Shown here: positions 1 to 64,000 of the stretch, in pieces
How positions within the stretch are numbered: the stretch's first letter is position 1
Layout of the letters: the number at the start of each line of letters is the position of its first letter
Source: Pontibacter russatus
GTDB taxonomy: Bacteria; Bacteroidota; Bacteroidia; Cytophagales; Hymenobacteraceae
DNA: 64,000 nucleotides
Reading direction: 5' to 3'
NCBI RefSeq assembly: GCF_009931655.1
Contig: NZ_CP047984.1
Coordinates: 1,612,001 to 1,676,000 of the forward strand
The notes under the pieces: generated by a model
The model's database searches: none
Seen by the model: only the letters and a program-made list of their open reading frames with translations
Told to the model about the DNA's origin: nothing
Made by a program: the position numbers and the translations under genes

Positions 1-2002
1 CCTTTGTAGCGAATCCTGGTGTACTGATTACTGGGTGGTGAAAGTGGATGCCAGCGGCGATAAAGAATGGGACAGAACCTATGGCGGAAGTGAACACGAC
101 AACCTCTACTCCCTTCAGCAGACCAGTGATGGGGGCTATATCCTTGGTGGAACCTCTATTTCTCCAGTCAGCGGGGACAAGACCGAAGCCAGCAAAGGAA
201 GTAGTGATTATTGGGTGGTGAAAGTGGATGCCAGCGGCGACAAAGAATGGGACAGAACCTACGGCGGCAATGGATACGAAAGCCTTGAATCAGTTCAGCA
301 GACCAGCGAAGGCGGCTACATCATAGGGGGGACCTCTGTATCTGGTAGCAGCGGAGATAAAACTGAACCCTCCAGGGGAGATTATGATTTCTGGGTGGTG
401 AAGCTCAAGGTAGACAGCCCCCCTCCGGTTACCGCTGCGTGGGACCGGCGCTACGGGGGCTCCGGCACCGACCGCTTCACCGTCGTCGTCCCCACCCCCG
501 GCGGCTACCTGGCCGGCGGCTACTCCTCCTCTGCCGTCAGCGGCGACAAGAGCCAGGGCAGCCGGGGCGGCTATGACTTCTGGATCGTCAGGACCGACAG
601 GGACGGCCAGAAAATCTGGGACCGGCGCTACGGCGGCCCATCCGACGATTACCTCAACCGCATCATTCCCACCCTGGACGGCGGCTTTCTCCTGGCCGGC
701 AGCTCCAGGTCCGGCCAGGGCGGCGACAAGAGCCAGCCCAGCCGTGGTTCCCAGGACTTCTGGATCGTCAAGATCTCGGCCACCGGGGAAAAGCAGTGGG
801 ACAGGACCTTTGGCGGCAGCGGCCTCGATGACCTGCGCAAGGCCAGCCAACTGCCCTCAGGCGAGTACCTCCTGGCCGGCACCAGCGACTCCCCTTCCAG
901 CGGCGACAGGAGCCAGGGGCGCCGGGGGGGCAACGACTTCTGGGTGCTCAAGCTCAGCGGCGGCGGCGACAAGCTCTGGGACAGGCGCTACGGCGGCAGC
1001 GAAAATGAGGAGTTGGAGAGCTTCATGAAAGCCCCGGGCGGGGGCTTCCTCTTAGGCGGCAGCTCGGCCTCCGGCATCAGCGGGGACAAGAGCCAGGAGA
1101 GCCGGGGCGGCAGGGATTTCTGGGCGGTGCGCATCGACGGGGATGGCAATCGACTCTGGGACAGGGGCTTTGGCGGAAGCGCAGACGAGGACCTCTACTC
1201 CATGGGACGTAATGCCAACGGCGACTTCTTCCTGGCTGGCCACAGCACCTCCGGCGCCGGGGGAGACAAGAGCCAGGGCAGCCAGGGGGGCAAGGACTTC
1301 TGGATGCTGCTGGTCAGCGACAGTGGAGAGAAGCTATGGGACAGGCGCTTTGGCGGCAGTGCAGACGAGGAACTGCGCTCCATCATCCAGAGTCACGATG
1401 GGGGCTATCTGCTGGCCGGCAAGTCCTTCTCCGGCGCTCGCGGCGACAAGTCGGAAGCCAGCCGGGGCGCTTCCGACTACTGGATCGTGAAGACGGACGC
1501 GGAGGGCAACAGAGAGTGGGACAAAACCTTCGGCGGCCCAGGGGCAGAGGAGCTGCGCTACCTGCTGCGCACCGGCGGCGGGGGCTACCTGCTGGGGGGC
1601 CGCTCCGACTCGGGCGCTGGGGGCGACAAGAGCCAGCCCAGCCAGGGAGGCACGGACTATTGGCTGGTGCAGGTCTCTCCTTCGGGAGATACACCGTTAG
1701 CACAGACCCTGGCCTTGGAGGCGGAAGGATTCTTGGAGCAGGCAGGCCTGGCGGCCTATCCCAACCCCTTCCAAGATAAGATTGCTATCAGATTCTCGCT
1801 TGAGCAGACCCAGGCGGCGGAGCTGAAGGTCTACGATAGCCAGGGCCGCGAAGTGGCCGTGCTCTTCCAGGGCGAGGCCCAGGCAGGCAAGGCGTATCAG
1901 GTGGAGTGGCGGCCAACAGAGCGGCAGGCAGGTGGCATGTACTTTCTCCGCCTCCATAGCGCCCTTGAGACCAGCTCCCAGAAAATAATCCTCAAGAAGT
2001 AA
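1..2002 (+). CDS. T9SS-secreted repeat protein, 5' truncated by window
   Basis: The reading frame is open to the left edge, so the true start lies outside the window. Nine tandem repeats of about 57 residues are visible, each starting with W-D-[RK]-x-[YF]-G-G, then an acidic D/E-x-L patch, G-G-[YF]-L-L-G-G, S-G-D-K-[ST] and D-[YF]-W-[VI]-V-[KR]. Such repeats are common in secreted Bacteroidota proteins and may form a beta-propeller-like fold (inference). The last about 80 residues (from A-Y-P-N-P-F) form a type A T9SS C-terminal sorting domain ending K-I-I-L-K-K, so the protein should cross the outer membrane by T9SS and have this domain removed. Repeats 1-2 are less GC-rich than 3-9 and a K-V-D-S-P-P-P-V linker separates the blocks. 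Function beyond secretion is unknown. Confidence 0.85.
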   Translation, partial: LCSESWCTDYWVVKVDASGDKEWDRTYGGSEHDNLYSLQQTSDGGYILGGTSISPVSGDKTEASKGSSDYWVVKVDASGDKEWDRTYGGNGYESLESVQQTSEGGYIIGGTSVSGSSGDKTEPSRGDYDFWVVKLKVDSPPPVTAAWDRRYGGSGTDRFTVVVPTPGGYLAGGYSSSAVSGDKSQGSRGGYDFWIVRTDRDGQKIWDRRYGGPSDDYLNRIIPTLDGGFLLAGSSRSGQGGDKSQPSRGSQDFWIVKISATGEKQWDRTFGGSGLDDLRKASQLPSGEYLLAGTSDSPSSGDRSQGRRGGNDFWVLKLSGGGDKLWDRRYGGSENEELESFMKAPGGGFLLGGSSASGISGDKSQESRGGRDFWAVRIDGDGNRLWDRGFGGSADEDLYSMGRNANGDFFLAGHSTSGAGGDKSQGSQGGKDFWMLLVSDSGEKLWDRRFGGSADEELRSIIQSHDGGYLLAGKSFSGARGDKSEASRGASDYWIVKTDAEGNREWDKTFGGPGAEELRYLLRTGGGGYLLGGRSDSGAGGDKSQPSQGGTDYWLVQVSPSGDTPLAQTLALEAEGFLEQAGLAAYPNPFQDKIAIRFSLEQTQAAELKVYDSQGREVAVLFQGEAQAGKAYQVEWRPTERQAGGMYFLRLHSALETSSQKIILKK

Positions 2003-2019
2003 AATTCTTATCTTTCTGC

Positions 2020-2050
2020 AAGGGCCGGATATTGATAATAACCGGCCTTT
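2020..2050 (+). terminator. Hairpin after the T9SS repeat protein
   Basis: GGCCGG pairs with CCGGCC around a 13-nt loop, extended by G-T/A-T pairs, 18 bases after the stop codon and followed by TTTGCATTTT. A weak intrinsic terminator. Confidence 0.5.
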
Positions 2051-2135
2051 GCATTTTATAGCCCACCCATTAGCATAACGCAAATAATATTGCGCAGCGG
2101 CTCGCTGAACCGAAGTGACCACTGTACATCCAATT

Positions 2136-2169
2136 AAAAGCGCCGCCTCAGGAATGGGGCGGCGCTTTT
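2136..2169 (+). terminator. Strong bidirectional-type terminator hairpin
   Basis: AAAAGCGCCGCC and GGCGGCGCTTTT form a 12-bp perfect stem with a 10-nt loop, with A and T tracts on both sides. It isolates the upstream secreted-protein gene from the polysaccharide cluster. Confidence 0.75.
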
Positions 2170-2512
2170 ATCAACCTGCCTCCTTGCGAAGAGAAGTAGG
2201 TTAGGAGCCATCCCAAAAATACCTAAGCAGGCTAGTAATGCAGTCCAGCAGCACAATGACCAGGCAATCTTTTTTTCACTTGATTCGGCACTTAGGCTTA
2301 CATCCTTTCCCGATACTTAATGGCTAACTCTATGAACACTAAATCGACCGTGTTTAAGCCTAACTCCTGTTTTTGAGAAAGCTTCTACAGAACCATGGCC
2401 CGGAAAATCCTATCCACTCATATATAAGACTTTTTTAATATATTTTAGTTATATGCAAACTATTTCGTAAAATAGCAGTAATAACGGTTGAAATATAACT
2501 TGGAGTTACGAA
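2170..2512. other. Non-coding leader region of the polysaccharide cluster
   Basis: About 340 bases without a convincing gene. It becomes AT-rich from about 2400, as expected for a promoter of the downstream ABC transporter operon, but I could not find a clear TTTG-N19-TAnnTTTG match. No tRNA or repeat was recognised. Confidence 0.4.
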
Positions 2513-3370
2513 ATGCTGGCAGCAGAAGAGAAGCGGTGGGAGTGGGAGATTAATAACAAGACAAGCTACTGGGGCGAAAGCCTCCGGGAACTCTGGTCGT
2601 TTCGGCACCTGCTGGGCAGCCTGGTGCGGCGCCATTTCATCCTGAACTACCAGCAAACCGTGTTAGGGCCTTTCTGGATACTGTTCCAGCCCATCATGAC
2701 GCTCGTCACCTACGTGGTGGTGTTCGACAAGATGGTCGGCATCCCGACCGGAGACCTGCCGCCTGTGCTGTTTTACTTCTCGGGCATCGTGCTCTGGAAC
2801 TTCTTCAGCGACAGCTTCTCGGGCACCTCCAACACCTTCCGCGACAACGCCCAACTGTTCAGCAAAGTGTACTTCCCGCGGCTCGTCATGCCGCTTGCCA
2901 CTGTCGCCACCCAATTTCTGCGCTTCCTGATGCAGTTGGTGATGCTGCTCCTGTTCATCGCGTACTACTGGCTTTTCAAAGACCTGCGCCTCTCTTTCGG
3001 CAGTTGGGCGCTTGCCTTTCCGCTGGCCGTTGTGCTTACGGGCGGCATCGGCCTGGGGCTGGGCCTGTTCTTCTCGGTGCTGACAGCGAAATACAGGGAT
3101 ATCTCGAACCTGGTGAGCCTGGGCATCCGGCTCCTGATGTTTGTGACTCCCGTTATTTTCCCGCTCAGCACGGTGCCCGACAACGTGAAGTGGATTGTGG
3201 GAATAAACCCCCTCAGCCCGCTGTTTGAGCTTTTCCGGCTGTCGTTGCTGGGCGAGGGGTATGTCTCGCCGTGGCAACTGCTCTACAGTGTGGTGTTCAT
3301 GGTAATTGTGCTATCCGGCGCTTTGCTGCTGTTCAACAAGCAGGGCACCAAACTGATGGACGTGGTATAA
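2513..3370 (+). CDS. ABC-2 type polysaccharide export permease
   Basis: A 285-residue integral membrane protein of the Wzm/TagG (ABC-2) family, the channel half of an ABC exporter that moves lipid-linked O-antigen, teichoic-acid-like or capsular glycans across the inner membrane. The N-terminal amphipathic part (L-W-S-F-R-H-L-L, then R-R-H-F-I-L-N-Y-Q-Q-T) precedes the usual L-G-P-F-W-I-L motif, and about six hydrophobic segments follow between residues 55 and 280. Length is typical. The ATG at 2513 follows TGGAG. The cognate ATPase starts 7 bases after the stop, and glycosyltransferases follow, which supports a surface polysaccharide role; the glycan itself cannot be deduced. Confidence 0.92.
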   Translation: MLAAEEKRWEWEINNKTSYWGESLRELWSFRHLLGSLVRRHFILNYQQTVLGPFWILFQPIMTLVTYVVVFDKMVGIPTGDLPPVLFYFSGIVLWNFFSDSFSGTSNTFRDNAQLFSKVYFPRLVMPLATVATQFLRFLMQLVMLLLFIAYYWLFKDLRLSFGSWALAFPLAVVLTGGIGLGLGLFFSVLTAKYRDISNLVSLGIRLLMFVTPVIFPLSTVPDNVKWIVGINPLSPLFELFRLSLLGEGYVSPWQLLYSVVFMVIVLSGALLLFNKQGTKLMDVV

Positions 3371-3377
3371 GAGCGAT

Positions 3378-4646
3378 ATGGGAGAAGTAGTCATAGAAGT
3401 AGAGCAGCTGTCCAAGATGTACCGCCTCGGTACCATCGGCACGGGCTCGTTCCGGCAGGATCTGCAGCACTGGTGGACGACAAGCGTGCTCCGGAAAGAA
3501 GACCCTTTTTTCCAGCTGGGCACAGAAGCACCCGGTGCGGGGGGCAACCAGGCCCTCTGGGCGCTGCAGGATGTCAGCTTCGGAGTAAACCGTGGCGAGG
3601 CGCTGGGCATTGTCGGCAGCAACGGCTCCGGCAAATCCACCCTGCTGAAAATCATCTCCCGGATTGTGCGTCCCACGAGAGGCGCCGTCAGAGGAGTAGG
3701 AAAAGTGAGCAGTTTGCTGGAGGTGGGCACCGGCTTTAACCAGGAGCTGACCGGCAGGGAGAACATCTACGTGAGCGGCTATATCCTGGGCATGAGCAAG
3801 CACGAGGTCCGCAGCAAGTTCGACCAGATTGTGGAGTTCTCCGGCATCGAGAAGTTCATCGACACGCCCGTGAAGCGTTATTCCTCCGGCATGTACGTGC
3901 GACTGGCTTTTGCCGTGGCCGCCCACCTGGAGCCGGACATCCTGATTGTGGACGAGGTGCTGGCCGTGGGCGACGCCGACTTCCAGAAGAAGTGCCTCGG
4001 CAAGATGCGGGAGGTAACACAGGCCGAAGGCAGGACCATCCTGTTTGTGAGCCACAGCATGCAGGCCATCAGCAACCTTTGCGACAGGGCGCTGTGGCTG
4101 GACAAGGGGAAGATGAAGGCGATTGGCGAAGTGTCGGGTGTGGTGAACAAGTACATCACCGGTGTGCAGCAGCTGCGCCTGAAGCAAAGCTGGGCAACAC
4201 CGGAAGAGGCCCCCGGCAACGAATGGGTGCGCGTCAAGTCGGTGGAGCTGGTTCCGCACCTCCCCCACCCCGGGGCCCCGCTGGATATCCGGACGCCGCT
4301 TACGGTGAAGTTTGAGTTCTGGAACATGACCGACGACATCGTGCTCGGCGCTGGGCTGCACCTGTTCACGTACGGGGGCGAGTGCATCTTCGACGTGCCC
4401 TCCCCTTCCAAAAGCTGCGACAAAGGGCTGATAGAAGGCGAATGCACCATTCCGGGCAATTTCCTCAACGACGGCTCTTACTATATATCCCTGATATTCG
4501 TGAGAGACACCTCGGTCTCCCTTTTCTATTTAGAGGAGTGCCTTTCCTTCGACCTGGAAGACTACCGGGAGAACATACAATGGTACGGCAAGTGGTGGGG
4601 GCTGTGCGCCCCAAACTGCCGTTCCGCTTCGAGCAGACAGAAATGA
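3378..4646 (+). CDS. Wzt-type ABC transporter ATPase, probable 3' frameshift
   Basis: This is the nucleotide-binding subunit for the adjacent permease. It shows Walker A G-S-N-G-S-G-K-S-T (residues 80-88), signature Y-S-S-G-M (168-172), Walker B D-I-L-I-V-D-E (187-193) and H-loop His226. Residues about 250-420 form a Wzt-C-like beta-sandwich that in this family recognises the glycan end. The called frame ends with a cysteine/serine-rich tail of about 16 residues. Adding one G to the GGGGG run at 4597-4601 instead gives W-G-A-V-R-P-K-L-P-F-R-F and a stop at 4660, which looks like the normal family ending. The sequence therefore has either a real frameshift or a base-calling error; the catalytic part is intact. 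Confidence 0.9.
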   Translation: MGEVVIEVEQLSKMYRLGTIGTGSFRQDLQHWWTTSVLRKEDPFFQLGTEAPGAGGNQALWALQDVSFGVNRGEALGIVGSNGSGKSTLLKIISRIVRPTRGAVRGVGKVSSLLEVGTGFNQELTGRENIYVSGYILGMSKHEVRSKFDQIVEFSGIEKFIDTPVKRYSSGMYVRLAFAVAAHLEPDILIVDEVLAVGDADFQKKCLGKMREVTQAEGRTILFVSHSMQAISNLCDRALWLDKGKMKAIGEVSGVVNKYITGVQQLRLKQSWATPEEAPGNEWVRVKSVELVPHLPHPGAPLDIRTPLTVKFEFWNMTDDIVLGAGLHLFTYGGECIFDVPSPSKSCDKGLIEGECTIPGNFLNDGSYYISLIFVRDTSVSLFYLEECLSFDLEDYRENIQWYGKWWGLCAPNCRSASSRQK

Positions 4647-4681
4647 TTCTGCAGCCATAGCATACCCACGCGCCACCTTTT

Positions 4682-5953
4682 ATGAGCCTACACCACCCTT
4701 ACCAGATTACCCATATATACCTGGACCAACTGCAGGCGCCGCCCCAACTGGACTTTGACCGGCAGGGCCACTACCTCGTGTTCTGGTGGAAGGCCATTGC
4801 CTTAGGCCACCTGTTTCTGCGCCAGGGCAGTTCCCTCACCCCCGAGGCCTACTATAATAAACTGGCTGCGGCCATCAGCCCCGCCATCGAACACTATGCG
4901 GCAGGGCATGCCGCCGCGACCGGTGATTGGCACCAGTGGCTGCTGCAACAGAATATGCAAGCCTGGGCGGAATGGATGGACCGGATCTTCTCCGCCTGGC
5001 TGCCGGAACAACTGCCCGCCAAAGTGCCGGTATCGGTGATAGTCTGCACCCGCAACAGGGCCGCGCAACTCGGAAAATGCCTGCACATGCTCACCAACCT
5101 AAGCTGCCAGCCAGCCGAAATCGTTGTGGTGGACAATTGCTCCGACGGTCCCTCCACCAGAGAAACAGCGGAAAAGTTCAGCGGTGTTATATATGTGCGT
5201 GAGCCCCGCATCGGGCTGGACATTGCCCGCAACACAGGCATCGCCCACGCCACGGCCCCCATCGTGGCCTATGTGGACGACGACGTGGCGGTACACCCGC
5301 TCTGGCTGTACCGGGTATGGGAAACGTTCCAGGACCCGGCCGTAGCCGCCATGACCGGGCTGGTTATTGCCTCGGAGTTAGACACAGAGGCGCAGTTTAT
5401 TTTCGAGCAGCACTGGAGCTTTAACCGTGGCTATGTGGATGTGGTATACGACCGGGCCTTCTTCGATGCCACACTATCCCAGGGGCCGCCGGTCTGGCGA
5501 ATCGGCGCCGGGGCCAACATGGCGTTTCGCAGGGATGTGTTTGAGGAGGCAGGCTATTTCAACGAACTGCTGGACGTGGGGGCGGCCGGCTGCAACGGCG
5601 ATTCCGAGATGTGGTACCGCATCCTGGCGAAGGGGGACGTGATCCTATATAACCCGCGGGCGGTGGTGTACCACGAGCACCGCCGGGATATGAAAGGGCT
5701 GCGGAAACAGATATATTCCTATATGCGGGGCTTCACGGCGGCGGCGCTGATACAGCAGCAGCAGCACCAGAAAGCAGGATATGCCCGCCATATATTCAGA
5801 AAGCTGCCCAGGCACTACCTGCGCATGCTAAAAGCCGGTTTTCCTCGTTACGGATATCGCTACAGCACCTTGTGGGTTGAGATAAAGGGAGTGCTGTCGG
5901 GGCTTGCGTTCTACTTCAGGCACAGGAACCATCGCCCAGACTCAAGCCGCTAA
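4682..5953 (+). CDS. GT2 family glycosyltransferase with N-terminal extension
   Basis: A 423-residue protein with a GT-A glycosyltransferase family 2 domain from about residue 115 to 340: V-S-V-I-V-C-T-R-N-R at the nucleotide-sugar fold start, V-V-V-D-N-C-S-D and metal-binding D-D-D at 199-201. The first 115 residues are an extension without a recognised domain. Related proteins transfer sugars from nucleotide donors to a growing lipid-linked glycan at the cytoplasmic membrane face. The gene follows wzt and precedes the next transferase by 3 bases, so it is surely in the same operon. Donor and linkage cannot be predicted. Confidence 0.88.
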   Translation: MSLHHPYQITHIYLDQLQAPPQLDFDRQGHYLVFWWKAIALGHLFLRQGSSLTPEAYYNKLAAAISPAIEHYAAGHAAATGDWHQWLLQQNMQAWAEWMDRIFSAWLPEQLPAKVPVSVIVCTRNRAAQLGKCLHMLTNLSCQPAEIVVVDNCSDGPSTRETAEKFSGVIYVREPRIGLDIARNTGIAHATAPIVAYVDDDVAVHPLWLYRVWETFQDPAVAAMTGLVIASELDTEAQFIFEQHWSFNRGYVDVVYDRAFFDATLSQGPPVWRIGAGANMAFRRDVFEEAGYFNELLDVGAAGCNGDSEMWYRILAKGDVILYNPRAVVYHEHRRDMKGLRKQIYSYMRGFTAAALIQQQQHQKAGYARHIFRKLPRHYLRMLKAGFPRYGYRYSTLWVEIKGVLSGLAFYFRHRNHRPDSSR

Positions 5954-5956
5954 GGT

Positions 5957-7585
5957 ATGGCCGCAGCACCCAAAACCGATTTTCCGCTGGTCTCCGTTAT
6001 AATCCCGTGTTATAACCACGGGCGCTATTTGCAGGAGGCCGTGCAGAGCGTGTGGAGCCAGAACTACCCCGCCACGGAGGTGCTCGTGGTGGACGACGGC
6101 TCGACGGACGACACGCGGGAGGCGGCTGCTGCCTGCGCCGGCGTGCGTTATATATACCAGGCCAACCAGGGGCTCTCCGCCGCCCGCAACACCGGCATCC
6201 GCCACAGCCAGGGTGAGTTTCTGGTATTCCTAGACGCGGACGACTGGCTTTTGCCGGATGCTATCCGGACAAATGTGCGCTGGCTGCAACAGGACAAGCG
6301 GCTAGCGTTCGTGTCGGGCGGGCACGACAAGGTGTTTGTGGAGGAGGGCATCACCAAAGCAGACCTGACTGAGGTGAAGGATAACCACTACCAGCACCTG
6401 CTGCAGGGCAATTACATCGGCATGCATGCCACTGTGATGTACCGGCGTCAGATTTTTGATGAGGTGCTATATGACACCACCCTGAAGCGCTGCGAGGACT
6501 ATGACCTTTACCTGAGAATCGCGCGGAAGCACCCGGTGCTGCACCACTGCCAGCGGATTGCCGCCTACCGGCTGCACACCACCAACATGTCGGCGAACAT
6601 ACCGGCCATGCTGGGCACGGTGCTCGAGGTGCTGGCGCGCCAGCAAAGCCAGCTGCAAACGGCGGCCGAGCAAAGCGCGTACCGGCGCGGGCAGCGCGTC
6701 TGGAAAAACTATTACTGCCAGGAACTGTACCGGAAGGCGCTGGCCAAGAAAGTACCTGTTACCAAAGAAGTTATATTTACCCTTTTGAAACACCAGCCAT
6801 CACTCATACCACGCTATATGCTTACACCCTACGCCTCCGCCATCAAGTCCCGCATCCGGAAAAATGCCCCCGCCTTCGGGCTGAGGTGGCTGCACAGAAT
6901 GGGCCTGCACAAGGAATACGTGCCCGCAGTCGGGAAGGCTGACCTCGGCGACTTTGACAGCACACGGCCCTTCAGCAAAAACTTCGGCTATGACAGGGGT
7001 GGCCCCGTGGACCGGTATTATATAGAGAACTTCCTGCAGCAGGAGGCCGGGAGCATATATGGCCGGGTGCTGGAGATAGGCGACAACGAATACACCCTGC
7101 GCTTTGGGGGAAACCAGGTGGCGCAGAGCGACATCCTGCACGTAGACGCCAGCAACCCGAAGGCCACTTTTGTGGGGGACATCAGCGACGCGCCGCACCT
7201 CCCCGACAACACCTTCGACTGCCTTGTGCTGACCCAGACGCTGCACCTCATATATGATTTTAAAGGTGCGCTCCGGACCTGCCACCGCGTGCTGAAACCG
7301 GGTGGGGTACTGCTGCTGACGGTGCCCGGCATCACCCCCATCGACCACGGCGAGTGGAAAGAAACCTGGTACTGGTCGTTTACCGACAAGGCCATGCGCC
7401 GGCTGATGGAAGAGACCTTTGCCGGTGGCCACGCCGATGTGAACTGTTTCGGGAATGTGTTTGCCGCCACTGCTTTTTTATATGGCATGGGCCTGCCGGA
7501 GGTGCCCAGGGCGAGACTTGACTTCAACGACCCGCATTACCAGGTCGTCGTAACCGTAAAAGCTGTAAAAGCACCCACCGCTTGA
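5957..7585 (+). CDS. Fused GT2 glycosyltransferase - SAM methyltransferase
   Basis: Residues about 9-250 are a GT2 domain with V-S-V-I-I-P-C-Y-N, V-V-D-D-G-S-T-D-D-T and D-A-D-D-W at 93-97. Residues about 340-535 form a class I methyltransferase-like domain: V-L-E-I-G near 367, V-D-A-S as the acidic ribose-binding loop, D-C-L-V-L-T-Q-T-L-H-L near 418 and L-K-P-G-G-V-L-L near 440. The glycine-rich SAM loop is degenerate (G-D-N-E-Y). One polypeptide could add a sugar and methylate the same residue or cap the chain, which in ABC-exported glycans often sets chain length (family knowledge; inference here). The stop overlaps the TTG start of the next gene. Confidence 0.85.
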   Translation: MAAAPKTDFPLVSVIIPCYNHGRYLQEAVQSVWSQNYPATEVLVVDDGSTDDTREAAAACAGVRYIYQANQGLSAARNTGIRHSQGEFLVFLDADDWLLPDAIRTNVRWLQQDKRLAFVSGGHDKVFVEEGITKADLTEVKDNHYQHLLQGNYIGMHATVMYRRQIFDEVLYDTTLKRCEDYDLYLRIARKHPVLHHCQRIAAYRLHTTNMSANIPAMLGTVLEVLARQQSQLQTAAEQSAYRRGQRVWKNYYCQELYRKALAKKVPVTKEVIFTLLKHQPSLIPRYMLTPYASAIKSRIRKNAPAFGLRWLHRMGLHKEYVPAVGKADLGDFDSTRPFSKNFGYDRGGPVDRYYIENFLQQEAGSIYGRVLEIGDNEYTLRFGGNQVAQSDILHVDASNPKATFVGDISDAPHLPDNTFDCLVLTQTLHLIYDFKGALRTCHRVLKPGGVLLLTVPGITPIDHGEWKETWYWSFTDKAMRRLMEETFAGGHADVNCFGNVFAATAFLYGMGLPEVPRARLDFNDPHYQVVVTVKAVKAPTA

Positions 7586-8601
7586 GAAAAGGTTTGCGAC
7601 ATATCCTCAACAGGCTTTTTGAGCACAAGGCCCTCGTGCTGATGTACCACCGTGTGGCGGCGCCAGCGGCGGATATATGGGATATAGCCGTGAGCCCCGA
7701 AAACTTTGAGCAGCACCTGAAAATCCTCCGGAAAAAGGGCAATGTGCAGCCCCTGCGGCAGTTGGTGGCAGAACTGAGAGACGGCAAGCTCCAGAAAAAC
7801 AGCATCGCCATTACGTTCGACGACGGCTATATAGATAATTTCGCTGTCGCGAAGCCGCTGCTGGAGCAGTACGGGTTGCCGGCTACTTTCTTTATCACCT
7901 CGGGCAATATTGGCAAGGATGAGGAGTTCTGGTGGGAGGAGTTGGAGCATATCCTCCTGTTTACCCCAAAGCTGCCGCAGACCTTTTCCGCCGAGGTGGG
8001 GGAAGGCCCGTTTACTTTCGACCTGCAGGCAGAGACGCACCTGACAGTGGAGTTGCGGCAAAGGCATATATACTGGAACGCATGCGACGAGGCACCTCCC
8101 ACCCGGCGGGCGGAGCTTTTCCTCGCGCTCTGGCAACAACTGAAACCGCTGCCATATATAGCGCAAAAGGAGTTGCTGGGCCACATCCGGGACTGGGCTG
8201 GCGTGCCCGTGTCGCGGCGGGCGGCCTATAGAAGCATGACTGCCGCGCAGCTGCAGGAGATGGGCCGGGGCAGCCTGTTCGACATCGGCGCCCATACGGT
8301 GACACACGCGGCTTTGGGGATGCACCGCCTGCCGGTGCAGGAACAGGAGTTGCGCGACAACAGGCAGTATCTGACAGCCGTAACCGGGGCAGACATTCCG
8401 CTGCTGGCTTACCCCTACGGCAACTACAACAGCGACACGCTGGCAGCGGCGGTGAACACGGGCTTTGCGGCGGCCTTCACCACCGAGGAGAAAGCCGTTA
8501 AAAAGCGCTCCTCTCTATACAGGCTGGGCAGGCTGCAGGTCAAGAATCTTCCGGGGCAGGCGTTTGCGGCCCAACTGGATGCGTGGCAGCATAAATTATA
8601 A
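7582..8601 (+). CDS. Polysaccharide deacetylase family protein (NodB/CE4)
   Basis: The protein has the N-terminal L-M-Y-H-R motif, T-F-D-D-G-Y at 78-83 (catalytic base and metal Asp) and a distal H-T-V-T-H metal-binding pair, which define carbohydrate esterase family 4. It would remove N-acetyl groups from sugars or act on an analogous substrate of the cluster. The start is a TTG that overlaps the previous TGA by four bases (TTGA); the first ATG lies inside the conserved M-Y-H-R and is too late. No secretion signal is evident, so it may act on cytoplasmic lipid-linked intermediates. Confidence 0.85.
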   Translation: MRKGLRHILNRLFEHKALVLMYHRVAAPAADIWDIAVSPENFEQHLKILRKKGNVQPLRQLVAELRDGKLQKNSIAITFDDGYIDNFAVAKPLLEQYGLPATFFITSGNIGKDEEFWWEELEHILLFTPKLPQTFSAEVGEGPFTFDLQAETHLTVELRQRHIYWNACDEAPPTRRAELFLALWQQLKPLPYIAQKELLGHIRDWAGVPVSRRAAYRSMTAAQLQEMGRGSLFDIGAHTVTHAALGMHRLPVQEQELRDNRQYLTAVTGADIPLLAYPYGNYNSDTLAAAVNTGFAAAFTTEEKAVKKRSSLYRLGRLQVKNLPGQAFAAQLDAWQHKL

Positions 8602-8607
8602 GATATT

Positions 8608-9522
8608 ATGGCGCAAGCATATACCCCCCTTGTTTCCGTTGTGATTGCCTTCCTGAACGAAGAGAGGTTTTTGGGAGAGGCCATTGAAAGCGTGCTGCAC
8701 CAGGACTACACCAACTGGGAGCTGCTGCTGGTAGACGACGGCTCTTCCGACGGAAGCACACAGCTTGCCAAACAGTACGCAGAAAGGCTGCCCGGCCGCA
8801 TCCGCTATATAGAGCACGAAGGGCATATAAACAAAGGCCTGAGCGCCAGCAGAAACCGTGGCATCCGACAGGCGGCGGGCACACTGGTGGCTTTGCTGGA
8901 CGCGGATGATGTCTGGCTTCCGGGAAAGCTGTCGGACCAGGTGCGGATTTTTGGGCAGCACCCCCCTATAGCCATGGTGGCGGAAGCCTCGTCCTACTGG
9001 TACAGTTGGGACGACCCGCAGAAACAGGATATCCACATCCCGGTAGGTGCCCCGCCGGGCCGTGTTTATACCCCCGGGCAGCTCATAAATCACCTTTATC
9101 CTTTAGGAAAAGGCGCGGCCCCCTGCCCATCGGGCCTGATGCTGGCAAAAGACGCTGTTCAGCGCGTGGGAGGCTTCGAGGAATCCTTCACAAAAGAATA
9201 CCAGCTCTACGAAGACCAGGCTTTTCTGAACAAGGTTTACCTGCAGGAAAGCGTCTATATCTCCTCGGCGTGCAACAATTTATATCGGCAGCGCGCTGGC
9301 TCTATTGTGCAGTGGGTGCATGCAGACGGGCAGTACCATGCGGTGCGGCGGCATTTCCTGGAGTGGTTCGGTGCCTACCTGCGGCAGCGGCAGGTGAGCG
9401 ACAAAAGCATCCAGCGGCTCCTGAAGAAAGCCCTGTTGCCCTATCGCCACCCCAGGCTGCACTTTTTGACGCGCACGCTTCCTGACAAAGTAAAGCGCAG
9501 CATAAAGAAAAGGATGAGATAA
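8608..9522 (+). CDS. GT2 family glycosyltransferase
   Basis: A 304-residue GT-A enzyme with V-S-V-V-I-A-F-L-N-E at the start, L-V-D-D-G-S-S-D-G-S, S-A-S-R-N-R-G-I and the metal-binding L-D-A-D-D-V at about 94-98. A central Y-E-D-Q-A-F segment matches the catalytic-base region of family 2 enzymes. It begins 6 bases after the deacetylase and belongs to the same operon. Donor specificity is unknown. Confidence 0.88.
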   Translation: MAQAYTPLVSVVIAFLNEERFLGEAIESVLHQDYTNWELLLVDDGSSDGSTQLAKQYAERLPGRIRYIEHEGHINKGLSASRNRGIRQAAGTLVALLDADDVWLPGKLSDQVRIFGQHPPIAMVAEASSYWYSWDDPQKQDIHIPVGAPPGRVYTPGQLINHLYPLGKGAAPCPSGLMLAKDAVQRVGGFEESFTKEYQLYEDQAFLNKVYLQESVYISSACNNLYRQRAGSIVQWVHADGQYHAVRRHFLEWFGAYLRQRQVSDKSIQRLLKKALLPYRHPRLHFLTRTLPDKVKRSIKKRMR

Positions 9523-9532
9523 GCAGCAGCAA

Positions 9533-10537
9533 ATGGCAAAGATAACTGTACTCATGCCCGTTTTTAACGCTGCGCAGTTTCTGCGGGAGGCCATGGACAG
9601 CATCCTCACCCAGACCTTCGCCGACTTTGAGTTTCTGATCATCGACGACGGCTCCACCGACGAGAGCGTGGCCATCGTAAAGTCATACGCCGATCCGCGC
9701 ATCCGCTTTTATCAGAACGGGGAGAACAGAGGCATCTCCCCCACCCTGAACAAAGGCATAGCATTGGCCGCCACGCCATATATAGCCCGCATGGACGCCG
9801 ACGACATCAGTTACCCAGAGCGGCTGGAGAAGCAGTACGCCTACCTGCAGGCGCATCCCGGCTGCGCCATGGTTTCCTCGCTGGTGCGGGTAATTACAGA
9901 GGATGGCCGGTTTGTGAGGCAGGACAGGTTTAAGAGCGAGTTCTTCTACTATAACCTCACGTTCATCTGCTGGATTTACCATCCCACCGTCATGTACCGG
10001 ACGGCGGCGGTGAAAGCGGCAGGCATGTATACGGCGGCCTATTCCGAGGACTTTGAGCTGTTCTGGCAGCTGTCCCGGCAGCACAAGCTGTACAACCTGC
10101 CCGAGGTTTTGCTGGACTACCGCGTAACCAGCCAGAGCCTGCACCAGGTGCTGAAAAAGCAGGAGTATGCACAGGCGCAGCAGGAACAACTGCTGCGCAA
10201 CTTCCGCTACTACGCCGGCAGCGGCTACACCATACCGCTGGAGTATATAGAGTGTCTCCAGCACAACTTTGAGCCGCTGCTGGCCACCAGAAGCCCTGCC
10301 AAAGTGCTGGCCTGCCTCCGGGAACTGGACACGCTCACGCAATGCATCCTGGCGAAGGAAAACGTTAACCGCGAGGCGGCCGCCATCAGCAGGGCCGCCC
10401 GGTACAAGCGCCGCTACATCTTTATTTATTACCTGAGGCACCTGCCGTTTCCGCTCAATATATGGCTGCTTCTCACGTCCGGATACCCGCAACGATATAT
10501 TAAAAATTTATTATATAAATTAAAGAATACTTTTTAA
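9533..10537 (+). CDS. GT2 family glycosyltransferase
   Basis: A 334-residue GT2 enzyme: I-T-V-L-M-P-V-F-N at the N terminus, I-I-D-D-G-S-T-D-E-S, and A-R-M-D-A-D-D as the metal site near residue 86-90. The C-terminal third has helices and a hydrophobic segment near the end (Y-Y-L-R-H-L-P-F), suggesting membrane association. Its 3' end is very AT-rich and runs into an AT-rich spacer before the next gene, a possible internal promoter site. Confidence 0.88.
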   Translation: MAKITVLMPVFNAAQFLREAMDSILTQTFADFEFLIIDDGSTDESVAIVKSYADPRIRFYQNGENRGISPTLNKGIALAATPYIARMDADDISYPERLEKQYAYLQAHPGCAMVSSLVRVITEDGRFVRQDRFKSEFFYYNLTFICWIYHPTVMYRTAAVKAAGMYTAAYSEDFELFWQLSRQHKLYNLPEVLLDYRVTSQSLHQVLKKQEYAQAQQEQLLRNFRYYAGSGYTIPLEYIECLQHNFEPLLATRSPAKVLACLRELDTLTQCILAKENVNREAAAISRAARYKRRYIFIYYLRHLPFPLNIWLLLTSGYPQRYIKNLLYKLKNTF

Positions 10538-10630
10538 AAAAATATTCGTATAATTATTTCTGTTTAAACCGGGTATCGGAAAGCAGTGACTAACCTTTTC
10601 CTGATTTGTTTATCCGGCCTTATTTTTACT

Positions 10631-11617
10631 ATGCTCCGTATACCGCCCTCACCCCCACCCATTTTGCCCCTCCCTGAAAAGGAGGGCAGGCCCCTGTGGT
10701 CGGTGATGGTTCCCGTCTACAATTGCAGCGAGTATTTAAGCGAGTGCCTGCACAGCGTACTGGCACAGGGCGTACCGGAGCAGGACATGCAGGTGGAGGT
10801 GGTGGATGACGCCAGCACCGATACCGACGTGGCCGCCCTGGTTCAGGCTATCGGCAAAGGCCGCGTGAAATACCACAGGCAGCCTGAAAACGTCGGCAGC
10901 CTGCGCAACTTCGAGACGTGCCTTAACCGGGCGCAGGGCCGGTTGGTCCATCTCCTGCACGGGGACGACAAGGTGAGCGACGGCTACTACGCGGCCATGG
11001 GCCGGCTGTTCCGGGCTTACCCGGAGGCGGGCGCGGCCTTCTGCAGGTACAGATGCATAAACGAAACCGGCGAGACGCTGTATGAGCAAGGCCCGGAGGT
11101 GCGGCAGCACGGGGTTTTGCAGGACTGGCTCCTGAAGATAGCGGAGCGCCAGCGCATCCAGTACGCGGCCATTACCGTCCGGCGCGAAGTGTTCGAGAAG
11201 CTGGGCGGTTTCTATGCCCTCACGTATGGCGAGGACTGGGAGATGTGGGTCAGGATTGCCCGGCACTACCCTGTGGCTTACACACCTGATATTTTGGCAG
11301 ATTACCGGAAGCACCCCGGTTCCATATCGGGGCTCAAGTACCTGAACGGGCAGCATATCCAGGACCTGGCGCAGGCAATGGAGCTTATCCAAAGCCACCT
11401 GCCCCCCCGCCAGCGGCAGAAAGTACTCAAAAAATCAAAAAAATATTACGCCTATTACGGTGTGAAGCTGGCCGGCCAGCTATGGCAGCGGCTGCACAGC
11501 AGGCAGGTCGTGCAGGCCCAGGTAAGGCAGGCGCTGCACCTGCACCAGGCACCACGGCTCTATCTTAAAATTGCCCAGGTTTACTTTAAAATTTTCATAC
11601 ACACGGTATGGCGATAG
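10631..11617 (+). CDS. GT2 family glycosyltransferase
   Basis: A GT2 domain starts with W-S-V-M-V-P-V-Y-N, followed by V-V-D-D-A-S-T-D and H-L-L-H-G-D-D as the metal site; Y-G-E-D-W-E-M-W is the probable catalytic-base region. I chose the ATG at 10631. An in-frame GTG at 10586 would add 15 residues (M-T-N-L-F-L-I-C) that look unlike the family. A proline-rich linker (P-P-S-P-P-P-I-L-P-L-P) precedes the domain. The gene overlaps the next start by 10 bases. Confidence 0.85.
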   Translation: MLRIPPSPPPILPLPEKEGRPLWSVMVPVYNCSEYLSECLHSVLAQGVPEQDMQVEVVDDASTDTDVAALVQAIGKGRVKYHRQPENVGSLRNFETCLNRAQGRLVHLLHGDDKVSDGYYAAMGRLFRAYPEAGAAFCRYRCINETGETLYEQGPEVRQHGVLQDWLLKIAERQRIQYAAITVRREVFEKLGGFYALTYGEDWEMWVRIARHYPVAYTPDILADYRKHPGSISGLKYLNGQHIQDLAQAMELIQSHLPPRQRQKVLKKSKKYYAYYGVKLAGQLWQRLHSRQVVQAQVRQALHLHQAPRLYLKIAQVYFKIFIHTVWR

Positions 11618-12678
11618 GCGTGACAATCGTTATTTGCACCTACAACGGTGCCAGGATGCTCCCGGACACGCTGGCGCACATCGCGCAGCAACGGGTGCCG
11701 CCGCATATATGCTGGGAGGTGATCGTGGTGGACAACGCCTCTACCGACGACACCTCGGAAGTGGTGAAAGCTGTGTGGGCCAAAAGCGGCGGCACGGCTC
11801 CGTTTACGCTCCTGCACCAGCCAAAGCCTGGCCTTACCTATGCCCGGGAGCTGGCCCTTGAAAGCGCCCGGTACGAGTACATCATCTTCTGCGACGATGA
11901 CAACTGGCTGGCACCGGACTATGTGAGCGTGGCGTACGAGCTCATGCAGCAGCATCCCTCCATCGGGGCGCTGGGTGGGCACGGGGAGCTTGTGTATGAA
12001 ACACCACCTCCGGCCTGGGCCGCCGCAATGCCCATCTTCGCCAACGGGCGGCAAGCCAGTAAACCCGGAAAGGTTTACCGCAACGCCGTATATGGGGCAG
12101 GGTGCGTTATCCGCAAGTCAGCCTATATGGCGGTGGCCACGGCCGGGTTTGAGCCGATGCTCACCGACAGGGTGGGCGCCAACCTCAGCTCCGGCGGCGA
12201 CTACGAGTTTTGCTATGCGCTCGCCCTCATAGGCTACGACATCTGGTACGACCCCAGTCTCCGCTTCAGGCACTTTATGCCACGGGAGCGGATGGAATGG
12301 GGATACTATGAGCGATTTTTTGTGGAGCGGGCGAAATGCTTTGAGGTGCTGGTGCCTTACCAGCTTGTTATCAACGCCGGTGCCCGAAACGCCTCCTCTT
12401 TCTACAGAAAGCTGCTGCGCCTCTTTCTTTCCTCTTTAAAGCAGCTGTACCTGCTGCTGCTGCATAAGTTCAGGCTTCCTGCCGGCTCAGACGACGCCAA
12501 GACAAACACCCTCAAGCTCATGAGCGTGAAGGCAAGGCTCTGGAGCTTCAGCCGGCACCGCGCCATGCGGAGGAATTTCGCGAAGATACTGCAGTTCAAG
12601 CGCGAGAAGCTGGTAACCTTCACGAAGAGCAAGCCTGGGCCTTTGCCTGGCGAAGAACTGGAAATGAGAATGCTGTAA
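11608..12678 (+). CDS. GT2 family glycosyltransferase
   Basis: A 356-residue GT2 enzyme with V-T-I-V-I-C-T-Y-N-G, V-V-D-N-A-S-T-D-D-T and F-C-D-D-D-N-W as the metal-binding motif near residue 94. S-S-G-G-D-Y-E-F-C matches the acceptor-side acidic motif. The C-terminal 100 residues are basic with a hydrophobic L-Y-L-L-L-L-H segment, suggesting peripheral membrane binding. It overlaps the preceding transferase by 10 bases, so translation is probably coupled. Confidence 0.88.
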   Translation: MAIGVTIVICTYNGARMLPDTLAHIAQQRVPPHICWEVIVVDNASTDDTSEVVKAVWAKSGGTAPFTLLHQPKPGLTYARELALESARYEYIIFCDDDNWLAPDYVSVAYELMQQHPSIGALGGHGELVYETPPPAWAAAMPIFANGRQASKPGKVYRNAVYGAGCVIRKSAYMAVATAGFEPMLTDRVGANLSSGGDYEFCYALALIGYDIWYDPSLRFRHFMPRERMEWGYYERFFVERAKCFEVLVPYQLVINAGARNASSFYRKLLRLFLSSLKQLYLLLLHKFRLPAGSDDAKTNTLKLMSVKARLWSFSRHRAMRRNFAKILQFKREKLVTFTKSKPGPLPGEELEMRML

Positions 12679-12749
12679 CGACTGCTCCCGGAGGCCACAG
12701 AGCAGGGAATAACCGATGATAATGCACCATCTATATATCCTGGTTATAT

Positions 12750-14069
12750 ATGAAAAAGCTCCTGATTCATATCCGCCTCTCGCCCGGGCAATTGCGTTGG
12801 TGCCTGGGTGCTATACTGGCTGCCAACCTGCTGGTGCTGGCAGGCACATGGGCGGCCCATGCGCTGCATGTAAAGAGTTACGGCTTTAAAACGGCCCTGT
12901 GGCTGCTGGACCTGGCAAGGGAAAACACCATCGCGACCTGGTACTCCTCCATGCTGTTGCTGTCTGTCGCTGTAATGTCGGCGGTTTGCTTCAGCGCCGA
13001 CTGGCAGCGCTTCCACCGCTGGCGCGACAGGTATCTGAGTGGCGGCTGGCTGCTGTTCAGCATGGTTTTCGTGACGCTCTCGTTCGATGAGATAGGCTCG
13101 TTCCACGAAACGATCGGCGACACCAAGGCCTTCAACAGCTTCGGTGGCTACTCCGGCTGGGCGCTTTTTTACATCGTGATCCTGCTGGTCGGGGGCTTCA
13201 TGCTCACCTTCAGCTTTGTCCGGCTTATACGCTCCGGGTGGTCAGTGGTGTTTGCCGTGGCGGGTCTCCTGCTGTTTCTGAGCAACCCGCTGCAGGAGAA
13301 CTATGAGATTGCCGCCTTCCGGGCCGCCCCCGATCCCAGCCTGTGGATAAGACCTGTTTCGCTGCTCCTGCTCGAGGAGGGCTCGGAGATTTTCGCCTCC
13401 ACCTGTTTCCTGGTCGCCACAGCAACTTACCTGCTGCATATCACCAAACAGCAGGCTGCCAGCCTGCTGCCCTATACACCGCACCTGAGCATCCATTTCT
13501 CCTTTGCCAGGAAAACAGCTTTTGTTTCCCTGCTCTTCATCCTCCTGGTGCTGGTGGCCGGTCTGGCGGCGGTGGCAGGCGCTGCCGAGGTGTCGGGGCA
13601 CGCCAACGGCATCCCGAAAAACTGGTTCCCGAGCGCCACCGCCTTTGTGGTGTTCGTCATCAGCCTGTATATATACCATATAGCCGATCGGGCAGACCGG
13701 TATAACAGGTACTTTTACCTGCTGCTGGCGTTCGTCAGCGTCTCAGTGTCCATGTATTACGGCAGCAACCTTTACGCGCACCCCCTCTGGGAAACGGCAC
13801 AGGGCATGTTGCCCAGCATGGCCCTGAAGCTGCTCTGCGTGCTGGCGGCGGTTATCCTGTGCCTCCGGCTCATCATTGTGGTAGAAGACAAGTGGAGCCG
13901 GTTCCGGACAGCCGCCTGGGTCGTCTTTCTTTCTGCCGCGTTCAGCCTGCACCACCTCTACGCCGCAGGGCTCGCCTTTGCAGCCTTTGCCTTCCTGCTC
14001 CTGGCCCTGACGGCACACGTGTACCGGTGGCAGGCGAATGCGGCTGACGCCAAAGCAGAGCCTTTGTAA
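12750..14069 (+). CDS. Polytopic membrane protein of unknown function
   Basis: The 439-residue product has roughly ten to twelve hydrophobic segments and no family I recognise. Conserved-looking acidic patches lie near predicted membrane edges: F-D-E-I-G-S-F-H-E (about 110-118) and L-L-L-E-E-G-S-E-I-F (about 208-217). Their D/E/H content could bind a metal or form an active site. Position as last gene of the polysaccharide operon, on the same strand 71 bases after a transferase, suggests a role in glycan transfer, modification or ligation; that is inference only. It does not show an evident O-antigen ligase signature. The ATG at 12750 is embedded in a TATATATG motif. Confidence 0.8.
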   Translation: MKKLLIHIRLSPGQLRWCLGAILAANLLVLAGTWAAHALHVKSYGFKTALWLLDLARENTIATWYSSMLLLSVAVMSAVCFSADWQRFHRWRDRYLSGGWLLFSMVFVTLSFDEIGSFHETIGDTKAFNSFGGYSGWALFYIVILLVGGFMLTFSFVRLIRSGWSVVFAVAGLLLFLSNPLQENYEIAAFRAAPDPSLWIRPVSLLLLEEGSEIFASTCFLVATATYLLHITKQQAASLLPYTPHLSIHFSFARKTAFVSLLFILLVLVAGLAAVAGAAEVSGHANGIPKNWFPSATAFVVFVISLYIYHIADRADRYNRYFYLLLAFVSVSVSMYYGSNLYAHPLWETAQGMLPSMALKLLCVLAAVILCLRLIIVVEDKWSRFRTAAWVVFLSAAFSLHHLYAAGLAFAAFAFLLLALTAHVYRWQANAADAKAEPL

Positions 14070-14155
14070 AGCTAAACCCAAGGTTATGTACAACCGGCGG
14101 CACAGCGTTTATACTGAGCCATATATGGTTTGTTGCTGATAGACAGGCAGGGCCC

Positions 14156-14683
14156 TTAATCCTCGTCCCGGTCACCCCTTTTCAGCTCGTCTACGGAGCG
14201 CAGCACTTTGTCTTTCAGGCTCGTCTTGTATTTCTCCAGCCTGTCGGCGATGGCGGCGTTGGTGGTGCCCAGGATTTGAGCGGCCAGTATACCGGCATTC
14301 AACGCCCCGTTCAGAGCGACGGTGGCCACCGGTATGCCGCCCGGCATCTGCAGGATAGACAGCACCGAGTCCCAGCCGTCGATGGAGTTGCTTGATTTGA
14401 CCGGCACGCCGATGACGGGCAGGGTGGTGAGCGAGGCCACCATGCCCGGCAGGTGCGCCGCACCGCCCGCGCCCGCGATGATCACTTTCAGCCCTTTCTT
14501 GCGTGCGGTTTCAGCATACTCTATCATGCGGTGCGGGGTGCGGTGCGCTGATACAATCGTCAGTTCGTAGGGCACGCCAAGCGTTTCCAGTATCTCAGCG
14601 GCGGCATCCATCACTTTCAGGTCAGACTGGCTGCCCATGATGATGCCTACCAATGGTTGTGTGGTCGTGGTTTCTCCGGCCAT
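14156..14683 (-). CDS. purE: N5-carboxyaminoimidazole ribonucleotide mutase PurE
   Basis: A 175-residue class I PurE, which converts N5-CAIR to CAIR in de novo purine synthesis. The substrate-binding G-S-Q-S-D motif (about 17-21), S-A-H-R-T-P with the catalytic His (about 45-50), [11 protein letters not shown] and [10 protein letters not shown] are all present. It lies directly downstream of purK with an 8-base gap, the usual operon order, and is transcribed towards the polysaccharide cluster. Cytoplasmic, octameric in the family. Confidence 0.96.
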
Positions 14684-14691
14684 ATATAAAT

Positions 14692-15822
14692 CTATGCTTT
14701 TACTTTGATTACGTCTCTGATGGATTCGGCGCGCTGCTGCGCCTCTTCTATGTTCTCGCCCAGCACCGTGATGTGCCCCATCTTGCGCGCGGGCCGCGTG
14801 TATTTTTTGCCATACAGGTGGATGTAGACGCCCGGCACCGCCAGCGCCTCCTGCAAGCCCTCGTAAGTTGCCTCGCCATCGTAGCCCGGCTCGCCCAGCA
14901 GGTTCAGCATCACGGCGGCGCTCTGGATGTCGGTGGTGCCCAGCGGCAGGTTCAGGATGGCGCGCAGGTGCTGCTCGTACTGCGAGGTATAATTGGCTTT
15001 GATGGTGTGGTGGCCGCTGTTGTGGGGGCGCGGTGCCACTTCGTTCACCAATATCTGCCCGTCCTTCGTCAGGAACATCTCCACCGCCAGGATGCCCACC
15101 ATCCCGAACGCCTCGATCACGCGGGTGGCGATCTCGATGGCATGGCGCTGCAGTTTGTAAGGCACGTTGGCCGGTGCAAAGAGCGAATCCACCAGGTTGT
15201 GCTCCGGGTGAAAGCTCAGCTCCACCACCGGGAAGGCCGTTACCTCCCCTGAAGCATTACGGGCCACAATCACGGAAATCTCCTTCTCGAAGTCCACCAG
15301 TTTCTCCAGCACGGAGGGCTCCGCGAAGGCTTTCTGCAAATCTGCCTCGTTTGTCAGGCGCGTCACGCCGCGGCCGTCGTAGCCCTCGCGGCGCAGCTTC
15401 TGGAAGGCTGGCAGGAAGTCCAATTGCTGCCGCAGTTCCGCCTTTTCCTGCACCAGCACAAAATCCGAGGTGGGGATGCTGTGGCTCCGGTAGAACTCCT
15501 TCTGCAGCCCCTTGTCCTGGATAGTGCGCACGGTACGGGCATCGGGATACACCTTCACGCCCTCCTGCTCCAGTTTCTCCAGCGCGTCGGCGTTCACGTG
15601 CTCAATCTCGATGGTCAGGATGTCGCAGTTTTTCCCGAATTTATATACCGTGTCGAAGTCGCGGAAGCTGCCCACGAAAAACTCGTTGCAGATGTCGCGG
15701 CAGGGGGCGTTCCCGTCAGGGTCCAGCACCAGCGTATATATATTAAAATCGAGCCCGGCCTGCAGCAGCATGCGGCCCAGCTGCCCGCCGCCCAGGATGC
15801 CCAGCTTCACTTCTCCTTTCAT
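14692..15822 (-). CDS. purK: N5-carboxyaminoimidazole ribonucleotide synthase PurK
   Basis: A 376-residue ATP-grasp enzyme that makes N5-CAIR from AIR, bicarbonate and ATP, feeding PurE. It has the N-terminal [12 protein letters not shown] nucleotide-like motif, the ATP-grasp core with L-V-D-F-E-K-E-I-S and the C-terminal metal-binding [13 protein letters not shown]. Start ATG at 15822. A TATTTTTG box lies about 30 bases upstream. Confidence 0.96.
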
Positions 15823-15850
15823 CGTAGTGTGCGTTTTTGTTCTTATTCCT

Positions 15851-15858
15851 CAAAAATA
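15851..15858 (-). promoter_or_regulatory. purK: Putative -7 box of purKE
   Basis: On the minus strand TATTTTTG fits TAnnTTTG, 29 bases before the purK start. No good -33 TTTG is seen at the normal distance. Confidence 0.4.
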
Positions 15859-15959
15859 AGGATTATACGCGAACCTTCCCCTCATGCCGCAGGAATATCG
15901 GCAATTGCGGCAATAGCCTTTGTTTCTCAATATAATCATCGCTATATTTATGATACTTA

Positions 15960-16220
15960 ATGCTCAGAGATATGTCGGAAAGGTTAGCGCGCAGCATGAT
16001 GGTATTGTTCCATGTCCCTTTGTTCCTGATAGCCCTGGAGGTGCTCTGGCATGGGAGCAGCCAGGCGGGAGCCAGCATGCTGCTGGTTCCGTTTCAGTTC
16101 ATCAGCCTGGTCCTGACAGGCTACCTGGTGCTCGGCGACAGCTCCCGCGACGAGTACTACCCCACGCTGCTGGCCCTGCTGGTATATGACCTGGTGCTGT
16201 ACTGGTACATCTTACGATAA
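15960..16220 (+). CDS. Small hydrophobic membrane protein, unknown
   Basis: An 86-residue protein with three hydrophobic segments (about 14-30, 38-56 and 66-86) and no recognised domain. It is divergent from purK and 39 bases before the MarC-family gene on the same strand, so the two may be co-transcribed. An in-frame ATG at 15972 (M-S-E-R-L-A-R-S) is an alternative start. Coding status rests on its composition and hydrophobic pattern only. Confidence 0.65.
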   Translation: MLRDMSERLARSMMVLFHVPLFLIALEVLWHGSSQAGASMLLVPFQFISLVLTGYLVLGDSSRDEYYPTLLALLVYDLVLYWYILR

Positions 16221-16259
16221 ATCTGAGTAGCTTGCGCCCTTGGAAGCCTAAGCTCATCT

Positions 16260-16883
16260 ATGGAAATCATACTGGCCACTTTTTCCGCCCTGTTCTCCGT
16301 TGTAAACCCCTTTGGGGCCATGCCCGTGTTCCTGACCCTGACGCAGGACGACACCCCCGCCCAGCGAAACCAGCAGGCACTGAAAGCCTGTTTATATATG
16401 GTGGGCATCCTGGTGGTTTTCTTTTTGACGGGGCAGTATATCCTCAACTTCTTCGGCATCCGGATACACGACCTGCGCATCGCGGGCGGCCTCATGATCA
16501 TGCGGGCGGGTTTCGATTTGCTGACGCCGGGCGCCAACAAGAAGAAGATCTCGACGGAGGTGGTGGAAGAGGGCCAGCAAAAGGAAGACATCTCCTTCAC
16601 GCCGCTGGCCATGCCGATGCTTTCCGGGCCCGGCTCCATCGCCATCAGCATCGGCCTCTTCACCACCACCCTTTCCGGCCTCGACATGCTGCTCATCCTG
16701 GTGGGCATCATCCTGCTGGCCGCCGTGACTTACCTCATCCTGCGCTCTTCCCACCAACTCACCCGCTATATGGGCAAGGCGGGGCTGTCGGCGCTTTCGC
16801 GCATCATGGGCTTTATTGTACTGTCTATCGGCGTCAACTTCATCGTGTCGGCGCTGACGGCGCTGTTTTTCACGGAGAGGTGA
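16260..16883 (+). CDS. MarC/YhgN-family integral membrane protein
   Basis: A 207-residue protein of the MarC (UPF0056) family, with six predicted membrane segments. Family marks are F-S-V-V-N-P-F-G-A-M-P-V-F near the N terminus, G-L-M-I-M-R-A-G-F-D-L-L in the middle and P-L-A-M-P-M-L-S-G-P-G-S-I in the second half. The family was first linked to multiple antibiotic resistance, but its transport function remains unclear. Length is typical. Confidence 0.9.
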   Translation: MEIILATFSALFSVVNPFGAMPVFLTLTQDDTPAQRNQQALKACLYMVGILVVFFLTGQYILNFFGIRIHDLRIAGGLMIMRAGFDLLTPGANKKKISTEVVEEGQQKEDISFTPLAMPMLSGPGSIAISIGLFTTTLSGLDMLLILVGIILLAAVTYLILRSSHQLTRYMGKAGLSALSRIMGFIVLSIGVNFIVSALTALFFTER

Positions 16884-16888
16884 TTTTT

Positions 16889-17011
16889 GGGTGTTGATTG
16901 TTGAATTGTTATATGGCTAAATTGTTAAAGGTCTGATAAAGCTGCACCCGCCACATATATAGCCATTTAACCATGCAGCCATTAAGCAATCAACAACCGA
17001 CAATCAATAAC
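16889..17011. repeat. Imperfect inverted repeat upstream of hemE
   Basis: GTTGATTGTTGAATTG...ATGGCTAA near 16891 is mirrored by AGCCATT...CAATCAACAACCGACAATCAAT ending near 17010. Arms are about 40 nt with mismatches and contain one CATATATAG. It may end the upstream transcript; no T-tract. Confidence 0.45.
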
Positions 17012-17018
17012 TTTATAG

Positions 17019-17026
17019 TATCTTTG
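17019..17026 (+). promoter_or_regulatory. hemE: -7 box just before hemE start
   Basis: TATCTTTG is an exact TAnnTTTG match and ends only 4 bases before the hemE ATG, which would make the transcript nearly leaderless. No TTTG stands 19 bases upstream. Confidence 0.45.
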
Positions 17027-17030
17027 CTCT

Positions 17031-18077
17031 ATGCAACTGAAGAACGATTTGCTTATTAGGGCTGCCCGGGGCGAGCAGGTGGAGCGCACCCCGGTATGGC
17101 TCATGCGCCAGGCGGGGCGTATTTTACCGGAGTACCGCGCGGTGCGCAACAGCCTGAGCGGCTTTAAGGAGCTGGTGGAGACGCCGGAGCTGGCCGCCGA
17201 GGTAACAATACAGCCGGTGGACATACTGGACGTGGACGCCGCCATTATTTTCTCAGACATCCTGGTGGTGCCCGAGGCCATGGGCTGCACCTACGAGATG
17301 CTGGAGAGCAAGGGCCCCATCTTCCCGAGAACCATCCGCACCGAGGCCGACCTGAAAACACTGCGCGTGGCCGACCCCTACGAGCACCTGCACTATGTGC
17401 TGGACGCGATTCGGGTAACGAAGCGGGGGCTGAACGGGCGCGTGCCGCTCATCGGGTTTGCCGGTGCCCCCTGGACCATCCTGGCCTATATGGTGGAAGG
17501 CAGCGGCTCCAAAACGTTCTCGCATGCGCGCGGCATGCTGTACACCAACCCGAAGCTGGCGCACCAGTTGCTCCGCATGATCACCGACACCACCATCGCT
17601 TACCTGCAGGCGCAGGTGGAGGCCGGCGCCAACCTGATTCAGGTGTTCGACTCCTGGGCGGGCATTCTTTCGCCGGCGCACTACCGTGCCTTCGCCCTGC
17701 CCTATATCGCCGACATCTGCAACGCTATCCGAAACGTGCCGGTAACAGTTTTTGCCAAAGGCGCCTTCTTCGCGCTGGAGGATTTCAGCGAGCTGAACTG
17801 CGAAACCATTGGCCTGGACTGGAACATGGAAATCAGCACCGCCCGCCAGCAGGTAGGCCCCAACAAAACACTGCAGGGCAACATGGACCCTTGCCTGCTC
17901 TACAGCTCCTTCGACACCATCCAGCACGAGACCATCAAGATGCTGAAGGCATTCGGGCCGCAGCGCCACATCGCCAACCTGGGCCACGGCGTGTACCCCG
18001 ACACCGACCCCGAAAAAGTGAAATGCTTTGTGCAGACCGTGAAGGAATATGGGGAAGTCAGGAAGTCAGAAAGTTAG
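17031..18077 (+). CDS. hemE: Uroporphyrinogen decarboxylase HemE
   Basis: A 348-residue HemE, which removes four acetate carboxyl groups from uroporphyrinogen III to give coproporphyrinogen III in haem synthesis. It has the signature [10 protein letters not shown] near residue 22, I-F-S-D-I-L-V-V-P with the catalytic Asp, G-F-A-G-A-P-W-T at about 143-150 and G-N-M-D-P near the C terminus. Length and N terminus are standard. It stands alone, bracketed by inverted repeats. Confidence 0.97.
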
Positions 18078-18112
18078 AGAGTTTGGGAGTGATGCGTAGC
18101 CCTTTAGGCTAC

Positions 18113-18155
18113 GAACCTGTTTAGAATTTTACAAAAAGAAACTCTAAACAGGTTC
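18113..18155 (+). terminator. Hairpin downstream of hemE
   Basis: GAACCTGTTTAGA and TCTAAACAGGTTC form a 13-bp perfect stem with a 17-nt loop, 35 bases past the hemE stop. A small stem CGTAGCC/GGCTACG lies just before it. Confidence 0.6.
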
Positions 18156-18185
18156 TATATATAGGCGCAATAGGCGCAACCATAA

Positions 18186-18240
18186 CGGCTCATATATAGA
18201 AAGCCCCGCCTTTACAGTGGGGCTTTTTATATATGAGCCG
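18186..18240. terminator. Bidirectional terminator with TATATA in the stem
   Basis: CGGCTCATATATA and TATATATGAGCCG enclose a second stem AAAGCCCC/GGGGCTTT, giving a long near-perfect hairpin between convergent hemE and trkH. Both strands have T-rich sequence next to the inner stem. Confidence 0.7.
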
Positions 18241-18272
18241 TTCACTTTTCACTTTTTAACTTTATACCTCCC

Positions 18273-20072
18273 TTACCCGACGGCCAGGTGCGTTTCGGGG
18301 TACTTGTAGGCGGTGGAGGAAGTGCGGGTGCTCAGCGCCAGCGCCAGCGTCAGCGTACCCACCCTCCCCAGGTACATCGACAGGATAATAACGGTTTTGC
18401 CTACATCGGAAAGGCCCGCCGTGATGCCGGTGCTCAGCCCCACCGTGGCAATAGCCGACACCTGCTCCAGCGCCAGCTGGATGATGCTGAACTGCCCGTC
18501 GGAGATGGAGAGGACGAACAGGAAAAACAGGTTCAGGACGGCCGCGAACGTGAACACCGAGAAAGCTTTGTAGGCAACAGAATGCGGAATGGTGCGGTTG
18601 CCGATCTCCAGATTCCGCTTGTTGCGTATGGTTGTGACGACGGCCAGCAGGATAACCATAAAGGTAGTGGTCTTGATACCGCCCGCCGTAGAGCCCGGTG
18701 AGCCGCCGATAAACATCAGGAAGATGAAAAGCAGCATGGTGGGCACCGTCAGCGCCGAGATGTCCACGGTGTTAAACCCAGCCGTGCGCGTGGTCACCGA
18801 TTGGAAGAAGGCCGTTATCAGCGCCTCGACCGGCTTCTTGTCCGACAGCGTGTTGAAGTATTCCAGCAGAAAGAAACCAATGGTGCCGGTGGCCAGCAGG
18901 ATGGCCGTCATATAGATGGTGATACGTGTCTGCATCCGCCAGTTTTTCCAGGGAGCCTTCAGGCGGGCGCGCATGTTCTGCCGCGAGAAGATATCCACAA
19001 TGGTCGGGAAGCCCAGGCCGCCGAATATGATCAGCGTGGCAATCACCAGGTGCAGGATGTAGGCGTGCCGTACCGGCTCCGTGTACAGGCCCTGCGGGTA
19101 AAGCGAGAACCCGGCGTTGCAGAAAGCAGACACCGCGTGAAAAACAGAGAAGAAGATTTTGCTCCCCAGATTCGGAAATTCCACTTCGGTGCCCCAGGTC
19201 ATAAACACGGACGCCGCCCCGATGCCCTCGATGAGGAGGGTTAGAAAGACGAGCTTTCCGAGCATGCCCTTGGTGGAGTAAAGCGATTCGCTCTCCAGCA
19301 GTTCATGCATGGCCACGTGCTGCTTTATCCCGACGCCCTGCCGGATGAGAGAGGCAAAGAACGTGGCAAAGGTAAGGATGCCCAGCCCACCTAACTGAAT
19401 CAGGAGCAGCAGCACCACCTGTCCGGCAAAGGTAAAGTAAGTGCCCGGGTCCACCACGGCCAGGCCCGTGACGCAGGAGGCGCTGGCGGACATGAACAGC
19501 GCGTCGATGAAGCGCATGCTGCCCGGCGCATTCGTCATTTTAGGGAGCATGAACAGCCCCGCGCCCACCAGCACCAGAAAGATAAAGCTGAGCAGGAACG
19601 TGAGGGAGGGGCGCAGCCGCAGCGTCTTCAGGTGCACCTGCGTTTCCAGCAACTCCACCGTCAGTAGCACCAGCATGTACAGCGACACCGCCACCCGGTA
19701 AAACTCCACCGAGAGCGGGATGCCGATTCCTTCAAAAACGCTATATATGAGCGGGAAGCCCAGCACATAGGTGGAGAACTCGTTAAGAAAGATAATTCCC
19801 ATCAGAATCCCCTCGAACCAGGTGCGCCTTAGAAACTTGGCCCGCTCGAAGGCGTACAGGATGCGCAGGAGGTATATGAGCACGAAGATGGACAGGATGG
19901 CGTCGATGGCATGGTACAACAGATGCAGGTCCCCGGGGTCTTCCTCCACCCCGTGCGCGTAAACCAGCAGGCCAATGGCAAGCAGCGTGAGCACGTAAGT
20001 CGAGCGGCGCATGATCATGTAGGCCGTCAGCTTGCTGCCGTATAAAATTCTGTTAAGCGTTTCGGTAGTCAT
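18273..20072 (-). CDS. TrkH/KtrB-type potassium transporter, copy 2
   Basis: A 599-residue polytopic protein. The first 150 residues have extra hydrophobic helices, then the K+ transporter core follows. Four P-loop signatures are readable: V-T-G-L, N-A-G-F, T-A-G-F and T-V-G-L, each with the filter glycine. The family mediates K+ uptake with RCK-domain partners (TrkA/KtrA), but none is encoded in this window. It is closely related to and the same length as the gene immediately upstream, so the pair arose by tandem duplication. A 156-base spacer separates them, so it may have its own promoter. Confidence 0.9.
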   Translation of the reverse strand: MTTETLNRILYGSKLTAYMIMRRSTYVLTLLAIGLLVYAHGVEEDPGDLHLLYHAIDAILSIFVLIYLLRILYAFERAKFLRRTWFEGILMGIIFLNEFSTYVLGFPLIYSVFEGIGIPLSVEFYRVAVSLYMLVLLTVELLETQVHLKTLRLRPSLTFLLSFIFLVLVGAGLFMLPKMTNAPGSMRFIDALFMSASASCVTGLAVVDPGTYFTFAGQVVLLLLIQLGGLGILTFATFFASLIRQGVGIKQHVAMHELLESESLYSTKGMLGKLVFLTLLIEGIGAASVFMTWGTEVEFPNLGSKIFFSVFHAVSAFCNAGFSLYPQGLYTEPVRHAYILHLVIATLIIFGGLGFPTIVDIFSRQNMRARLKAPWKNWRMQTRITIYMTAILLATGTIGFFLLEYFNTLSDKKPVEALITAFFQSVTTRTAGFNTVDISALTVPTMLLFIFLMFIGGSPGSTAGGIKTTTFMVILLAVVTTIRNKRNLEIGNRTIPHSVAYKAFSVFTFAAVLNLFFLFVLSISDGQFSIIQLALEQVSAIATVGLSTGITAGLSDVGKTVIILSMYLGRVGTLTLALALSTRTSSTAYKYPETHLAVG

Positions 20073-20228
20073 GCGTCATATCAAACCTTTAGTTGTGTGC
20101 CCGCCCCGCGCGGGTTTTGCAGGCAGGAGCCTCTAAGGATACTTGCTTCACCCGCCGCCCGTTGCCGCCAGCCCAGGTTTTGTCGGTGAGGTGCTTCATA
20201 CTTCTGCCTCCCTGCCCCATATGGCGCT

Positions 20229-22028
20229 TTACCCGACGGCCAGGTGCGCAGCCGGGTATTTATAGGCCGCAGTCGAGGCGCGCGTGCTCAGGGCCAGCGC
20301 CAGCGTCAGCGTGCCCACCCTTCCCACATACATTGAAATCACTATTATCAGCTTCCCCATATCCGACAGGCCCGCCGTGATGCCGGTGCTCAGCCCCACC
20401 GTGGCAAAAGCCGACACCTGCTCGAACACCAGGTGTACGATCTGGAACTGTGCATCCGTGACAGAAAGCAGGATCACGAAAACAACATTGATCACCACCG
20501 CGAACGTAAACACCGAAAACGCCTTGTAAGACAGCGAATGCGGGATACTGCGGTTCCCGATCTCCACGTTTTCCCGCCCCCTTATAGTTGCGGCTACAGA
20601 CAGGAGGATGATGGTGAAGGTGGTGGTCTTGATACCGCCGCCCATGGAGCCGGGCGAGGCTCCGATAAACATCAGAACAAGGAACACCAGCAGCGTGGAC
20701 ACGCTGAGGGAGGACACGTCTACGGTGCTGTAGCCCGCCGACCGGGTAGTGGCCGACTGGAAGAAGGCGGATACGAGCGCCTCCGCAAACCCGAGGCTCG
20801 AAAGCGAGTTGTAATACTCCAGCAGGAAAAAAATCAGGGTGCCGGCGGCAAGCAACCCAGCCGAGGTGTAGATGGTGACGCGCGAGAGCAGCCTCCAGTT
20901 GCGCCAGGGCGCCCCCAGGCGCCGGCGCATGGCCGTGGGTGAGAACACGTCCAGCATGGTCGGGAAGCCGATGCCGCCCAGTATCACCAGCGCCGCGATA
21001 ATCAGGTGCAGCACATAGGAGAAGCGGACCGGGGCGGTATATAGCCCCTCCGGAAAAAGCGAGAAACCCGCATTGCAGAAGCCCGACACGCTGTGGAAAA
21101 CAGAAAAGTATATTTTCCCCGCCACGCTTTCGAAACGCACCTCCGGGCCCCAGCTGAAAAAAATGATGGAGGCGCCCACCGCCTCTATCGACAGGGTCAG
21201 GAGGATGAGCTTCGGCAACAGGCCTTTGGTGGAGAAGAGCGACTCGCTCTCCATGATCTCGTGCAGGGCCACATGCTGCTTGATGCCGATGCCCTGCCGC
21301 ATCAGCGAGGCAAAGAACGTGGCGAAGGTCATCACGCCCAGGCCGCCCAACTGCACGAGCAGCAGCAGCAGCACCTGGCCCGAGAGGGTAAAGTAAGTGC
21401 CGGGGTCCACCACAACCAGCCCCGTGATGCAGGAGGCGCTGGTGGCCATAAAAAGCGCGTCGATAAAACGCATGCCGTCGGGCGCGTTCGTCATCTTGGG
21501 GAGCATGAAAAGCCCTGTGCCGATGGCAATGAGGGAAATAAAGCTTACGATGAACGTGATGGCGGGCTTTACCTGCAGGGCCTTCAGGTGGACTTTTGTT
21601 TCGAGCAGCTCGATGACGAGCAACACCAGCATATACAGCGACACCACGATGCGGTATACCTCCACCGAGAGCGGAATGCCGATACTTTCGAAGAGGTTAT
21701 ATATGAGCGGGAAGCCCAGCACATAGGTGGAGAACTCGTTAAGAAAGATAATTCCCATCAGAATCCCCTCGAACCAGGTGCGCCTCAGAAACTTGGCCCG
21801 CTCGAAGGCGTACACAATGCGCAGGAGGTATATGAGCACGAAGATGGAGAGGATGGCGTCAATAGCCTTGTACAGCTTGTTCAGCATCATGGGGTCCTGC
21901 TCCACCCCGTGGGCATATATAAGCAGGCCCAGGGCGGCCCCGGTGAGGGTGTAGGCGGTGTGCCGCATCAGGGCATAGGCCCGCAGCTTGCTACCGTACA
22001 GAAACCTGTTAAGCGACTCCGTATTCAT
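20229..22028 (-). CDS. TrkH/KtrB-type potassium transporter, copy 1
   Basis: Also 599 residues, with P-loops C-I-T-G-L, N-A-G-F, S-A-G-Y and T-V-G-L; the third filter differs from its neighbour (S-A-G-Y against T-A-G-F), a difference that could alter ion selectivity or regulation. The N-terminal 150 residues are almost identical in pattern, including R-R-T-W-F-E-G-I-L-M-G, and DNA identity is highest there. Its ATG at 22028 lies 20 bases inside the 3' end of the heptose kinase gene, so translation is likely coupled in one operon with the kinase and aminotransferase. Confidence 0.9.
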   Translation of the reverse strand: MNTESLNRFLYGSKLRAYALMRHTAYTLTGAALGLLIYAHGVEQDPMMLNKLYKAIDAILSIFVLIYLLRIVYAFERAKFLRRTWFEGILMGIIFLNEFSTYVLGFPLIYNLFESIGIPLSVEVYRIVVSLYMLVLLVIELLETKVHLKALQVKPAITFIVSFISLIAIGTGLFMLPKMTNAPDGMRFIDALFMATSASCITGLVVVDPGTYFTLSGQVLLLLLVQLGGLGVMTFATFFASLMRQGIGIKQHVALHEIMESESLFSTKGLLPKLILLTLSIEAVGASIIFFSWGPEVRFESVAGKIYFSVFHSVSGFCNAGFSLFPEGLYTAPVRFSYVLHLIIAALVILGGIGFPTMLDVFSPTAMRRRLGAPWRNWRLLSRVTIYTSAGLLAAGTLIFFLLEYYNSLSSLGFAEALVSAFFQSATTRSAGYSTVDVSSLSVSTLLVFLVLMFIGASPGSMGGGIKTTTFTIILLSVAATIRGRENVEIGNRSIPHSLSYKAFSVFTFAVVINVVFVILLSVTDAQFQIVHLVFEQVSAFATVGLSTGITAGLSDMGKLIIVISMYVGRVGTLTLALALSTRASTAAYKYPAAHLAVG

Positions 22029-23028
22029 CCTTCTGGAACAACCTCACCTGCCGGGCCTCTTCTAAAAGCCTGGCTTTGTTTACGGGCACCACCCCCACCT
22101 GCTCGCAAACCAGCCCGCCGCCCAGGTTGCTGAGGCCGGCCATCAGCTCTTTGGAGGTGCGCAGGGCCATGCACAGCGCCGCGATGCTGATCACGGTGTC
22201 GCCGGCGCCAGACACGTCGGAGATGGCACGGCGGTGGGCGGCTATATAGGTTTTATCTTTTCCGTCGGCCACAAACACGCCCCGCTCCGACAGCGTCACC
22301 AGCACCCGCCGCACCTGCAGGCGCTTTTGCAAATCGGCCACGGCCGCTTCAAAGGCGGGCAGGTTCTCATCGGCAAACTCCACCTTCAGGCCCTCCTTCA
22401 GCTCCTTCAGGTTGGGTTTGAACAGGGTGCAGCCTATATAGCTGAGGAAATTCTTTTTCTTGGGGTCTACCACGCTGGGGATGCCGCGCGCGTTGGCCAG
22501 TTGCAGGAAGCGGCGGATGTTCTGTTCCGAGAATACACCTTTGTCGTAATCCTCAAAAATCACCACATCGGCCTTGTCCAGCAGCTTCAGGAAACGCTCC
22601 TCCAGGCGGCGCTCTTCCTGCTCCGTCAGGTTGTGCTCTATCTCGGCGTCGACGCGCAGCAACTGCTGCGCCCCGGCCAGGATGCGGTGCTTGATGGTCG
22701 TCACCCGCTCCGGACTTTGCAGGATGCCTTCGGTGGAAAGGCCTTTCTCCTCCATCAGGCGCAGGTAGTCGGCCCCGTCGGCATCATCGCCGATAGCGGA
22801 GCACAGCAGGGCCGTGGCGCCCATGGCCTCCACGTTCAGGGCCACGTTGGCGGCGCCGCCCAGGCGTTTCTCCCGCTTTACTACATTTACAATGGGTACG
22901 GGTGCCTCGGGAGAGATGCGCGTTGACTTTCCCCAGAGGTACGAATCAATCATCACATCTCCCACCACCAGCACAGTAAGTCTGTTGAAGGCCTCAAAGA
23001 GGCCCTCTAAACTTGTAATTTGCGTCAT
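22009..23028 (-). CDS. D-glycero-beta-D-manno-heptose-7-phosphate kinase (RfaE1/HldE kinase domain)
   Basis: A ribokinase/PfkB-fold sugar kinase of about 339 residues, phosphorylating heptose-7-phosphate at C1 on the way to ADP-heptose for LPS core. It has V-V-G-D-V-M-I-D-S-Y near the start, G-G-A-A-N-V-A-L-N, a Lys-Pro-Asn (K-P-N) motif and the G-A-G-D catalytic anion-hole motif near residue 280. The cytidylyltransferase half of bifunctional HldE is absent, so that activity must be encoded elsewhere. The ATG at 23028 shares one base with the upstream TAA (TAATG); longer upstream reading would run into the aminotransferase. Precise substrate is inferred. Confidence 0.85.
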   Translation of the reverse strand: MTQITSLEGLFEAFNRLTVLVVGDVMIDSYLWGKSTRISPEAPVPIVNVVKREKRLGGAANVALNVEAMGATALLCSAIGDDADGADYLRLMEEKGLSTEGILQSPERVTTIKHRILAGAQQLLRVDAEIEHNLTEQEERRLEERFLKLLDKADVVIFEDYDKGVFSEQNIRRFLQLANARGIPSVVDPKKKNFLSYIGCTLFKPNLKELKEGLKVEFADENLPAFEAAVADLQKRLQVRRVLVTLSERGVFVADGKDKTYIAAHRRAISDVSGAGDTVISIAALCMALRTSKELMAGLSNLGGGLVCEQVGVVPVNKARLLEEARQVRLFQKDEYGVA

Positions 23029-24242
23029 TACTGCAGTTTTGCAAGGCTGCTCTTGATGCGGCGCATCGCCTCGGTCAGTTGTTCGTCGGAGGCGGCAAAA
23101 GAGAAACGGATGCACTGCGGTGCCCCGAACGCCTCTCCGCCCACTGTCGCCACGTGCGCGTCGGCCAGCAGGAACATGGCCAGGTCCTCCGAGTTCTCTA
23201 TGGTTTTGTCGCCGGCGCGCTTGCCGAAGTAGTGGCTCACATCCGGGAAGATATAAAACGCGCCTTTCGGCACATAGGTCCCGAGGCCTTCTATCTCGTT
23301 CATCAGGCCCAGCACCAGGTCACGGCGGCGGCGGTAAGCCTCGGTCATTTCCAGCGAGGACGCGCTGCCGCCCTTGAGCGCTGCGGCGGCTGCCTTCTGC
23401 GAGATGGAGCAGGTGCCGGACGTAATCTGGCTCTGCAGTTTGTCGCAGGCGGAGGCAATCTCCTTGTTGGCGGCCATATAGCCTACGCGCCAGCCCGTCA
23501 TGGCATAGCCTTTCGAGAAGCCGTTCACCGTCACCACGCGGTCTTTGATGGCGTCGACGCTGGCCAGGCTGAAATGCTTGCCCTCGAAGTTGATGTACTC
23601 GTATATCTCGTCGGCGATCACGTACACCTGCGGATGCTTCTCCAGCACTTTGGCGATGGCGCGCAGTTCGTCCTCGTCCCATACCGCGCCGGTGGGGTTG
23701 CTGGGCGAAGAATACATTACCAGTTTGGTGTCGGAGGTGATGGCTTCCTCCAGTTGCTCCGCTGTTACCTTGTAGTCGTTCTCCAAGCGGCCCATCACCG
23801 GCACCGGCACCCCTTCGGCCAGCTTCACAATCTCCTCGTACGACACCCAGTAAGGCGAGAAAATGATCACCTCGTCGCCGGGGTTGGTGAGGCACAGCAC
23901 GGCGTTGGCAATGCTCTGCTTCGCTCCCGTAGACACCACGATGTTCTCCGGCTTGTAGTCCAGGTTGTTGTCGCGCTTGAATTTGTTCACGATTTCCTGG
24001 CGCAGTTCCGGGTAGCCCGGCACCGGCGTGTAGAAGGTGAACCCGTCGTCGATGGCCTTTTTGGCGGCGTCTTTTATATACTGCGGCGTCTGGAAATCAG
24101 GCTCGCCAAAGCTCAGGTTGATGACATCGTGCCCCTGCGCAGCCAGTTCGCGCGCCTTTTTGGCCATGGCGATGGTTTGTGACTCAGACAAGGCTAAGAT
24201 TCTGTCTGACAGTGCTGATCTTACTTCCTCTGTGTTTTGCAT
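23028..24242 (-). CDS. Class I PLP-dependent aminotransferase (aspartate aminotransferase type)
   Basis: A 404-residue fold-type I aminotransferase. Motifs are L-S-F-G-E-P-D-F, Y-S-S-P-S-N-P-T-G near 180, A-D-E-I-Y-E-Y and the PLP-binding lysine in G-F-S-K-G-Y-A-M-T-G-W-R. The C-terminal R-F-S-F-A holds the alpha-carboxylate-binding Arg. It most probably moves the amino group between aspartate and 2-oxoglutarate, although related enzymes accept other amino acids. It is the first gene of the minus-strand operon with the heptose kinase and trkH. Confidence 0.92.
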   Translation of the reverse strand: MQNTEEVRSALSDRILALSESQTIAMAKKARELAAQGHDVINLSFGEPDFQTPQYIKDAAKKAIDDGFTFYTPVPGYPELRQEIVNKFKRDNNLDYKPENIVVSTGAKQSIANAVLCLTNPGDEVIIFSPYWVSYEEIVKLAEGVPVPVMGRLENDYKVTAEQLEEAITSDTKLVMYSSPSNPTGAVWDEDELRAIAKVLEKHPQVYVIADEIYEYINFEGKHFSLASVDAIKDRVVTVNGFSKGYAMTGWRVGYMAANKEIASACDKLQSQITSGTCSISQKAAAAALKGGSASSLEMTEAYRRRRDLVLGLMNEIEGLGTYVPKGAFYIFPDVSHYFGKRAGDKTIENSEDLAMFLLADAHVATVGGEAFGAPQCIRFSFAASDEQLTEAMRRIKSSLAKLQ

Positions 24243-24419
24243 CTCTTTTCTGGTTAAGCTGGCAATTTACTAATAAAGCCACAGACTATCCAACGTTGCG
24301 GCCGTGGCATTTGCATTTGTTGCTGCCGTTCAAGTTGGGGATAAGTGTTGAAAATAAAAAGCACTGTGCTGTATATCAGCCACAAAAGAGAGGGCGGCGA
24401 TGTATATATGGCATCCTGC

Positions 24420-25412
24420 CTACCACAAATTAGAAGGGCTGAGGATTCTGCGTTTGTTATATAGCCGCACGCCCAGCACCACCTCATGGCTGGAGGCACC
24501 CATGGAACTCACGCCGGTGTCGTAGGCGTAGCCCAGCTCATATATATGGTTCAGGGTGAGGCCCGCCAGAAAGACGACGCTGTCGTGCTGCCGGTACGAG
24601 ACGCCTGCCCAGATGCGGTTTTTATATAAGGCCCGGAGGTTGTAATCCACAGACACGGGCAGCGGGCGCAGCCATTTCACCATCACCGAGGGGATAAACG
24701 CCAGTTTTCCGGAGGCGGCGACTTTGTAGGCTCCCGTAAAAAAGTAGTGGATGCGCGCCTCCCCCGCATCGCCGCTGAAGGCAACGGCATTCCCCAGCAC
24801 CTCGGCGGCGGAAGCGCCCGCATAGAACCTGCTCGAGTACAGCCACAGCCCGCCCGACAGGTTAGGCCGCCAGGTGCTTCTGTCTGTTCCGGCGGCATCA
24901 TTCGGGTCCACGAAAGACAAAGAGCTGCCCGCCACTTTCATTTGCGTCAGCCCGGCTGACACCCCCGCCGCCGCCTTCAGGTTTTCGGTAAGGGGGGTGT
25001 GGTAAGCGTAGGAGAAGTTGGCCTCCGTCCGCTCGAACGGCCCCAGTTTGTCGTGCAGCAGGATGAGCCCTGCGCCGTGGCGGGGCTTGTAGCGTTCGGT
25101 GCGGTGGATGCTGCGCTTTTCCCGCTCTGCGGCAAAGCCCGGGGTCCTTGTTTCCACAGAGCCGGGGCTTGCGGCGATGTTTTTCTTTGCTAGTCTGGAA
25201 TGTGCGCTGAGGTAATAGGTGCTCGGCGCTCCTTCCACCCCCACCCATTGGTTGCGCGCACTCAGTCTGATGTCCGTGTAATCCTCGATGCCCGCAATGG
25301 CCGGGTTGAGGAGGAAGTTGTTTATCATGTACTGGCTGTGCTGTGGCTTCTGCTGTGCAAAACCCAGCAGGGGCACGAGAATCAAAAAAACAAGGGCTAA
25401 GGTTCTGCTCAT
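24420..25412 (-). CDS. PorP/SprF family outer-membrane protein
   Basis: A 330-residue T9SS-associated beta-barrel-like protein. The signal peptide L-V-F-L-I-L-V-P-L-L-G-F-A-Q precedes the family hallmark P-Q-H-S-Q-Y-M-I-N-N-F-L-L-N-P-A-I-A-G. I set the start at 25412 (M-S-R-T-L-A), because further upstream residues lack secretory character. SprF-like proteins help attach or export a partner with a type B sorting domain; the partner is the gene just upstream, 8 bases away. A paralogue lies at 27590-28591. Confidence 0.9.
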   Translation of the reverse strand: MSRTLALVFLILVPLLGFAQQKPQHSQYMINNFLLNPAIAGIEDYTDIRLSARNQWVGVEGAPSTYYLSAHSRLAKKNIAASPGSVETRTPGFAAEREKRSIHRTERYKPRHGAGLILLHDKLGPFERTEANFSYAYHTPLTENLKAAAGVSAGLTQMKVAGSSLSFVDPNDAAGTDRSTWRPNLSGGLWLYSSRFYAGASAAEVLGNAVAFSGDAGEARIHYFFTGAYKVAASGKLAFIPSVMVKWLRPLPVSVDYNLRALYKNRIWAGVSYRQHDSVVFLAGLTLNHIYELGYAYDTGVSSMGASSHEVVLGVRLYNKRRILSPSNLW

Positions 25413-25420
25413 GGGAGAGA

Positions 25421-27433
25421 TTAATGCACGATGCTGACAGATCCGGTAAGTTTGCGCCCTCCACTTAACGTGATCACATAAAAGTAGGTGCTCTGCGGCA
25501 GCGCTTTCCCGTGCAGGGTGCCGTTCCATTCTCTTATATAGCCGGTCCTTTCAAAGAGCCTGCTCCCCCACCGGTCAAAAACCTCGACGCGCGCGTCGGG
25601 GTAGCCCTCCAGCGTGGCGATTTCCCATGTCTCGTTCACGCCGTCGCCATTGGGGGAAAAAGCATTCGGAATCACCAGCTCTTTCCGCATGATCACTTTC
25701 ACCTGGCCGGTGACCCGGCAGCCGCCCGCGGTGGTTACGGTCACGGTGTAGGTAGTGGTTTGAGCGGGCTGCGCCACCGGGTTGGCTACAGTGGTATTGC
25801 TGAGTCCCGAGGCGGGCGTCCATATATAGCTTGCCCCGCCGGGCGCACTTTGAATTTCTACACTTTCGCCCTCGTCCACAATCACTTCTGCAAAAGGCGC
25901 CAGCTCCGGTACCGTCTCCACCACGGCACGCACCGGCACGCGGCTGCTCTCGCAGCCATCCCGCACCACCGACACATAATAGGTGGCCGTGGCAGTGAGT
26001 TCGGGGGTTATATATCGGCTGCCGGTGGCATCCTCCAGGGGCGGGGCACCAGAAGCCGCTGTATACCACCGGTATTCGCTCTCGTTGCCCCCGGTTGCCT
26101 TTAACGTAATCGTGCCGGGGCCGCACCGTTCCACGTCAGGCACAATGGGCGGTGCCGGTGTGGGATTGGCCTTCACGGCCACTGCGTCTGCTGTGACGGT
26201 GCCGCAAACGGTGGACACCTCTATGGTATAATTGCCCGAGACTGAGGCGACCAGTTCCGGATTGTTCTCCCCGACCGGGATGCCGTTCCGCTTCCAGGTA
26301 TATACAGGCCCGGCCAGCCCCGGCACCGACAACCGCACGCTTTCCCCCTCGCAGAAAGTGATGGCCCCTTCAACGGTTATTTCCACCGGGTCAAGCGGGA
26401 GTTGGCACCTCACCCGGATGTGCAGTTTGGCTGTGGCGGTTTTGGCATAGCACTGGCCGGAGCCGGCGTCGCTTACCTCGTACGTCACCACATTATCGGC
26501 TTCCGCCACCCAGGCATCGGGGGTATATATGATTTTGTCTCCCACAATCTCCGCCACGCCTTTCCCTGTCTGGCTGACGATGCGCGTGAGGGTGAGGGCG
26601 GCGCCTCCTGTGTGGGTGTCGTTGGCCAGCACGGCCACTTCTATGGGCTTGCCGGGTGCTGCCTCCACCATATCATCGTTCGCCACGGGCACACCGGCTT
26701 CGCCCAGCACGCAGATGGTCTGCTCGTTGGAGCTCCCCCCGGTGGAGCCTGTAAAGCCATAATAGACTTCCTTCGTTCCCCTGAACACGTTTTTGATAAT
26801 ATCGTCGGTGTGGCTGATGCGGAGTTCTCCGTCGAAGTACAATTGCAGCAACTGGGTTTCGGGGTCCCAGGCGATTTTGTAGGTATGGCACTGGTTGTTC
26901 TCGATGTCAGGGCTGTTCGGGTCGATTGGCATGGCGCGGACCACAGGCTGCCGGATGTTGCCGTTGTATACCAGGGCCGTGTGGTCTGCGGCAATGTCGG
27001 CGGGGTCGTCCATGTTGTGCCAGGTATCAAATTCCATCGCGACAGACGGACGGATTCCACTGGGGTCGCCATAGCCCAAGCCTCCTCCTATGGCTCCTGT
27101 GGCCGTCAGTCCCCGTGGGTCGTTATGCATCAGAAAAGCAATTCCATCGGCCCCTTCCCTGTCTTTGGTGCCCATATAGATGATGAACTCCAGCTCCACC
27201 GGCTTCGACAAATCCAGTTTCTTTTCTGACCAAATAGATCCGTAACGGTTCATCCGATCCTCCGTGATCTTGTAGCACTGCTCCGAAAGCTTCACGGCAT
27301 CGCCACGGGTTACAAACTGCGCCTGAGTAGCCAAAGGAGTGAAAAGCGCGACAAGAAGGCAGCCCCATATAGCTGTGAGAATCGTTCGGGTAAAAGCAGG
27401 GAATTTCGCTTTGGGCGGTAGCGGAGCATTCAT
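25421..27433 (-). CDS. Lectin-domain T9SS type B sorted adhesin-like protein
   Basis: A 670-residue secreted protein. A signal peptide (to about residue 38, ending A-T-Q-A-Q) is followed by an L-type lectin-like domain (about 45-245: G-A-D-G-I-A-F-L-M-H and a P-S-V-A-M-E-F-D-T-W strand), a cadherin-like V-L-A-N-D-T domain, Ig-like CHU_C domains, and a C-terminal gliding-motility-associated domain with V-I-P-N-A-F-S-P-N-G-D-G-V-N. The last domain is a type B T9SS signal, usually not removed like type A and dependent on a SprF-like partner. It probably binds sugars on surfaces or particles (inference). Confidence 0.9.
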   Translation of the reverse strand: MNAPLPPKAKFPAFTRTILTAIWGCLLVALFTPLATQAQFVTRGDAVKLSEQCYKITEDRMNRYGSIWSEKKLDLSKPVELEFIIYMGTKDREGADGIAFLMHNDPRGLTATGAIGGGLGYGDPSGIRPSVAMEFDTWHNMDDPADIAADHTALVYNGNIRQPVVRAMPIDPNSPDIENNQCHTYKIAWDPETQLLQLYFDGELRISHTDDIIKNVFRGTKEVYYGFTGSTGGSSNEQTICVLGEAGVPVANDDMVEAAPGKPIEVAVLANDTHTGGAALTLTRIVSQTGKGVAEIVGDKIIYTPDAWVAEADNVVTYEVSDAGSGQCYAKTATAKLHIRVRCQLPLDPVEITVEGAITFCEGESVRLSVPGLAGPVYTWKRNGIPVGENNPELVASVSGNYTIEVSTVCGTVTADAVAVKANPTPAPPIVPDVERCGPGTITLKATGGNESEYRWYTAASGAPPLEDATGSRYITPELTATATYYVSVVRDGCESSRVPVRAVVETVPELAPFAEVIVDEGESVEIQSAPGGASYIWTPASGLSNTTVANPVAQPAQTTTYTVTVTTAGGCRVTGQVKVIMRKELVIPNAFSPNGDGVNETWEIATLEGYPDARVEVFDRWGSRLFERTGYIREWNGTLHGKALPQSTYFYVITLSGGRKLTGSVSIVH

Positions 27434-27541
27434 GGCCCGATGCTAACGATAAAAAGATAGAAAAAAAAGATTATTTTATCTTCTCTGTTGTCAGATGCCA
27501 GAAATGCGCGCATGTGCTGCAATGAAGCGAAGGGCAGGAAA

Positions 27542-27587
27542 GACTTACCCTATGGGTGTGGAGAAAGCCACACCCATAGGGTAAGTC
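27542..27587 (-). terminator. 20-bp perfect hairpin right after the second PorP gene
   Basis: GACTTACCCTATGGGTGTGG pairs perfectly with its reverse complement across a 6-nt loop. It starts 3 bases past the stop codon at 27590 and lacks a T-tract, so it may act as a terminator or as an mRNA 3' stabiliser. Confidence 0.65.
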
Positions 27588-27589
27588 GG

Positions 27590-28591
27590 TTACCAGAGGT
27601 TCTGCGGGCAAAGCACCTTCGCCTTGTTGAAAATGCGCATCCCGACCACCACCTCATGATTGCCTCCCCCCATGCCGTTGAAGGCAGGCACGCCCCTGTC
27701 GTAGGCGTAGCCGAGGTCAAAGATGTGGCTGATGGTGACACCGGCCAGTACGGCGTAATTCCCGTTCTGCCGGTAGGAGCCACCTACCCACAGCCTGTTG
27801 TCGTACACCGCGCGCAGGTTGAAGTCGACTGAGCCCGGCAAAGGCTGCAACCACATCAACATGATAGACGGTATCAGGCTCACTCTTTCGGTGATGTCGA
27901 ATTTGTAGGCGCCCGTCAGGAAATAGTGCTCGTACAGCAGGTTTCGGTCCTGTACGGCATTGTCGAAATTAGTGGCGTTGCCCAGAAGCTGCGTTGCCGA
28001 GCTCCCAATGTAAAAGCTGTTCCCATATAGCCAGAATCCGGCGGAGAGGTTTGGCTTCACCATGTTCCAGTCTGCCTTGGCGGCATCAGCAGGGTTGGAA
28101 AAGGTCAGCTCCTCCGAGCGCAGCTGCTGCTGGATCAAGCCTGCGCTGATTCCACCCGCCAGTTTTACGTCACGGGAGAGTTTCAGGTGATACGCGTAGG
28201 CCAGGCTCGCCTCTGTTCTGGCAAAGGCCCCCAGGCGGTCACGCACGGCCAGAATGCCCACGCCGTGGTGCGGCCTGAACTGCTGGCTGATCCGCCCGTT
28301 CTGGTTTCTGCCGCCAAACGAGGGGGTCGATTTGCCCGTCCGGTAACGCCCTCCCCTGGATGTGAAGCCGATGGGGGCATGGGCGCTGATATAAATTGTT
28401 GATGGCTCGCCCTCTATGCCCGACATCTGGGACCTGTTGCCGATCTTCACATCCGCGTACTGCTCGATGCCGGCAATAGCCGGGTTGAGCAGGTAGTTGT
28501 TGATGGAGTACTGGCTGTATTGAGGCTTCTGTTGTCCGTACACCAGCAAAGGGATACAAAGAAAAATAAGGAGCGGTAAAAGTTGTTTCAT
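27590..28591 (-). CDS. PorP/SprF family outer-membrane protein
   Basis: A 333-residue paralogue of 24420-25412. It starts with a signal peptide (L-L-P-L-L-I-F-L-C-I-P-L-L-V-Y-G-Q) followed by P-Q-Y-S-Q-Y-S-I-N-N-Y-L-L-N-P-A-I-A-G. The C-terminal half has alternating beta strands ending in a conserved G-Y-A-Y-D-R-G-V and G-M-R-I-F-N-K. It is 23 bases downstream of its probable cargo gene (28615-30699). The repeated pair organisation matches known sprF/cargo modules. Confidence 0.9.
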   Translation of the reverse strand: MKQLLPLLIFLCIPLLVYGQQKPQYSQYSINNYLLNPAIAGIEQYADVKIGNRSQMSGIEGEPSTIYISAHAPIGFTSRGGRYRTGKSTPSFGGRNQNGRISQQFRPHHGVGILAVRDRLGAFARTEASLAYAYHLKLSRDVKLAGGISAGLIQQQLRSEELTFSNPADAAKADWNMVKPNLSAGFWLYGNSFYIGSSATQLLGNATNFDNAVQDRNLLYEHYFLTGAYKFDITERVSLIPSIMLMWLQPLPGSVDFNLRAVYDNRLWVGGSYRQNGNYAVLAGVTISHIFDLGYAYDRGVPAFNGMGGGNHEVVVGMRIFNKAKVLCPQNLW

Positions 28592-28614
28592 GGGCGTTTC
28601 CTTGAGTAGGGTAG

Positions 28615-30699
28615 TTAATTCACAATGTTGAGATAGCCGGTAAACCTGCTCTTGCCGGGGATACTGATAACATAGAAATAAGTGCCGACAGGCAACGCGG
28701 CTCCCCTGTACGTCCCGTTCCAGTCACTCTGGTAATTGGCCCGCTCAAAGATCAGGTTTCCCCACCGGTTGTATACCTCCACCGCCACCCCCGGAAAGTA
28801 CTCGATGTTTTCTATCTCCCAGTTGTCGTTCACACCGTCCCCGTTCGGTGAGAAGGCATTGGGAATCACGAGCAGCTGGCGCACTGTTACCACCACACTG
28901 GTCGTATCCTCGCAGCCTTCCCTGTTCTTCACCGTTAGCGTGTAGCGCGTGGTTTGCTCCGGCGTGGCAACAGGGCTTGCGGCAAGGGGATCATCGAGCC
29001 CTGCAGCCGGGCTCCATATATAACTTTCTCCTCCGCTCCCGTTCAGGCGCACGCTCTCGCCCGAATCGATGTCCTGGTCCGGCAAGCTGGCCACTGCCTC
29101 GGGCACAGGGTACACCAAGGCCTGCACTGGTGTCCGTTCTCCCTCGCACCCGTTCTTCACCAGCGCCACATAGTAGGTGCGGGAGTCTTGGAGGGCAGGA
29201 GTCGTGAAAGTGCCATCTGTGGAACCGGCAAGCGGCGTTGGGGCTGTTTCGCTCTCGTACCAGCGGTATTCGCCGGCGGCCCCTCCCGTGGCTGTGAGCG
29301 TTACGCTGCCGGGGCCGCAGGAGCTTCCGTCCTGCGCTGCGGGAGCCGCCGGGGCGGGCCACACACGCACTGTCACTTTGTTGGAGGAGAGGCTTGTTCC
29401 GCACTCGTTCTGCACCCGCAGGCTGTACTCGCCGCTTTCGGTGGCCTGCAGGGTGTTGGAACCGCCGGAAAGCTCCTGCCCGTCGCGCAGCCAGGTATAT
29501 GTCACATTTTGGATGGCCGCCGTATGCAGCATCACGGCGCCCCCCTCACACACCTCCAGCCTGCCGTCTGCCTCTATCTCCGGCGCAGCAGGCTTTGTGT
29601 TGATAGTAGCCTTTACGGGCACCCGCTTGCTTTCGCACTGTCCGTTGGTGATGGCTACGTAATAGGTGGCGGAGGCGGAGAGTTCAGGCGTGGTGAAGGA
29701 AGCTGCGTCGGCACCGGCGATGGCCGCTCCGCCGCTGGCTGCCTGATACCACCTGTACATGCCCGGGCTGCCGCCTGAGGCGGTCAGCGTTACCGCCGCT
29801 TTCGCACAGGCTGCCGCACCTTGTACGGTAGGTTGCGTAGGCAAAGCGAGCACTTTTACCTGCTGCCCCTTGCTGCTGCGGAAGGTGCCGCACTGGTTGG
29901 TTATCTCCGCTGTATATATACCGGGCTCTTCGGCCACAAAAAAGTGTTTGTTGCCGCTTACCAGGGTCCCGTCTCTATGCCACGCATATGTTGTCTCCTT
30001 GTATTCCGGCACGGACAGCCGCACGCTCCCGCCCCTGCAAAACACGGTGGAGCCGGTGGCCACGACCTCGAACGCGGGCATGGGCTCCTGGATTTTAAGC
30101 TCCACCCTGTTGGTGCTCCGGACGGCTCCGCAGAAGTTGGACAGCTCCACGGTATACACGCCAGCTTCCCGTGCCACGTATTCGTTCGACCCGTCATACA
30201 CCAGCACGCCATCCCGCTTCCACACGTAGGCGGCACCCTCCTGCGCCGGCACCGACATCTGCACACTTCCCTTCTGGCATACCAGCAGCGTGCCGGAATA
30301 CACTATCGTAGGGGCCGCCAGCCTTCCGGCCACCGTCACTGTCACATCATCCGCTTTCCCGATGCAGCCGCTGGCGTCTGTCACCTCCACGCCGTACACC
30401 CCCGATCTGGTCACGGTGATGGCCTGCGCAGTAGACCCGTTGCTCCACTTATAGCTTTTGCCGGGGCTTGCCGTCAGCAGCACGCTGCCTCCCGCACACA
30501 AGGTTATCGGCCCGTTAGCGGTTATGGTTGGCTTCACTGGTGAGACGCAGGCGCCGCTTTGAGGGATTTGCACTGGCACAGATCCTTTGCTGTGCCGATT
30601 GGCAGACACACCGGAATTGAATAGCACTACAAAAGCAAGAACAAGGGTAATAGTCAGAAACCCACGGAGGCTTCTTGTGCCGAAGGAAGAGCTATACAT
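28615..30699 (-). CDS. Ig-like repeat protein with T9SS type B sorting domain
   Basis: A 694-residue secreted protein. An N-terminal hydrophobic signal (T-I-T-L-V-L-A-F-V-V-L-F) is followed by five to seven Ig/PKD-like CHU_C modules of about 80 residues (each with V-x-L-T-A-S or V-R-L-S-V-P, Y-x-W and Y-T-V-E-L patterns) and a C-terminal gliding-associated domain with V-I-P-N-A-F-S-P-N-G-D-G-V-N and Y-N-R-W-G. It lacks the lectin domain of its paralogue at 25421-27433, so the two pairs probably display different surface adhesins or fibres. An AT-rich region lies upstream, consistent with a promoter. Confidence 0.88.
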   Translation of the reverse strand: MYSSSFGTRSLRGFLTITLVLAFVVLFNSGVSANRHSKGSVPVQIPQSGACVSPVKPTITANGPITLCAGGSVLLTASPGKSYKWSNGSTAQAITVTRSGVYGVEVTDASGCIGKADDVTVTVAGRLAAPTIVYSGTLLVCQKGSVQMSVPAQEGAAYVWKRDGVLVYDGSNEYVAREAGVYTVELSNFCGAVRSTNRVELKIQEPMPAFEVVATGSTVFCRGGSVRLSVPEYKETTYAWHRDGTLVSGNKHFFVAEEPGIYTAEITNQCGTFRSSKGQQVKVLALPTQPTVQGAAACAKAAVTLTASGGSPGMYRWYQAASGGAAIAGADAASFTTPELSASATYYVAITNGQCESKRVPVKATINTKPAAPEIEADGRLEVCEGGAVMLHTAAIQNVTYTWLRDGQELSGGSNTLQATESGEYSLRVQNECGTSLSSNKVTVRVWPAPAAPAAQDGSSCGPGSVTLTATGGAAGEYRWYESETAPTPLAGSTDGTFTTPALQDSRTYYVALVKNGCEGERTPVQALVYPVPEAVASLPDQDIDSGESVRLNGSGGESYIWSPAAGLDDPLAASPVATPEQTTRYTLTVKNREGCEDTTSVVVTVRQLLVIPNAFSPNGDGVNDNWEIENIEYFPGVAVEVYNRWGNLIFERANYQSDWNGTYRGAALPVGTYFYVISIPGKSRFTGYLNIVN

Positions 30700-30889
30700 A
30701 AAAAATATGGAATGCTTAATATTATACTTATTACTAATTTTAATAAATAAAGTTATAGATTTTTAGTTCCACAACTTATCATATAAATATTATTTTGCTC
30801 TTTCTTTATACTTATGTCCCCCGCCTAACTTTAGGGACAGCCTTGGCGATGGCTGGAAATTGTAGAGAGTTCTATTATGGGCAGGACAC

Positions 30890-30924
30890 AAAAAGGGCTG
30901 CAAAGTGAATTTGCAGCCCTTTTT
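30890..30924. terminator. Bidirectional terminator after recR
   Basis: AAAAAGGGCTGCAAA and TTGCAGCCCTTTTT form a 14-bp stem with a 6-nt loop, 26 bases beyond the recR stop, separating it from the downstream adhesin gene. Confidence 0.85.
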
Positions 30925-30950
30925 GTGAAGCGTATGTTTTTGTATGATGC

Positions 30951-31559
30951 TTATACTTTGCCGTAGGCCGTGCGCTCCACGATGCTGCGGCCGAGGGTAA
31001 TCTCGTCGGTGTACTCCAGCTCGCCGCCCACGGGCACACCGCGGGCGATGGTGGTGATGCGCAGGTTCTGGTCGCGGAGTTTGCGGGTGAGGTAAAAGGC
31101 CGTGGTGTCGCCTTCCATGGTGGGGCTGATGGCCAGCAAAAGCTCCTTCACCTCCGACCGCGGCAGGCGCTCCAGCAGCGACTCGATCTGCAGGTCAGAC
31201 GGGCCGACGCCCTCCAATGGGGATATGACGCCGCCCAGCACGTGGTACAGGCCCTTGTACTGCGAAGTGTTCTCAATCGCGATCACATCCCGGATGTCGC
31301 TCACCACGCACAGCACGCTTTTGTCGCGCAGCGGGTTGGCGCAGATGCTGCAGATTTCGGTGTCCGAGATGTTGTGGCACTGTTTGCAGTGCTTCACGTC
31401 GGTGCGCATCTTCACCAGCGACTCGGCCAGCGAGAAAGTGTCTTCCGACTCCTCTTTCAGCAGGTGCAGCGCCAGGCGCAGGGCTGTTTTCCTCCCGATG
31501 CCCGGAAGCTTGGCCAGCTCCTCGACGGCATTCTCAATCAACTTCGACGGAAAATCCAT
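30951..31559 (-). CDS. recR: Recombination mediator protein RecR
   Basis: A 202-residue RecR, which loads RecA at single-strand gaps together with RecO/RecF. Visible parts are the helix-hairpin-helix [12 protein letters not shown] (about 15-26), the zinc finger C-K-Q-C...C-S-I-C (about 57-73) and the Toprim motif starting C-V-V-S-D-I-R-D, with E in I-S-P-T-M-E-G-D. Length is typical. The clpS gene lies 12 bases upstream on the same strand. Confidence 0.96.
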
Positions 31560-31571
31560 TCAGTGTCCCCT

Positions 31572-31859
31572 CTACTCTATGTCCGCCGACAGGTCTTTGT
31601 CGTGCAGGGCGGTACACATGCCCACCAGCTCCTCGTAAGAACCCACCTTCACGGTACACTTGCCTTTGTAATGGATCAGCATGGTACACTGCTCCGCCTG
31701 CTCGGCCGTATGGCGGCACACTTTGATGAGCGTCTCGATGACATGGTCGAACGTGTTCACTTCGTCGTTGTACACCACCAGGTTGCGGAGGTCCGTGCTC
31801 TCTTCCAGCAACTCTACCTCAACCTGTTCTTCATGTAAAATATCAGTATCCCAGTTCAT
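31572..31859 (-). CDS. clpS: ATP-dependent Clp protease adaptor ClpS
   Basis: About 95 residues, started at M-N-W-D-T-D (31859) rather than at an earlier ATG whose extra residues look non-conserved. The core N-D-E-V-N-T-F-D-H-V-I and the following helix with H-Y-K-G-K match ClpS, which hands N-degron proteins to the ClpA/ClpC unfoldase. The D-E-V here corresponds to the N-D-x-x-x-T substrate-binding motif. It lies immediately upstream of recR. Confidence 0.93.
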   Translation of the reverse strand: MNWDTDILHEEQVEVELLEESTDLRNLVVYNDEVNTFDHVIETLIKVCRHTAEQAEQCTMLIHYKGKCTVKVGSYEELVGMCTALHDKDLSADIE

Positions 31860-32052
31860 GATGCAAAAATACAAACTATTAAGCACTTAACGAAGCCGAA
31901 GGCATCAGACATCCCCTTTTCTTTCGTCTGCGGCCTTGTTGATGGCGCGTTTGTTTTAACAATTCCGCAGCCTTTTTCATTCCGGCTGGCTGCAGGTTTT
32001 GCCATATTATCCGCTATACAGGCTGGCAGGCGCAATCCGCTGAAACAGGCTT

Positions 32053-32060
32053 TATTTTTG
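32053..32060 (+). promoter_or_regulatory. Putative -7 box of the S9 peptidase gene
   Basis: TATTTTTG fits TAnnTTTG, 70 bases upstream of the start. The -33 TTTG is not seen at the usual distance. Confidence 0.35.
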
Positions 32061-32130
32061 CTATACCGGGCAATAACAGCGAACTTGCATTGTTGCTCTG
32101 ATCATCACATTCATACATACACTTCTATTC

Positions 32131-34293
32131 ATGACGCTACTTCACCCCTTCCGGAAACTGGCTTTTTTGATAGTGCTGCTGGCCGCCTCGCTGCAGGCGC
32201 AGGCGCAGGGCAAACTGCTGACGATGCAGGACGCCATCCTCAACAGCAACCTGCAGCCCGAGAACCTGAAGCAGCTGAGCTGGGTGGCAGGCACCGACGA
32301 CTTTGTATATATAGACCAACAGGACAGCGCCGCTGTGCTGATGCGCGGCAGCGCCACCTCCACCAAACGCATCCAGGCACTGACACTTGGCAAGCTGAGC
32401 AAGGCATTGGAGGCTGCCGGAGCGCAGCAGCTCAGCAGCTTCCCGGCGCTGCACTGGGCCGACGGGAACACGCTGGCAATGGAAGTGCAGCACAAACTAT
32501 ATAAGTACAACCTGAACGCTGACAAGGCAGAAGTCATCACCACTTTCTCAGAGGAGGCGGATTATACCGAGCTGGACCCGTCCCTGCAGCGCGTGGCCTA
32601 CACCAAAGGCAACAATTTATATATATCCGCGCCGGGCGCACCGGATGTAGCTTTGACCGATGAGGCCAACGTGGCGATTGTATATGGGCAGGCGGCGCAC
32701 CGCTCGGAGTTCGGTATCACGAAGGGCACGTTCTGGTCGCCGGACGGCAGGCAGCTGGCTTTTTACCGCATGGACCAGACCATGGTGACGGACTACCCCC
32801 TCGTAGACATCGCCCCGCTTCCGGCAGTTCCCAGCAACATCAAGTACCCGATGGCGGGCGGCAAGAGCCACCACGTGACGGTGGGCGTATATAACACGGC
32901 CACTAAGAAAACCACTTACCTAAAAACAGGCGAGCCCGCAGAGCAGTACCTGACCAACGTAACCTGGAGCCCCGACGGCAAGTCGGTCTATTTAGCCGTG
33001 CTGAACCGCGACCAGAACCATATGCAGCTGAACCAGTACGATGCGGCCACGGGCAACTTCGTCAGAACCCTTTTTGAGGAGAAGCACGAGAAATACGTGG
33101 AGCCCGAGCACGGCCTGTACTTCCTGCCCGGTAACCCGAAGCGCTTTGTGTGGGTGAGCGAGCGCAGCGGCTTCGACCACCTGTACCTCTACGACACCAG
33201 CGGCAAGCAAATCCGGCAGCTCACCAGCGGCGACTGGATGGTGACCGAAATCCTTGGCTTCAACAAAAAAGGAACTGAACTCTATTATACCTCCACCGCC
33301 GAAAGCCCATTGGAACGCCATATATACCGTGTAAACCTGGACAACGGCAAAATGAAGAAACTCTCTGACGGCAGCGGCACGCACCACGCACAGCTGAGCC
33401 CGGGTGGCAACTACCTCATCGACAACTACAGCAGCCGTGAGGTGCCGCGCATCATCCGGGTGCTCAACACGAAGGGCAAGCTGGCGCAGTCGCTACTGGC
33501 GGCCAGGAACCCGGTAGCGGAATATGCGCTTGGCGAGACAACCGTTTTCACGATTAAGGCGGAAGACGGCACCGATTTATATGCCCGTATGATAGCGCCG
33601 CCCAATATGGACAAAAGCAAAAAGTACCCGGTGGTGGTATATGTATATGGCGGGCCGCACGTGCAGCTGGTCACTGACAGCTGGCTGGCGGGTGCCAATC
33701 TCTGGATGCACCTGATGGCGCAGAAAGGCTATATCGTCTTCACCGTGGATCCGCGCGGCTCTGCTGGTCGGGGACTGGCCTTTGAGCAGGAAACCTTCCG
33801 TCAGCTGGGCACTGCCGAACTGGCCGACCAACTGAAGGGCGTAGACTACCTGAAGTCACTGCCTTATGTGGATGCGGAGCGCCTGGGCGTGCATGGCTGG
33901 AGCTTCGGCGGCTTTATGACCACCTCGCTGATGCTGCGCGCTCCCGGCGTGTTCAAGGTGGGCGTGGCCGGGGGCCCGGTCATCGACTGGAAATATTACG
34001 AGGTGATGTACACCGAGCGCTACATGGACACGCCGGAGCAGAACCCCGAAGGATATAAAGAAGCCAACCTGCTGAATTACGTGGAGGACCTGAAGGGGAA
34101 GCTACTGCTGATACACGGCACCGTGGATGACGTGGTGGTGTGGCAGCACAGCCTCGCGTTTATCAAAAAGGCGGTGGACGAGGGCATACAGCTGGATTAC
34201 TTCGTGTACCCGGGCCACCCGCACAACGTGCGCGGCAAAGACCGCGTGCACCTTATGACCAAAGTGACGCAGTATTTTGAGGACAACCTGTAG
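32131..34293 (+). CDS. S9 family peptidase, dipeptidyl peptidase IV type
   Basis: A 720-residue secreted serine peptidase. A signal peptide (L-I-V-L-L-A-A-S-L-Q-A-Q-A) is followed by a DPP-IV-like beta-propeller (about 60-470, with repeated S-P-D-G motifs) and an alpha/beta hydrolase domain. The triad is readable as Ser in H-G-W-S-F-G-G (near 591), Asp in H-G-T-V-D-D (near 662) and His in Y-P-G-H-P-H (near 697). Such periplasmic enzymes release X-Pro or similar dipeptides from peptide N termini. The gene is monocistronic or joined to the next one 24 bases on. Confidence 0.94.
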   Translation: MTLLHPFRKLAFLIVLLAASLQAQAQGKLLTMQDAILNSNLQPENLKQLSWVAGTDDFVYIDQQDSAAVLMRGSATSTKRIQALTLGKLSKALEAAGAQQLSSFPALHWADGNTLAMEVQHKLYKYNLNADKAEVITTFSEEADYTELDPSLQRVAYTKGNNLYISAPGAPDVALTDEANVAIVYGQAAHRSEFGITKGTFWSPDGRQLAFYRMDQTMVTDYPLVDIAPLPAVPSNIKYPMAGGKSHHVTVGVYNTATKKTTYLKTGEPAEQYLTNVTWSPDGKSVYLAVLNRDQNHMQLNQYDAATGNFVRTLFEEKHEKYVEPEHGLYFLPGNPKRFVWVSERSGFDHLYLYDTSGKQIRQLTSGDWMVTEILGFNKKGTELYYTSTAESPLERHIYRVNLDNGKMKKLSDGSGTHHAQLSPGGNYLIDNYSSREVPRIIRVLNTKGKLAQSLLAARNPVAEYALGETTVFTIKAEDGTDLYARMIAPPNMDKSKKYPVVVYVYGGPHVQLVTDSWLAGANLWMHLMAQKGYIVFTVDPRGSAGRGLAFEQETFRQLGTAELADQLKGVDYLKSLPYVDAERLGVHGWSFGGFMTTSLMLRAPGVFKVGVAGGPVIDWKYYEVMYTERYMDTPEQNPEGYKEANLLNYVEDLKGKLLLIHGTVDDVVVWQHSLAFIKKAVDEGIQLDYFVYPGHPHNVRGKDRVHLMTKVTQYFEDNL

Positions 34294-34317
34294 GAAGCAA
34301 AATTTTAGGAACACGCT

Positions 34318-34860
34318 ATGCCCGCCATCTCCCAGGCTTTTCGACAGGCCGTAAAACAGCTGAGCGACAAAGAGAAAGAAGCCATTATCCTGAAAGCGGT
34401 ACGCCGCGATGCCGAGCTTTACGACCTGCTTCTGTTCGAGTTAGGGGAGCTGACGCTGGAGGAGGTATATGAGCAGGCCTCGGACAAGATACACGAGCTG
34501 CTGCTAAACGCCAGCGGCCGCAGCCTGGCCAAGGCGCTTGCCAAAGCCCTGCGCAAGGCGCTGAAGGAAGTAGCCCTCTTCAAGCGCATCACCAAAAGTG
34601 CAAAAGGGGAAATAGACCTGAACCTGTACACGCTGCGCCTTATCTTCGGCAACTTCACCGGCCAGTTCGACAGCTACTACAAAGGCTTTTACACCGCCAC
34701 CGCCCGGCTGCTGCTCCGCACCATGCAGCTCATCCGCAAAAACCTGCACGAGGACTATCACCTGGAATATAAAGCGGAATTGGACAGTTTCCTGCAGCAA
34801 ATCCACCACCGCGAAAAGCCCGTGCCCGTTGCGCTTCCGCACGCGTTTGAGGTGGAATAG
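34318..34860 (+). CDS. Conserved-looking hypothetical helical protein
   Basis: A 180-residue basic, helical protein with no signal peptide. Heptad-like leucine/lysine patterns (L-A-K-A-L-A-K-A-L-R-K-A-L) around residue 60-75 suggest coiled-coil packing. No family or catalytic motif recognised. It is 24 bases downstream of the S9 peptidase on the same strand, so could be co-transcribed. Real coding is supported by codon use and a complete frame up to a large palindromic terminator. Confidence 0.7.
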   Translation: MPAISQAFRQAVKQLSDKEKEAIILKAVRRDAELYDLLLFELGELTLEEVYEQASDKIHELLLNASGRSLAKALAKALRKALKEVALFKRITKSAKGEIDLNLYTLRLIFGNFTGQFDSYYKGFYTATARLLLRTMQLIRKNLHEDYHLEYKAELDSFLQQIHHREKPVPVALPHAFEVE

Positions 34861-34870
34861 GTGAATTCTG

Positions 34871-35015
34871 AATGAGTGATGGAGTGAATGAGCGAATCTT
34901 AATTTTGAATAATTGACTTCTGAATAACTGAATGGGGCCATATATGACCGAGGAGGCAACCGTTGCCTCCTCGGTCATATATGGCCCCATTCACTCATTC
35001 ACTCCATCACTCATT
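34871..35015. repeat. Long perfect palindrome between convergent genes
   Basis: Bases 34930-34960 and 34962-34992 are perfect 31-base inverted copies with a single-base centre (34961), holding CATATATG in each arm. An outer pair of 22-base arms (34871-34892 and 34994-35015) extends it with an asymmetric spacer. It sits 70 bases past one stop and 29 before the other and has no T-tract. Confidence 0.85.
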
Positions 35016-35020
35016 CAAAA

Positions 35021-35782
35021 TTAGATCCCGCTTACTTTCACGTCCTCCAGATTAATGACTGATACTTTTTCCAGCTTGCCGGCTTCAAAAGCCTGGTCGA
35101 ATTTTTCGAGCGGTAATTTCTCCTTGGAGGTGTAATTTATATAGTCCTGGAAGCGCACGCCACCGACCTCACGGGCGTTCACGGCCTCCCGGAAACGGGT
35201 GCCCTCCGAGCCGTCCTCTTCCTCGAAACTGTAGGCAAGGTAATCCATGGTATGGTCCCGCCGGTGGAACCAGTACACATAGACATCCTGATGGTCTTCT
35301 CCCCCACCCGTTGCCTCAAATGTTACCTTCACCTTGTGGTAAGGCTCGCCTTTTACGGTGGCCTCGCCTATATAGGCCTTCTGCACCGCAGGGTCGTTGA
35401 GGAAATAGGGCAGCTGGGCAAAGTAGATTACCGAGTTTACGGAGGCGCTGTACGCCTCCAGCTTTTCCTGCGGCAGTTCCACTACTGCGTCGTCCACGGT
35501 GCGCTCGAAGCCGCTGTTGCGGAGCACGTCGTGGATGCGCTGCCCGGTAGAGTCGGTGAAGGTGCGGCTGTAGACGTAGGCGCCGTTATCGCGGAGGGCG
35601 CGGTACTGCCTGTCGCGAAACCGGAACGTCACCACGCTCTGGTCCAGGTGCTGCCCGCCGTGGGCGGCAATGGCGGCATCCACAATGGCCTGCGCCTCCG
35701 ATTTCTCCTCCGGGGTGCAGCCAGCGGCCGCAAGCAGCAGAAACGCCAGCAGTATATAGAATTGTCTGGATGGGTTTGTCAT
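35021..35782 (-). CDS. Outer-membrane-type lipoprotein, DUF6503-like
   Basis: A lipoprotein of about 253 residues. The start at 35782 gives the signal L-L-A-F-L-L-L-A-A-A-G-C with lipidated Cys near residue 21. The mature part begins with an A-H-G-G motif, T-F-R-F-R-D-R-Q-Y and then beta-rich stretches. I associate this pattern with the uncharacterised DUF6503 group of Bacteroidota lipoproteins, with moderate confidence. Function is unknown; the fold may be LolA/LppX-like (inference). Not in an operon with either neighbour. Confidence 0.78.
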   Translation of the reverse strand: MTNPSRQFYILLAFLLLAAAGCTPEEKSEAQAIVDAAIAAHGGQHLDQSVVTFRFRDRQYRALRDNGAYVYSRTFTDSTGQRIHDVLRNSGFERTVDDAVVELPQEKLEAYSASVNSVIYFAQLPYFLNDPAVQKAYIGEATVKGEPYHKVKVTFEATGGGEDHQDVYVYWFHRRDHTMDYLAYSFEEEDGSEGTRFREAVNAREVGGVRFQDYINYTSKEKLPLEKFDQAFEAGKLEKVSVINLEDVKVSGI

Positions 35783-35847
35783 GAGCGGCAAAAATTTAAA
35801 ATTCAAAGGTAGGCATTACGCCCGAAAGCTGCACAGAGCCTCAAACG

Positions 35848-35882
35848 AAAACCGCCCCGCCACTTCGGAGAGCGCGGGGCGG
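35848..35882 (-). terminator. Terminator of yceI
   Basis: CCGCCCCGC pairs with GCGGGGCGG (9 bp, 13-nt loop), followed on the minus strand by TTTTCG, 23 bases after the yceI stop. Confidence 0.75.
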
Positions 35883-35904
35883 AAATCGAAAAAAAGAGGG
35901 TTGC

Positions 35905-36582
35905 TTATTTCTGGGCAGTCACGTCGAAAGAAACGGTAAACTCATCGTCGATCGCCTTGTCGCCCAGGTTGTCGAAGAAGCTGTTAGAGCCGTAGCGAAT
36001 GTCGTATTTTGCGCGGTCCACCACTACATCGGCCTGCGCTGTCACCACATCCTCAGCCACGTTGATGGTAGCCGGGAAGGTAACAGGGTTTGTCTTGTCT
36101 TTAATGGTCAGGTCGCCTTCCACGGTGTAGTTCGGCTGTCCGGCGGCGGCACCGTCAATCGGCGTCACGCTGGTGATCTCGAACGTGGCGGTCGGGTATT
36201 TCTCCACGCCGAAGAAGTCGTCTGACTTCAAGTGGCCCACCAGTTTGCCGTTGTCCTCTGCGCTGGTCAGGTCAGAATTCGTGAGGCTGTGCATATCTAT
36301 CACCAGGGTGCCGCCCGCCAGTTGGCCGCCGACTACGTCCAGTTCGCCGTTTTGCAGGGCGATGTTTCCGAAGTGCTCGCCGGTCACTTTCTTACCGTGC
36401 CAGCTTACCTCGCTCTTCTCCGCTACCACATTGTAGGCTTCAACCTCTCCGGAGGCTGGCGCTGCCTCGGCGGCAACTACGGTTTCAGTGGCTGCTGCCG
36501 TTGCTGTTTCGGTGGAGTTGCTGTTGCAGGCCGTGAATAAAAGTGCTGCGGCAAAGGAAGCATAAATGGCTGTCTTTTTCAT
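35905..36582 (-). CDS. YceI family lipoprotein
   Basis: A 225-residue protein. A lipobox (L-L-F-T-A-C) gives a lipid-anchored N terminus, followed by an Ala/Thr/Glu-rich linker and, from about residue 50, a YceI lipocalin-like domain with S-E-V-S-W-H-G-K-K, H-L-K-S-D-D-F-F and G-D-L-T-I-K-D. YceI proteins bind long isoprenoid or fatty-amide ligands; the physiological role is little known. Its promoter carries the same operator as the marR gene, so MarR-type repression is strongly suggested. Confidence 0.93.
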   Translation of the reverse strand: MKKTAIYASFAAALLFTACNSNSTETATAAATETVVAAEAAPASGEVEAYNVVAEKSEVSWHGKKVTGEHFGNIALQNGELDVVGGQLAGGTLVIDMHSLTNSDLTSAEDNGKLVGHLKSDDFFGVEKYPTATFEITSVTPIDGAAAGQPNYTVEGDLTIKDKTNPVTFPATINVAEDVVTAQADVVVDRAKYDIRYGSNSFFDNLGDKAIDDEFTVSFDVTAQK

Positions 36583-36649
36583 GATGGTGTTTTTAATTGT
36601 TTCTTAATTTGTGTTAGTGCCGTTTCGAAGCGTTTTTCTGTCTACGGCA

Positions 36650-36684
36650 CAAATATATGTATATACATTTAATGTACAAACATA
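36650..36684 (-). promoter_or_regulatory. yceI promoter containing MarR-type operator
   Basis: On the minus strand TTTG (36677-36680) and TATATTTG (36650-36657) are exactly 19 bases apart. The 19-base spacer holds the inverted repeat TACATT-A-AATGTA and an ATGTATATACAT palindrome. The same 34-base block occurs upstream of marR with one changed base. The leader is about 60 nt. Confidence 0.8.
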
Positions 36685-37150
36685 TTAAAAGAAATTTAGT
36701 TCATTTTCTCTGGTAGAAGAACATATATGGTAGCGTGCTGGAAGAGGGGATTTCTTGTTCCTGCCTCAGCAGGACGCCTAACGGGTTTGTTATAACACCT
36801 TCATTCATAGAGGCCACCGCATCTTAACTCGCCTGACGCCCACTCTTCTGCACCCTTAAACAAGAGCCCCGCTCATATGTTCAGGAAGTTTTATATATAG
36901 GCTTTCCATTTTAGCTGGCAGCAGCCTAAAAAAGGAAGCCGCTCCTTTATATTGGAGCGGCTTCAGGATAGGGCGGTTATATATAAATAACTGACGTTGC
37001 GCAAAATTAAAGCAGTTTAGAAAACGCCCTTCATAGTTATAGATTCTAAAAGTGACATGCTGTGAATTGCCATCGTTTACTGCCGTAGGGACAGGTTTCA
37101 CCACAACAACATCATATATGGCCTTGCCACAATCTGATGGCCGGGCCTGA
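36685..37150. other. Intergenic region between yceI and marR
   Basis: No convincing gene. It contains several TATATA motifs (near 36721, 36891, 36977, 37111) and one terminator. A minus-strand frame of 82 codons crosses the terminator and is rejected. Confidence 0.5.
36935..36964 (-). terminator. Terminator of the marR transcript
   Basis: GAAGCCGCTCC pairs with GGAGCGGCTTC (11 bp, 8-nt loop). On the minus strand it is followed by CTTTTTT, typical of an intrinsic terminator, about 190 bases past the marR stop. Confidence 0.8.
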
Positions 37151-37600
37151 TCAGCCCCTTATTTTGTCGAGCAGCCTGTTCAGTTGCTCCGCCTCCTCTG
37201 TGCTCAGGTTGGTGATGCCGGTGCCAGCCCCGCTTTCGACACCGTCCATCTGCTTCAGCAAGGCGAGCCCTTTTTCCGTTATCAGCACATCCACGGTGCG
37301 GCGGTCAGCGGGGCACTGCTTGCGTGTTACCAGCGCCTTCGCCTCCAGTTTGTCCACAATGCGGGAGGCGTTGGAGGTTTTGTCCAGCATGCGGTCAATC
37401 AGCAGGCTGATGGTGGCGGGCTTGGGGTGCTGCCCGCGCAGGATGCGCAGCACGTTGTACTGCGGCAGGGTTACGCCGAAGGGCTTGAACAGGCTTGCCT
37501 GCGCCTGCTGCACCCAACCGGAGGTATATAACAGGTTGATGTGCGCCTTCTGGTGCTCGCTCTTAAAAGTGGGCTGCTTGATTTCTTCTTCTATCTTCAT
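37151..37600 (-). CDS. MarR family transcriptional regulator
   Basis: About 149 residues, started at M-K-I-E-E-E (37600), which a promoter 31 bases upstream supports. The winged helix-turn-helix is readable: L-P-Q-Y-N-V-L-R-I-L-R-G, the recognition region I-S-L-L-I-D-R-M-L-D-K-T-S-N-A-S-R and the wing with C-P-A-D-R-R-T-V-D-V-L-I-T. MarR dimers bind short palindromes and release DNA on ligand or oxidation. Two cysteines are absent from the N-terminal region typical of OhrR, so a small-molecule ligand is more likely (inference). It probably represses itself and yceI. Confidence 0.92.
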   Translation of the reverse strand: MKIEEEIKQPTFKSEHQKAHINLLYTSGWVQQAQASLFKPFGVTLPQYNVLRILRGQHPKPATISLLIDRMLDKTSNASRIVDKLEAKALVTRKQCPADRRTVDVLITEKGLALLKQMDGVESGAGTGITNLSTEEAEQLNRLLDKIRG

Positions 37601-37630
37601 CTTCAAAACTGCTTCTCCTGGATTAACCCC

Positions 37631-37665
37631 TAAATATATGTATATACATTCAATGTACAAACATA
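37631..37665 (-). promoter_or_regulatory. marR promoter with autoregulatory operator
   Basis: On the minus strand TTTG (37658-37661), a 19-base spacer and TATATTTA (37631-37638). The spacer contains TACATT-G-AATGTA, matching the yceI promoter except for the central base. Predicted leader about 24 nt to the ATG at 37600. Confidence 0.8.
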
Positions 37666-37694
37666 AAAAATAGTTTCATTCTCTGCTCCCTGTG

Positions 37695-37732
37695 TTCGTA
37701 CCTCTGGGTAACATTCGTACCTCTGGGTAACA
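37695..37732. repeat. Two tandem 19-bp direct repeats
   Basis: TTCGTACCTCTGGGTAACA occurs twice without a gap, 34 bases upstream of the marR -33 box. Each unit has a GTACC/GGTAA dyad, so it could bind a protein; it may also be a chance duplication. Confidence 0.7.
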
Positions 37733-37789
37733 GCCGAAAGCCCTAAATGGTTGGCGCTGGTGTGCAGGCACCAGCACGGCCGCAGGTGT

Positions 37790-38779
37790 TTACTTTAAGA
37801 AAAGCACCCCGTCCTGCTCCCGCACCAGCTGGAACGGCTCGTCCTCCACGATCAGGAAGCCGTCGAGGTCGGCGAAGTCGAAGGCGCTGCTCAGCTGCAT
37901 AGCCGACCATATCCCCAGCGTTGTCTCCACCATGCAGCCCAGCATGGCCATCATGCCGTGCTTGCGGGCCTCCTGCAGCAGGCGCACCGCGTTCAGGTAG
38001 CCGCCCGCCTTCATCAGCTTGATGTTGACACCGTGAAACTCCGTGCGCAGCAGCTCAAAATCAGCCGTGTCCGTCACCGATTCGTCGGCCACCAGCGGAA
38101 TAGGGCTCATTTCCTTCAGGTGGGCGTAGGCGGCGGCGTGCGAGGCGGGCATGGGCTGCTCCACAAAAAGCACCTGCGCCGGGTCCAGCGCGTTCAGGAA
38201 AGTCACCAGTTCGTCCGGGTTCTGCCAGCTCTCGTTGCCGTCTATCACTATTTTGCGGGGCGTGGCCTTCAGCACCTCCTGCACCAGGTCCAGCCCCTGC
38301 TCCTGGTTCACTTTCACCTTCAGGCTGCGGAAGCGGTTCAGGTTGTTGGCCTGTATAAACTCCTGCACCTGCCCTGGCTCCATAATAGGCAGCGAGTAGC
38401 AGGTGGCCTGCTGCCCTGGCGGTCGCTGGCCCAGCAGCTGGTGTACGGGGATGCCCTTGTGCTGACAGAAATAGTGCAGGTAAGCCGACTCCACGGCAAA
38501 GCGCAGCGCATTCACCGGCGGGTGCTCCTGCAGCAGTTGCAGCAGGTCTTCCATGCTCTTCATCCCGGCCAGGCCCGCCATCAGCAGCACCTGGTACTGC
38601 TGCAGCAGCAGCTCCGGTGTCTCGCCGTAACGGATGTTGGGGGCCGCCTCGCCGAAGCCGCTGAAGGTGCCGTCCGTGACCTGCACCAGAAAGTTGAGTT
38701 TCTCGTCGCTGGCGTTCCGGGCTATTTTCCAGGTGTACTTCAGTTTGAGGTGCAGGGCCTCGATGCGCCATGTCAGCAT
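37790..38779 (-). CDS. Dipeptide epimerase (enolase superfamily, L-Ala-D/L-Glu type)
   Basis: About 329 residues started at M-L-T-W-R (38779); further upstream codons are unlikely protein. It belongs to the muconate-lactonizing subgroup of the enolase superfamily: catalytic Lys in S-L-K-V-K-V, metal ligands in V-I-D-G-N-E-S-W, F-V-E-Q-P and V-A-D-E-S, and the second catalytic Lys in N-I-K-L-M-K-A-G-G. The exact D-A-D-x pattern for Ala-Glu epimerases is partly seen, so the substrate is tentative; the role would be recycling of murein peptides. It is divergent from the symporter gene. Confidence 0.88.
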   Translation of the reverse strand: MLTWRIEALHLKLKYTWKIARNASDEKLNFLVQVTDGTFSGFGEAAPNIRYGETPELLLQQYQVLLMAGLAGMKSMEDLLQLLQEHPPVNALRFAVESAYLHYFCQHKGIPVHQLLGQRPPGQQATCYSLPIMEPGQVQEFIQANNLNRFRSLKVKVNQEQGLDLVQEVLKATPRKIVIDGNESWQNPDELVTFLNALDPAQVLFVEQPMPASHAAAYAHLKEMSPIPLVADESVTDTADFELLRTEFHGVNIKLMKAGGYLNAVRLLQEARKHGMMAMLGCMVETTLGIWSAMQLSSAFDFADLDGFLIVEDEPFQLVREQDGVLFLK

Positions 38780-38923
38780 ATATAAAACAGTACTTATCAG
38801 GTGAAAAGATAGCCGAAATTGCACGTTTTTCTTATAAAAAGCTATCCCAGGCCCCACAATCACACAGGAAAGATAAAGTTTGCACCCAGACACCTGAAGC
38901 TGTTTAAAATCGGAGGGCACCAG

Positions 38924-38954
38924 TTTGCGGATGCGGTTTTTGCCTTTATATTTG
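38924..38954 (+). promoter_or_regulatory. Consensus promoter of the symporter gene
   Basis: TTTG at 38924-38927, 19 bases, then TATATTTG at 38947-38954: an exact Bacteroidota housekeeping promoter. The start at about 38960 rules out longer N-terminal extension of the symporter and gives a leader near 118 nt. Confidence 0.75.
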
Positions 38955-39077
38955 CTAATCCAATGTAGCTGCGCCCTGTTGATTTTTGCTTGTGCGGGAG
39001 GTTTAGCGGGTGTGTTTCTGCAAAGCCTTTCCCGGCGGCGACTATATAGCAAGCCGCTTTTTTCTTTCTTTTCGCTT

Positions 39078-40514
39078 ATGAAGAAATCTTTCCTGCCCCT
39101 GGCCGTGCTGGTCTGCATCACCCTGGCAGCCCTGCTTACCGTGCTGCAGCAGTACGGTTTTATTTCCTTCCCGGCCGAGGTGCTGCTGGCGGTGCGCTGG
39201 GTGGGCATCGCGGTGTTGCTGGGCTACGGCCTGCAGAAGCGCTCCCTCACCACCTGGATTCTCATCAGCATGGTGGTGGGCGCTGAGATCGGTTACGACT
39301 TCCCCGCATTCGCCACCAACCTGAACGTGCTGAGCAAGATTTTCCTCAAGCTCATCAAAACCATCATCGCGCCGCTCATTTTCGCCACGCTGGTGGTGGG
39401 CATTGCCGGCCACTCCAACCTGAAACAGGTGGGCAGCATGGGCTGGAAAGCCATTGTTTACTTCGAGGTGGTGACCACGCTGGCGCTGTTCATCGGGCTG
39501 GCCGCCATCAACATCAGCAAAGCCGGGGAGGGCATCGACGCGGGGCTGGCCCAGAGCCAGGAGGAAATCGCCGCCGTGCCGCCGCAAACCACTTCCGACA
39601 TCATCCTGCACGTGTTCCCCGAAAACATCGCCAAATCGGTGGTGGAGGGGCAGGTGCTGCAGATTGTGGTGTTCAGCGTGCTGTTTGCCATCGGCCTGGC
39701 CATGGTGAGCGAGAAGAAGCGCAGGCCCATGCTCGAGTTCTGCGAGAGCCTCTCCGAAACCATGTTCAAGTTCACGAACATCATCATGTATTTTGCCCCG
39801 GTCGGGGTGGGCGCGGCCATTGCCTACACGGTGGGCCATATGGGCTTCGGCATTTTGCTGAACCTGTTCCAGTTGCTGGCTACCCTGTATGTGGCGCTCC
39901 TCGCTTTTGCGCTGCTCGTGCTGCTGCCGGTGGCCCTGCTTGCGCGCATCCCGGTCCGGCGCTTCCTGCAGGCCGTTTCAGGGCCGGTTTCCATTGCATT
40001 TGCCACCACCAGTTCGGAGGCCGCCCTGCCGCGCGCCATGGAGGAGATGGAGAAAATGGGCGTGCCGCGAAAGATTGTGGCCTTCGTGATGCCGACCGGC
40101 TACAGCTTCAACCTCGATGGCACCACGCTGTACCTGGCACTCGCCTCGGTGTTTGTGGCGCAGGCCGCCGGGATTCCGCTTACGTGGCAGCAGCAACTGG
40201 TGATGGTGTTCACGCTCATGCTCACGAGCAAGGGTGTGGCTGGCGTGCCGCGCGCCTCGCTGGTGATTTTGCTGGGCACCGTTGCCTCGTTCAATTTGCC
40301 GGTGTGGCCGGTATTCGCCATCCTGGGCATCGACGAGCTGATGGACATGGCCCGCACCTCCATCAACGTGACCGGCAACTGCCTCGCCACCGCCGTAGTG
40401 GCCCGCTGGGAAGGCGAGTTTGACCCGCAGCCGGAGACTGGCCTGGTAGAAACCTCCAACCCGGAACTGACACAGGACCAGCCGGAGGAAGACAGGGAAC
40501 GGAAATTGGTGTAG
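39078..40514 (+). CDS. Dicarboxylate/amino acid:cation symporter (DAACS)
   Basis: About 478 residues in the GltP/DctA family. The start is set at 39078 (M-K-K-S-F-L-P) because the promoter maps upstream at 38924-38954. Markers are the S-S-E-A-A-L-P-R serine-rich hairpin loop, M-P-T-G-Y-S-F-N-L-D-G-T-T-L-Y and the C-terminal N-V-T-G-N-C motif that binds the substrate carboxylate. It imports glutamate, aspartate or C4-dicarboxylates with Na+ or H+. The N-terminal region has extra hydrophobic segments. A second family member is at 60876-62180. Confidence 0.92.
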   Translation: MKKSFLPLAVLVCITLAALLTVLQQYGFISFPAEVLLAVRWVGIAVLLGYGLQKRSLTTWILISMVVGAEIGYDFPAFATNLNVLSKIFLKLIKTIIAPLIFATLVVGIAGHSNLKQVGSMGWKAIVYFEVVTTLALFIGLAAINISKAGEGIDAGLAQSQEEIAAVPPQTTSDIILHVFPENIAKSVVEGQVLQIVVFSVLFAIGLAMVSEKKRRPMLEFCESLSETMFKFTNIIMYFAPVGVGAAIAYTVGHMGFGILLNLFQLLATLYVALLAFALLVLLPVALLARIPVRRFLQAVSGPVSIAFATTSSEAALPRAMEEMEKMGVPRKIVAFVMPTGYSFNLDGTTLYLALASVFVAQAAGIPLTWQQQLVMVFTLMLTSKGVAGVPRASLVILLGTVASFNLPVWPVFAILGIDELMDMARTSINVTGNCLATAVVARWEGEFDPQPETGLVETSNPELTQDQPEEDRERKLV

Positions 40515-40581
40515 GTTATATAGGAGCCATATATAAATCGCTTCGATTCCCTATTCCCAACAGCCATATATAGCTTTAGCG

Positions 40582-40629
40582 CAAAACCCGCTTCTGTTGC
40601 CTGCTGGCAAGGGAGCGGGTTTTGTTTTA
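40582..40629 (+). terminator. Terminator after the symporter gene
   Basis: CAAAACCCGCT pairs with AGCGGGTTTTG (11 bp, 21-nt loop), followed by TTTTAT. Confidence 0.8.
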
Positions 40630-40710
40630 TAGCGCTCCTTTTTACGTCTTCACCTCTGTAGAACTATAAGTCCTGGTGGTTTTACTGGATTCCAAATATA
40701 TAGTATATTC

Positions 40711-40783
40711 GTTAGCCCAATTCCGTTTATCCGACTATATTGGGAGGCTAAACAGAGTAACTCCGTTTAGCTGCTAGTTAGGC
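40711..40783. repeat. Folded spacer before an orphan gene, cassette-like
   Basis: GTTAGCCCAAT and ATTGGGAGGCTAAAC form an imperfect hairpin, followed by GTTAGGC at 40777-40783, a GTTRRRY-type core site right before the next start. Resemblance to integron attC/cassette ends is suggestive only. Confidence 0.35.
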
Positions 40784-40791
40784 TTAAAGAA

Positions 40792-41397
40792 ATGAAATAT
40801 CACACTCTATTTGTGTTGTTACTCTTAATGAGTTGTTCCCAGCCGTCAACTAAAACGGAGCCAGCCTCTATTGAGAAGATTTCTCTTGTTGGGTACTCTT
40901 ACAGAGAGAAGCCAACAAGAGATGGGTATGATTTCTATCTTGCCAGCCTACATGAATTAGCATCAAATAATAGTCTTACAGTTGTTAAAAGAGACAGCTT
41001 CACCGCTCCATTACACGCCTTCACCACAACTGATGGGAACTTAGTAAAATTATTCCCTGAACTGGCTGAGAGCTATCCTACTGACACATCGTTGTTCAAT
41101 CTAAATCCAGAAAAGACAGGAATATACCACGGATTTAATTACATGCTGCTTCTTATTACAACTGACGGAAGAGTAAGAGTGGTGAGTTTTACCCCAAGAA
41201 GGGCTGAAGGAGCATTGAGAATTGTTTCTGATTCATTGCTTCGCTTCCAGGTAGATGAAGGAATGAGGCTAAAGGGAATGGACACAGTTTCCCTAATAGC
41301 CACTTTTGATAGTTTAGCAAGAAAGCACGTGCTGCCGTTACACCCCCTGCCACCAAACTCTTTGCCGGCTCCTGTATATAAAGGTCAGAAGCAGTAG
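40792..41397 (+). CDS. Hypothetical lipoprotein in AT-richer DNA
   Basis: A 201-residue protein with a lipoprotein signal (L-F-V-L-L-L-L-M-S-C, lipidated Cys at 15). The mature chain is hydrophilic, with G-Y-S-Y-R-E-K-P and R-A-E-G-A-L-R-I-V. No family recognised. It is visibly less GC-rich than its neighbours and flanked by folded spacers, suggesting acquisition by transfer. The ATG at 40792 follows AAAGAA. Confidence 0.7.
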   Translation: MKYHTLFVLLLLMSCSQPSTKTEPASIEKISLVGYSYREKPTRDGYDFYLASLHELASNNSLTVVKRDSFTAPLHAFTTTDGNLVKLFPELAESYPTDTSLFNLNPEKTGIYHGFNYMLLLITTDGRVRVVSFTPRRAEGALRIVSDSLLRFQVDEGMRLKGMDTVSLIATFDSLARKHVLPLHPLPPNSLPAPVYKGQKQ

Positions 41398-41411
41398 GAA
41401 GAAGTCTCTAC

Positions 41412-41537
41412 GCCTAACAAAACCTTCACGTCAGGCGGGTTTATACCCTATTATCATTATATTACTTTGCTGTTCGGTCAAGGTAATCAACATTATTACT
41501 CTTTAATCCGCCAGCCGCAAAGCCCAGCACGTTAAGA
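41412..41537. repeat. Folded spacer resembling an attC site
   Basis: It opens with GCCTAAC (41412) and ends near GTTAAGA (41531). Internal arms include CAGGCGGGTTTA against TTAATCCGCCAG. The distance, about 125 bases, fits attC, but the last base of the core deviates (A for Y). Confidence 0.35.
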
Positions 41538-41542
41538 AGTTT

Positions 41543-42247
41543 GTGAAAGCATTAAAGAAAAGAAGGATTGATATAGAAGCGATTGAGGAGTTGTTCATTA
41601 CGGTTCCGTCAGGAACCGTTGAAATGAGAGACGACCGAATCAACAAAGTTTGGGACGTTGCCATAGACACCTTCAATTTAGCTAAATTTCCGGTTACACA
41701 GGACTTGTACGAGGCAGTAACACTCGCTAATCCAGCCGCATTCAAAGGCGGCAATTTACCAGTTGAGACAGTTTCATGGACTGAAGCTGTCAGTTTCTGC
41801 AACAAACTGTCAGAATTTTTGGGGAAAAGCCAATGCTATTCCATTGACTCAGAAACTAAGGATATAACATTTGATTTCAAAGCAGATGGATTCCGATTGC
41901 CAACAGAAGCTGAATGGCAATATGCCTGCCAGGCGGGAACAAAAAATATCAGATATGGGGAATTGAACGAAATTGCGTGGTACAAGGGCAATTCAGAAAA
42001 GCGTACCCAGGAAGTCGGTAAAAAGCAACCAAACCAATGGGGGCTATATGATATGTTAGGAAACGTCTGGGAATGGTGCACAGACATTTATGACGAGACT
42101 GTTTATGGTTCGTATAGGGTTTTCAGAGGCGGGGGCTGGTGTGATGAAGAGAGAGGGGTGATGGCGACAACACGAAGAAGAAGCCATCCATACTCTTTCA
42201 AGATAGACGATTTAGGATTCAGAATAGCAATAAACTTGAAAAATTAG
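41543..42247 (+). CDS. SUMF1/EgtB/PvdO-fold (formylglycine-generating-like) protein
   Basis: A 234-residue protein with the sulfatase-modifying factor fold: F-P-V-T-Q-D-L-Y near 67, V-S-W-T-E-A-V-S-F-C, G-F-R-L-P-T-E-A-E-W-Q-Y-A, G-L-Y-D-M-L-G-N-V-W-E-W-C and the C-terminal R-V-F-R-G-G-G-W. The last glycine-rich segment binds calcium or target in the family; formylglycine-type catalysis needs two further cysteines not evident here, so it may be a non-catalytic paralogue. Start is GTG at 41543. AT-richer than the chromosome. Confidence 0.83.
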   Translation: MKALKKRRIDIEAIEELFITVPSGTVEMRDDRINKVWDVAIDTFNLAKFPVTQDLYEAVTLANPAAFKGGNLPVETVSWTEAVSFCNKLSEFLGKSQCYSIDSETKDITFDFKADGFRLPTEAEWQYACQAGTKNIRYGELNEIAWYKGNSEKRTQEVGKKQPNQWGLYDMLGNVWEWCTDIYDETVYGSYRVFRGGGWCDEERGVMATTRRRSHPYSFKIDDLGFRIAINLKN

Positions 42248-42526
42248 AAAGGAAAACCGCTAACTATACATACAGCTCAGAGTAGGTAGAAAGCCAATAT
42301 ATGAGACCGTTAGGCGCAAGGCTAAACGACCGCCCAACCTGACAAACCAGGAAAAAAGAGTTGCAGGTATATATAAGCTCAGTTAATTTTAGGGTATTGA
42401 TAATTGAATCCTCTTGCAATAATCGAAGTCTGATCGATACACCTGACGTTTCAGATAGTGAACTTTTGAAGTAATTTCAGGAAATTCATGCTTGACACAC
42501 CTATCCCACAGAGCTAATATATAAGG
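42248..42526. other. Intergenic spacer within accessory stretch
   Basis: About 280 bases without a gene. It contains GTTAGGC at 42309-42315 facing a CTAAAC (GTTAGGCGCAAGGCTAAAC dyad) and three TATATA motifs near 42297, 42367 and 42517. The last one lies just before the next start codon. Confidence 0.5.
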
Positions 42527-43102
42527 ATGAGCCACACTACCAGCAGTAAAAAGGAACTGTCGCCAGCACAACGTGAAGCGCTACTCAGCGCATTAGAAGC
42601 CCGATTTACGAAAAACATGAACCGCCATAAAGGCCTTGAATGGGCAAAGGTGCGGGCAAGGCTGGAAGCCAGTACTGAAAAACTGTGGTCGCTCCATGAA
42701 ATGGAGAGAACCGGCGGCGAACCGGATGTGGTCGGCCACGACAGTAAAACAGGCGAATACATCTTTTATGATTGCTCGGCGGAAAGCCCTAAGGGCCGCA
42801 GAAGCGTTTGTTACGACCGCGAGGGGCTGGAGTCGAGGAAAGAGCATCGGCCGGAAAACAGCGCCGTGGATATGGCTGCTGCCATGGGTATTGACCTGTT
42901 GACAGAAGAACAATACCGGGAACTGCAGCAACTCGGACATTTCGATGCGAAAACTTCGAGCTGGCTGCAAACACCTGCCGCCATCAGAAAACTCGGCGGC
43001 GCCATCTTTGCCGATTTCCGCTACGGCCACGTCTTTGTGTATCACAACGGGGCGCAATCCTACTATGCCGCCAGGGGCTTCCGTGGCTCGCTGAGGGTTT
43101 GA
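42527..43102 (+). CDS. DUF4256 family protein
   Basis: A 191-residue soluble protein I recognise as DUF4256: an N-terminal E-A-R-F-x-K-N-M-x-R-H-x-G-L-E-W motif, G-G-E-P-D-V-V and Y-D-C-S-A-E-S-P-K-G-R-R, then A-D-F-R-Y-G-H-V-F-V-Y-H-N-G near the C terminus. Function is unknown; it is widespread as single, patchy genes, which fits horizontal transfer. GC content is near normal for the window. Confidence 0.85.
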   Translation: MSHTTSSKKELSPAQREALLSALEARFTKNMNRHKGLEWAKVRARLEASTEKLWSLHEMERTGGEPDVVGHDSKTGEYIFYDCSAESPKGRRSVCYDREGLESRKEHRPENSAVDMAAAMGIDLLTEEQYRELQQLGHFDAKTSSWLQTPAAIRKLGGAIFADFRYGHVFVYHNGAQSYYAARGFRGSLRV

Positions 43103-43469
43103 TTCTTACCAAGCGAGTTTCCTAGGTAAGAACTTATCCGAGTAATAGGATAGGCAGACGCACGAATAACCCAAGCCCGGCTGCCAACAACGATTTAGCA
43201 CAGCGGCGGGAACGGGATGACTTAAACGGGTGTGCGCACCGCCAAACCTGTGCCCTAAATCCGCGCCAACGCAGCCAATTTCCTATATAAGCCCCTCATT
43301 TTTAGCACCTAACCAGCACCACAAAAGCCGCAGCCTGAAGTCTGCGGCTTTTTTAATGAGGTTCACCTATCCAGGGGAGATGTATACTAAATTATATACA
43401 AAGTTTCTTATCTTTATATTTAAAGTTAGTATATAACAAAGCAACACCCATCTCCCCTCACAGACGAAC
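43103..43469. other. Non-coding region with cassette-like fold and promoter
   Basis: No gene. Bases about 43191-43262 fold: GATTTAG-CACAG pairs with CTGTGCCCTAAATC, with an inner GGCGG/CCGCC stem, like recombination-site stem-loops near 41412 and 63950. A terminator follows at 43323. AT-rich 43380-43440 carries TATACTAA and TATATAAC dyads and should be the cytochrome promoter. Confidence 0.45.
43323..43354. terminator. Strong intrinsic terminator
   Basis: AAAAGCCGCAG pairs with CTGCGGCTTTTTT (11 bp, 8-nt loop) with a T-tract on the + strand, closing the accessory stretch. Confidence 0.85.
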
Positions 43470-44456
43470 ATGAAAAAAGCGCTTAGGATTACCGGCTATC
43501 TACTGGCTGTAGTGATAGCCGCCGTTGCCGCGGGGTACATATACCTGCAGTACGCCTTCCCGAACGTGGATGCCGCCCCCGTGCTCTCGATTGAGAAAAC
43601 GCCTGCGCTGGTGGAACGCGGCAAGTACCTGGCCAACCACGTGGCGGTGTGCATCGACTGCCATTCCACCCGCGATTTCTCCCGCTACTCGGGGCCGCTG
43701 CAGCCGGGTACCGAGGGCAAGGGCGGCGACAGGTTCGACCATTCGCTGGGCTTTCCCGGCACCTTTTACGCCCGCAACATCACCTCTGACAAAGAAACCG
43801 GCATCGGTGCCTGGACGGACGGCGAAGTGTATCGCGCCATGACCAAAGGGGTGAGCAAAAACGGAGAGCCCCTGTTTCCGGTGATGCCCTACAAAGCCTA
43901 TAGCCAGATGAAAACAGAAGACGCTTATGCCGTTATCGCCTATATCCGCACGTTAGCGCCGATCAGGAACGAGGTGCCCGCGTCTGACCCTGACTTCCCG
44001 ATGAACCTGATTCTGCGCACCATGCCGTCTGACGAGGCGCCCATGCTGGAGCAGACCGCCCTGGAAGATGAGGTGACAAAAGGGAAATACCTGCTCACCA
44101 TCTCCTCCTGCGGCGACTGCCACACCCCCCGCGACAAGGGCAACCCCATCGAAGAGATGCACCTGGCAGGCGGCTCCGAGTTCCCGACGCCTGACGGCGG
44201 TAAGCTCCGCTCTGCCAACATCACCCCCGACAGGGAAACAGGTATTGGCAACTGGACAGCGGAGGTATTTGTGCAGCGCTTTAAAAGTCAGGAGCACCCA
44301 GCCGCCGTGGCCCCCGGCGGGCCCAACACCATTATGCCCTGGAGCATGTACGCCGGCATGAAGGAGGAAGACCTGCGCGCCATCTATAGCTACCTGATGA
44401 CGGTGAAGCCCATCAACAACAAGATAGAGCGCTTCACGCCTCCCGCAAAGTCGTAG
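43470..44456 (+). CDS. Dihaem c-type cytochrome
   Basis: A 328-residue membrane-anchored periplasmic cytochrome. An N-terminal membrane helix (residues about 8-28) serves as anchor or uncleaved signal. Two haem sites are C-I-D-C-H (61-65) and C-G-D-C-H (about 213-217), each with a downstream methionine-rich segment (e.g. P-V-M-P-Y, I-M-P-W-S-M). The two-domain pattern resembles subunits of membrane-bound alcohol/aldehyde dehydrogenases, though no dehydrogenase gene is adjacent. Electron partner unknown. A terminator follows at 44480. Confidence 0.93.
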   Translation: MKKALRITGYLLAVVIAAVAAGYIYLQYAFPNVDAAPVLSIEKTPALVERGKYLANHVAVCIDCHSTRDFSRYSGPLQPGTEGKGGDRFDHSLGFPGTFYARNITSDKETGIGAWTDGEVYRAMTKGVSKNGEPLFPVMPYKAYSQMKTEDAYAVIAYIRTLAPIRNEVPASDPDFPMNLILRTMPSDEAPMLEQTALEDEVTKGKYLLTISSCGDCHTPRDKGNPIEEMHLAGGSEFPTPDGGKLRSANITPDRETGIGNWTAEVFVQRFKSQEHPAAVAPGGPNTIMPWSMYAGMKEEDLRAIYSYLMTVKPINNKIERFTPPAKS

Positions 44457-44479
44457 GACGGAAGCCATAGAAATTCCAG

Positions 44480-44511
44480 AAGCTGCCCATCCCCGCCGGG
44501 CAGCTTTTTTT
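44480..44511 (+). terminator. Terminator of the cytochrome gene
   Basis: AAGCTGCCC pairs with GGGCAGCTT (9 bp, 9-nt loop) followed by a run of Ts. Confidence 0.85.
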
Positions 44512-44564
44512 GTACAAGAGCCCCAGAAGTTGTATTATAGCCTGCAGGATAACGAGGGCAACAA

Positions 44565-45038
44565 ATGGAGCTTTATAAGCAGGAAGAAGACAGATTTCCG
44601 ATACAACTGACCTACGCGAACTTTTGGATCCGTTTTATAGCCTTCCTCATCGACGGTTTCCTCACTTCTCTGCTGCTGGCGCTGGTGCTGCTGGCGCTGG
44701 ACCTGCCGCTCGTGCCCGACGTGGCAGACCTGGAATCACAGATGAAACTGAACCTCCTCAGCGTTGCCGTTGGCTGGCTGTATTACGCCAGTTTCGAGAG
44801 TTCTACTTATCAGGCCACCCCGGGCAAGCAGACGATGGGTATTTTTGTGACAGACACCGGGGGCTACCGCATCTCCTTTTCCCGCGCCTCGGGCCGCTAC
44901 TTTAGCAAATTGCTGTCGGGGCTCCTGCTGCTGCTGGGCTATATCATGGCGGCCTTCACGCCCAGGCGGCAGGCCCTGCACGATCTGATTGCCGGTACGC
45001 TGGTGCTCAAGTACCCCCTTAAGGGAGAGAAGGCGTAA
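44565..45038 (+). CDS. RDD family membrane protein
   Basis: A 157-residue protein with the RDD fold: N-terminal Y-A-N-F-W-I-R-F-I-A-F-L-I-D, three or four membrane segments, central A-T-P-G-K-Q-T-M-G-I and C-terminal Q-A-L-H-D-L-I-A-G-T-L-V. The canonical R-x-x-A-x-x-x-D is preserved as R-F-I-A-F-L-I-D. Some RDD proteins act as Na+/Li+/H+ antiporters; the role here is unknown. A divergent paralogue is the next gene. Confidence 0.88.
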   Translation: MELYKQEEDRFPIQLTYANFWIRFIAFLIDGFLTSLLLALVLLALDLPLVPDVADLESQMKLNLLSVAVGWLYYASFESSTYQATPGKQTMGIFVTDTGGYRISFSRASGRYFSKLLSGLLLLLGYIMAAFTPRRQALHDLIAGTLVLKYPLKGEKA

Positions 45039-45159
45039 AATCCATCCTTTAGAAAGGCCTGCTGCGCGCCGCCGGGGCCGGTTTGTACCGGCGCGGCAGC
45101 GGCAATGCAACTTAGTTGGTCCATATAAGTATACACTTTCCTCTGGATTTTTGATACTT

Positions 45160-45591
45160 ATGCGGGCGTTCTATACTCCATCCGAAAGCAAAGAAGAACT
45201 GGCCAGTCTGGAAACGAGGCTTGTGGCTTTCGCCCTTGATGTGCTGCTGCTGCTGACACTGGTGGGCTTGGCGGATTTTCTCACGTTCAGCAGCGATGAG
45301 GCGGCCATTCTGCTTAAGCCGGAGCGCCTGCTGCACCTGCTCCTGGGCTGGCTGTACTTTGCCGGCACCGAAACCTGTTCCTGCCAGGGCACGCTGGGCA
45401 AACACCTCATGCGCCTGCGCGTTACCTCCGTATCGGGCGGGCGCATCAGTTTCAGGGCCGCCAGCATCCGCTACTTTGCCAAGCCCCTGACGCTGGTTGT
45501 GCTGCTGCTGCGGTTTCTGACGGATTCCGGCCATATTTCCCGCACCACCTTCCACGACAAACTGGCAAAAACCAAGGTGGTGCTGCAGTAA
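45160..45591 (+). CDS. RDD family membrane protein, shorter paralogue
   Basis: A 143-residue protein from the ATG at 45160; earlier codons read through non-conserved, arginine-rich sequence. It has R-L-V-A-F-A-L-D-V-L-L-L as the RDD helix, G-T-L-G-K-H-L-M-R-L-R-V and T-F-H-D-K-L-A-K-T-K at the C terminus. It is related to the RDD gene at 44565-45038, but 121 bases separate them and the shared identity is low, so divergence is old. Confidence 0.83.
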   Translation: MRAFYTPSESKEELASLETRLVAFALDVLLLLTLVGLADFLTFSSDEAAILLKPERLLHLLLGWLYFAGTETCSCQGTLGKHLMRLRVTSVSGGRISFRAASIRYFAKPLTLVVLLLRFLTDSGHISRTTFHDKLAKTKVVLQ

Positions 45592-45721
45592 AGGCAGGGT
45601 TTGTACCGCCTTTGCCGCGTTATGGGTATAGCCGCAACACATCCTACACACTTGCTATCAAAAAAGTAACCCAGCGGGAGGGTCGTTCCTCAGAGGATAC
45701 TTTTTGCCTGGTCCGGATCAG

Positions 45722-46288
45722 CTAATTGTTTACTGCGCCAAACCGGCTGGTTTCTATAGTGGCGGTGCCATCGGGCGCCACCGTCAGTTTAAACAGGTAG
45801 CTATAGGCACTGTCCGCTATCTCATTCACAGGCTTTTCCGCCCCAAAGGCCTCTATAATTGGCAGGATGGTGTTGGAGTGGCCCACTACCACCACCGTCT
45901 CTCCCCGGTGCTGCCCCAACAACTGCTTATTCAGACCCTCAAAATCATGTGCCTCATATAGCTGCATTTCCAGTTGCCGGTCGTCGGCCAGTGGTTTCAG
46001 CGTTTTTTTGTTGCGGATGAACTTCGTGGTATACAGCGCGTCAACCTCCTGCCCTTCCAGCAGCGCACGCAATGCCTCCGCCCGCGCCTCCCCGGCTGGC
46101 GTCAGGTCAGGGTCCTCGTTTTTGGCGTCGGAGGTGTCTTTCTCGGCGTGGCGCACCAGGTAGACTATTGTAGGCTTGCTTTCAGCCCCACTAATTGCAG
46201 CATCGGGGTTGCTCTGGCAGGATGCCGTGCAGAATAGCAGGAGCACGATCCACAGCTTCAACAGCAACGGTATTTTTATATAGCGCAT
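45722..46288 (-). CDS. Histidine phosphatase (phosphoglycerate mutase-like) lipoprotein
   Basis: A 188-residue protein with a lipoprotein signal (I-V-L-L-L-F-C-T-A-S-C) and then a histidine-phosphatase fold: the catalytic R-H-A-E-K (near residue 46), L-T-P-A-G-E-A-R-A-E-A-L and the second catalytic V-V-G-H-S-N. It is shortened relative to full phosphoglycerate mutases. It would remove phosphate from an unidentified extracytoplasmic phospho-compound, exposed to the periplasm by lipid anchor. Confidence 0.88.
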   Translation of the reverse strand: MRYIKIPLLLKLWIVLLLFCTASCQSNPDAAISGAESKPTIVYLVRHAEKDTSDAKNEDPDLTPAGEARAEALRALLEGQEVDALYTTKFIRNKKTLKPLADDRQLEMQLYEAHDFEGLNKQLLGQHRGETVVVVGHSNTILPIIEAFGAEKPVNEIADSAYSYLFKLTVAPDGTATIETSRFGAVNN

Positions 46289-46568
46289 ATGAGTTAGAGA
46301 ATTATACGTGTTTTTAGCATAGGTAAAAGGACATAAGTAGCAAGATATAAAACTTTTGTGCCATATATGGGAGCATCAAAACCCTGGGGGGTGCAGTGCT
46401 ATTATATATAGTGCTGGCAAATTGTGCCCGGATACCTAAGATCATGGAAAGCTATATATAAACTGTAATGCCTCCACTGAGGCAGGGCGCAACCTTTCCG
46501 ATAGCGGCAAAGAGGCGCCCAAGCCCTCCTATCTAGCCAAAGGCTGACAGATCCGCACAGAGCGAAAC

Positions 46569-47264
46569 TTATGCCTGCTTCTCCTCCACCTTCTCCACAA
46601 ACACCTCCTCAAGTCGGCGCATGAGGTACAACGACAGCAGGAGCCACAGCAAGCCCATGGCATAGCCGGCCAGCACATCGGTGGCATAATGCACTTTCAG
46701 GTAGATGCGGCTGTAGCCGATCAGCAGTATCAGGAGCGTGAGCAGCAGTATGAGTGCCCAGCGCCACCCCCTGTGCGGCACCGTTTGCCACACAATATAG
46801 ATGAGCAGGCCGTAAAAGGAACCGCCTATCATGGCGTGGCCGCTCGGGAAACTGAGCCCCGATTGCTCCAGCATGGCCATCTCAGGGCGCGGGCGCTCAA
46901 AAATGCGCTTCATCACCTGGTTCAGGATGGCGCTGGACATGGAGATGAGCAGCACTTTCAACCCCAGCCAGCGCAGGCCTTTGAAGAAAGAAAGTACCAG
47001 CACCACCAGCGGGGGCACCACCAGCAGGTACTCGGCCGAGGCGAAGAAAGAGATGCCGATCATGAGCCGCGTCACAGGGGGAGAGGTATGGCCGTCGGCG
47101 AAGCGGAAGAGGGCATCGTCCAGCGCGGTGTCGCCCTGCCTGAACACCTCGTTCGCCATTGCCAGGAACAGCAGCAGGCACCCAAAAAAGACCGCCCACA
47201 GCACAACCACCTCCGCCGAGAGCAGGGCCAGCAGGCTGAGCAGTTTCTGTGTGAGGCGCTTCAT
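46569..47264 (-). CDS. PAP2 family phosphatase
   Basis: A 231-residue membrane phosphatase. Six hydrophobic segments surround the motifs K-R-I-F-E-R-P-R-P, P-S-G-H-A (motif 2) and S-R-I-Y-L-K-V-H-Y-A-T-D-V-L-A-G (motif 3 with the catalytic His). Family members dephosphorylate undecaprenyl pyrophosphate, phosphatidate or similar lipids. It lies next to a tRNA-Leu and is a paralogue of the gene at 47701-48414. Confidence 0.91.
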   Translation of the reverse strand: MKRLTQKLLSLLALLSAEVVVLWAVFFGCLLLFLAMANEVFRQGDTALDDALFRFADGHTSPPVTRLMIGISFFASAEYLLVVPPLVVLVLSFFKGLRWLGLKVLLISMSSAILNQVMKRIFERPRPEMAMLEQSGLSFPSGHAMIGGSFYGLLIYIVWQTVPHRGWRWALILLLTLLILLIGYSRIYLKVHYATDVLAGYAMGLLWLLLSLYLMRRLEEVFVEKVEEKQA

Positions 47265-47462
47265 AATCCGAATAAATATACGCGCTGCCGCTGTGCTTGT
47301 TGATCAGGCGGGATGGAGAAAATAGCATCGCAGACGCACCGACAACTGGGCAGACTAGGGCCCTGCGACACCAATTTATATATGCAGGATATATGGGTGT
47401 TGCGGCGCAATGAAAAAACTACTGCTTAGTAGATGCTGCGAAAAAAGAAGGGCCTGAAAACA

Positions 47463-47490
47463 CAAAAGCCAGTCCGGAGACTGGCTTTTG
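47463..47490 (-). terminator. Terminator of tRNA-Leu
   Basis: CAAAAGCCAGTC and GACTGGCTTTTG form a 12-bp stem with a CGGA tetraloop, 11 bases past the tRNA 3' end on the minus strand. Confidence 0.85.
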
Positions 47491-47501
47491 CGAGGTAAGT
47501 G

Positions 47502-47583
47502 TGCGCACGGGGAGATTCGAACTCCCACACCCGAAGGCACAGGCTTCTGAGACCTGCACGTCTACCAGTTTCGCCACGTGCGC
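47502..47583 (-). tRNA. tRNA-Leu (anticodon CAG)
   Basis: Read on the minus strand: acceptor GCGCACG...CGTGCGC, D-arm G-G-C-G-A-A-A-C-T-G-G-T-A-G-A-C, anticodon stem CAGGT/GCCTG with loop CTCAGAA (anticodon CAG), a variable arm and T-arm GTTCGAATC. The discriminator base is A, and CCA is not encoded. About 82 nt, as expected for a class II tRNA with a long variable arm. Confidence 0.95.
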
Positions 47584-47700
47584 GAAACGCATTGTTAAAT
47601 TCAATGTCCCAAAAAACCCTTAACCCTTGTTGTTGATTGGGATTGCAAAGGTAGCAGGTAGATTTATATATGCAATACCTGCCCCGAAAAAATTTCCTCG

Positions 47701-48414
47701 TCAGGCGACGGTCTCCTCCTCCACCACCGGGTCCAGCTCTTTCTTGGACAGCCTCTCGAGCCGCTGCAGCGCCCATATGCCGATAATAACCCACAGAAAG
47801 CCAGCCGAGAAGCCAGCCAGCACATCGGTGGCATAATGCACCCGCAGATAGATGCGGCTGAAGCCGATCAGCAGCACAAAAATTGCCAGCAGGGCCGCCA
47901 GCACGTTGCGCCACGCGTAAGGTCGCACGTGCCTCCAGACAAGGTAGATGATGAGCCCGTAGAAGGAGGCCGCCACCATGGAGTGCCCGCTCGGGAAGCT
48001 CAGCCCCGCGGCCTCCACCAGAGGCATCACAGGCCGCGGCCGGTCAAAGAAAAACTTAAGCACCAGGTTGAGGGTGATGCTGCCGAGCGCAATGACCGGC
48101 ACTTTGAGGGAATACCAGCGGTGCTTGCGCACAAACACAAAGTAGGCGACCAGCAGCAGCGCCGCTGGCGTCAGAAACTGCCTGGACGCGAAAAAAGTGA
48201 TGAATTTGATAAGCTGGTCTATAAAGGGGCTGGCAATGTCTTTGGAAAAGGCGAAGGCGGCCGCGTCGATGCCCATCTTATCGCCCTGCAGAATCTCAGC
48301 GCCTATATATAAAAAACCGATGATGCAGACCAGGAAAAGCAGCCACACAAAAATCAACTCTACCGTAAACAGGGCGGCCCCTGCCACTATTCTCTTATAA
48401 ACACGTCGGAGCAT
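47701..48414 (-). CDS. PAP2 family phosphatase
   Basis: About 237 residues from the ATG at 48414 (M-L-R-R-V-Y-K-R). It shares the PAP2 core with its neighbour: K-F-F-F-D-R-P-R-P, S-F-P-S-G-H-S-M and S-R-I-Y-L-R-V-H-Y-A-T-D-V-L-A-G. The paralogue pair flanks the tRNA-Leu on the same strand, so a duplication with the tRNA between is plausible. Substrates would be lipid pyrophosphates or phosphatidic acids. Confidence 0.91.
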   Translation of the reverse strand: MLRRVYKRIVAGAALFTVELIFVWLLFLVCIIGFLYIGAEILQGDKMGIDAAAFAFSKDIASPFIDQLIKFITFFASRQFLTPAALLLVAYFVFVRKHRWYSLKVPVIALGSITLNLVLKFFFDRPRPVMPLVEAAGLSFPSGHSMVAASFYGLIIYLVWRHVRPYAWRNVLAALLAIFVLLIGFSRIYLRVHYATDVLAGFSAGFLWVIIGIWALQRLERLSKKELDPVVEEETVA

Positions 48415-48522
48415 ATTCGTGGTGTTTCGTTCTAATTCATGCTGTGCGTGCCAAAGCACCTCCTTTCCTACGTAATCAGTATAAGTTAAGGCCATGCTAA
48501 CCAGCACCACACCCCGCTTCCT

Positions 48523-49068
48523 ATGAAAGACAGCATCCGTTTATTTGTGGCGGCCACCTTGCCCGGGGCGCTGAAAGAGCAGCTACAGCAGCAACTGCAG
48601 CCATTCCGGCACCCGGCCATCCGGTTTGTGCCGGAGCAGAACCTGCACCTCACGCTTTTCTTTATCGGCAACGTACCGGCGCAGCAAGTGGCCGCCATCA
48701 AACAGGCCATCCGGGAGGTGGCGCAGCGGCACCGGCCCTTCACGCTTGATTTTGCCTGCACCGGGCCCGGCCCCAAACCGAGGCACCCGCGGCTGGTGTG
48801 GGCGAGGTTTCAGGAGCACGGGGCTTTTGCCGCCCTCAGCCAAGATTTGATGGAAGCCCTGGCAACGGCACCGCCCAAACAGCAGAAAGCCATTCCGCAC
48901 GTCACGCTGGCGCGGTTCCGCAAAGACAGGCCCGCGCCCGATGGCCTGCCAACCATAACACCGCAGGAGCCGCTGCAACTGGAGGTGCGGGAGGTGGCGC
49001 TGTGGCAATCAGAACTGGCCTCGCCGCACCCGGTATACACCGTGGTCGAAACTTTCGGGCTGGGCTAA
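48523..49068 (+). CDS. thpR: RNA 2',3'-cyclic phosphodiesterase
   Basis: A 181-residue 2H phosphoesterase (LigT/ThpR family). The two catalytic H-x-T-x motifs are H-L-T-L near 42 and H-V-T-L near 126, giving the twin histidine site that opens 2',3'-cyclic phosphates at RNA ends. N-terminal R-L-F-V-A and the C-terminal P-V-Y-T-V fit the family. It is the first gene of a + strand set after the PAP2 genes. Confidence 0.9.
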   Translation: MKDSIRLFVAATLPGALKEQLQQQLQPFRHPAIRFVPEQNLHLTLFFIGNVPAQQVAAIKQAIREVAQRHRPFTLDFACTGPGPKPRHPRLVWARFQEHGAFAALSQDLMEALATAPPKQQKAIPHVTLARFRKDRPAPDGLPTITPQEPLQLEVREVALWQSELASPHPVYTVVETFGLG

Positions 49069-49127
49069 ACCCGCCGCCAGCAAAAGCAGTATGAAAGCAC
49101 TGCGCCCGAACCTCAACCTATATACCC

Positions 49128-49619
49128 ATGAACGAGACAGACCTGACGAAGCTGATGATGGACCTGAAAGACAACGGCCTGACAGTGGCGTTTGCGGAGA
49201 GTTGCACGGCGGGCATGCTGGCCGCCGAATTTGTGAAAGCCAAAGGCAGCAGCGATGTGCTGCTCGGCAGCCTGGTGGTGTACCAGCCCGAGGTAAAGCA
49301 AAAGCTGCTGGGCGTGAGCAAGGACACCCTGAAACTCTATACCCCCGAGTCGCAGCAGGTGACGAACGAGATGGTGATGGGGCTGAAAAAGCAGCTGAAT
49401 GCCGGCATCAGCGTCGCCATTACGGGCCTGATGGGCGAGGGCGGCTCCGAAACCAGCGAGAAACCGGTGGGCAGCACCTTTCTCGCCATCCTGTACGACG
49501 GCAAGGCCGAGGAGTTCCGGGAAGTGTTCAAGGGCTCCTCAGAAGCCATCCGGCAAAAGCAGGTGCAGTTCACCTTCCAGAAAATACGGGGCATCCTGGA
49601 CGAGCACTACAGCCGCTGA
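49128..49619 (+). CDS. CinA-type nicotinamide-nucleotide amidohydrolase
   Basis: A 163-residue stand-alone CinA C-terminal (PncC) domain: A-E-S-C-T-A-G (catalytic Ser) near 22, G-S-L-V-V-Y near 45, V-A-I-T-G near 107 and G-S-T-F near 128. These enzymes hydrolyse NMN to nicotinate mononucleotide in pyridine recycling. Some competence-linked proteins share the fold; there are no such neighbours here. It lies 9 bases before the methyltransferase start. Confidence 0.9.
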   Translation: MNETDLTKLMMDLKDNGLTVAFAESCTAGMLAAEFVKAKGSSDVLLGSLVVYQPEVKQKLLGVSKDTLKLYTPESQQVTNEMVMGLKKQLNAGISVAITGLMGEGGSETSEKPVGSTFLAILYDGKAEEFREVFKGSSEAIRQKQVQFTFQKIRGILDEHYSR

Positions 49620-49628
49620 TGCCTGCCT

Positions 49629-50330
49629 TTGCGGCTAAACCTACTGCCCCTCCCCTTGCCAAACCTCCCCGACAGCGGCTTTCACCGTGTGGCCTCTTTC
49701 TACGATTGGCTGGCCCGCCTCATATATGGCGATGCGCTGGAGCAGGCGCAGCGCAGTTTGCTGCCGCACCTGCCGCCGCAGGGGCGCGTGCTGGTGATCG
49801 GCGGGGGAAGCGGCTGGCTGCTGGAGCAACTCCTGAAAACAGGCAGGCAACTGGATATTTTATATATAGACGCGGCCCCCGCCATGCTGCAACGGGCCCG
49901 GCAGCGTTATGCAATGTTTCAGAAACCGCACCAGTGCAGGGTTACTTTCAGGTTAGGCACCGAGCAAACCCTGCAGCCGCAGGAGCAGTTCGATGCGGTG
50001 GTTACGCCTTTCCTCCTCGACCTTTTCCCGCCCCGCCGCCTGCAGCAACTGATGGCTACCCTGAATAACGCCCTCACTCCAAACGGCACCTGGCTCTTCG
50101 CCGATTTCTGGCCACAGCAACAGCCCCCGCCACACTGGCAGAAGCTGCTGATTTGGGGCATGTACGCGTTCTTCGGAACAGTCAGTGGCGTCAAAGCGCG
50201 GCAACTCCCGGACTACGCACAGCACTTCAAATCTTTAGGTTATCAGGAGCTATATAGCCGCAGCTTTTACAAAGGCATGGTGCAGGCAAAGGTGTTCGTG
50301 AGAGGTAAGAGTGAAGAGTTAGAATGTTGA
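49629..50330 (+). CDS. Class I SAM-dependent methyltransferase
   Basis: A 233-residue protein with R-V-L-V-I-G-G-G-S-G-W-L-L near 53-65 (SAM glycine loop), an acidic strand Y-I-D-A-A-P near 80 and the second motif F-D-A-V-V-T-P-F near 121. It starts with TTG at 49629; no in-frame ATG is available early enough. The substrate cannot be inferred. It is 9 bases after the cinA-type gene, so it is probably translationally coupled. Confidence 0.83.
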   Translation: MRLNLLPLPLPNLPDSGFHRVASFYDWLARLIYGDALEQAQRSLLPHLPPQGRVLVIGGGSGWLLEQLLKTGRQLDILYIDAAPAMLQRARQRYAMFQKPHQCRVTFRLGTEQTLQPQEQFDAVVTPFLLDLFPPRRLQQLMATLNNALTPNGTWLFADFWPQQQPPPHWQKLLIWGMYAFFGTVSGVKARQLPDYAQHFKSLGYQELYSRSFYKGMVQAKVFVRGKSEELEC

Positions 50331-50530
50331 CAGCACAGGCTCTACTGCCGCTCAACGTCTATCGTTAACTGGCGCAAGTTTTCAAACTTGTGTCCTACCA
50401 TGATGTCGGGTTTGTAATCCGACTGGGCCAGCCTGTCCCGAGCGATGTCTCGGGGAGGCCCAGGAATAGTAGATACGAGCGAGGACGCTCGCACCATATT
50501 CTGCTACTGCATCAAGGCCGGGGGGAGGTA
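50331..50530. repeat. Series of small intergenic hairpins
   Basis: Four short dyads follow one another: CAAGTTTT/CAAACTTG, GTCGGGTT/AATCCGAC, TCCCGAG/CTCGGGG and CGAGCG/CGCTCG. The arrangement resembles intergenic repeated elements of Hymenobacteraceae, by memory of pattern only. Confidence 0.4.
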
Positions 50531-50533
50531 AAA

Positions 50534-50564
50534 TTGCACCACACCCGCACAAACCATATCTTTA
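50534..50564 (+). promoter_or_regulatory. Likely promoter of the M61 peptidase gene
   Basis: TTG at 50534-50536, 20 bases, then TATCTTTA at 50557-50564, one base off TAnnTTTG. The start codon is 33 bases on. Confidence 0.45.
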
Positions 50565-50596
50565 TCCCAAAATGAATATATTCTCAAACCATTGTA

Positions 50597-52447
50597 ATGA
50601 ACCCAAAACTATATAGCCTGCTGGCCCTTGTGCTGGCGCTGCTGGTGCAGCCCGTACTGGCGCAGCAAAAAGTAACATACAGCCTGTCGTTCCCGAATGC
50701 GGTACACCACGAGGCGGAAGTGCAGGTGACGTTTTCCGATATAAAGTCCGACACGCTGCGGGTGCTCATGCCCCGCTCCTCGCCAGGGCGCTATGCCATC
50801 CACGAATTCGCCAAGAACGTCTACAATGTGCGGGCCACCGATGCCCAGGGCAAGCCGCTGCGCATCTTCCGCCCTGGCACCAGCGAGTGGGACGTGCTGG
50901 GCCACAACGGCACCGTCACCGTGAACTACACTTTGTTTGCCGACCACGCCGACGGCACCTACGCCGGGGTAGACGAAACGCACGCGCACCTGAACATGCC
51001 CGCCACGCTGCTGTATGCCAAAGGCTTTGAGCAGGCACCGGCGTACGTGTCCTTCCACATCCCGCAGGGCAAAAACTGGAAAGTGGCCACGCAACTGCGG
51101 CAGGAAAAGGGGAACACCTTCTTCGCCCCCAATTTCCAGTACCTGATGGACAGCCCCACCGAGCTTAGCGATTTCGACTTTGCGGAGTGGACGGTGGAGG
51201 AAAACGGCAAAACCAAAACGCTTCAGGTGGCGCTGCACCACCCGGGCACCCCGGAGCAGTTCGCGGACTATGTGGCGAAAACGAAAAAGATTGTGGCGGA
51301 GCAGCGGGCCATATATGGGCAGTTGCCGGCATATGATTTCGGGCGCTATACCTTTATCGGGTGCTATATGCCGCAGGCCGTCGGCGACGGGATGGAGCAC
51401 CGCAACTCCACCATGCTCACGAGTTCCCGTTCTTTGGCCGAGGCGATGAACAGCCTGCTGAACACAGTGTCGCATGAGTTCTTCCATGCCTGGAACGTGG
51501 AGCGCATCCGCCCGAAAACCCTGGAGCCGTTCAACTTTCAGGAAGCAAACATATCGGAGGCGCTGTGGCTGGCGGAGGGCTTTACGAGCTATTACGGCGA
51601 TATGGTGATGGTCCGCAGCGGCATCTCCGACCTTCAAAAGTACGCCTCTGACCTGGCCGGTGACCTGAACTACGTGCTGCTGTTGCCGGGTAGGCAGTAC
51701 CACAGCCTGATAGAGATGAGCCTGCAGGCTCCTTTCGTAGACGCCGCCCGCTCCGTAGACCCCGTAAACCGGCACAACACCTTTGTCTCGTACTACACCT
51801 ACGGCAGCATGACGGGCCTGGCCGTGGACATGACGCTGCGCCAGCGCTACAGCAAGACCCTCGACGACTACATGCAGGCGCTGTGGCGCAAGTACGGCAA
51901 GCCTGAGAAACCCTATACCCTGGCCGACCTGGAAGAGACGCTGGCGGAGGTGTCGGGCGACAAGGCCTGGGCAAAAGGATTCTTCCGTAACAGCATATAT
52001 GGCAGCCAGTTGCCCGATTTCACGTCGCTGCTGGCCAAGGCGGGTATGGCGCTGCGCAAGGCGAAACCCGGGGAGGCCACGCTAGGCATGGTGCCGCTGG
52101 AGTACAGCGAGGAAGGAGCTAAACTAATGTCAGGCACCTTCGTGAACTCCGGGGCCTACAAGGCCGGACTCGACAGGACAGACATCATCCTGACACTGGA
52201 TGGCCGGAAAATACGCACCGAGAAAGACCTGCAGAAGGTGCTGGACAGCCATAAACCCGGCGACAGCATCCCGGTTACCTTCAGCCGCCTCGGCCAGACC
52301 CGCAGCACCACGCTGGTGCTGGACGAGGTGCCGACGCTGGAGGTGGCGCTGTACGAGAACATCGGCAAGCAGCTGACACCCGAAATGAAAAAATACCGCG
52401 AGGCCTGGCTCGGGTCCAAAGTCAGGGAAGCCGTGACAACAAACTAA
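50597..52447 (+). CDS. M61 family metallopeptidase with PDZ domain
   Basis: A 616-residue secreted zinc peptidase. A signal peptide (L-A-L-V-L-A-L-L-V-Q-P-V-L-A) leads, then a beta-rich N-terminal domain and the zinc motif H-E-F-F-H-A-W-N near 293-300, with a second metal Glu in L-W-L-A-E-G-F-T-S-Y. A PDZ domain covers about 495-590 (A-Y-K-A-G-L-D-R-T-D-I-I-L). M61 enzymes are glycyl/aminopeptidase-like. The C terminus has no T9SS signal, so it should stay periplasmic. Confidence 0.93.
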   Translation: MNPKLYSLLALVLALLVQPVLAQQKVTYSLSFPNAVHHEAEVQVTFSDIKSDTLRVLMPRSSPGRYAIHEFAKNVYNVRATDAQGKPLRIFRPGTSEWDVLGHNGTVTVNYTLFADHADGTYAGVDETHAHLNMPATLLYAKGFEQAPAYVSFHIPQGKNWKVATQLRQEKGNTFFAPNFQYLMDSPTELSDFDFAEWTVEENGKTKTLQVALHHPGTPEQFADYVAKTKKIVAEQRAIYGQLPAYDFGRYTFIGCYMPQAVGDGMEHRNSTMLTSSRSLAEAMNSLLNTVSHEFFHAWNVERIRPKTLEPFNFQEANISEALWLAEGFTSYYGDMVMVRSGISDLQKYASDLAGDLNYVLLLPGRQYHSLIEMSLQAPFVDAARSVDPVNRHNTFVSYYTYGSMTGLAVDMTLRQRYSKTLDDYMQALWRKYGKPEKPYTLADLEETLAEVSGDKAWAKGFFRNSIYGSQLPDFTSLLAKAGMALRKAKPGEATLGMVPLEYSEEGAKLMSGTFVNSGAYKAGLDRTDIILTLDGRKIRTEKDLQKVLDSHKPGDSIPVTFSRLGQTRSTTLVLDEVPTLEVALYENIGKQLTPEMKKYREAWLGSKVREAVTTN

Positions 52448-52480
52448 GGTGCCGCGCGTTCTGAAGCGAAGTCATAAGGC

Positions 52481-52511
52481 TTTGAATTGAACTACTTTCC
52501 CCGTATCTTGG
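52481..52511 (+). promoter_or_regulatory. Promoter of the 52540 gene
   Basis: TTTG at 52481-52484, a 19-base spacer and TATCTTGG from 52504. The spacing is exact; the last bases differ from TAnnTTTG. Confidence 0.5.
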
Positions 52512-52539
52512 TACAAACCGGGACTTATATCCATTCCAC

Positions 52540-53214
52540 GTGAAAAAAATAGCGAACATACTAGCGGCCGCCTGCCTGCTTTGGTCCAGCCACGCGGTGG
52601 CGCAGGAAATAAAGCCAAGCCTGGACGCCGCCCCAACCCCTGCCCTGACAGAGATGCCTGACCCCAGAGCATCGGTAACTGCTTCTGACGAGGCCGTGAA
52701 AGAAAAGCCATCCTGGAATGGCCCGCGCCTGAGCTACAGTCTTTCTACCGGCATGAGCTTCAGCAACGGCTTTGGCAACACGCAGTTCATCACGCCCTCG
52801 GTGCGCTACCAGGTAAGCAACCGCTTCCGGGTGAATGCCGGTCTCACCTACATGCATGTGTCGCCGTACAACGCGCCGGCCATGACGGGGGAAGGCACTA
52901 CCATGATGTACCGCAACAGCGGCGGCAGCCACTATATAGCCAGCGCGGGTGTGGAGTACCTGGCCAGCGAGCGGCTCATCCTGAGCGGCAACATCTGGAA
53001 AGACTTCTCTAACCTGCCCCCTGTGCAGCAATTTGGCTACGGCGGCCTGCACAGCCCCGGCCGCATGGGTGCCGACTTACAGGCAACATATAAAATCACC
53101 GATAACCTGTCGGTGTCGGGCGGTTTGCGCTACACCAACGGGGCCTCGCCCTATGCCAGCCCGTTCTACCACCCCGGCTTCGGCCACTATCCCGGCAGCC
53201 GCTTCGGGTATTAA
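52540..53214 (+). CDS. Hypothetical secreted beta-rich protein
   Basis: A 224-residue protein with a signal peptide (I-L-A-A-A-C-L-L-W-S-S-H-A-V-A-Q) and a mature chain of alternating strands (L-S-Y-S-L-S-T-G-M-S-F, R-F-R-V-N-A-G-L-T-Y, L-S-V-S-G-G-L-R-Y), typical of small outer-membrane barrels. Start is GTG at 52540, since no ATG precedes the signal. The glycine/tyrosine-rich C terminus ends S-R-F-G-Y. No family recognised. Confidence 0.75.
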   Translation: MKKIANILAAACLLWSSHAVAQEIKPSLDAAPTPALTEMPDPRASVTASDEAVKEKPSWNGPRLSYSLSTGMSFSNGFGNTQFITPSVRYQVSNRFRVNAGLTYMHVSPYNAPAMTGEGTTMMYRNSGGSHYIASAGVEYLASERLILSGNIWKDFSNLPPVQQFGYGGLHSPGRMGADLQATYKITDNLSVSGGLRYTNGASPYASPFYHPGFGHYPGSRFGY

Positions 53215-53232
53215 CATCAAAACATCATCTGC

Positions 53233-53270
53233 AAAAAACGCTTCTCTTATGTAAAGAGAAGCGTTTTTTT
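53233..53270. terminator. Bidirectional terminator
   Basis: AAAAAACGCTTCTCTT and AAGAGAAGCGTTTTTT pair over 16 bp with a short loop, 19 bases past the stop. Confidence 0.9.
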
Positions 53271-53510
53271 ATTCAGCAGTTATATATAATATATGGCGCA
53301 AGTGCCCCCGCTCGTGTCTACTACCACGCGGCCTCCGGCCGCTACCCACTATATATAAAATACAACTCATCTATAACCCGCCTCTCCCTTGCAACCCACT
53401 CCGTTATACCCTCAACCTACGCGCCTAAAAACGAAAAACAAGCAACGAGCAACGACAATACCTAACCTTGCAGGCCGTTACGGGGTTATATAAAGTGACA
53501 CAAACTGAAA

Positions 53511-54530
53511 ATGACATTGCAGCAAAAGAGCTCCATCCGCCACATCAAGAACGAGCGCCTCGAAACCATTAAAAAAGATCACCGGGGCAACAAAACCATC
53601 AACGGCCAGTTCGCCAACGGAGACGAGTTATATACCCCCGACTTCGGCAACGTGCTGCGCTGGCAGTTGAGCCGGAACCCGCAGCGCGAAGAGAAAAAGC
53701 AGGACAGCTTCGCTCCGCCGGTGCTGGAAGGCTTCGATTTTATAGCCTCAGACGAGGACATGGTGGTGTGGCTGGGGCACTGCAGCTTTTTCATCCGGCT
53801 GGCGGGCGTCACCTTCTTAACCGACCCGGTGTTTTATGATTTGCCGATGACGCCCCGCAGGGCAGGGCTGCCCTGCCCGCCAGAGCAACTGCGCCACATC
53901 AGCTTCCTGCTCCTCTCCCACGCCCACCGCGATCACCTCGACAAGAAAACCATCCGCACCGTCTTTGAAAGCAACCCGCAACTGAAGGCCCTGGTCCCGC
54001 TGCGCGCCGGGAACCTGCTGCGCAGCGTAAACCCGCACCTGCCTTACCAAGAGGCGGGCTGGTACCAGAAGTTCGACCTGGTGCCCGGCGAGGTGGAGGT
54101 ATATTACATGCCCGCCGCACACTGGCACCGGCGCGGCATGCTGGACATGAACAAGGTGCTGTGGGGCAGCTTTGTGCTGAAGACCCCCTCCCTTAGCCTC
54201 TACTTTGCGGGCGACTCGGCCATGGGTCCGCACTTTGAGGAGATAGAGGAACTGCTGGGCCCGATGGATGTGTGCCTGATGCCGGTTGGGGCCTACAAAC
54301 CCGCCTTCCTGATGGCCAAAAGCCACATGAACCCCCATGAGTCCGTGAAAGCCTACAACCTCCTGCGCGGGGGCACCTTCATCCCGATGCATTACGGCAC
54401 TTTCGACCTGTCGGACGAGCCACCGGGGGAGCCCGTGCGCCTGCTGCGGCAGATAGCCGCCGGGGGTATGCTGCAGGGCCTGAAGCTGCCTGCCATCGGG
54501 GAGCCGGTGCTGCTGCGGGAAACGCGATAA
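53511..54530 (+). CDS. MBL-fold metal-dependent hydrolase (NAPE-PLD/UlaG-like)
   Basis: A 339-residue cytoplasmic metallo-beta-lactamase-fold enzyme. The zinc motif S-H-A-H-R-D-H-L-D is near 136-144, G-D-S-A-M-G (metal Asp) near 238, and a late M-H-Y-G-T-F. The pattern W-L-G-H-C-S-F-F-I-R, A-A-H-W-H and M-H-Y matches the NAPE-phospholipase D/UlaG subgroup, but the substrate is not deducible. The gene is monocistronic, flanked by TATATA-rich spacers. Confidence 0.88.
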   Translation: MTLQQKSSIRHIKNERLETIKKDHRGNKTINGQFANGDELYTPDFGNVLRWQLSRNPQREEKKQDSFAPPVLEGFDFIASDEDMVVWLGHCSFFIRLAGVTFLTDPVFYDLPMTPRRAGLPCPPEQLRHISFLLLSHAHRDHLDKKTIRTVFESNPQLKALVPLRAGNLLRSVNPHLPYQEAGWYQKFDLVPGEVEVYYMPAAHWHRRGMLDMNKVLWGSFVLKTPSLSLYFAGDSAMGPHFEEIEELLGPMDVCLMPVGAYKPAFLMAKSHMNPHESVKAYNLLRGGTFIPMHYGTFDLSDEPPGEPVRLLRQIAAGGMLQGLKLPAIGEPVLLRETR

Positions 54531-54557
54531 AGCCCGTGGCTTGGTGTATACTTTTGT

Positions 54558-54565
54558 TATATTTG
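54558..54565 (+). promoter_or_regulatory. -7 box of the sodium:solute symporter gene
   Basis: TATATTTG is an exact TAnnTTTG match, 43 bases before the ATG. A TTGG lies only 13 bases upstream of it, closer than usual for a -33 box. Confidence 0.45.
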
Positions 54566-54608
54566 TAGAATCAACCTGCGGGCGCACTCACGAACAACAG
54601 CAACAGCT

Positions 54609-56075
54609 ATGTCTCCAACCCTTATCATCAGCCTGATTATCGGCTATTTCTGCATCCTCATCTTCATCTCGTACCTCACCAGCAAAAACACCGATTCAGA
54701 GACCTTCTTCCTGGCAAACCGCGCCTCGCCGTGGTACGTGGTGGCCTTCGGCATGATTGGCACCTCGCTGTCGGGCGTTACGTTCGTGTCGATTCCGGGG
54801 ATGGTGGCGACGGCCGAGTTCTCGTACCTGCAACTGGTGCTGGGCTACCTGCTGGGCTACTTCGTGATTGCCACGGTGCTGATGCCGATGTACTACCGCC
54901 TCAACCTCGTCTCCATATATACTTATCTGGAGCAGCGCTTCGGGTACTGGTCATATAAGACGGGGGCGGGCTTTTTCCTGCTGGCGCGCACGCTGGGGGC
55001 CGCCATCCGCCTGTTTCTGGTGGCGGGGGTGCTGCAATTGGCGGTGTTCGATGCCCTGGGCGTTCCGTTTGCCGTTTCCGTTATCATCACCATCGGGCTG
55101 ATATGGGTCTATACCTTCCGGGGCGGCATGAAAACCATCATCTGGACCGACACCTTCCAGACCACCGCCATGCTCATTGCTGTCGGCATCAGCATCTGGC
55201 TGATTTCGGATGAGCTGAACCTGGGCTTTCAGGGGCTGGTGCGCACGATAGAGGCCAGCGACTACTCGCAGGTGTTTTTCTGGGATTGGCAGGACAGCCG
55301 CTATTTTCTGAAGCAGTTCTTCGCCGGGGCCTTTATCGCCATCGTGATGACGGGGCTGGACCAGGACATGATGCAGAAGAACCTGAGCTGCAAAAACATT
55401 GGCGAGGCCCAGAAAAACATGTTCTGGTTCAGCATCATCCTGGTGTTCGTGAACACCCTGTTCCTGTCGCTGGGGGCGCTGCTCTATATATACGCCAACA
55501 CAAAGGGCATCGAGCTGCCGGCCAAAGGCGATGACGTGTTCCCCTTCCTGGCACTAGGCTACTTCCCGCAGATCGTGGGCATCGCCTTCATCCTCGGCAT
55601 CATCGCCATCACCTACGCCTCCGCCGACTCTGCCCTCACCGCCCTCACCACCTCCTTCTGCGTCGACTTCCTCAACTTCAGGGAGCGGAGCGAGCACGAG
55701 CGGGTGCGCCTGCGCTATATCGTACACGTGGGCTTCTCGGTGCTGATGGTGCTGGTGATTCTGGCGTTTAATGTCCTGAACAGCGAGAACGTGGTGACGG
55801 CCGTGTTTACGGTGGCCGGCTACACCTACGGGCCGCTCCTGGGCCTCTACACCTTCGGGCTATATACCAAACGCGCCGTGCGCGACAGGTTCGTGCCGCT
55901 TATATGTGTGGTGGCCCCGCTCCTGACCTACATCATCAGCTACAACTCCGTGGAGTGGCTCTGGGGCTACGAGTTCGGCTTCGAGGTGCTCATCCTGAAC
56001 GGCTTCCTCACCTTCGCTGGCCTGATGGCGGTGTCGTCGGGGAAAGTGGGTGAGCTGGAACTGGCACAGAAATAG
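54609..56075 (+). CDS. Sodium:solute symporter (SSS family)
   Basis: A 488-residue transporter with about 13 membrane segments. The N-terminal R-A-S-P-W-Y-V-V-A-F-G-M-I-G-T-S-L-S-G-V-T motif, F-R-G-G-M-K-T-I-I-W-T-D near 175 and the core T-Y-A-S-A-D-S-A-L-T-A-L-T-T identify the SSS family, which couples Na+ entry to uptake of sugars, amino acids or organic acids. The substrate is unknown. It is 47 bases before the S8 peptidase start. Confidence 0.93.
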   Translation: MSPTLIISLIIGYFCILIFISYLTSKNTDSETFFLANRASPWYVVAFGMIGTSLSGVTFVSIPGMVATAEFSYLQLVLGYLLGYFVIATVLMPMYYRLNLVSIYTYLEQRFGYWSYKTGAGFFLLARTLGAAIRLFLVAGVLQLAVFDALGVPFAVSVIITIGLIWVYTFRGGMKTIIWTDTFQTTAMLIAVGISIWLISDELNLGFQGLVRTIEASDYSQVFFWDWQDSRYFLKQFFAGAFIAIVMTGLDQDMMQKNLSCKNIGEAQKNMFWFSIILVFVNTLFLSLGALLYIYANTKGIELPAKGDDVFPFLALGYFPQIVGIAFILGIIAITYASADSALTALTTSFCVDFLNFRERSEHERVRLRYIVHVGFSVLMVLVILAFNVLNSENVVTAVFTVAGYTYGPLLGLYTFGLYTKRAVRDRFVPLICVVAPLLTYIISYNSVEWLWGYEFGFEVLILNGFLTFAGLMAVSSGKVGELELAQK

Positions 56076-56122
56076 CTATATAACATCAACAAAAAATTGT
56101 TATCCTACACATCCCATATTGC

Positions 56123-57733
56123 ATGAAAAAAATAATTGCAGTCATTGCATTCGCTCTTTCTACAGGAGCTGCTTATAGCCAGAGCGCCCAGCAGGTGCCG
56201 CAGGACTGGCACCTGCTCGACCCTGCGTCGGACGGCGTTTACGGTATAGGCATTGAGCAAGCCTACCAGGAGTTGCTTCAGAACAAGCAGCCGGACACCG
56301 TGCTGGTGGCGGTGATTGACTCCGGTATCGACACCCTGCATGAAGACCTGGTGTCTGTTCTGTGGACGAACCGCCTTGAGGCCGCAGGCGGCGGTGCCGA
56401 CCCGGATAAAAACGGCTATGCCGGCGACATCCACGGGTGGAATTTTCTGGGGGCGGACGACCCCGGCAAAAACGTGACGGAAGACTCTTACGAGAGCCAG
56501 CGGATCTACTTCAACTACAAGGACAAGTTTGCGGGGGTGACTTCCGCAGATCAGGTGAAAAGGAAAGACCGCGACCTGTACCAGGTATGGCTCAGGAGCA
56601 GGGCCGCCGCCACAGAGGCGTCGGAGGCGGGCAAGGAAGTAGAGATGTTGTACAGCCTGCTGGAGGTGCTGCCGCGCGTAGACGCTTTCTTTGCAGACCT
56701 GCTCCAGAAAGACACCTACACGGCGCTGGACCTGGACTCGCTCAAAGCCGATGACCCCAGGGTTGAGCAGGGGAAAACCATATATGGGATGGTGTTTGAG
56801 CGGGTGAAGCCGGGCGTCACCAACCAACAGCTTCCGGTGCTGCTGCAGCAGTATGCCGACAGCCTGAAGGCAAACCTGGCTCCCCCTACCACACCGCCCA
56901 CCGACTACCGCGGCCTGATTGTGGAAGATGACTACTGCAACTTCCGGGATCGCTACTACGGCAACAGCAACATCATGGCCGGAGACGCCTCGCATGGCAC
57001 GCATGTGGCTGGCATCATCGGCGCTGACAGAACCAACGACCTGGGCATCAAAGGGGTGGCCGGTCCGGTAAAGATTATGATGATCAGGGCAGTGCCTGAC
57101 GGCGATGAGCATGACAAGGACATAGCCCTGGCTGTCCGGTATGCGGTAGACAATGGCGCCAAGATCATCAACATGAGTTTCGGAAAAGCTTTCTCCCCCC
57201 GCCGCGAGTGGGTGGAAGATGCCATCAAGTATGCCGAAAAGCACGACGTGCTGATCGTGAAGTCTGCAGGCAACGACAGCAAGAACGTGGATGTGGAGCC
57301 CGCTTTTCCCAGCCCTGTTTACGAAAAAAGCAACGAGCGGGCCGCTAACGTGATTGTGGTGGGAGCCAGCGGCCCCACCCGGAACACCCTGGTGGCCCCT
57401 TTCTCCAACTATGGCAAGAACCTGGTGGACGTTTTTGCCCCCGGTGTCGGCGTGTATTCCACGGTGCCGGGCGACAAGAAATACGCCGCTTTCAGCGGGA
57501 CCAGCATGGCCTCGCCTGTGGTAACCGGGCTTGCGGCCGTAATCAAAGCCTACTACCCGCACCTGTCCGCCACGCAGATCAAGTCGGTCATTGAATCCTC
57601 CGTCACCAAAATCGACGAGCCTGTCATGACACCTGGCACCGGAGAGCCTGTTTCCATGTCAGAGCTTAGCCGCACAGGCGGCATCGTGAATGCCTACGAG
57701 GCTATAAAAAAGGCAGGTACTACGCTGCAATAG
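56123..57733 (+). CDS. S8 family serine peptidase (subtilase)
   Basis: A 536-residue secreted subtilisin-like protease. The signal (V-I-A-F-A-L-S-T-G-A-A-Y-S) precedes the triad: D in V-I-D-S-G-I-D (near 71), H in S-H-G-T-H-V-A-G (near 290) and S in S-G-T-S-M-A-S-P (near 460). The spacing between D and H, about 220 residues, is much longer than usual (about 35), indicating a large inserted region. No T9SS sorting domain is present at the C terminus. The reading frame closes 66 bases before an insertion sequence. Confidence 0.93.
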   Translation: MKKIIAVIAFALSTGAAYSQSAQQVPQDWHLLDPASDGVYGIGIEQAYQELLQNKQPDTVLVAVIDSGIDTLHEDLVSVLWTNRLEAAGGGADPDKNGYAGDIHGWNFLGADDPGKNVTEDSYESQRIYFNYKDKFAGVTSADQVKRKDRDLYQVWLRSRAAATEASEAGKEVEMLYSLLEVLPRVDAFFADLLQKDTYTALDLDSLKADDPRVEQGKTIYGMVFERVKPGVTNQQLPVLLQQYADSLKANLAPPTTPPTDYRGLIVEDDYCNFRDRYYGNSNIMAGDASHGTHVAGIIGADRTNDLGIKGVAGPVKIMMIRAVPDGDEHDKDIALAVRYAVDNGAKIINMSFGKAFSPRREWVEDAIKYAEKHDVLIVKSAGNDSKNVDVEPAFPSPVYEKSNERAANVIVVGASGPTRNTLVAPFSNYGKNLVDVFAPGVGVYSTVPGDKKYAAFSGTSMASPVVTGLAAVIKAYYPHLSATQIKSVIESSVTKIDEPVMTPGTGEPVSMSELSRTGGIVNAYEAIKKAGTTLQ

Positions 57734-57808
57734 CCCCACGTGCTACCCAGGCTTGTCTATATATAGGCCCGGCCCCGGAGATTGGTTCGTCCGGTTTATA
57801 AACATGAG

Positions 57809-59158
57809 TCATCCCGGAGTTTGCAGGGATAGATAGAGTAGATTCCAGAGGTTGGCCAGTGCCAGCCGGATACGGTAAAGCGGTGTAGGAGTTTTCCTGC
57901 ACCGCTTTCCTGTTCTATGGCAGCCCTGCCTAAGGAGATGGGAGACCGCCTCCCGCAGCTCTTTATCCAGCAGCGAGAGCAGAAAAGCATACACCAGGGT
58001 GACCACCTGCAAGAGCTTCATGCGGCTCGACCAGAACCAAAGCCGGCACGACTCCATGCCCATTTCTGATTTGTTGAAGCGGAAGGCCTGCTCCACCTGC
58101 CACCTTCTGGCGTAAGCAAAGACCAGGCGCCAGGCCTGGCGATCACTCCTGACTTCTTCACTGGTGAGCAAATACCAGGGTTGGCGGCCTTTCTTACCTG
58201 GCCGGCAGATCAGGAGCGTGAGCGGCTGGTCATAGTCCGGGTGCAGGCAGGGCTGCCACAAGAGGCTGCGCCGGTAAGTGATCTTTCGGACCATGTCCCT
58301 TACTACTCTTGAGGAGGTGGCTTTGCGGCCGACCGAAAAGCGGTAGGCATTCTTTAGAAGCCCACGCCCATCCACGAGCTTATACCTGGAGGGCCAGCGC
58401 AAGAGGAAGCGGTCGTGGCGGCCTAAAAGCAGCCCCAGCCACTTAGAGGAGGCATAGCCGCGGTCAAAGACGTGCAGCACGGCCTGGCCGAAGGTCTGGC
58501 GGGCCCACAAGAGCAGCGTGAGCTTCACCTGCTCCAGGGAGGTGGCCTCTTTGCCCCGGCTACTCCACCAGGCAAAGCGGGCGATGCGTGGAGCCTGCCA
58601 CAGGCCGCAGCACAAGAGGCCCACCCACCGAAAGCCTGGCACGTGCACCGGCTCCCGGGTGGGGGGATCATAATAGCCCTTCTTGATTCTGAGTTGCCGT
58701 TTAGCTTTGACGCTGCGCACGGCGCATAAGCCCTCGCTTTGGAGGCTTTCGCACTTTTCCTGCACGCTCTCGTCCCACAAAAGCAGGGGCAGCTCACGTT
58801 CCGCTTCCAGCAGCTGCTCTACGTATGTTTGGGCCTCTTGACTCAGGTAGTCGGTGATGAGTTGGGCAGACCACTTCTTACTGCGCAGCAGGTTAGACAG
58901 GCGCTTGGTGCCCGCCGGGGCTTTGTCGGGCGAGAGCACAACCCCACCCAGCTCGCTTAGAAGCAGACCGGTGGAGCGGCTGCGGTGGCGCACCAGCGCC
59001 CGGCATAGGTTCTGGAAAGTGTAGACCAGGCGGCGGTCCAGCAGCTCATCGAGCCTGGCAAGGAAAGGAGAAAGAAATCCTTCGAGGCGGTAGGAGAAAA
59101 ACAGAGCCTGGGAGAGAACCTCGGCTTGGCGTGCTGCGTTTTTGAAAGTAGTAAACAT
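57809..59158 (-). CDS. IS4 family transposase
   Basis: About 449 residues, started at M-F-T-T-F-K (59158) because GGGAGG lies 8 bases upstream. Catalytic residues fit a DDE enzyme: D129 in L-L-L-W-D-E-S, D232 in H-V-F-D-R-G-Y and E356 in the Y-(2)-R-(3)-E-(6)-K signature (Y349, R352, E356, K363), the hallmark of IS4-type transposases. Uninterrupted, so probably functional. It lies alone within the element. Confidence 0.93.
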   Translation of the reverse strand: MFTTFKNAARQAEVLSQALFFSYRLEGFLSPFLARLDELLDRRLVYTFQNLCRALVRHRSRSTGLLLSELGGVVLSPDKAPAGTKRLSNLLRSKKWSAQLITDYLSQEAQTYVEQLLEAERELPLLLWDESVQEKCESLQSEGLCAVRSVKAKRQLRIKKGYYDPPTREPVHVPGFRWVGLLCCGLWQAPRIARFAWWSSRGKEATSLEQVKLTLLLWARQTFGQAVLHVFDRGYASSKWLGLLLGRHDRFLLRWPSRYKLVDGRGLLKNAYRFSVGRKATSSRVVRDMVRKITYRRSLLWQPCLHPDYDQPLTLLICRPGKKGRQPWYLLTSEEVRSDRQAWRLVFAYARRWQVEQAFRFNKSEMGMESCRLWFWSSRMKLLQVVTLVYAFLLSLLDKELREAVSHLLRQGCHRTGKRCRKTPTPLYRIRLALANLWNLLYLSLQTPG

Positions 59159-59159
59159 A

Positions 59160-59213
59160 AGAACCTCCCGTCTTTGGTGATACATAGACTGTACCACTAA
59201 AACAGGAGGTTCT
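59160..59213 (-). promoter_or_regulatory. RBS-sequestering hairpin of the transposase leader
   Basis: AGAACCTCC at 59160-59168 (carrying the transposase ribosome-binding site on the minus strand) pairs with GGAGGTTCT at 59205-59213. A transcript entering from outside could fold and block translation, as described for IS10 and IS50. Confidence 0.5.
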
Positions 59214-59275
59214 CCTTTTTTATCCCAGTCCTAAACTCCGGGATGACTCATGTTTTTGGGTATATAGCGCTGCTG

Positions 59276-59920
59276 CTACTCGTTCAGGGCCATTACCTTG
59301 TTGATGACGTGAATGACACCGTTCCGGCTCATGGCGTCTGCCTCCACCACCTCGGCGCCGTTCACCATCAGCTGGTCGCCCTGCCGGGTCACTTTCAGCT
59401 GTGTCCCGCCTAAGGTTGTCAGCGTAGAGCCGTCCTGCAGTTGGTCTGCTTTCAGCTGCCCTGCCACTATGTGGTTGTTGAGCAAGGCTACCAGCTGCGC
59501 CTTGTTTTCCGGCTCCATCAGGTTTTCCAGGGCGTTCTCGGGCAACGCCTCAAAGGCTTCGTCGGTGGGCGCGAAAACAGTGTGTGGCCCTGTGGCATTC
59601 AGTTTGTCTATCAGTTCCGCTTTCCGGAGCACCGAGGCCAGGGTCGTGAGCTGCGTGTTGGCGGTAATGTTTTGTACAATTGTCTGAGACGGTATCATTT
59701 CATATACCACACCCGGCTCCGCCACGCCTGCCTCAGCGCCCAAAGGGTCGAGGTGCGTGCCCGGCTCCACACCGCGGGCCTCTGCGGTCCGGCGCATGGT
59801 TGGCTCCGTGCTCTCCTCCTGCATCGGGTTTTCCATTCTTTCCTCTCCCGTGTTGCAGCCCGTCAGGCTGCAACCTATCAAAAAGGCAAAGGCATAGGCC
59901 ATTATGTTCGTTTTCTTCAT
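59276..59920 (-). CDS. Fasciclin-domain lipoprotein
   Basis: A 214-residue protein with a lipobox signal (F-L-I-G-C-S-L-T-G-C). The fasciclin (FAS1) domain covers about 78-212: T-L-A-S-V-L-R-K-A-E-L, the G-P-H-T-V-F-A-P-T-D-E-A-F motif and the conserved V-I-H-V-I-N-K-V at the end. FAS1 lipoproteins mediate adhesion or matrix contacts. The linker (about 25-75) is acidic and low complexity. It lies 21 bases beyond the insertion sequence, so upstream reading is not interrupted. Confidence 0.9.
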   Translation of the reverse strand: MKKTNIMAYAFAFLIGCSLTGCNTGEERMENPMQEESTEPTMRRTAEARGVEPGTHLDPLGAEAGVAEPGVVYEMIPSQTIVQNITANTQLTTLASVLRKAELIDKLNATGPHTVFAPTDEAFEALPENALENLMEPENKAQLVALLNNHIVAGQLKADQLQDGSTLTTLGGTQLKVTRQGDQLMVNGAEVVEADAMSRNGVIHVINKVMALNE

Positions 59921-60028
59921 AGTTTATATATAGGTTGCGCTTGTAGCGGCATTCATTTCCGGCGTGCAGTCTGCGGGGGTTAGCCGCCCCTTGTTACCGC
60001 CTGCTGTTCTCTTAAACTTAAAATTTCG

Positions 60029-60036
60029 TACTTTTG
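60029..60036 (+). promoter_or_regulatory. -7 box of the cyclophilin gene
   Basis: TACTTTTG is an exact TAnnTTTG match, 36 bases before the ATG. The -33 region is weak. Confidence 0.4.
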
Positions 60037-60072
60037 TTATCTAACTTGTTTTATCGCATTAAATAGAAATCC

Positions 60073-60531
60073 ATGAAAACTGCAGAAATCCATACAGCCA
60101 AAGGTGTCATGAAAGTAGAGTTCTACGAGAAAGACGCCCCTAAAACTGTACAAAACTTTATAGACCTTGCCAAGAAAGGCTTTTACGACGGGCTTACTTT
60201 TCACCGCGTCATCCCAGACTTTGTGATACAGGGCGGCTGCCCCAATACGCGCGAAGGCGCGAAAGGCATGCCGGGCACCGGCGGACCGGGCTACAAGATC
60301 GACTGTGAGCTGACGGGCGAGAACCAGTACCACGACCGCGGCGTGCTGAGCATGGCCCATGCCGGGCGCAACACCGGCGGCTCCCAGTTCTTTATCGTGC
60401 ACAGCCGCAAAAACACGGCCCACCTGGACCGCAACCACACTGTGTTTGGTAAAGTGATAGAAGGCGATGAGGTGATCGACCAGATCAAGGCGAATGACCG
60501 GATTGAGAAGATTGTGGTAAATGAGGAATGA
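60073..60531 (+). CDS. Cyclophilin-type peptidyl-prolyl isomerase
   Basis: A 152-residue cytoplasmic cyclophilin: [13 protein letters not shown] at the active site, G-P-G-Y-K-I, and [16 protein letters not shown]. It catalyses cis-trans isomerisation of proline peptide bonds and has no signal peptide. Size is the minimal single domain. Terminated by a hairpin at 60563. Confidence 0.94.
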
Positions 60532-60875
60532 TCACGCAACTCAACAGCATATATAAACAGCGGCAGCCAGTTCCTTAAAGGGGCTGGCTGCTCCTTTTAC
60601 AGCCGGGGTTATATATACCTGCCAGCGGCACCCGGAGCCTGGGGGCATGTCCTTATACCGATATATGATGTTAATATTTTTAATTAGCATCTTTCCTGTA
60701 TTACCCCCATTCCCAACCCGATTTTACTTAAATTTACCTAACAGCTGTTCGGCACCCGCAAAGGCTATACACTCTGCCCGCCCCGTTTCCTGAAGGTGCC
60801 CGACACGACCATGCTAAACTTATTCTGAAGAGAGGCGGCAGCGCTCCGGCTTTGCACCGCCTGCTACTCCTGCGT
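60532..60875. other. Intergenic region between cyclophilin and symporter
   Basis: About 340 bases with one terminator, three TATATA motifs (near 60549, 60608 and 60660) and no gene. The 60660-60760 part is AT-rich and probably carries the symporter promoter, but no full consensus was found. Confidence 0.45.
60563..60598 (+). terminator. Terminator of the cyclophilin gene
   Basis: GCAGCCAG and CTGGCTGC pair over 8 bp around a 13-nt loop, followed by TCCTTTTAC. Confidence 0.7.
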
Positions 60876-62180
60876 ATGAAGAAACTTGCGTTACACTGGC
60901 AGATCCTGATCGGGATGGCCCTCGGCGTCCTGTGGGGGATGCTGGCCAGTTCCCTTGGCCTGGTCGACTTCACCATCGACTGGGTAAAGCCTTTCGGCAC
61001 CATCTTCATCAACCTGCTGAAGCTGATTGCCGTGCCGCTGGTGCTGGTGTCGCTCATAACAGGCGTCTCCAGCCTCAGCGACGTGAGTCGGCTCTCGCGC
61101 ATCGGCTCTAAAACCATTGCCATATACCTGGCCACTACTGTGGTGGCCGTGGTGCTGGGGCTAGTGCTGGTGAATATCTTCGAGCCGGGCAAGGCCTTCT
61201 CCGCAGAGAAGCGGGAGGAGTTTAACCAGCAGTTCGCTTCCGCCACCAACGAGAAGTCGTCGGACGCCGCCGCTGTGGAGCAGCAGGGGCCGCTGCAGCC
61301 GCTCATCGACATCGTGCCGGACAACATTTTCGGCTCCCTCACCAACAACGGGGCCATGCTGCAGGTCATCTTCTTCGCGCTGCTGTTCGGCATCGCCCTC
61401 CTCATGATTCCGCCGGACAAAGCCGCCCCTGTTAACGACTTCTTTGAGGGCGTGAACATGGTTATCCTCCAGATTGTGGACCTGATCATGAAAACGGCCC
61501 CCTACGGCGTGTTTGCCCTTCTGGCCGGGCTGGTGGTGGAGTTTGCCGGAGACGACCCCGGCGCCGCCGCGGAACTGCTGCTGGTGCTGGGCTACTACTG
61601 CCTCGTGGTCATCGGGGGCCTGGCCCTCATGATCTTCGTGGTTTACCCGCTGCTGGTGGTCTTTGTCGCCAAAACGAAGTACAGAGACTTTTTCAGGGGC
61701 ATTTTCCCGGCGCAGATGCTGGCCTTCTCCACCTCGTCCAGTGCCGCCACGCTGCCGGTTACGATGGAGTGCGCTGAAAGGGACCTGGGGATAAACAGGG
61801 AGATCACGTCTTTCGTGCTGCCGCTGGGCGCCACCATCAACATGGACGGCACCAGCCTCTACCAGGCCGTGGCCGCCGTCTTCATTGCACAGGCCTACGG
61901 CATTAACCTCGACATTATGGCGCAGCTGGGTATCGTGATGACGGCCACATTGGCCTCTATCGGTGCGGCGGCCGTGCCGGGCGCCGGCACCGTGATGCTG
62001 GTGATTGTGCTGCAGCAGGCAGGCATTCCCGTGGAAGGCATCGCCCTGATACTGGCTCCGGACCGGATTCTGGACATGTGCCGCACCACCGTGAACATTA
62101 CCGGCGATGCGACCGTGGCCCTGATGGTGGCCCGCACCGAGGGGCAGCTGCACCCGCCTACAGCGACAGCAAAAGTATAG
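60876..62180 (+). CDS. Dicarboxylate/amino acid:cation symporter (DAACS)
   Basis: About 434 residues from M-K-K-L-A-L-H (60876); earlier codons are unlikely. Family marks are S-T-S-S-S-A-A-T-L-P (serine-rich hairpin), P-L-G-A-T-I-N-M-D-G-T-S-L-Y and the C-terminal N-I-T-G-D-A-T-V-A with the substrate Asp. It transports glutamate/aspartate or C4-dicarboxylates. It is a distant relative of the product of 39078-40514, of a different branch. Its 3' end overlaps the convergent ZIP-like gene by 23 bases. Confidence 0.93.
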   Translation: MKKLALHWQILIGMALGVLWGMLASSLGLVDFTIDWVKPFGTIFINLLKLIAVPLVLVSLITGVSSLSDVSRLSRIGSKTIAIYLATTVVAVVLGLVLVNIFEPGKAFSAEKREEFNQQFASATNEKSSDAAAVEQQGPLQPLIDIVPDNIFGSLTNNGAMLQVIFFALLFGIALLMIPPDKAAPVNDFFEGVNMVILQIVDLIMKTAPYGVFALLAGLVVEFAGDDPGAAAELLLVLGYYCLVVIGGLALMIFVVYPLLVVFVAKTKYRDFFRGIFPAQMLAFSTSSSAATLPVTMECAERDLGINREITSFVLPLGATINMDGTSLYQAVAAVFIAQAYGINLDIMAQLGIVMTATLASIGAAAVPGAGTVMLVIVLQQAGIPVEGIALILAPDRILDMCRTTVNITGDATVALMVARTEGQLHPPTATAKV

Positions 62181-62883
62181 CATATAGCGTTGCGCCCAGC
62201 AGAAAAGCCCAATAGCGGCTTTTCCGCTCCTCGGGCAGCTCCTCCTTCAGCACGTTCAGCACAATGCCACCGCCAATAAAGGCCACTACTAGGGCCACTG
62301 CGGCCTCCGAAATCTCTACCACATACCCCACGGCCCAGCCCACTACAATGGCCACCACCAGCACCCAGCGCCCCACTTTCCGGTAAGTGTCGTGGTGGAG
62401 ATCCTGCAGGCCAAAGTCGTTCACGATAAAATGCAGCGCCATGGCCACAGAGAAAAGGATCAGCGTATTCGGAGGCCCCTCTTCCCGCTGGTACAGCAGG
62501 TAGCCGATCAGCGCGTTATAGATGGCAAAGGAGCCGATATGCACCCAGAACAACCCGTTTAGTTTCTTTTCTTTCCCTTTCTCCCGCATCTCCTCCCTGT
62601 GGTTGATTACCATGCGTTGCAGGCCGTAGAAAAAGGCCAGCCCCACCAATGCCATCAGGTACACGTGGTGCTCCAAAAAGGGCAGCGCCCCAAAGGCCGC
62701 CGCTACATGCTCCTGCCCTTCGCTCAACTCCGGGAACAGGTGCAGAAAAACATAAGCCACCGACACACCGCCCGCGCTCGACAGCCAGATGCTGCGGGGC
62801 ACCCCGGCCAGAAACCGCAGCCGCCCGCCAAAGAAATGAATAACCGCCAGCGCCAGCACCGGCCACAACGAAACGTGCTCCAT
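62158..62883 (-). CDS. ZIP-like metal transporter family membrane protein
   Basis: About 241 residues, started at M-E-H-V-S-L (62883); a GTG two codons earlier is unlikely. It has seven to eight membrane segments, with A-Y-V-F-L-H-L-F-P-E-L in helix 2 and V-A-F-I-G-G-G-I-V-L-N-V-L-K-E-E-L-P near the C terminus, both typical of ZIP zinc/iron transporters. The usual histidine-rich loop is replaced by a short basic stretch. Substrate assignment is by similarity of motif pattern only. Convergent overlap of 23 bases with the symporter. Confidence 0.7.
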   Translation of the reverse strand: MEHVSLWPVLALAVIHFFGGRLRFLAGVPRSIWLSSAGGVSVAYVFLHLFPELSEGQEHVAAAFGALPFLEHHVYLMALVGLAFFYGLQRMVINHREEMREKGKEKKLNGLFWVHIGSFAIYNALIGYLLYQREEGPPNTLILFSVAMALHFIVNDFGLQDLHHDTYRKVGRWVLVVAIVVGWAVGYVVEISEAAVALVVAFIGGGIVLNVLKEELPEERKSRYWAFLLGATLYAILLLSL

Positions 62884-63246
62884 ACACACAGACTACTATG
62901 ATTTGGGAGGTGGGGTTGCTGGACGAGGGAGGCAGCGGCTATTGGTACAAATGCCTTTCGATAGAAGGGGACATGGAATTCCCACATGTTTAGTCGCTTC
63001 ATTCATGCAATCTGTTACGTTCTTGTTCGGTAGGATGACCCCATTACCTCGTCCAGTTTAAGATTACAAGCCCACTAAACAATCTGAGGAAATTTACTAT
63101 ATTAGGTCTGTGGAATGTACAGAAATAGTAGAATCACTCAACTGGAAGGCAAAAAATGGAGCAGCAAAGCAGACTGCACCTACTCCATATATAGTGCAGA
63201 TAAGCGTATGTTCACGTATATATCATAGTTGTGGCAAATTATAAAA
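62884..63246. other. Intergenic region before an AT-rich gene
   Basis: About 360 bases without a recognised gene. GC content drops along it; TATATA motifs stand near 63186 and 63217. It likely marks the junction of chromosomal and acquired DNA. Confidence 0.45.
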
Positions 63247-63942
63247 ATGGAAAATCAACCTTCATTACCAAAAATAATCAAAGAATATTCTACTGAATCT
63301 GTAAGATCTACTATAAAAGTTTACCTTTCAGTCTTAGGTCCTTTAGGAACAGCTATTGATGAACTGGTTTTTGGTATTGGTGAAAGAATAAGAGGCAAAA
63401 GGTTAGAAGAGTTTGTTGGAGTCTTATCTGAAAAGATTGATAATACGCGAATTGGTGTTGATTACTTTCAATCAGAAGATTTTTATGATTTGACAATTAA
63501 TATAATTAACTCTTCAGTTAAGACCAATTCTAAGCTTAAGTATGAAATCTTATCAGAAATTTACGTTAATGGAATTAATCGTAATATAAAATGGGAACAA
63601 GACCTAATACAAACCTTTGTAAGGTATGTAAACGAATTAACGCCAAAACATATTCTCATTTTCAAATACCTTGCTCAAAATGTAGAAGAGTTTAAGGATT
63701 TAGACTCATATGAATCCTTGTTCAATTATTTCACTGCCCAAGTCCCTACTCACATAAATGATAAGTATGAGTTCAGAATGTACTTAAAAGATGTTGAAAA
63801 CAAGACGCTTTTAAGATTTAGTAAAGACATAAATGAATTTGGAAGCTCTGGAGGGTATATGGCTTTAGAAAGCTACGAAGAAGTTCCTGGAATAACCTTA
63901 ACATCAATTGGAGCTAAGTTTTCAGAATACCTTCAAAAATAA
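63247..63942 (+). CDS. AT-rich hypothetical protein, probably acquired
   Basis: A 231-residue soluble protein, started at ATG 63247 (M-E-N-Q-P-S). It is visibly far less GC-rich than the surrounding genes and uses codons such as AAT, TTA and ATA. Helix-rich; I see G-I-G-E-R-I-R-G-K-R-L-E-E-F near residue 50, which occurs in uncharacterised defence- or mobile-element-linked proteins I know only vaguely. Function not recognised. It is followed by a structured repeat at the right edge of the window. Confidence 0.75.
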   Translation: MENQPSLPKIIKEYSTESVRSTIKVYLSVLGPLGTAIDELVFGIGERIRGKRLEEFVGVLSEKIDNTRIGVDYFQSEDFYDLTINIINSSVKTNSKLKYEILSEIYVNGINRNIKWEQDLIQTFVRYVNELTPKHILIFKYLAQNVEEFKDLDSYESLFNYFTAQVPTHINDKYEFRMYLKDVENKTLLRFSKDINEFGSSGGYMALESYEEVPGITLTSIGAKFSEYLQK

Positions 63943-63949
63943 CTTTCCA

Positions 63950-64000
63950 CAACAACTCCTATACGGCAGCTATGCCGCCGCAAAGCCCAGTCCGTTGGGC
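63950..64000. repeat. Dyad-rich cassette-like end, cut by window
   Basis: ACAACAACTCC..., GGCAGC/GCCGCC and GCCCAGTCCGTTGGGC dyads follow the AT-rich gene. They resemble the folded spacer at 43191-43262; the feature continues past the edge. Confidence 0.35.

Follow-up and report, generated by a model that had tools for sequence, protein, structure and literature searches.

TATATA in Pontibacter russatus is one of several species-specific words built on a TATA core

The hexanucleotide TATATA is greatly over-represented along the chromosome of Pontibacter russatus, where it is the species' version of a TATA-centred word; most relatives repeat, thousands of times, a version of their own with other flanking letters around the fixed TATA core. 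We put at about 0.5 the probability that it is the species dialect (~YATATATR) of a TATA-centred genome mark of Pontibacter, in which a putative chromosome-encoded protein reads xxx-TATA-xxx. A genome mark of the HIP or DUS kind, with a reader whose specificity would change between species, is our best reading of the data.

The stretch analysed, referred to as the window, comprises 64,000 nt (positions 1,612,001–1,676,000, forward strand, of NZ_CP047984.1; GCF_009931655.1). It contains 114 TATATA and 84 ATATAT, which merge into 119 clusters, close to the approximately 115 of a preliminary description made from the same letters; the GC content measured, 56.75%, is slightly lower than the 58–60% given there. 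The count of TATATA is 17.4 times that expected from independent bases (~6.5). Markov models of order 1, 2 and 3 predict 4.2, 25 and 77, respectively, the last being a poor null because the enriched TATA and ATAT are already contained in it. The whole genome holds 9071 TATATA in 4,965,849 bp (1827 per Mb), against a range of 36–2561 in the other 203 genomes of the family that were counted. Nineteen of 20 stretches of 20 kb sampled from it stand at 9–25 times the independent-base expectation, the sole exception being a stretch of 46.6% GC (L026; 1.5 times). The excess is thus confirmed as real and chromosome-wide, as the preliminary description had supposed in calling it a genome-wide motif. 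The features of the window used below are the following:

1..64000, no strand: the whole window, whose genes and spacers hold 119 TATATA/ATATAT clusters, its contribution to the 9071 TATATA of the genome.
14692..24242, no strand: conserved region with purK, hemE, two TrkH genes and an aminotransferase, used as the query for finding orthologous stretches in other genomes.
22435..22440, no strand: TATATA; in seven of nine relatives TACATA or a TACATA-like word, with C as its third letter, stands here, and TATATA is found in none of the nine.
32618..32626, no strand: extended site TATATATAT, preceded by TT, in the ORF at 32131–34293, from the sequence and comparison with four congeners.
36653..36665, no strand: ATATATGTATATA in a spacer, identical in genome G059, with a near copy at 37634–37646.
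55485..55492, no strand: palindromic core TATATATA, preceded by CTC, in the ORF at 54609–56075; three of eight bases differ in G059, gap-free.
57809..59197, minus strand: site-free IS4/IS701-like transposase gene, present in the genome in eight copies of 100% identity.

The excess is genome-wide and is not a product of codon usage. In the 54 genes called in the window by greedy longest ORF, TATATA occurs 63 times, against 11.0 ± 3.0 after synonymous-codon shuffling (maximum 21 in 300 shuffles), and ATATAT 41 times against 11.7 (maximum 22), so that the codon-aware null falls far below the counts observed. A further 49 TATATA lie in the spacers, where a dinucleotide null predicts 3.7 and an order-2 model 19.3. 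It had also been noted that the sites often read Ile-Tyr or Tyr-Ile; in-gene sites are not only Tyr-Ile, all three codon phases being occupied (166, 137 and 64 TATATA in a 441.5-kb sample of P. russatus), and Tyr-Ile or ATA codon usage as the cause is ruled out by the shuffling and by the spread of sites over every phase and into the spacers. Spacers of P. russatus are several times denser than its genes (5.4 against 1.0 TATATA per kb), which a neutral process would give as well. The same codon-aware comparison across four dialect groups gives 369 against 82 for TATATA in its own species, 454 against 61 for the AAG word, 530 against 61 for AGG and 212 against 24.5 for AAC; in a pool of eight motif-poor genomes the latter three words reach only 1.5–1.8 times the null. 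An apparent avoidance of TATATA in the other dialects (0.4–0.7 times the codon null) is distrusted, since the null is there inflated by the motif itself. Regular spacing of the P. russatus sites was also rejected, the intervals being near random with some clustering (coefficient of variation 1.16).

Among 50 Pontibacter genomes, the strong word is AAG-TATA in 19, AGG-TATA in 12, AAC-TATA in four and a mixture (AAC+AAG or AAG+AGG) in four, and P. russatus alone has YA-TATA-TR; the remaining ten have a weak TATA-core word or none. These calls are based on 12.9–20 kb each for 46 of the 50. In whole genomes, ARSTATA exceeds its reversed control 3.9–11.9 times in 39 of the 50 and 1.1–3.2 times in 11, P. 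russatus being at 1.3; the genomes scored "none" still show 1.1–3.2 times, the top value belonging to G007, which is 87% complete. YATATATR stands at 4500 against 1548 in P. russatus and at no more than 1.6 times in the other 49. The score "none" refers to TATA-core words only, because one genome, G057, has a different word, GAGGTAGA, at 22 times the order-2 expectation. Dialects and species tree largely agree, so that a fixed core with flanks following the phylogeny, a feature of DNA uptake sequences, is present. With the outer letters included, AACTATAGTT and YATATATR are palindromes whereas AAGTATAA and AGGTATAG are not, which makes two-fold recognition uncertain.

At orthologous positions in species pairs of the same dialect, 44%, 65% and 65% of sites are retained, against 16%, 26% and 27% of same-phase neighbouring words, the pairs themselves not being independent in ancestry; retention also exceeds that of permuted words. 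This retention of sister dialect words indirectly supports a force that would maintain them. The earlier proposal of a motif under selection, likened to HIP1 or to uptake or architectural motifs, is supported, since neither result named as refuting it was obtained: a codon-aware model did not reproduce the counts, and enrichment was not lacking in the genome at large. Across dialects, sites mostly do not stay in place, most being at positions that are not common, with relics persisting in the motif-poor G054 and G047. Footprints of TA slippage or of insertion were considered and rejected: 57 of the 62 sites alignable to G059 are gap-free, and alternating runs of eight bases start with T in 143 cases against 7 with A, unlike slippage. 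The site-making changes are of ordinary kinds, C>T in 18 of 25, and resemble AT-directed changes elsewhere, as far as 25 changes allow; full resolution was reached for nine P. russatus sites. Vsr-like repair destroying near-cognates was rejected as well, one-off words not being depleted (AGGTATA 1.9 times and AACTATA 1.7 times in the AAG pool).

The word is poor in one P. russatus island and on most sampled secondary-contig stretches. In three genomes, chromosomal stretches carry the respective words at 16–43 times and secondary-contig stretches at 0.7–8.5 times expectation; contrary to this pattern, the second contig of G002 has AGGTATA at 11.3 times. Recent arrival alone could explain the poverty of the single island and of the secondary contigs. 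The gaps described earlier within the window are present, each weak taken singly: no cluster in the opening 2.4 kb, for which mean density predicts 4.5, one against 2.7 in 40792–42247, and none starting inside the insertion-sequence gene, whose flanking clusters are at 57758 and 59261 (3.0 expected for 57700–59300).

A search for the reader returned no protein among the candidates checked, namely the PF01555 methyltransferases, whose occurrence is patchy, and ComEC and an AddB-sized PDDEXK_1 protein, both uninformative because universal (50 of 50 genomes). A promoter element does not fit: convergent spacers are equally dense or denser in all four dialect groups, none of which has a clear peak upstream of gene starts.

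HIP1, GCGATCGC, pervades cyanobacterial genomes and is replaced in some by other words (Elhai 2015, PMC4390886); HIP words were described in 1995 and their function has been open ever since. The Pontibacter words resemble them in being short, over-represented chromosome-wide in genes and spacers, similar in density (~1000–2000 per Mb) and replaced between genomes, and differ in being AT-rich, TATA-cored, found in Bacteroidota, persistent through clades and not always palindromic. The DUS dialects of Neisseriaceae have a fixed CTG core with lineage-specific flanks following the tree (Frye 2013, PMC3630211), as the TATA core and its flanks do here, and are likewise absent from some genomes, whereas several Pontibacter dialects are denser. 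Over-represented k-mers of Riemerella and Flavobacterium johnsoniae have been reported as putative uptake sequences (PMC7965970), so such words have already been sought in Bacteroidota; in open-licence PMC full text no description of a Pontibacter motif of this kind was found.

The DUS likeness, together with the poverty of the island and secondary contigs and the presence of ComEC, speaks for uptake dialects, in which a putative competence receptor other than a type IV pilin would prefer the word and recombination of preferred DNA would accumulate it. This is nevertheless unlikely, as ComEC is present in every motif-poor genome too and the type IV filament platform PF00482, part of the machinery that with a minor-pilin receptor belongs to uptake sequences, was detected in none of the 50 genomes (control 13 of 14), although a very divergent system could escape detection; the pilus-dependent form of the uptake motif considered earlier is contradicted. 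More doubtful still is an origin from methylation of the kind proposed for HIPs, in which part of the word would be the target of a methyltransferase and its accumulation a side effect of strand-directed repair or of some linked process: each HIP-bearing cyanobacterial genome has a fitting methyltransferase, and new HIPs arrived with new ones (PMC4390886), but no fitting one was found in Pontibacter within PF01555, the class searched, which is absent from 13 of 39 strong-motif genomes.

A functionless, lineage-private mutation bias dependent on sequence context would agree with the denser spacers and the prevalence of C>T, but we consider it very improbable given the strong retention of sites, the T-start preference of alternating runs, the lack of the word on most secondary-contig stretches of the same cells and the ordinary types of change. 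The slimmest chance is given to Chi-like signals halting a RecBCD/AddAB-type nuclease. Chi motifs of Proteobacteria are over-represented chromosomal 8-mers (one per 5 kb in Escherichia coli; PMC8022716), the AAG and AGG dialects are non-palindromic 7-8-mers spread over the chromosome, and the AddB-sized protein is universal; the Pontibacter words, however, are far denser and TATA-cored, two dialects are palindromic, the nuclease persists in genomes that have lost the motif, and replication-strand polarity is lacking, the forward share of AAGTATA in G021 being 127/217 in positive-skew and 129/236 in negative-skew stretches and strand counts in the orthologous region being 440:319, 249:259 and 140:103.

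Under the preferred genome mark, a chromosome-encoded protein recognising xxx-TATA-xxx would bind the word, whose thousands of copies would be held either through weak selection or through a drive in favour of word-bearing DNA. A shift in the reader's specificity, placed on the branch leading to P. russatus, would let old sites decay while new ones arose elsewhere through ordinary substitutions, and the reader would most likely work on the chromosome within the cell, in organisation, recombination or repair. With a chance somewhat short of even, these words may form a self-recognition code of Pontibacter, read chromosome-wide, its specificity rewritten several times in the genus and its sites re-made by thousands at new positions. 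If so, a dialect system of Bacteroidota without type IV pili would represent either a new uptake gate or a new chromosome mark. The word has apparently changed several times within one genus, with mixed intermediates and several losses among 50 genomes, making Pontibacter a natural mapping panel in which the reader should be the gene that tracks the dialects both in its presence and in its recognition residues. One species on its own can acquire a strong oligonucleotide signature, a reason for caution in composition-based binning and in the detection of transferred genes.

The spacer sequence ATATATGTATATA, because it is conserved in relatives, is probably an older, separate element that did not arise from the P. 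russatus dialect.

The TATATA excess claimed for the window in the preliminary description is borne out. Its 119 clusters comprise 114 TATATA and 84 ATATAT, for which a dinucleotide model expects 4.2 and 5.1, respectively. The excess remains in genes when synonymous codons are shuffled inside each of the 54 called genes (63 TATATA observed versus 11.0 ± 3.0 expected, with a maximum of 21 in 300 rounds), and spacers contain 49 TATATA versus 3.7 (dinucleotide) or 19.3 (order 2) expected. Enrichment is genome-wide: the single contig of 4,965,849 bp contains 9071 TATATA and 6372 ATATAT, and among 20 samples of 20 kb taken across the chromosome, 19 have TATATA at 9–25 times the independent-base expectation. 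The exception, L026 at 1.0 Mb (1.5-fold), is probably an acquired island. The proposed genome-wide motif under selection, comparable with HIP1 or with uptake or architectural motifs, was right in kind; the finding goes further, as a single core is shared by a family of species-specific dialects. The features considered here are:

G000:C1:1000001-1020000 (P. russatus), stretch L026, 20 kb, GC 46.6%, without TATATA excess
2513-12678, run of glycosyltransferase and polysaccharide-export-like genes
18273-20072 and 20229-22028, TrkH genes in tandem
36653-36665 and 37634-37646, near-identical pair of spacer words ATATATGTATATA, ~1 kb apart
57809-59197, IS4/IS701-like transposase gene, 8 genomic copies with 100% identity

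Among 204 Hymenobacteraceae genomes counted in full, P. russatus is the one species with this enrichment; the remaining 203 contain 36–2561 TATATA (691–2241 in the other 49 Pontibacter genomes). The related genome G059, with TATATA at 3.0 times the independent-base expectation, represents a weak start of it: the degenerate word YATATATR exceeds its reversed control 2.9-fold in P. russatus (4500 versus 1548), 1.6-fold in G059 (681 versus 422) and at most 1.14-fold in the remaining 48 Pontibacter genomes.

Comparison of hexamers on both strands between P. russatus (444 kb) and congeners (267 kb) shows, besides the TATATA gain, a loss of GTATAC (136 versus 599) and of AAGTAT (170 versus 709). Other species have words of their own: AACTATAGTT in Pontibacter sp. 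Tf4 (349-fold over order 2), CAGGTATAGC in HSC-14F20 (75-fold) and AAAGTATAAA in a six-genome congener pool (143-fold), which included G003, later typed as AGG. Typing of 50 genomes gave AAG-TATA in 19, AGG-TATA in 12, AAC-TATA in 4, AAC together with AAG in 3 and AAG together with AGG in 1; a broad NGG-TATA marks G059, AGG is weak in G002, and 8 show no TATA-core word. CTA/TTA-TATA, with a weaker CCA form, is used solely by P. russatus. TATATA is very probably (about 0.9) the P. russatus dialect of a genus-wide word. Codon shuffling confirmed the excess in each dialect pool (AAG 454 observed versus 61 expected, AGG 530 versus 61, AAC 212 versus 24.5, P. russatus TATATA 369 versus 82), and whole-genome counts of ARSTATA agree with the typing, with hand-calculated ratios to the reversed control of 3.9–11.9 in 39 genomes and 1.1–3.2 in 11, P. 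russatus being at 1.3. No strong TATA-core word was found in seven motif-poor genomes sampled further, one of which, G057 (L098, L169-L171), has a different word, GAGGTAGA, at 22-fold over order 2. Of the 10 motif-poor genomes other than P. russatus, nine measure at least 5.2 Mb, versus 2 of 39 strong-motif genomes; this may be a sign of weaker selection or of a larger amount of acquired DNA.

The dialects were placed on a tree, rooted at its midpoint, for which up to five proteins were concatenated: hemE, an aminotransferase, TrkH (two copies exist, so that paralogues may be mixed), an unnamed ORF and purK (present in 39 of 50). The 12 AGG genomes form a single clade, as do the AAC and AAC/AAG genomes (support 1.0 each), while AAG genomes are scattered through the rest, with losses at several places; P. 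russatus clusters, on a long branch, with G059, G054 and G047 (support 0.993). Within a dialect, words are kept at orthologous positions in 2452 of 5524 (AAG), 2232 of 3432 (AGG) and 262 of 406 (AAC) cases, versus 15.8%, 25.6% and 27.1% for control 7-mers lying 18–30 bases off in the same codon phase. Retention of the motif was above that of the local control in 168 of the 171 AAG species pairs, in all 66 AGG pairs and in all 6 AAC pairs, although pairs with common ancestry are not independent of one another; a permuted-word control gave the same picture. Sites are mostly unshared across dialects, so that position seems to matter little there: in AGG species, the counterparts of 2547 AAG sites read AGGTATA in 9.1% of cases and AAGTATA in 3.9%. 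In the motif-poor G054 and G047, 24.9% of aligned AAG sites (n = 438) are still AAGTATA, and these are relics. When AAG sites were aligned to P. russatus (n = 297), TATATA lay within 13 bases at 4.4%, versus a background of 1.0%. Of the 119 clusters in the P. russatus window, 74 could be aligned with one or more relatives; 57 of the 62 alignable to G059 were gap-free. The small sample of 25 polarised site-making changes (C>T 18, C>A 3, T>A 4) resembles AT-directed changes elsewhere.

Words are denser in spacers than in genes (for P. russatus TATATA, 438 in 81 kb versus 369 in 362 kb). They occur on either strand, and spacers of all three kinds (tandem, divergent, convergent) carry them; neither a clear peak upstream of gene starts nor replication polarity was found. 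Over the dinucleotide model, AAGTATA reaches 16–43-fold in 13 chromosomal stretches, compared with 0.7–8.5-fold in 8 second-contig stretches (G020, G001, G021). A contrary case is L163, a stretch of the G002 second contig, with AGGTATA at 11.3-fold; an 80-kb sample of the G002 main contig is less enriched (42 versus 8.6 expected). The AGGTATA of L163 was perhaps acquired from an AGG-dialect species.

Elhai (PMC4390886) divides such words into Chi, uptake sequences and HIPs, the cyanobacterial repeated palindromes, describes replacement of HIP1 by alternative HIPs alongside new methyltransferases, and doubts that a HIP-reading protein could readily change specificity. For the Neisseriaceae uptake sequence DUS, Frye (PMC3630211) describes eight dialects with a CTG core that track the tree. 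The Pontibacter words resemble HIPs in density and placement and DUS dialects in evolution; they differ from Chi in lacking polarity and from DUS in the pilus test, as the type IV filament platform PF00482 was found in 0 of 50 genomes (control positive in 13 of 14), which argues against a Neisseria-type pilin receptor. They are placed near HIP and DUS, as members of neither. PF01555 methyltransferases occur in 31 of 50 genomes and are absent from 13 of 39 strong-motif genomes; ComEC and an AddB-sized PDDEXK_1 protein, each in 50 of 50, do not discriminate by motif status. We hold the odds to be even that a putative chromosomal reader with shifting specificity exists. ComEC matches with an in-frame stop were seen in two motif-bearing genomes (G022:C1:2771217-2771876 and G009:C76:160505-161305).

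Other genera of the family perhaps hold separate words: over dinucleotide expectation in 20 kb each, CCTACCC was at 11-fold in L118 (G075) and ACCTAGG at 22-fold in L129 (G213). IS-transposase-related loci in named genomes were all in Pontibacter (11 of 11). In P. russatus, sampled as the window and L022-L041 without L026, GTGCAC (36 versus 296 expected from congeners), CTAG (228 versus 682) and GATC (1434 versus 2786) are depleted, a pattern that restriction avoidance would give. The ATATATGTATATA pair is possibly an older regulatory element; the copy at 36653-36665 is identical in G059 and nearly identical in G054 and G047.
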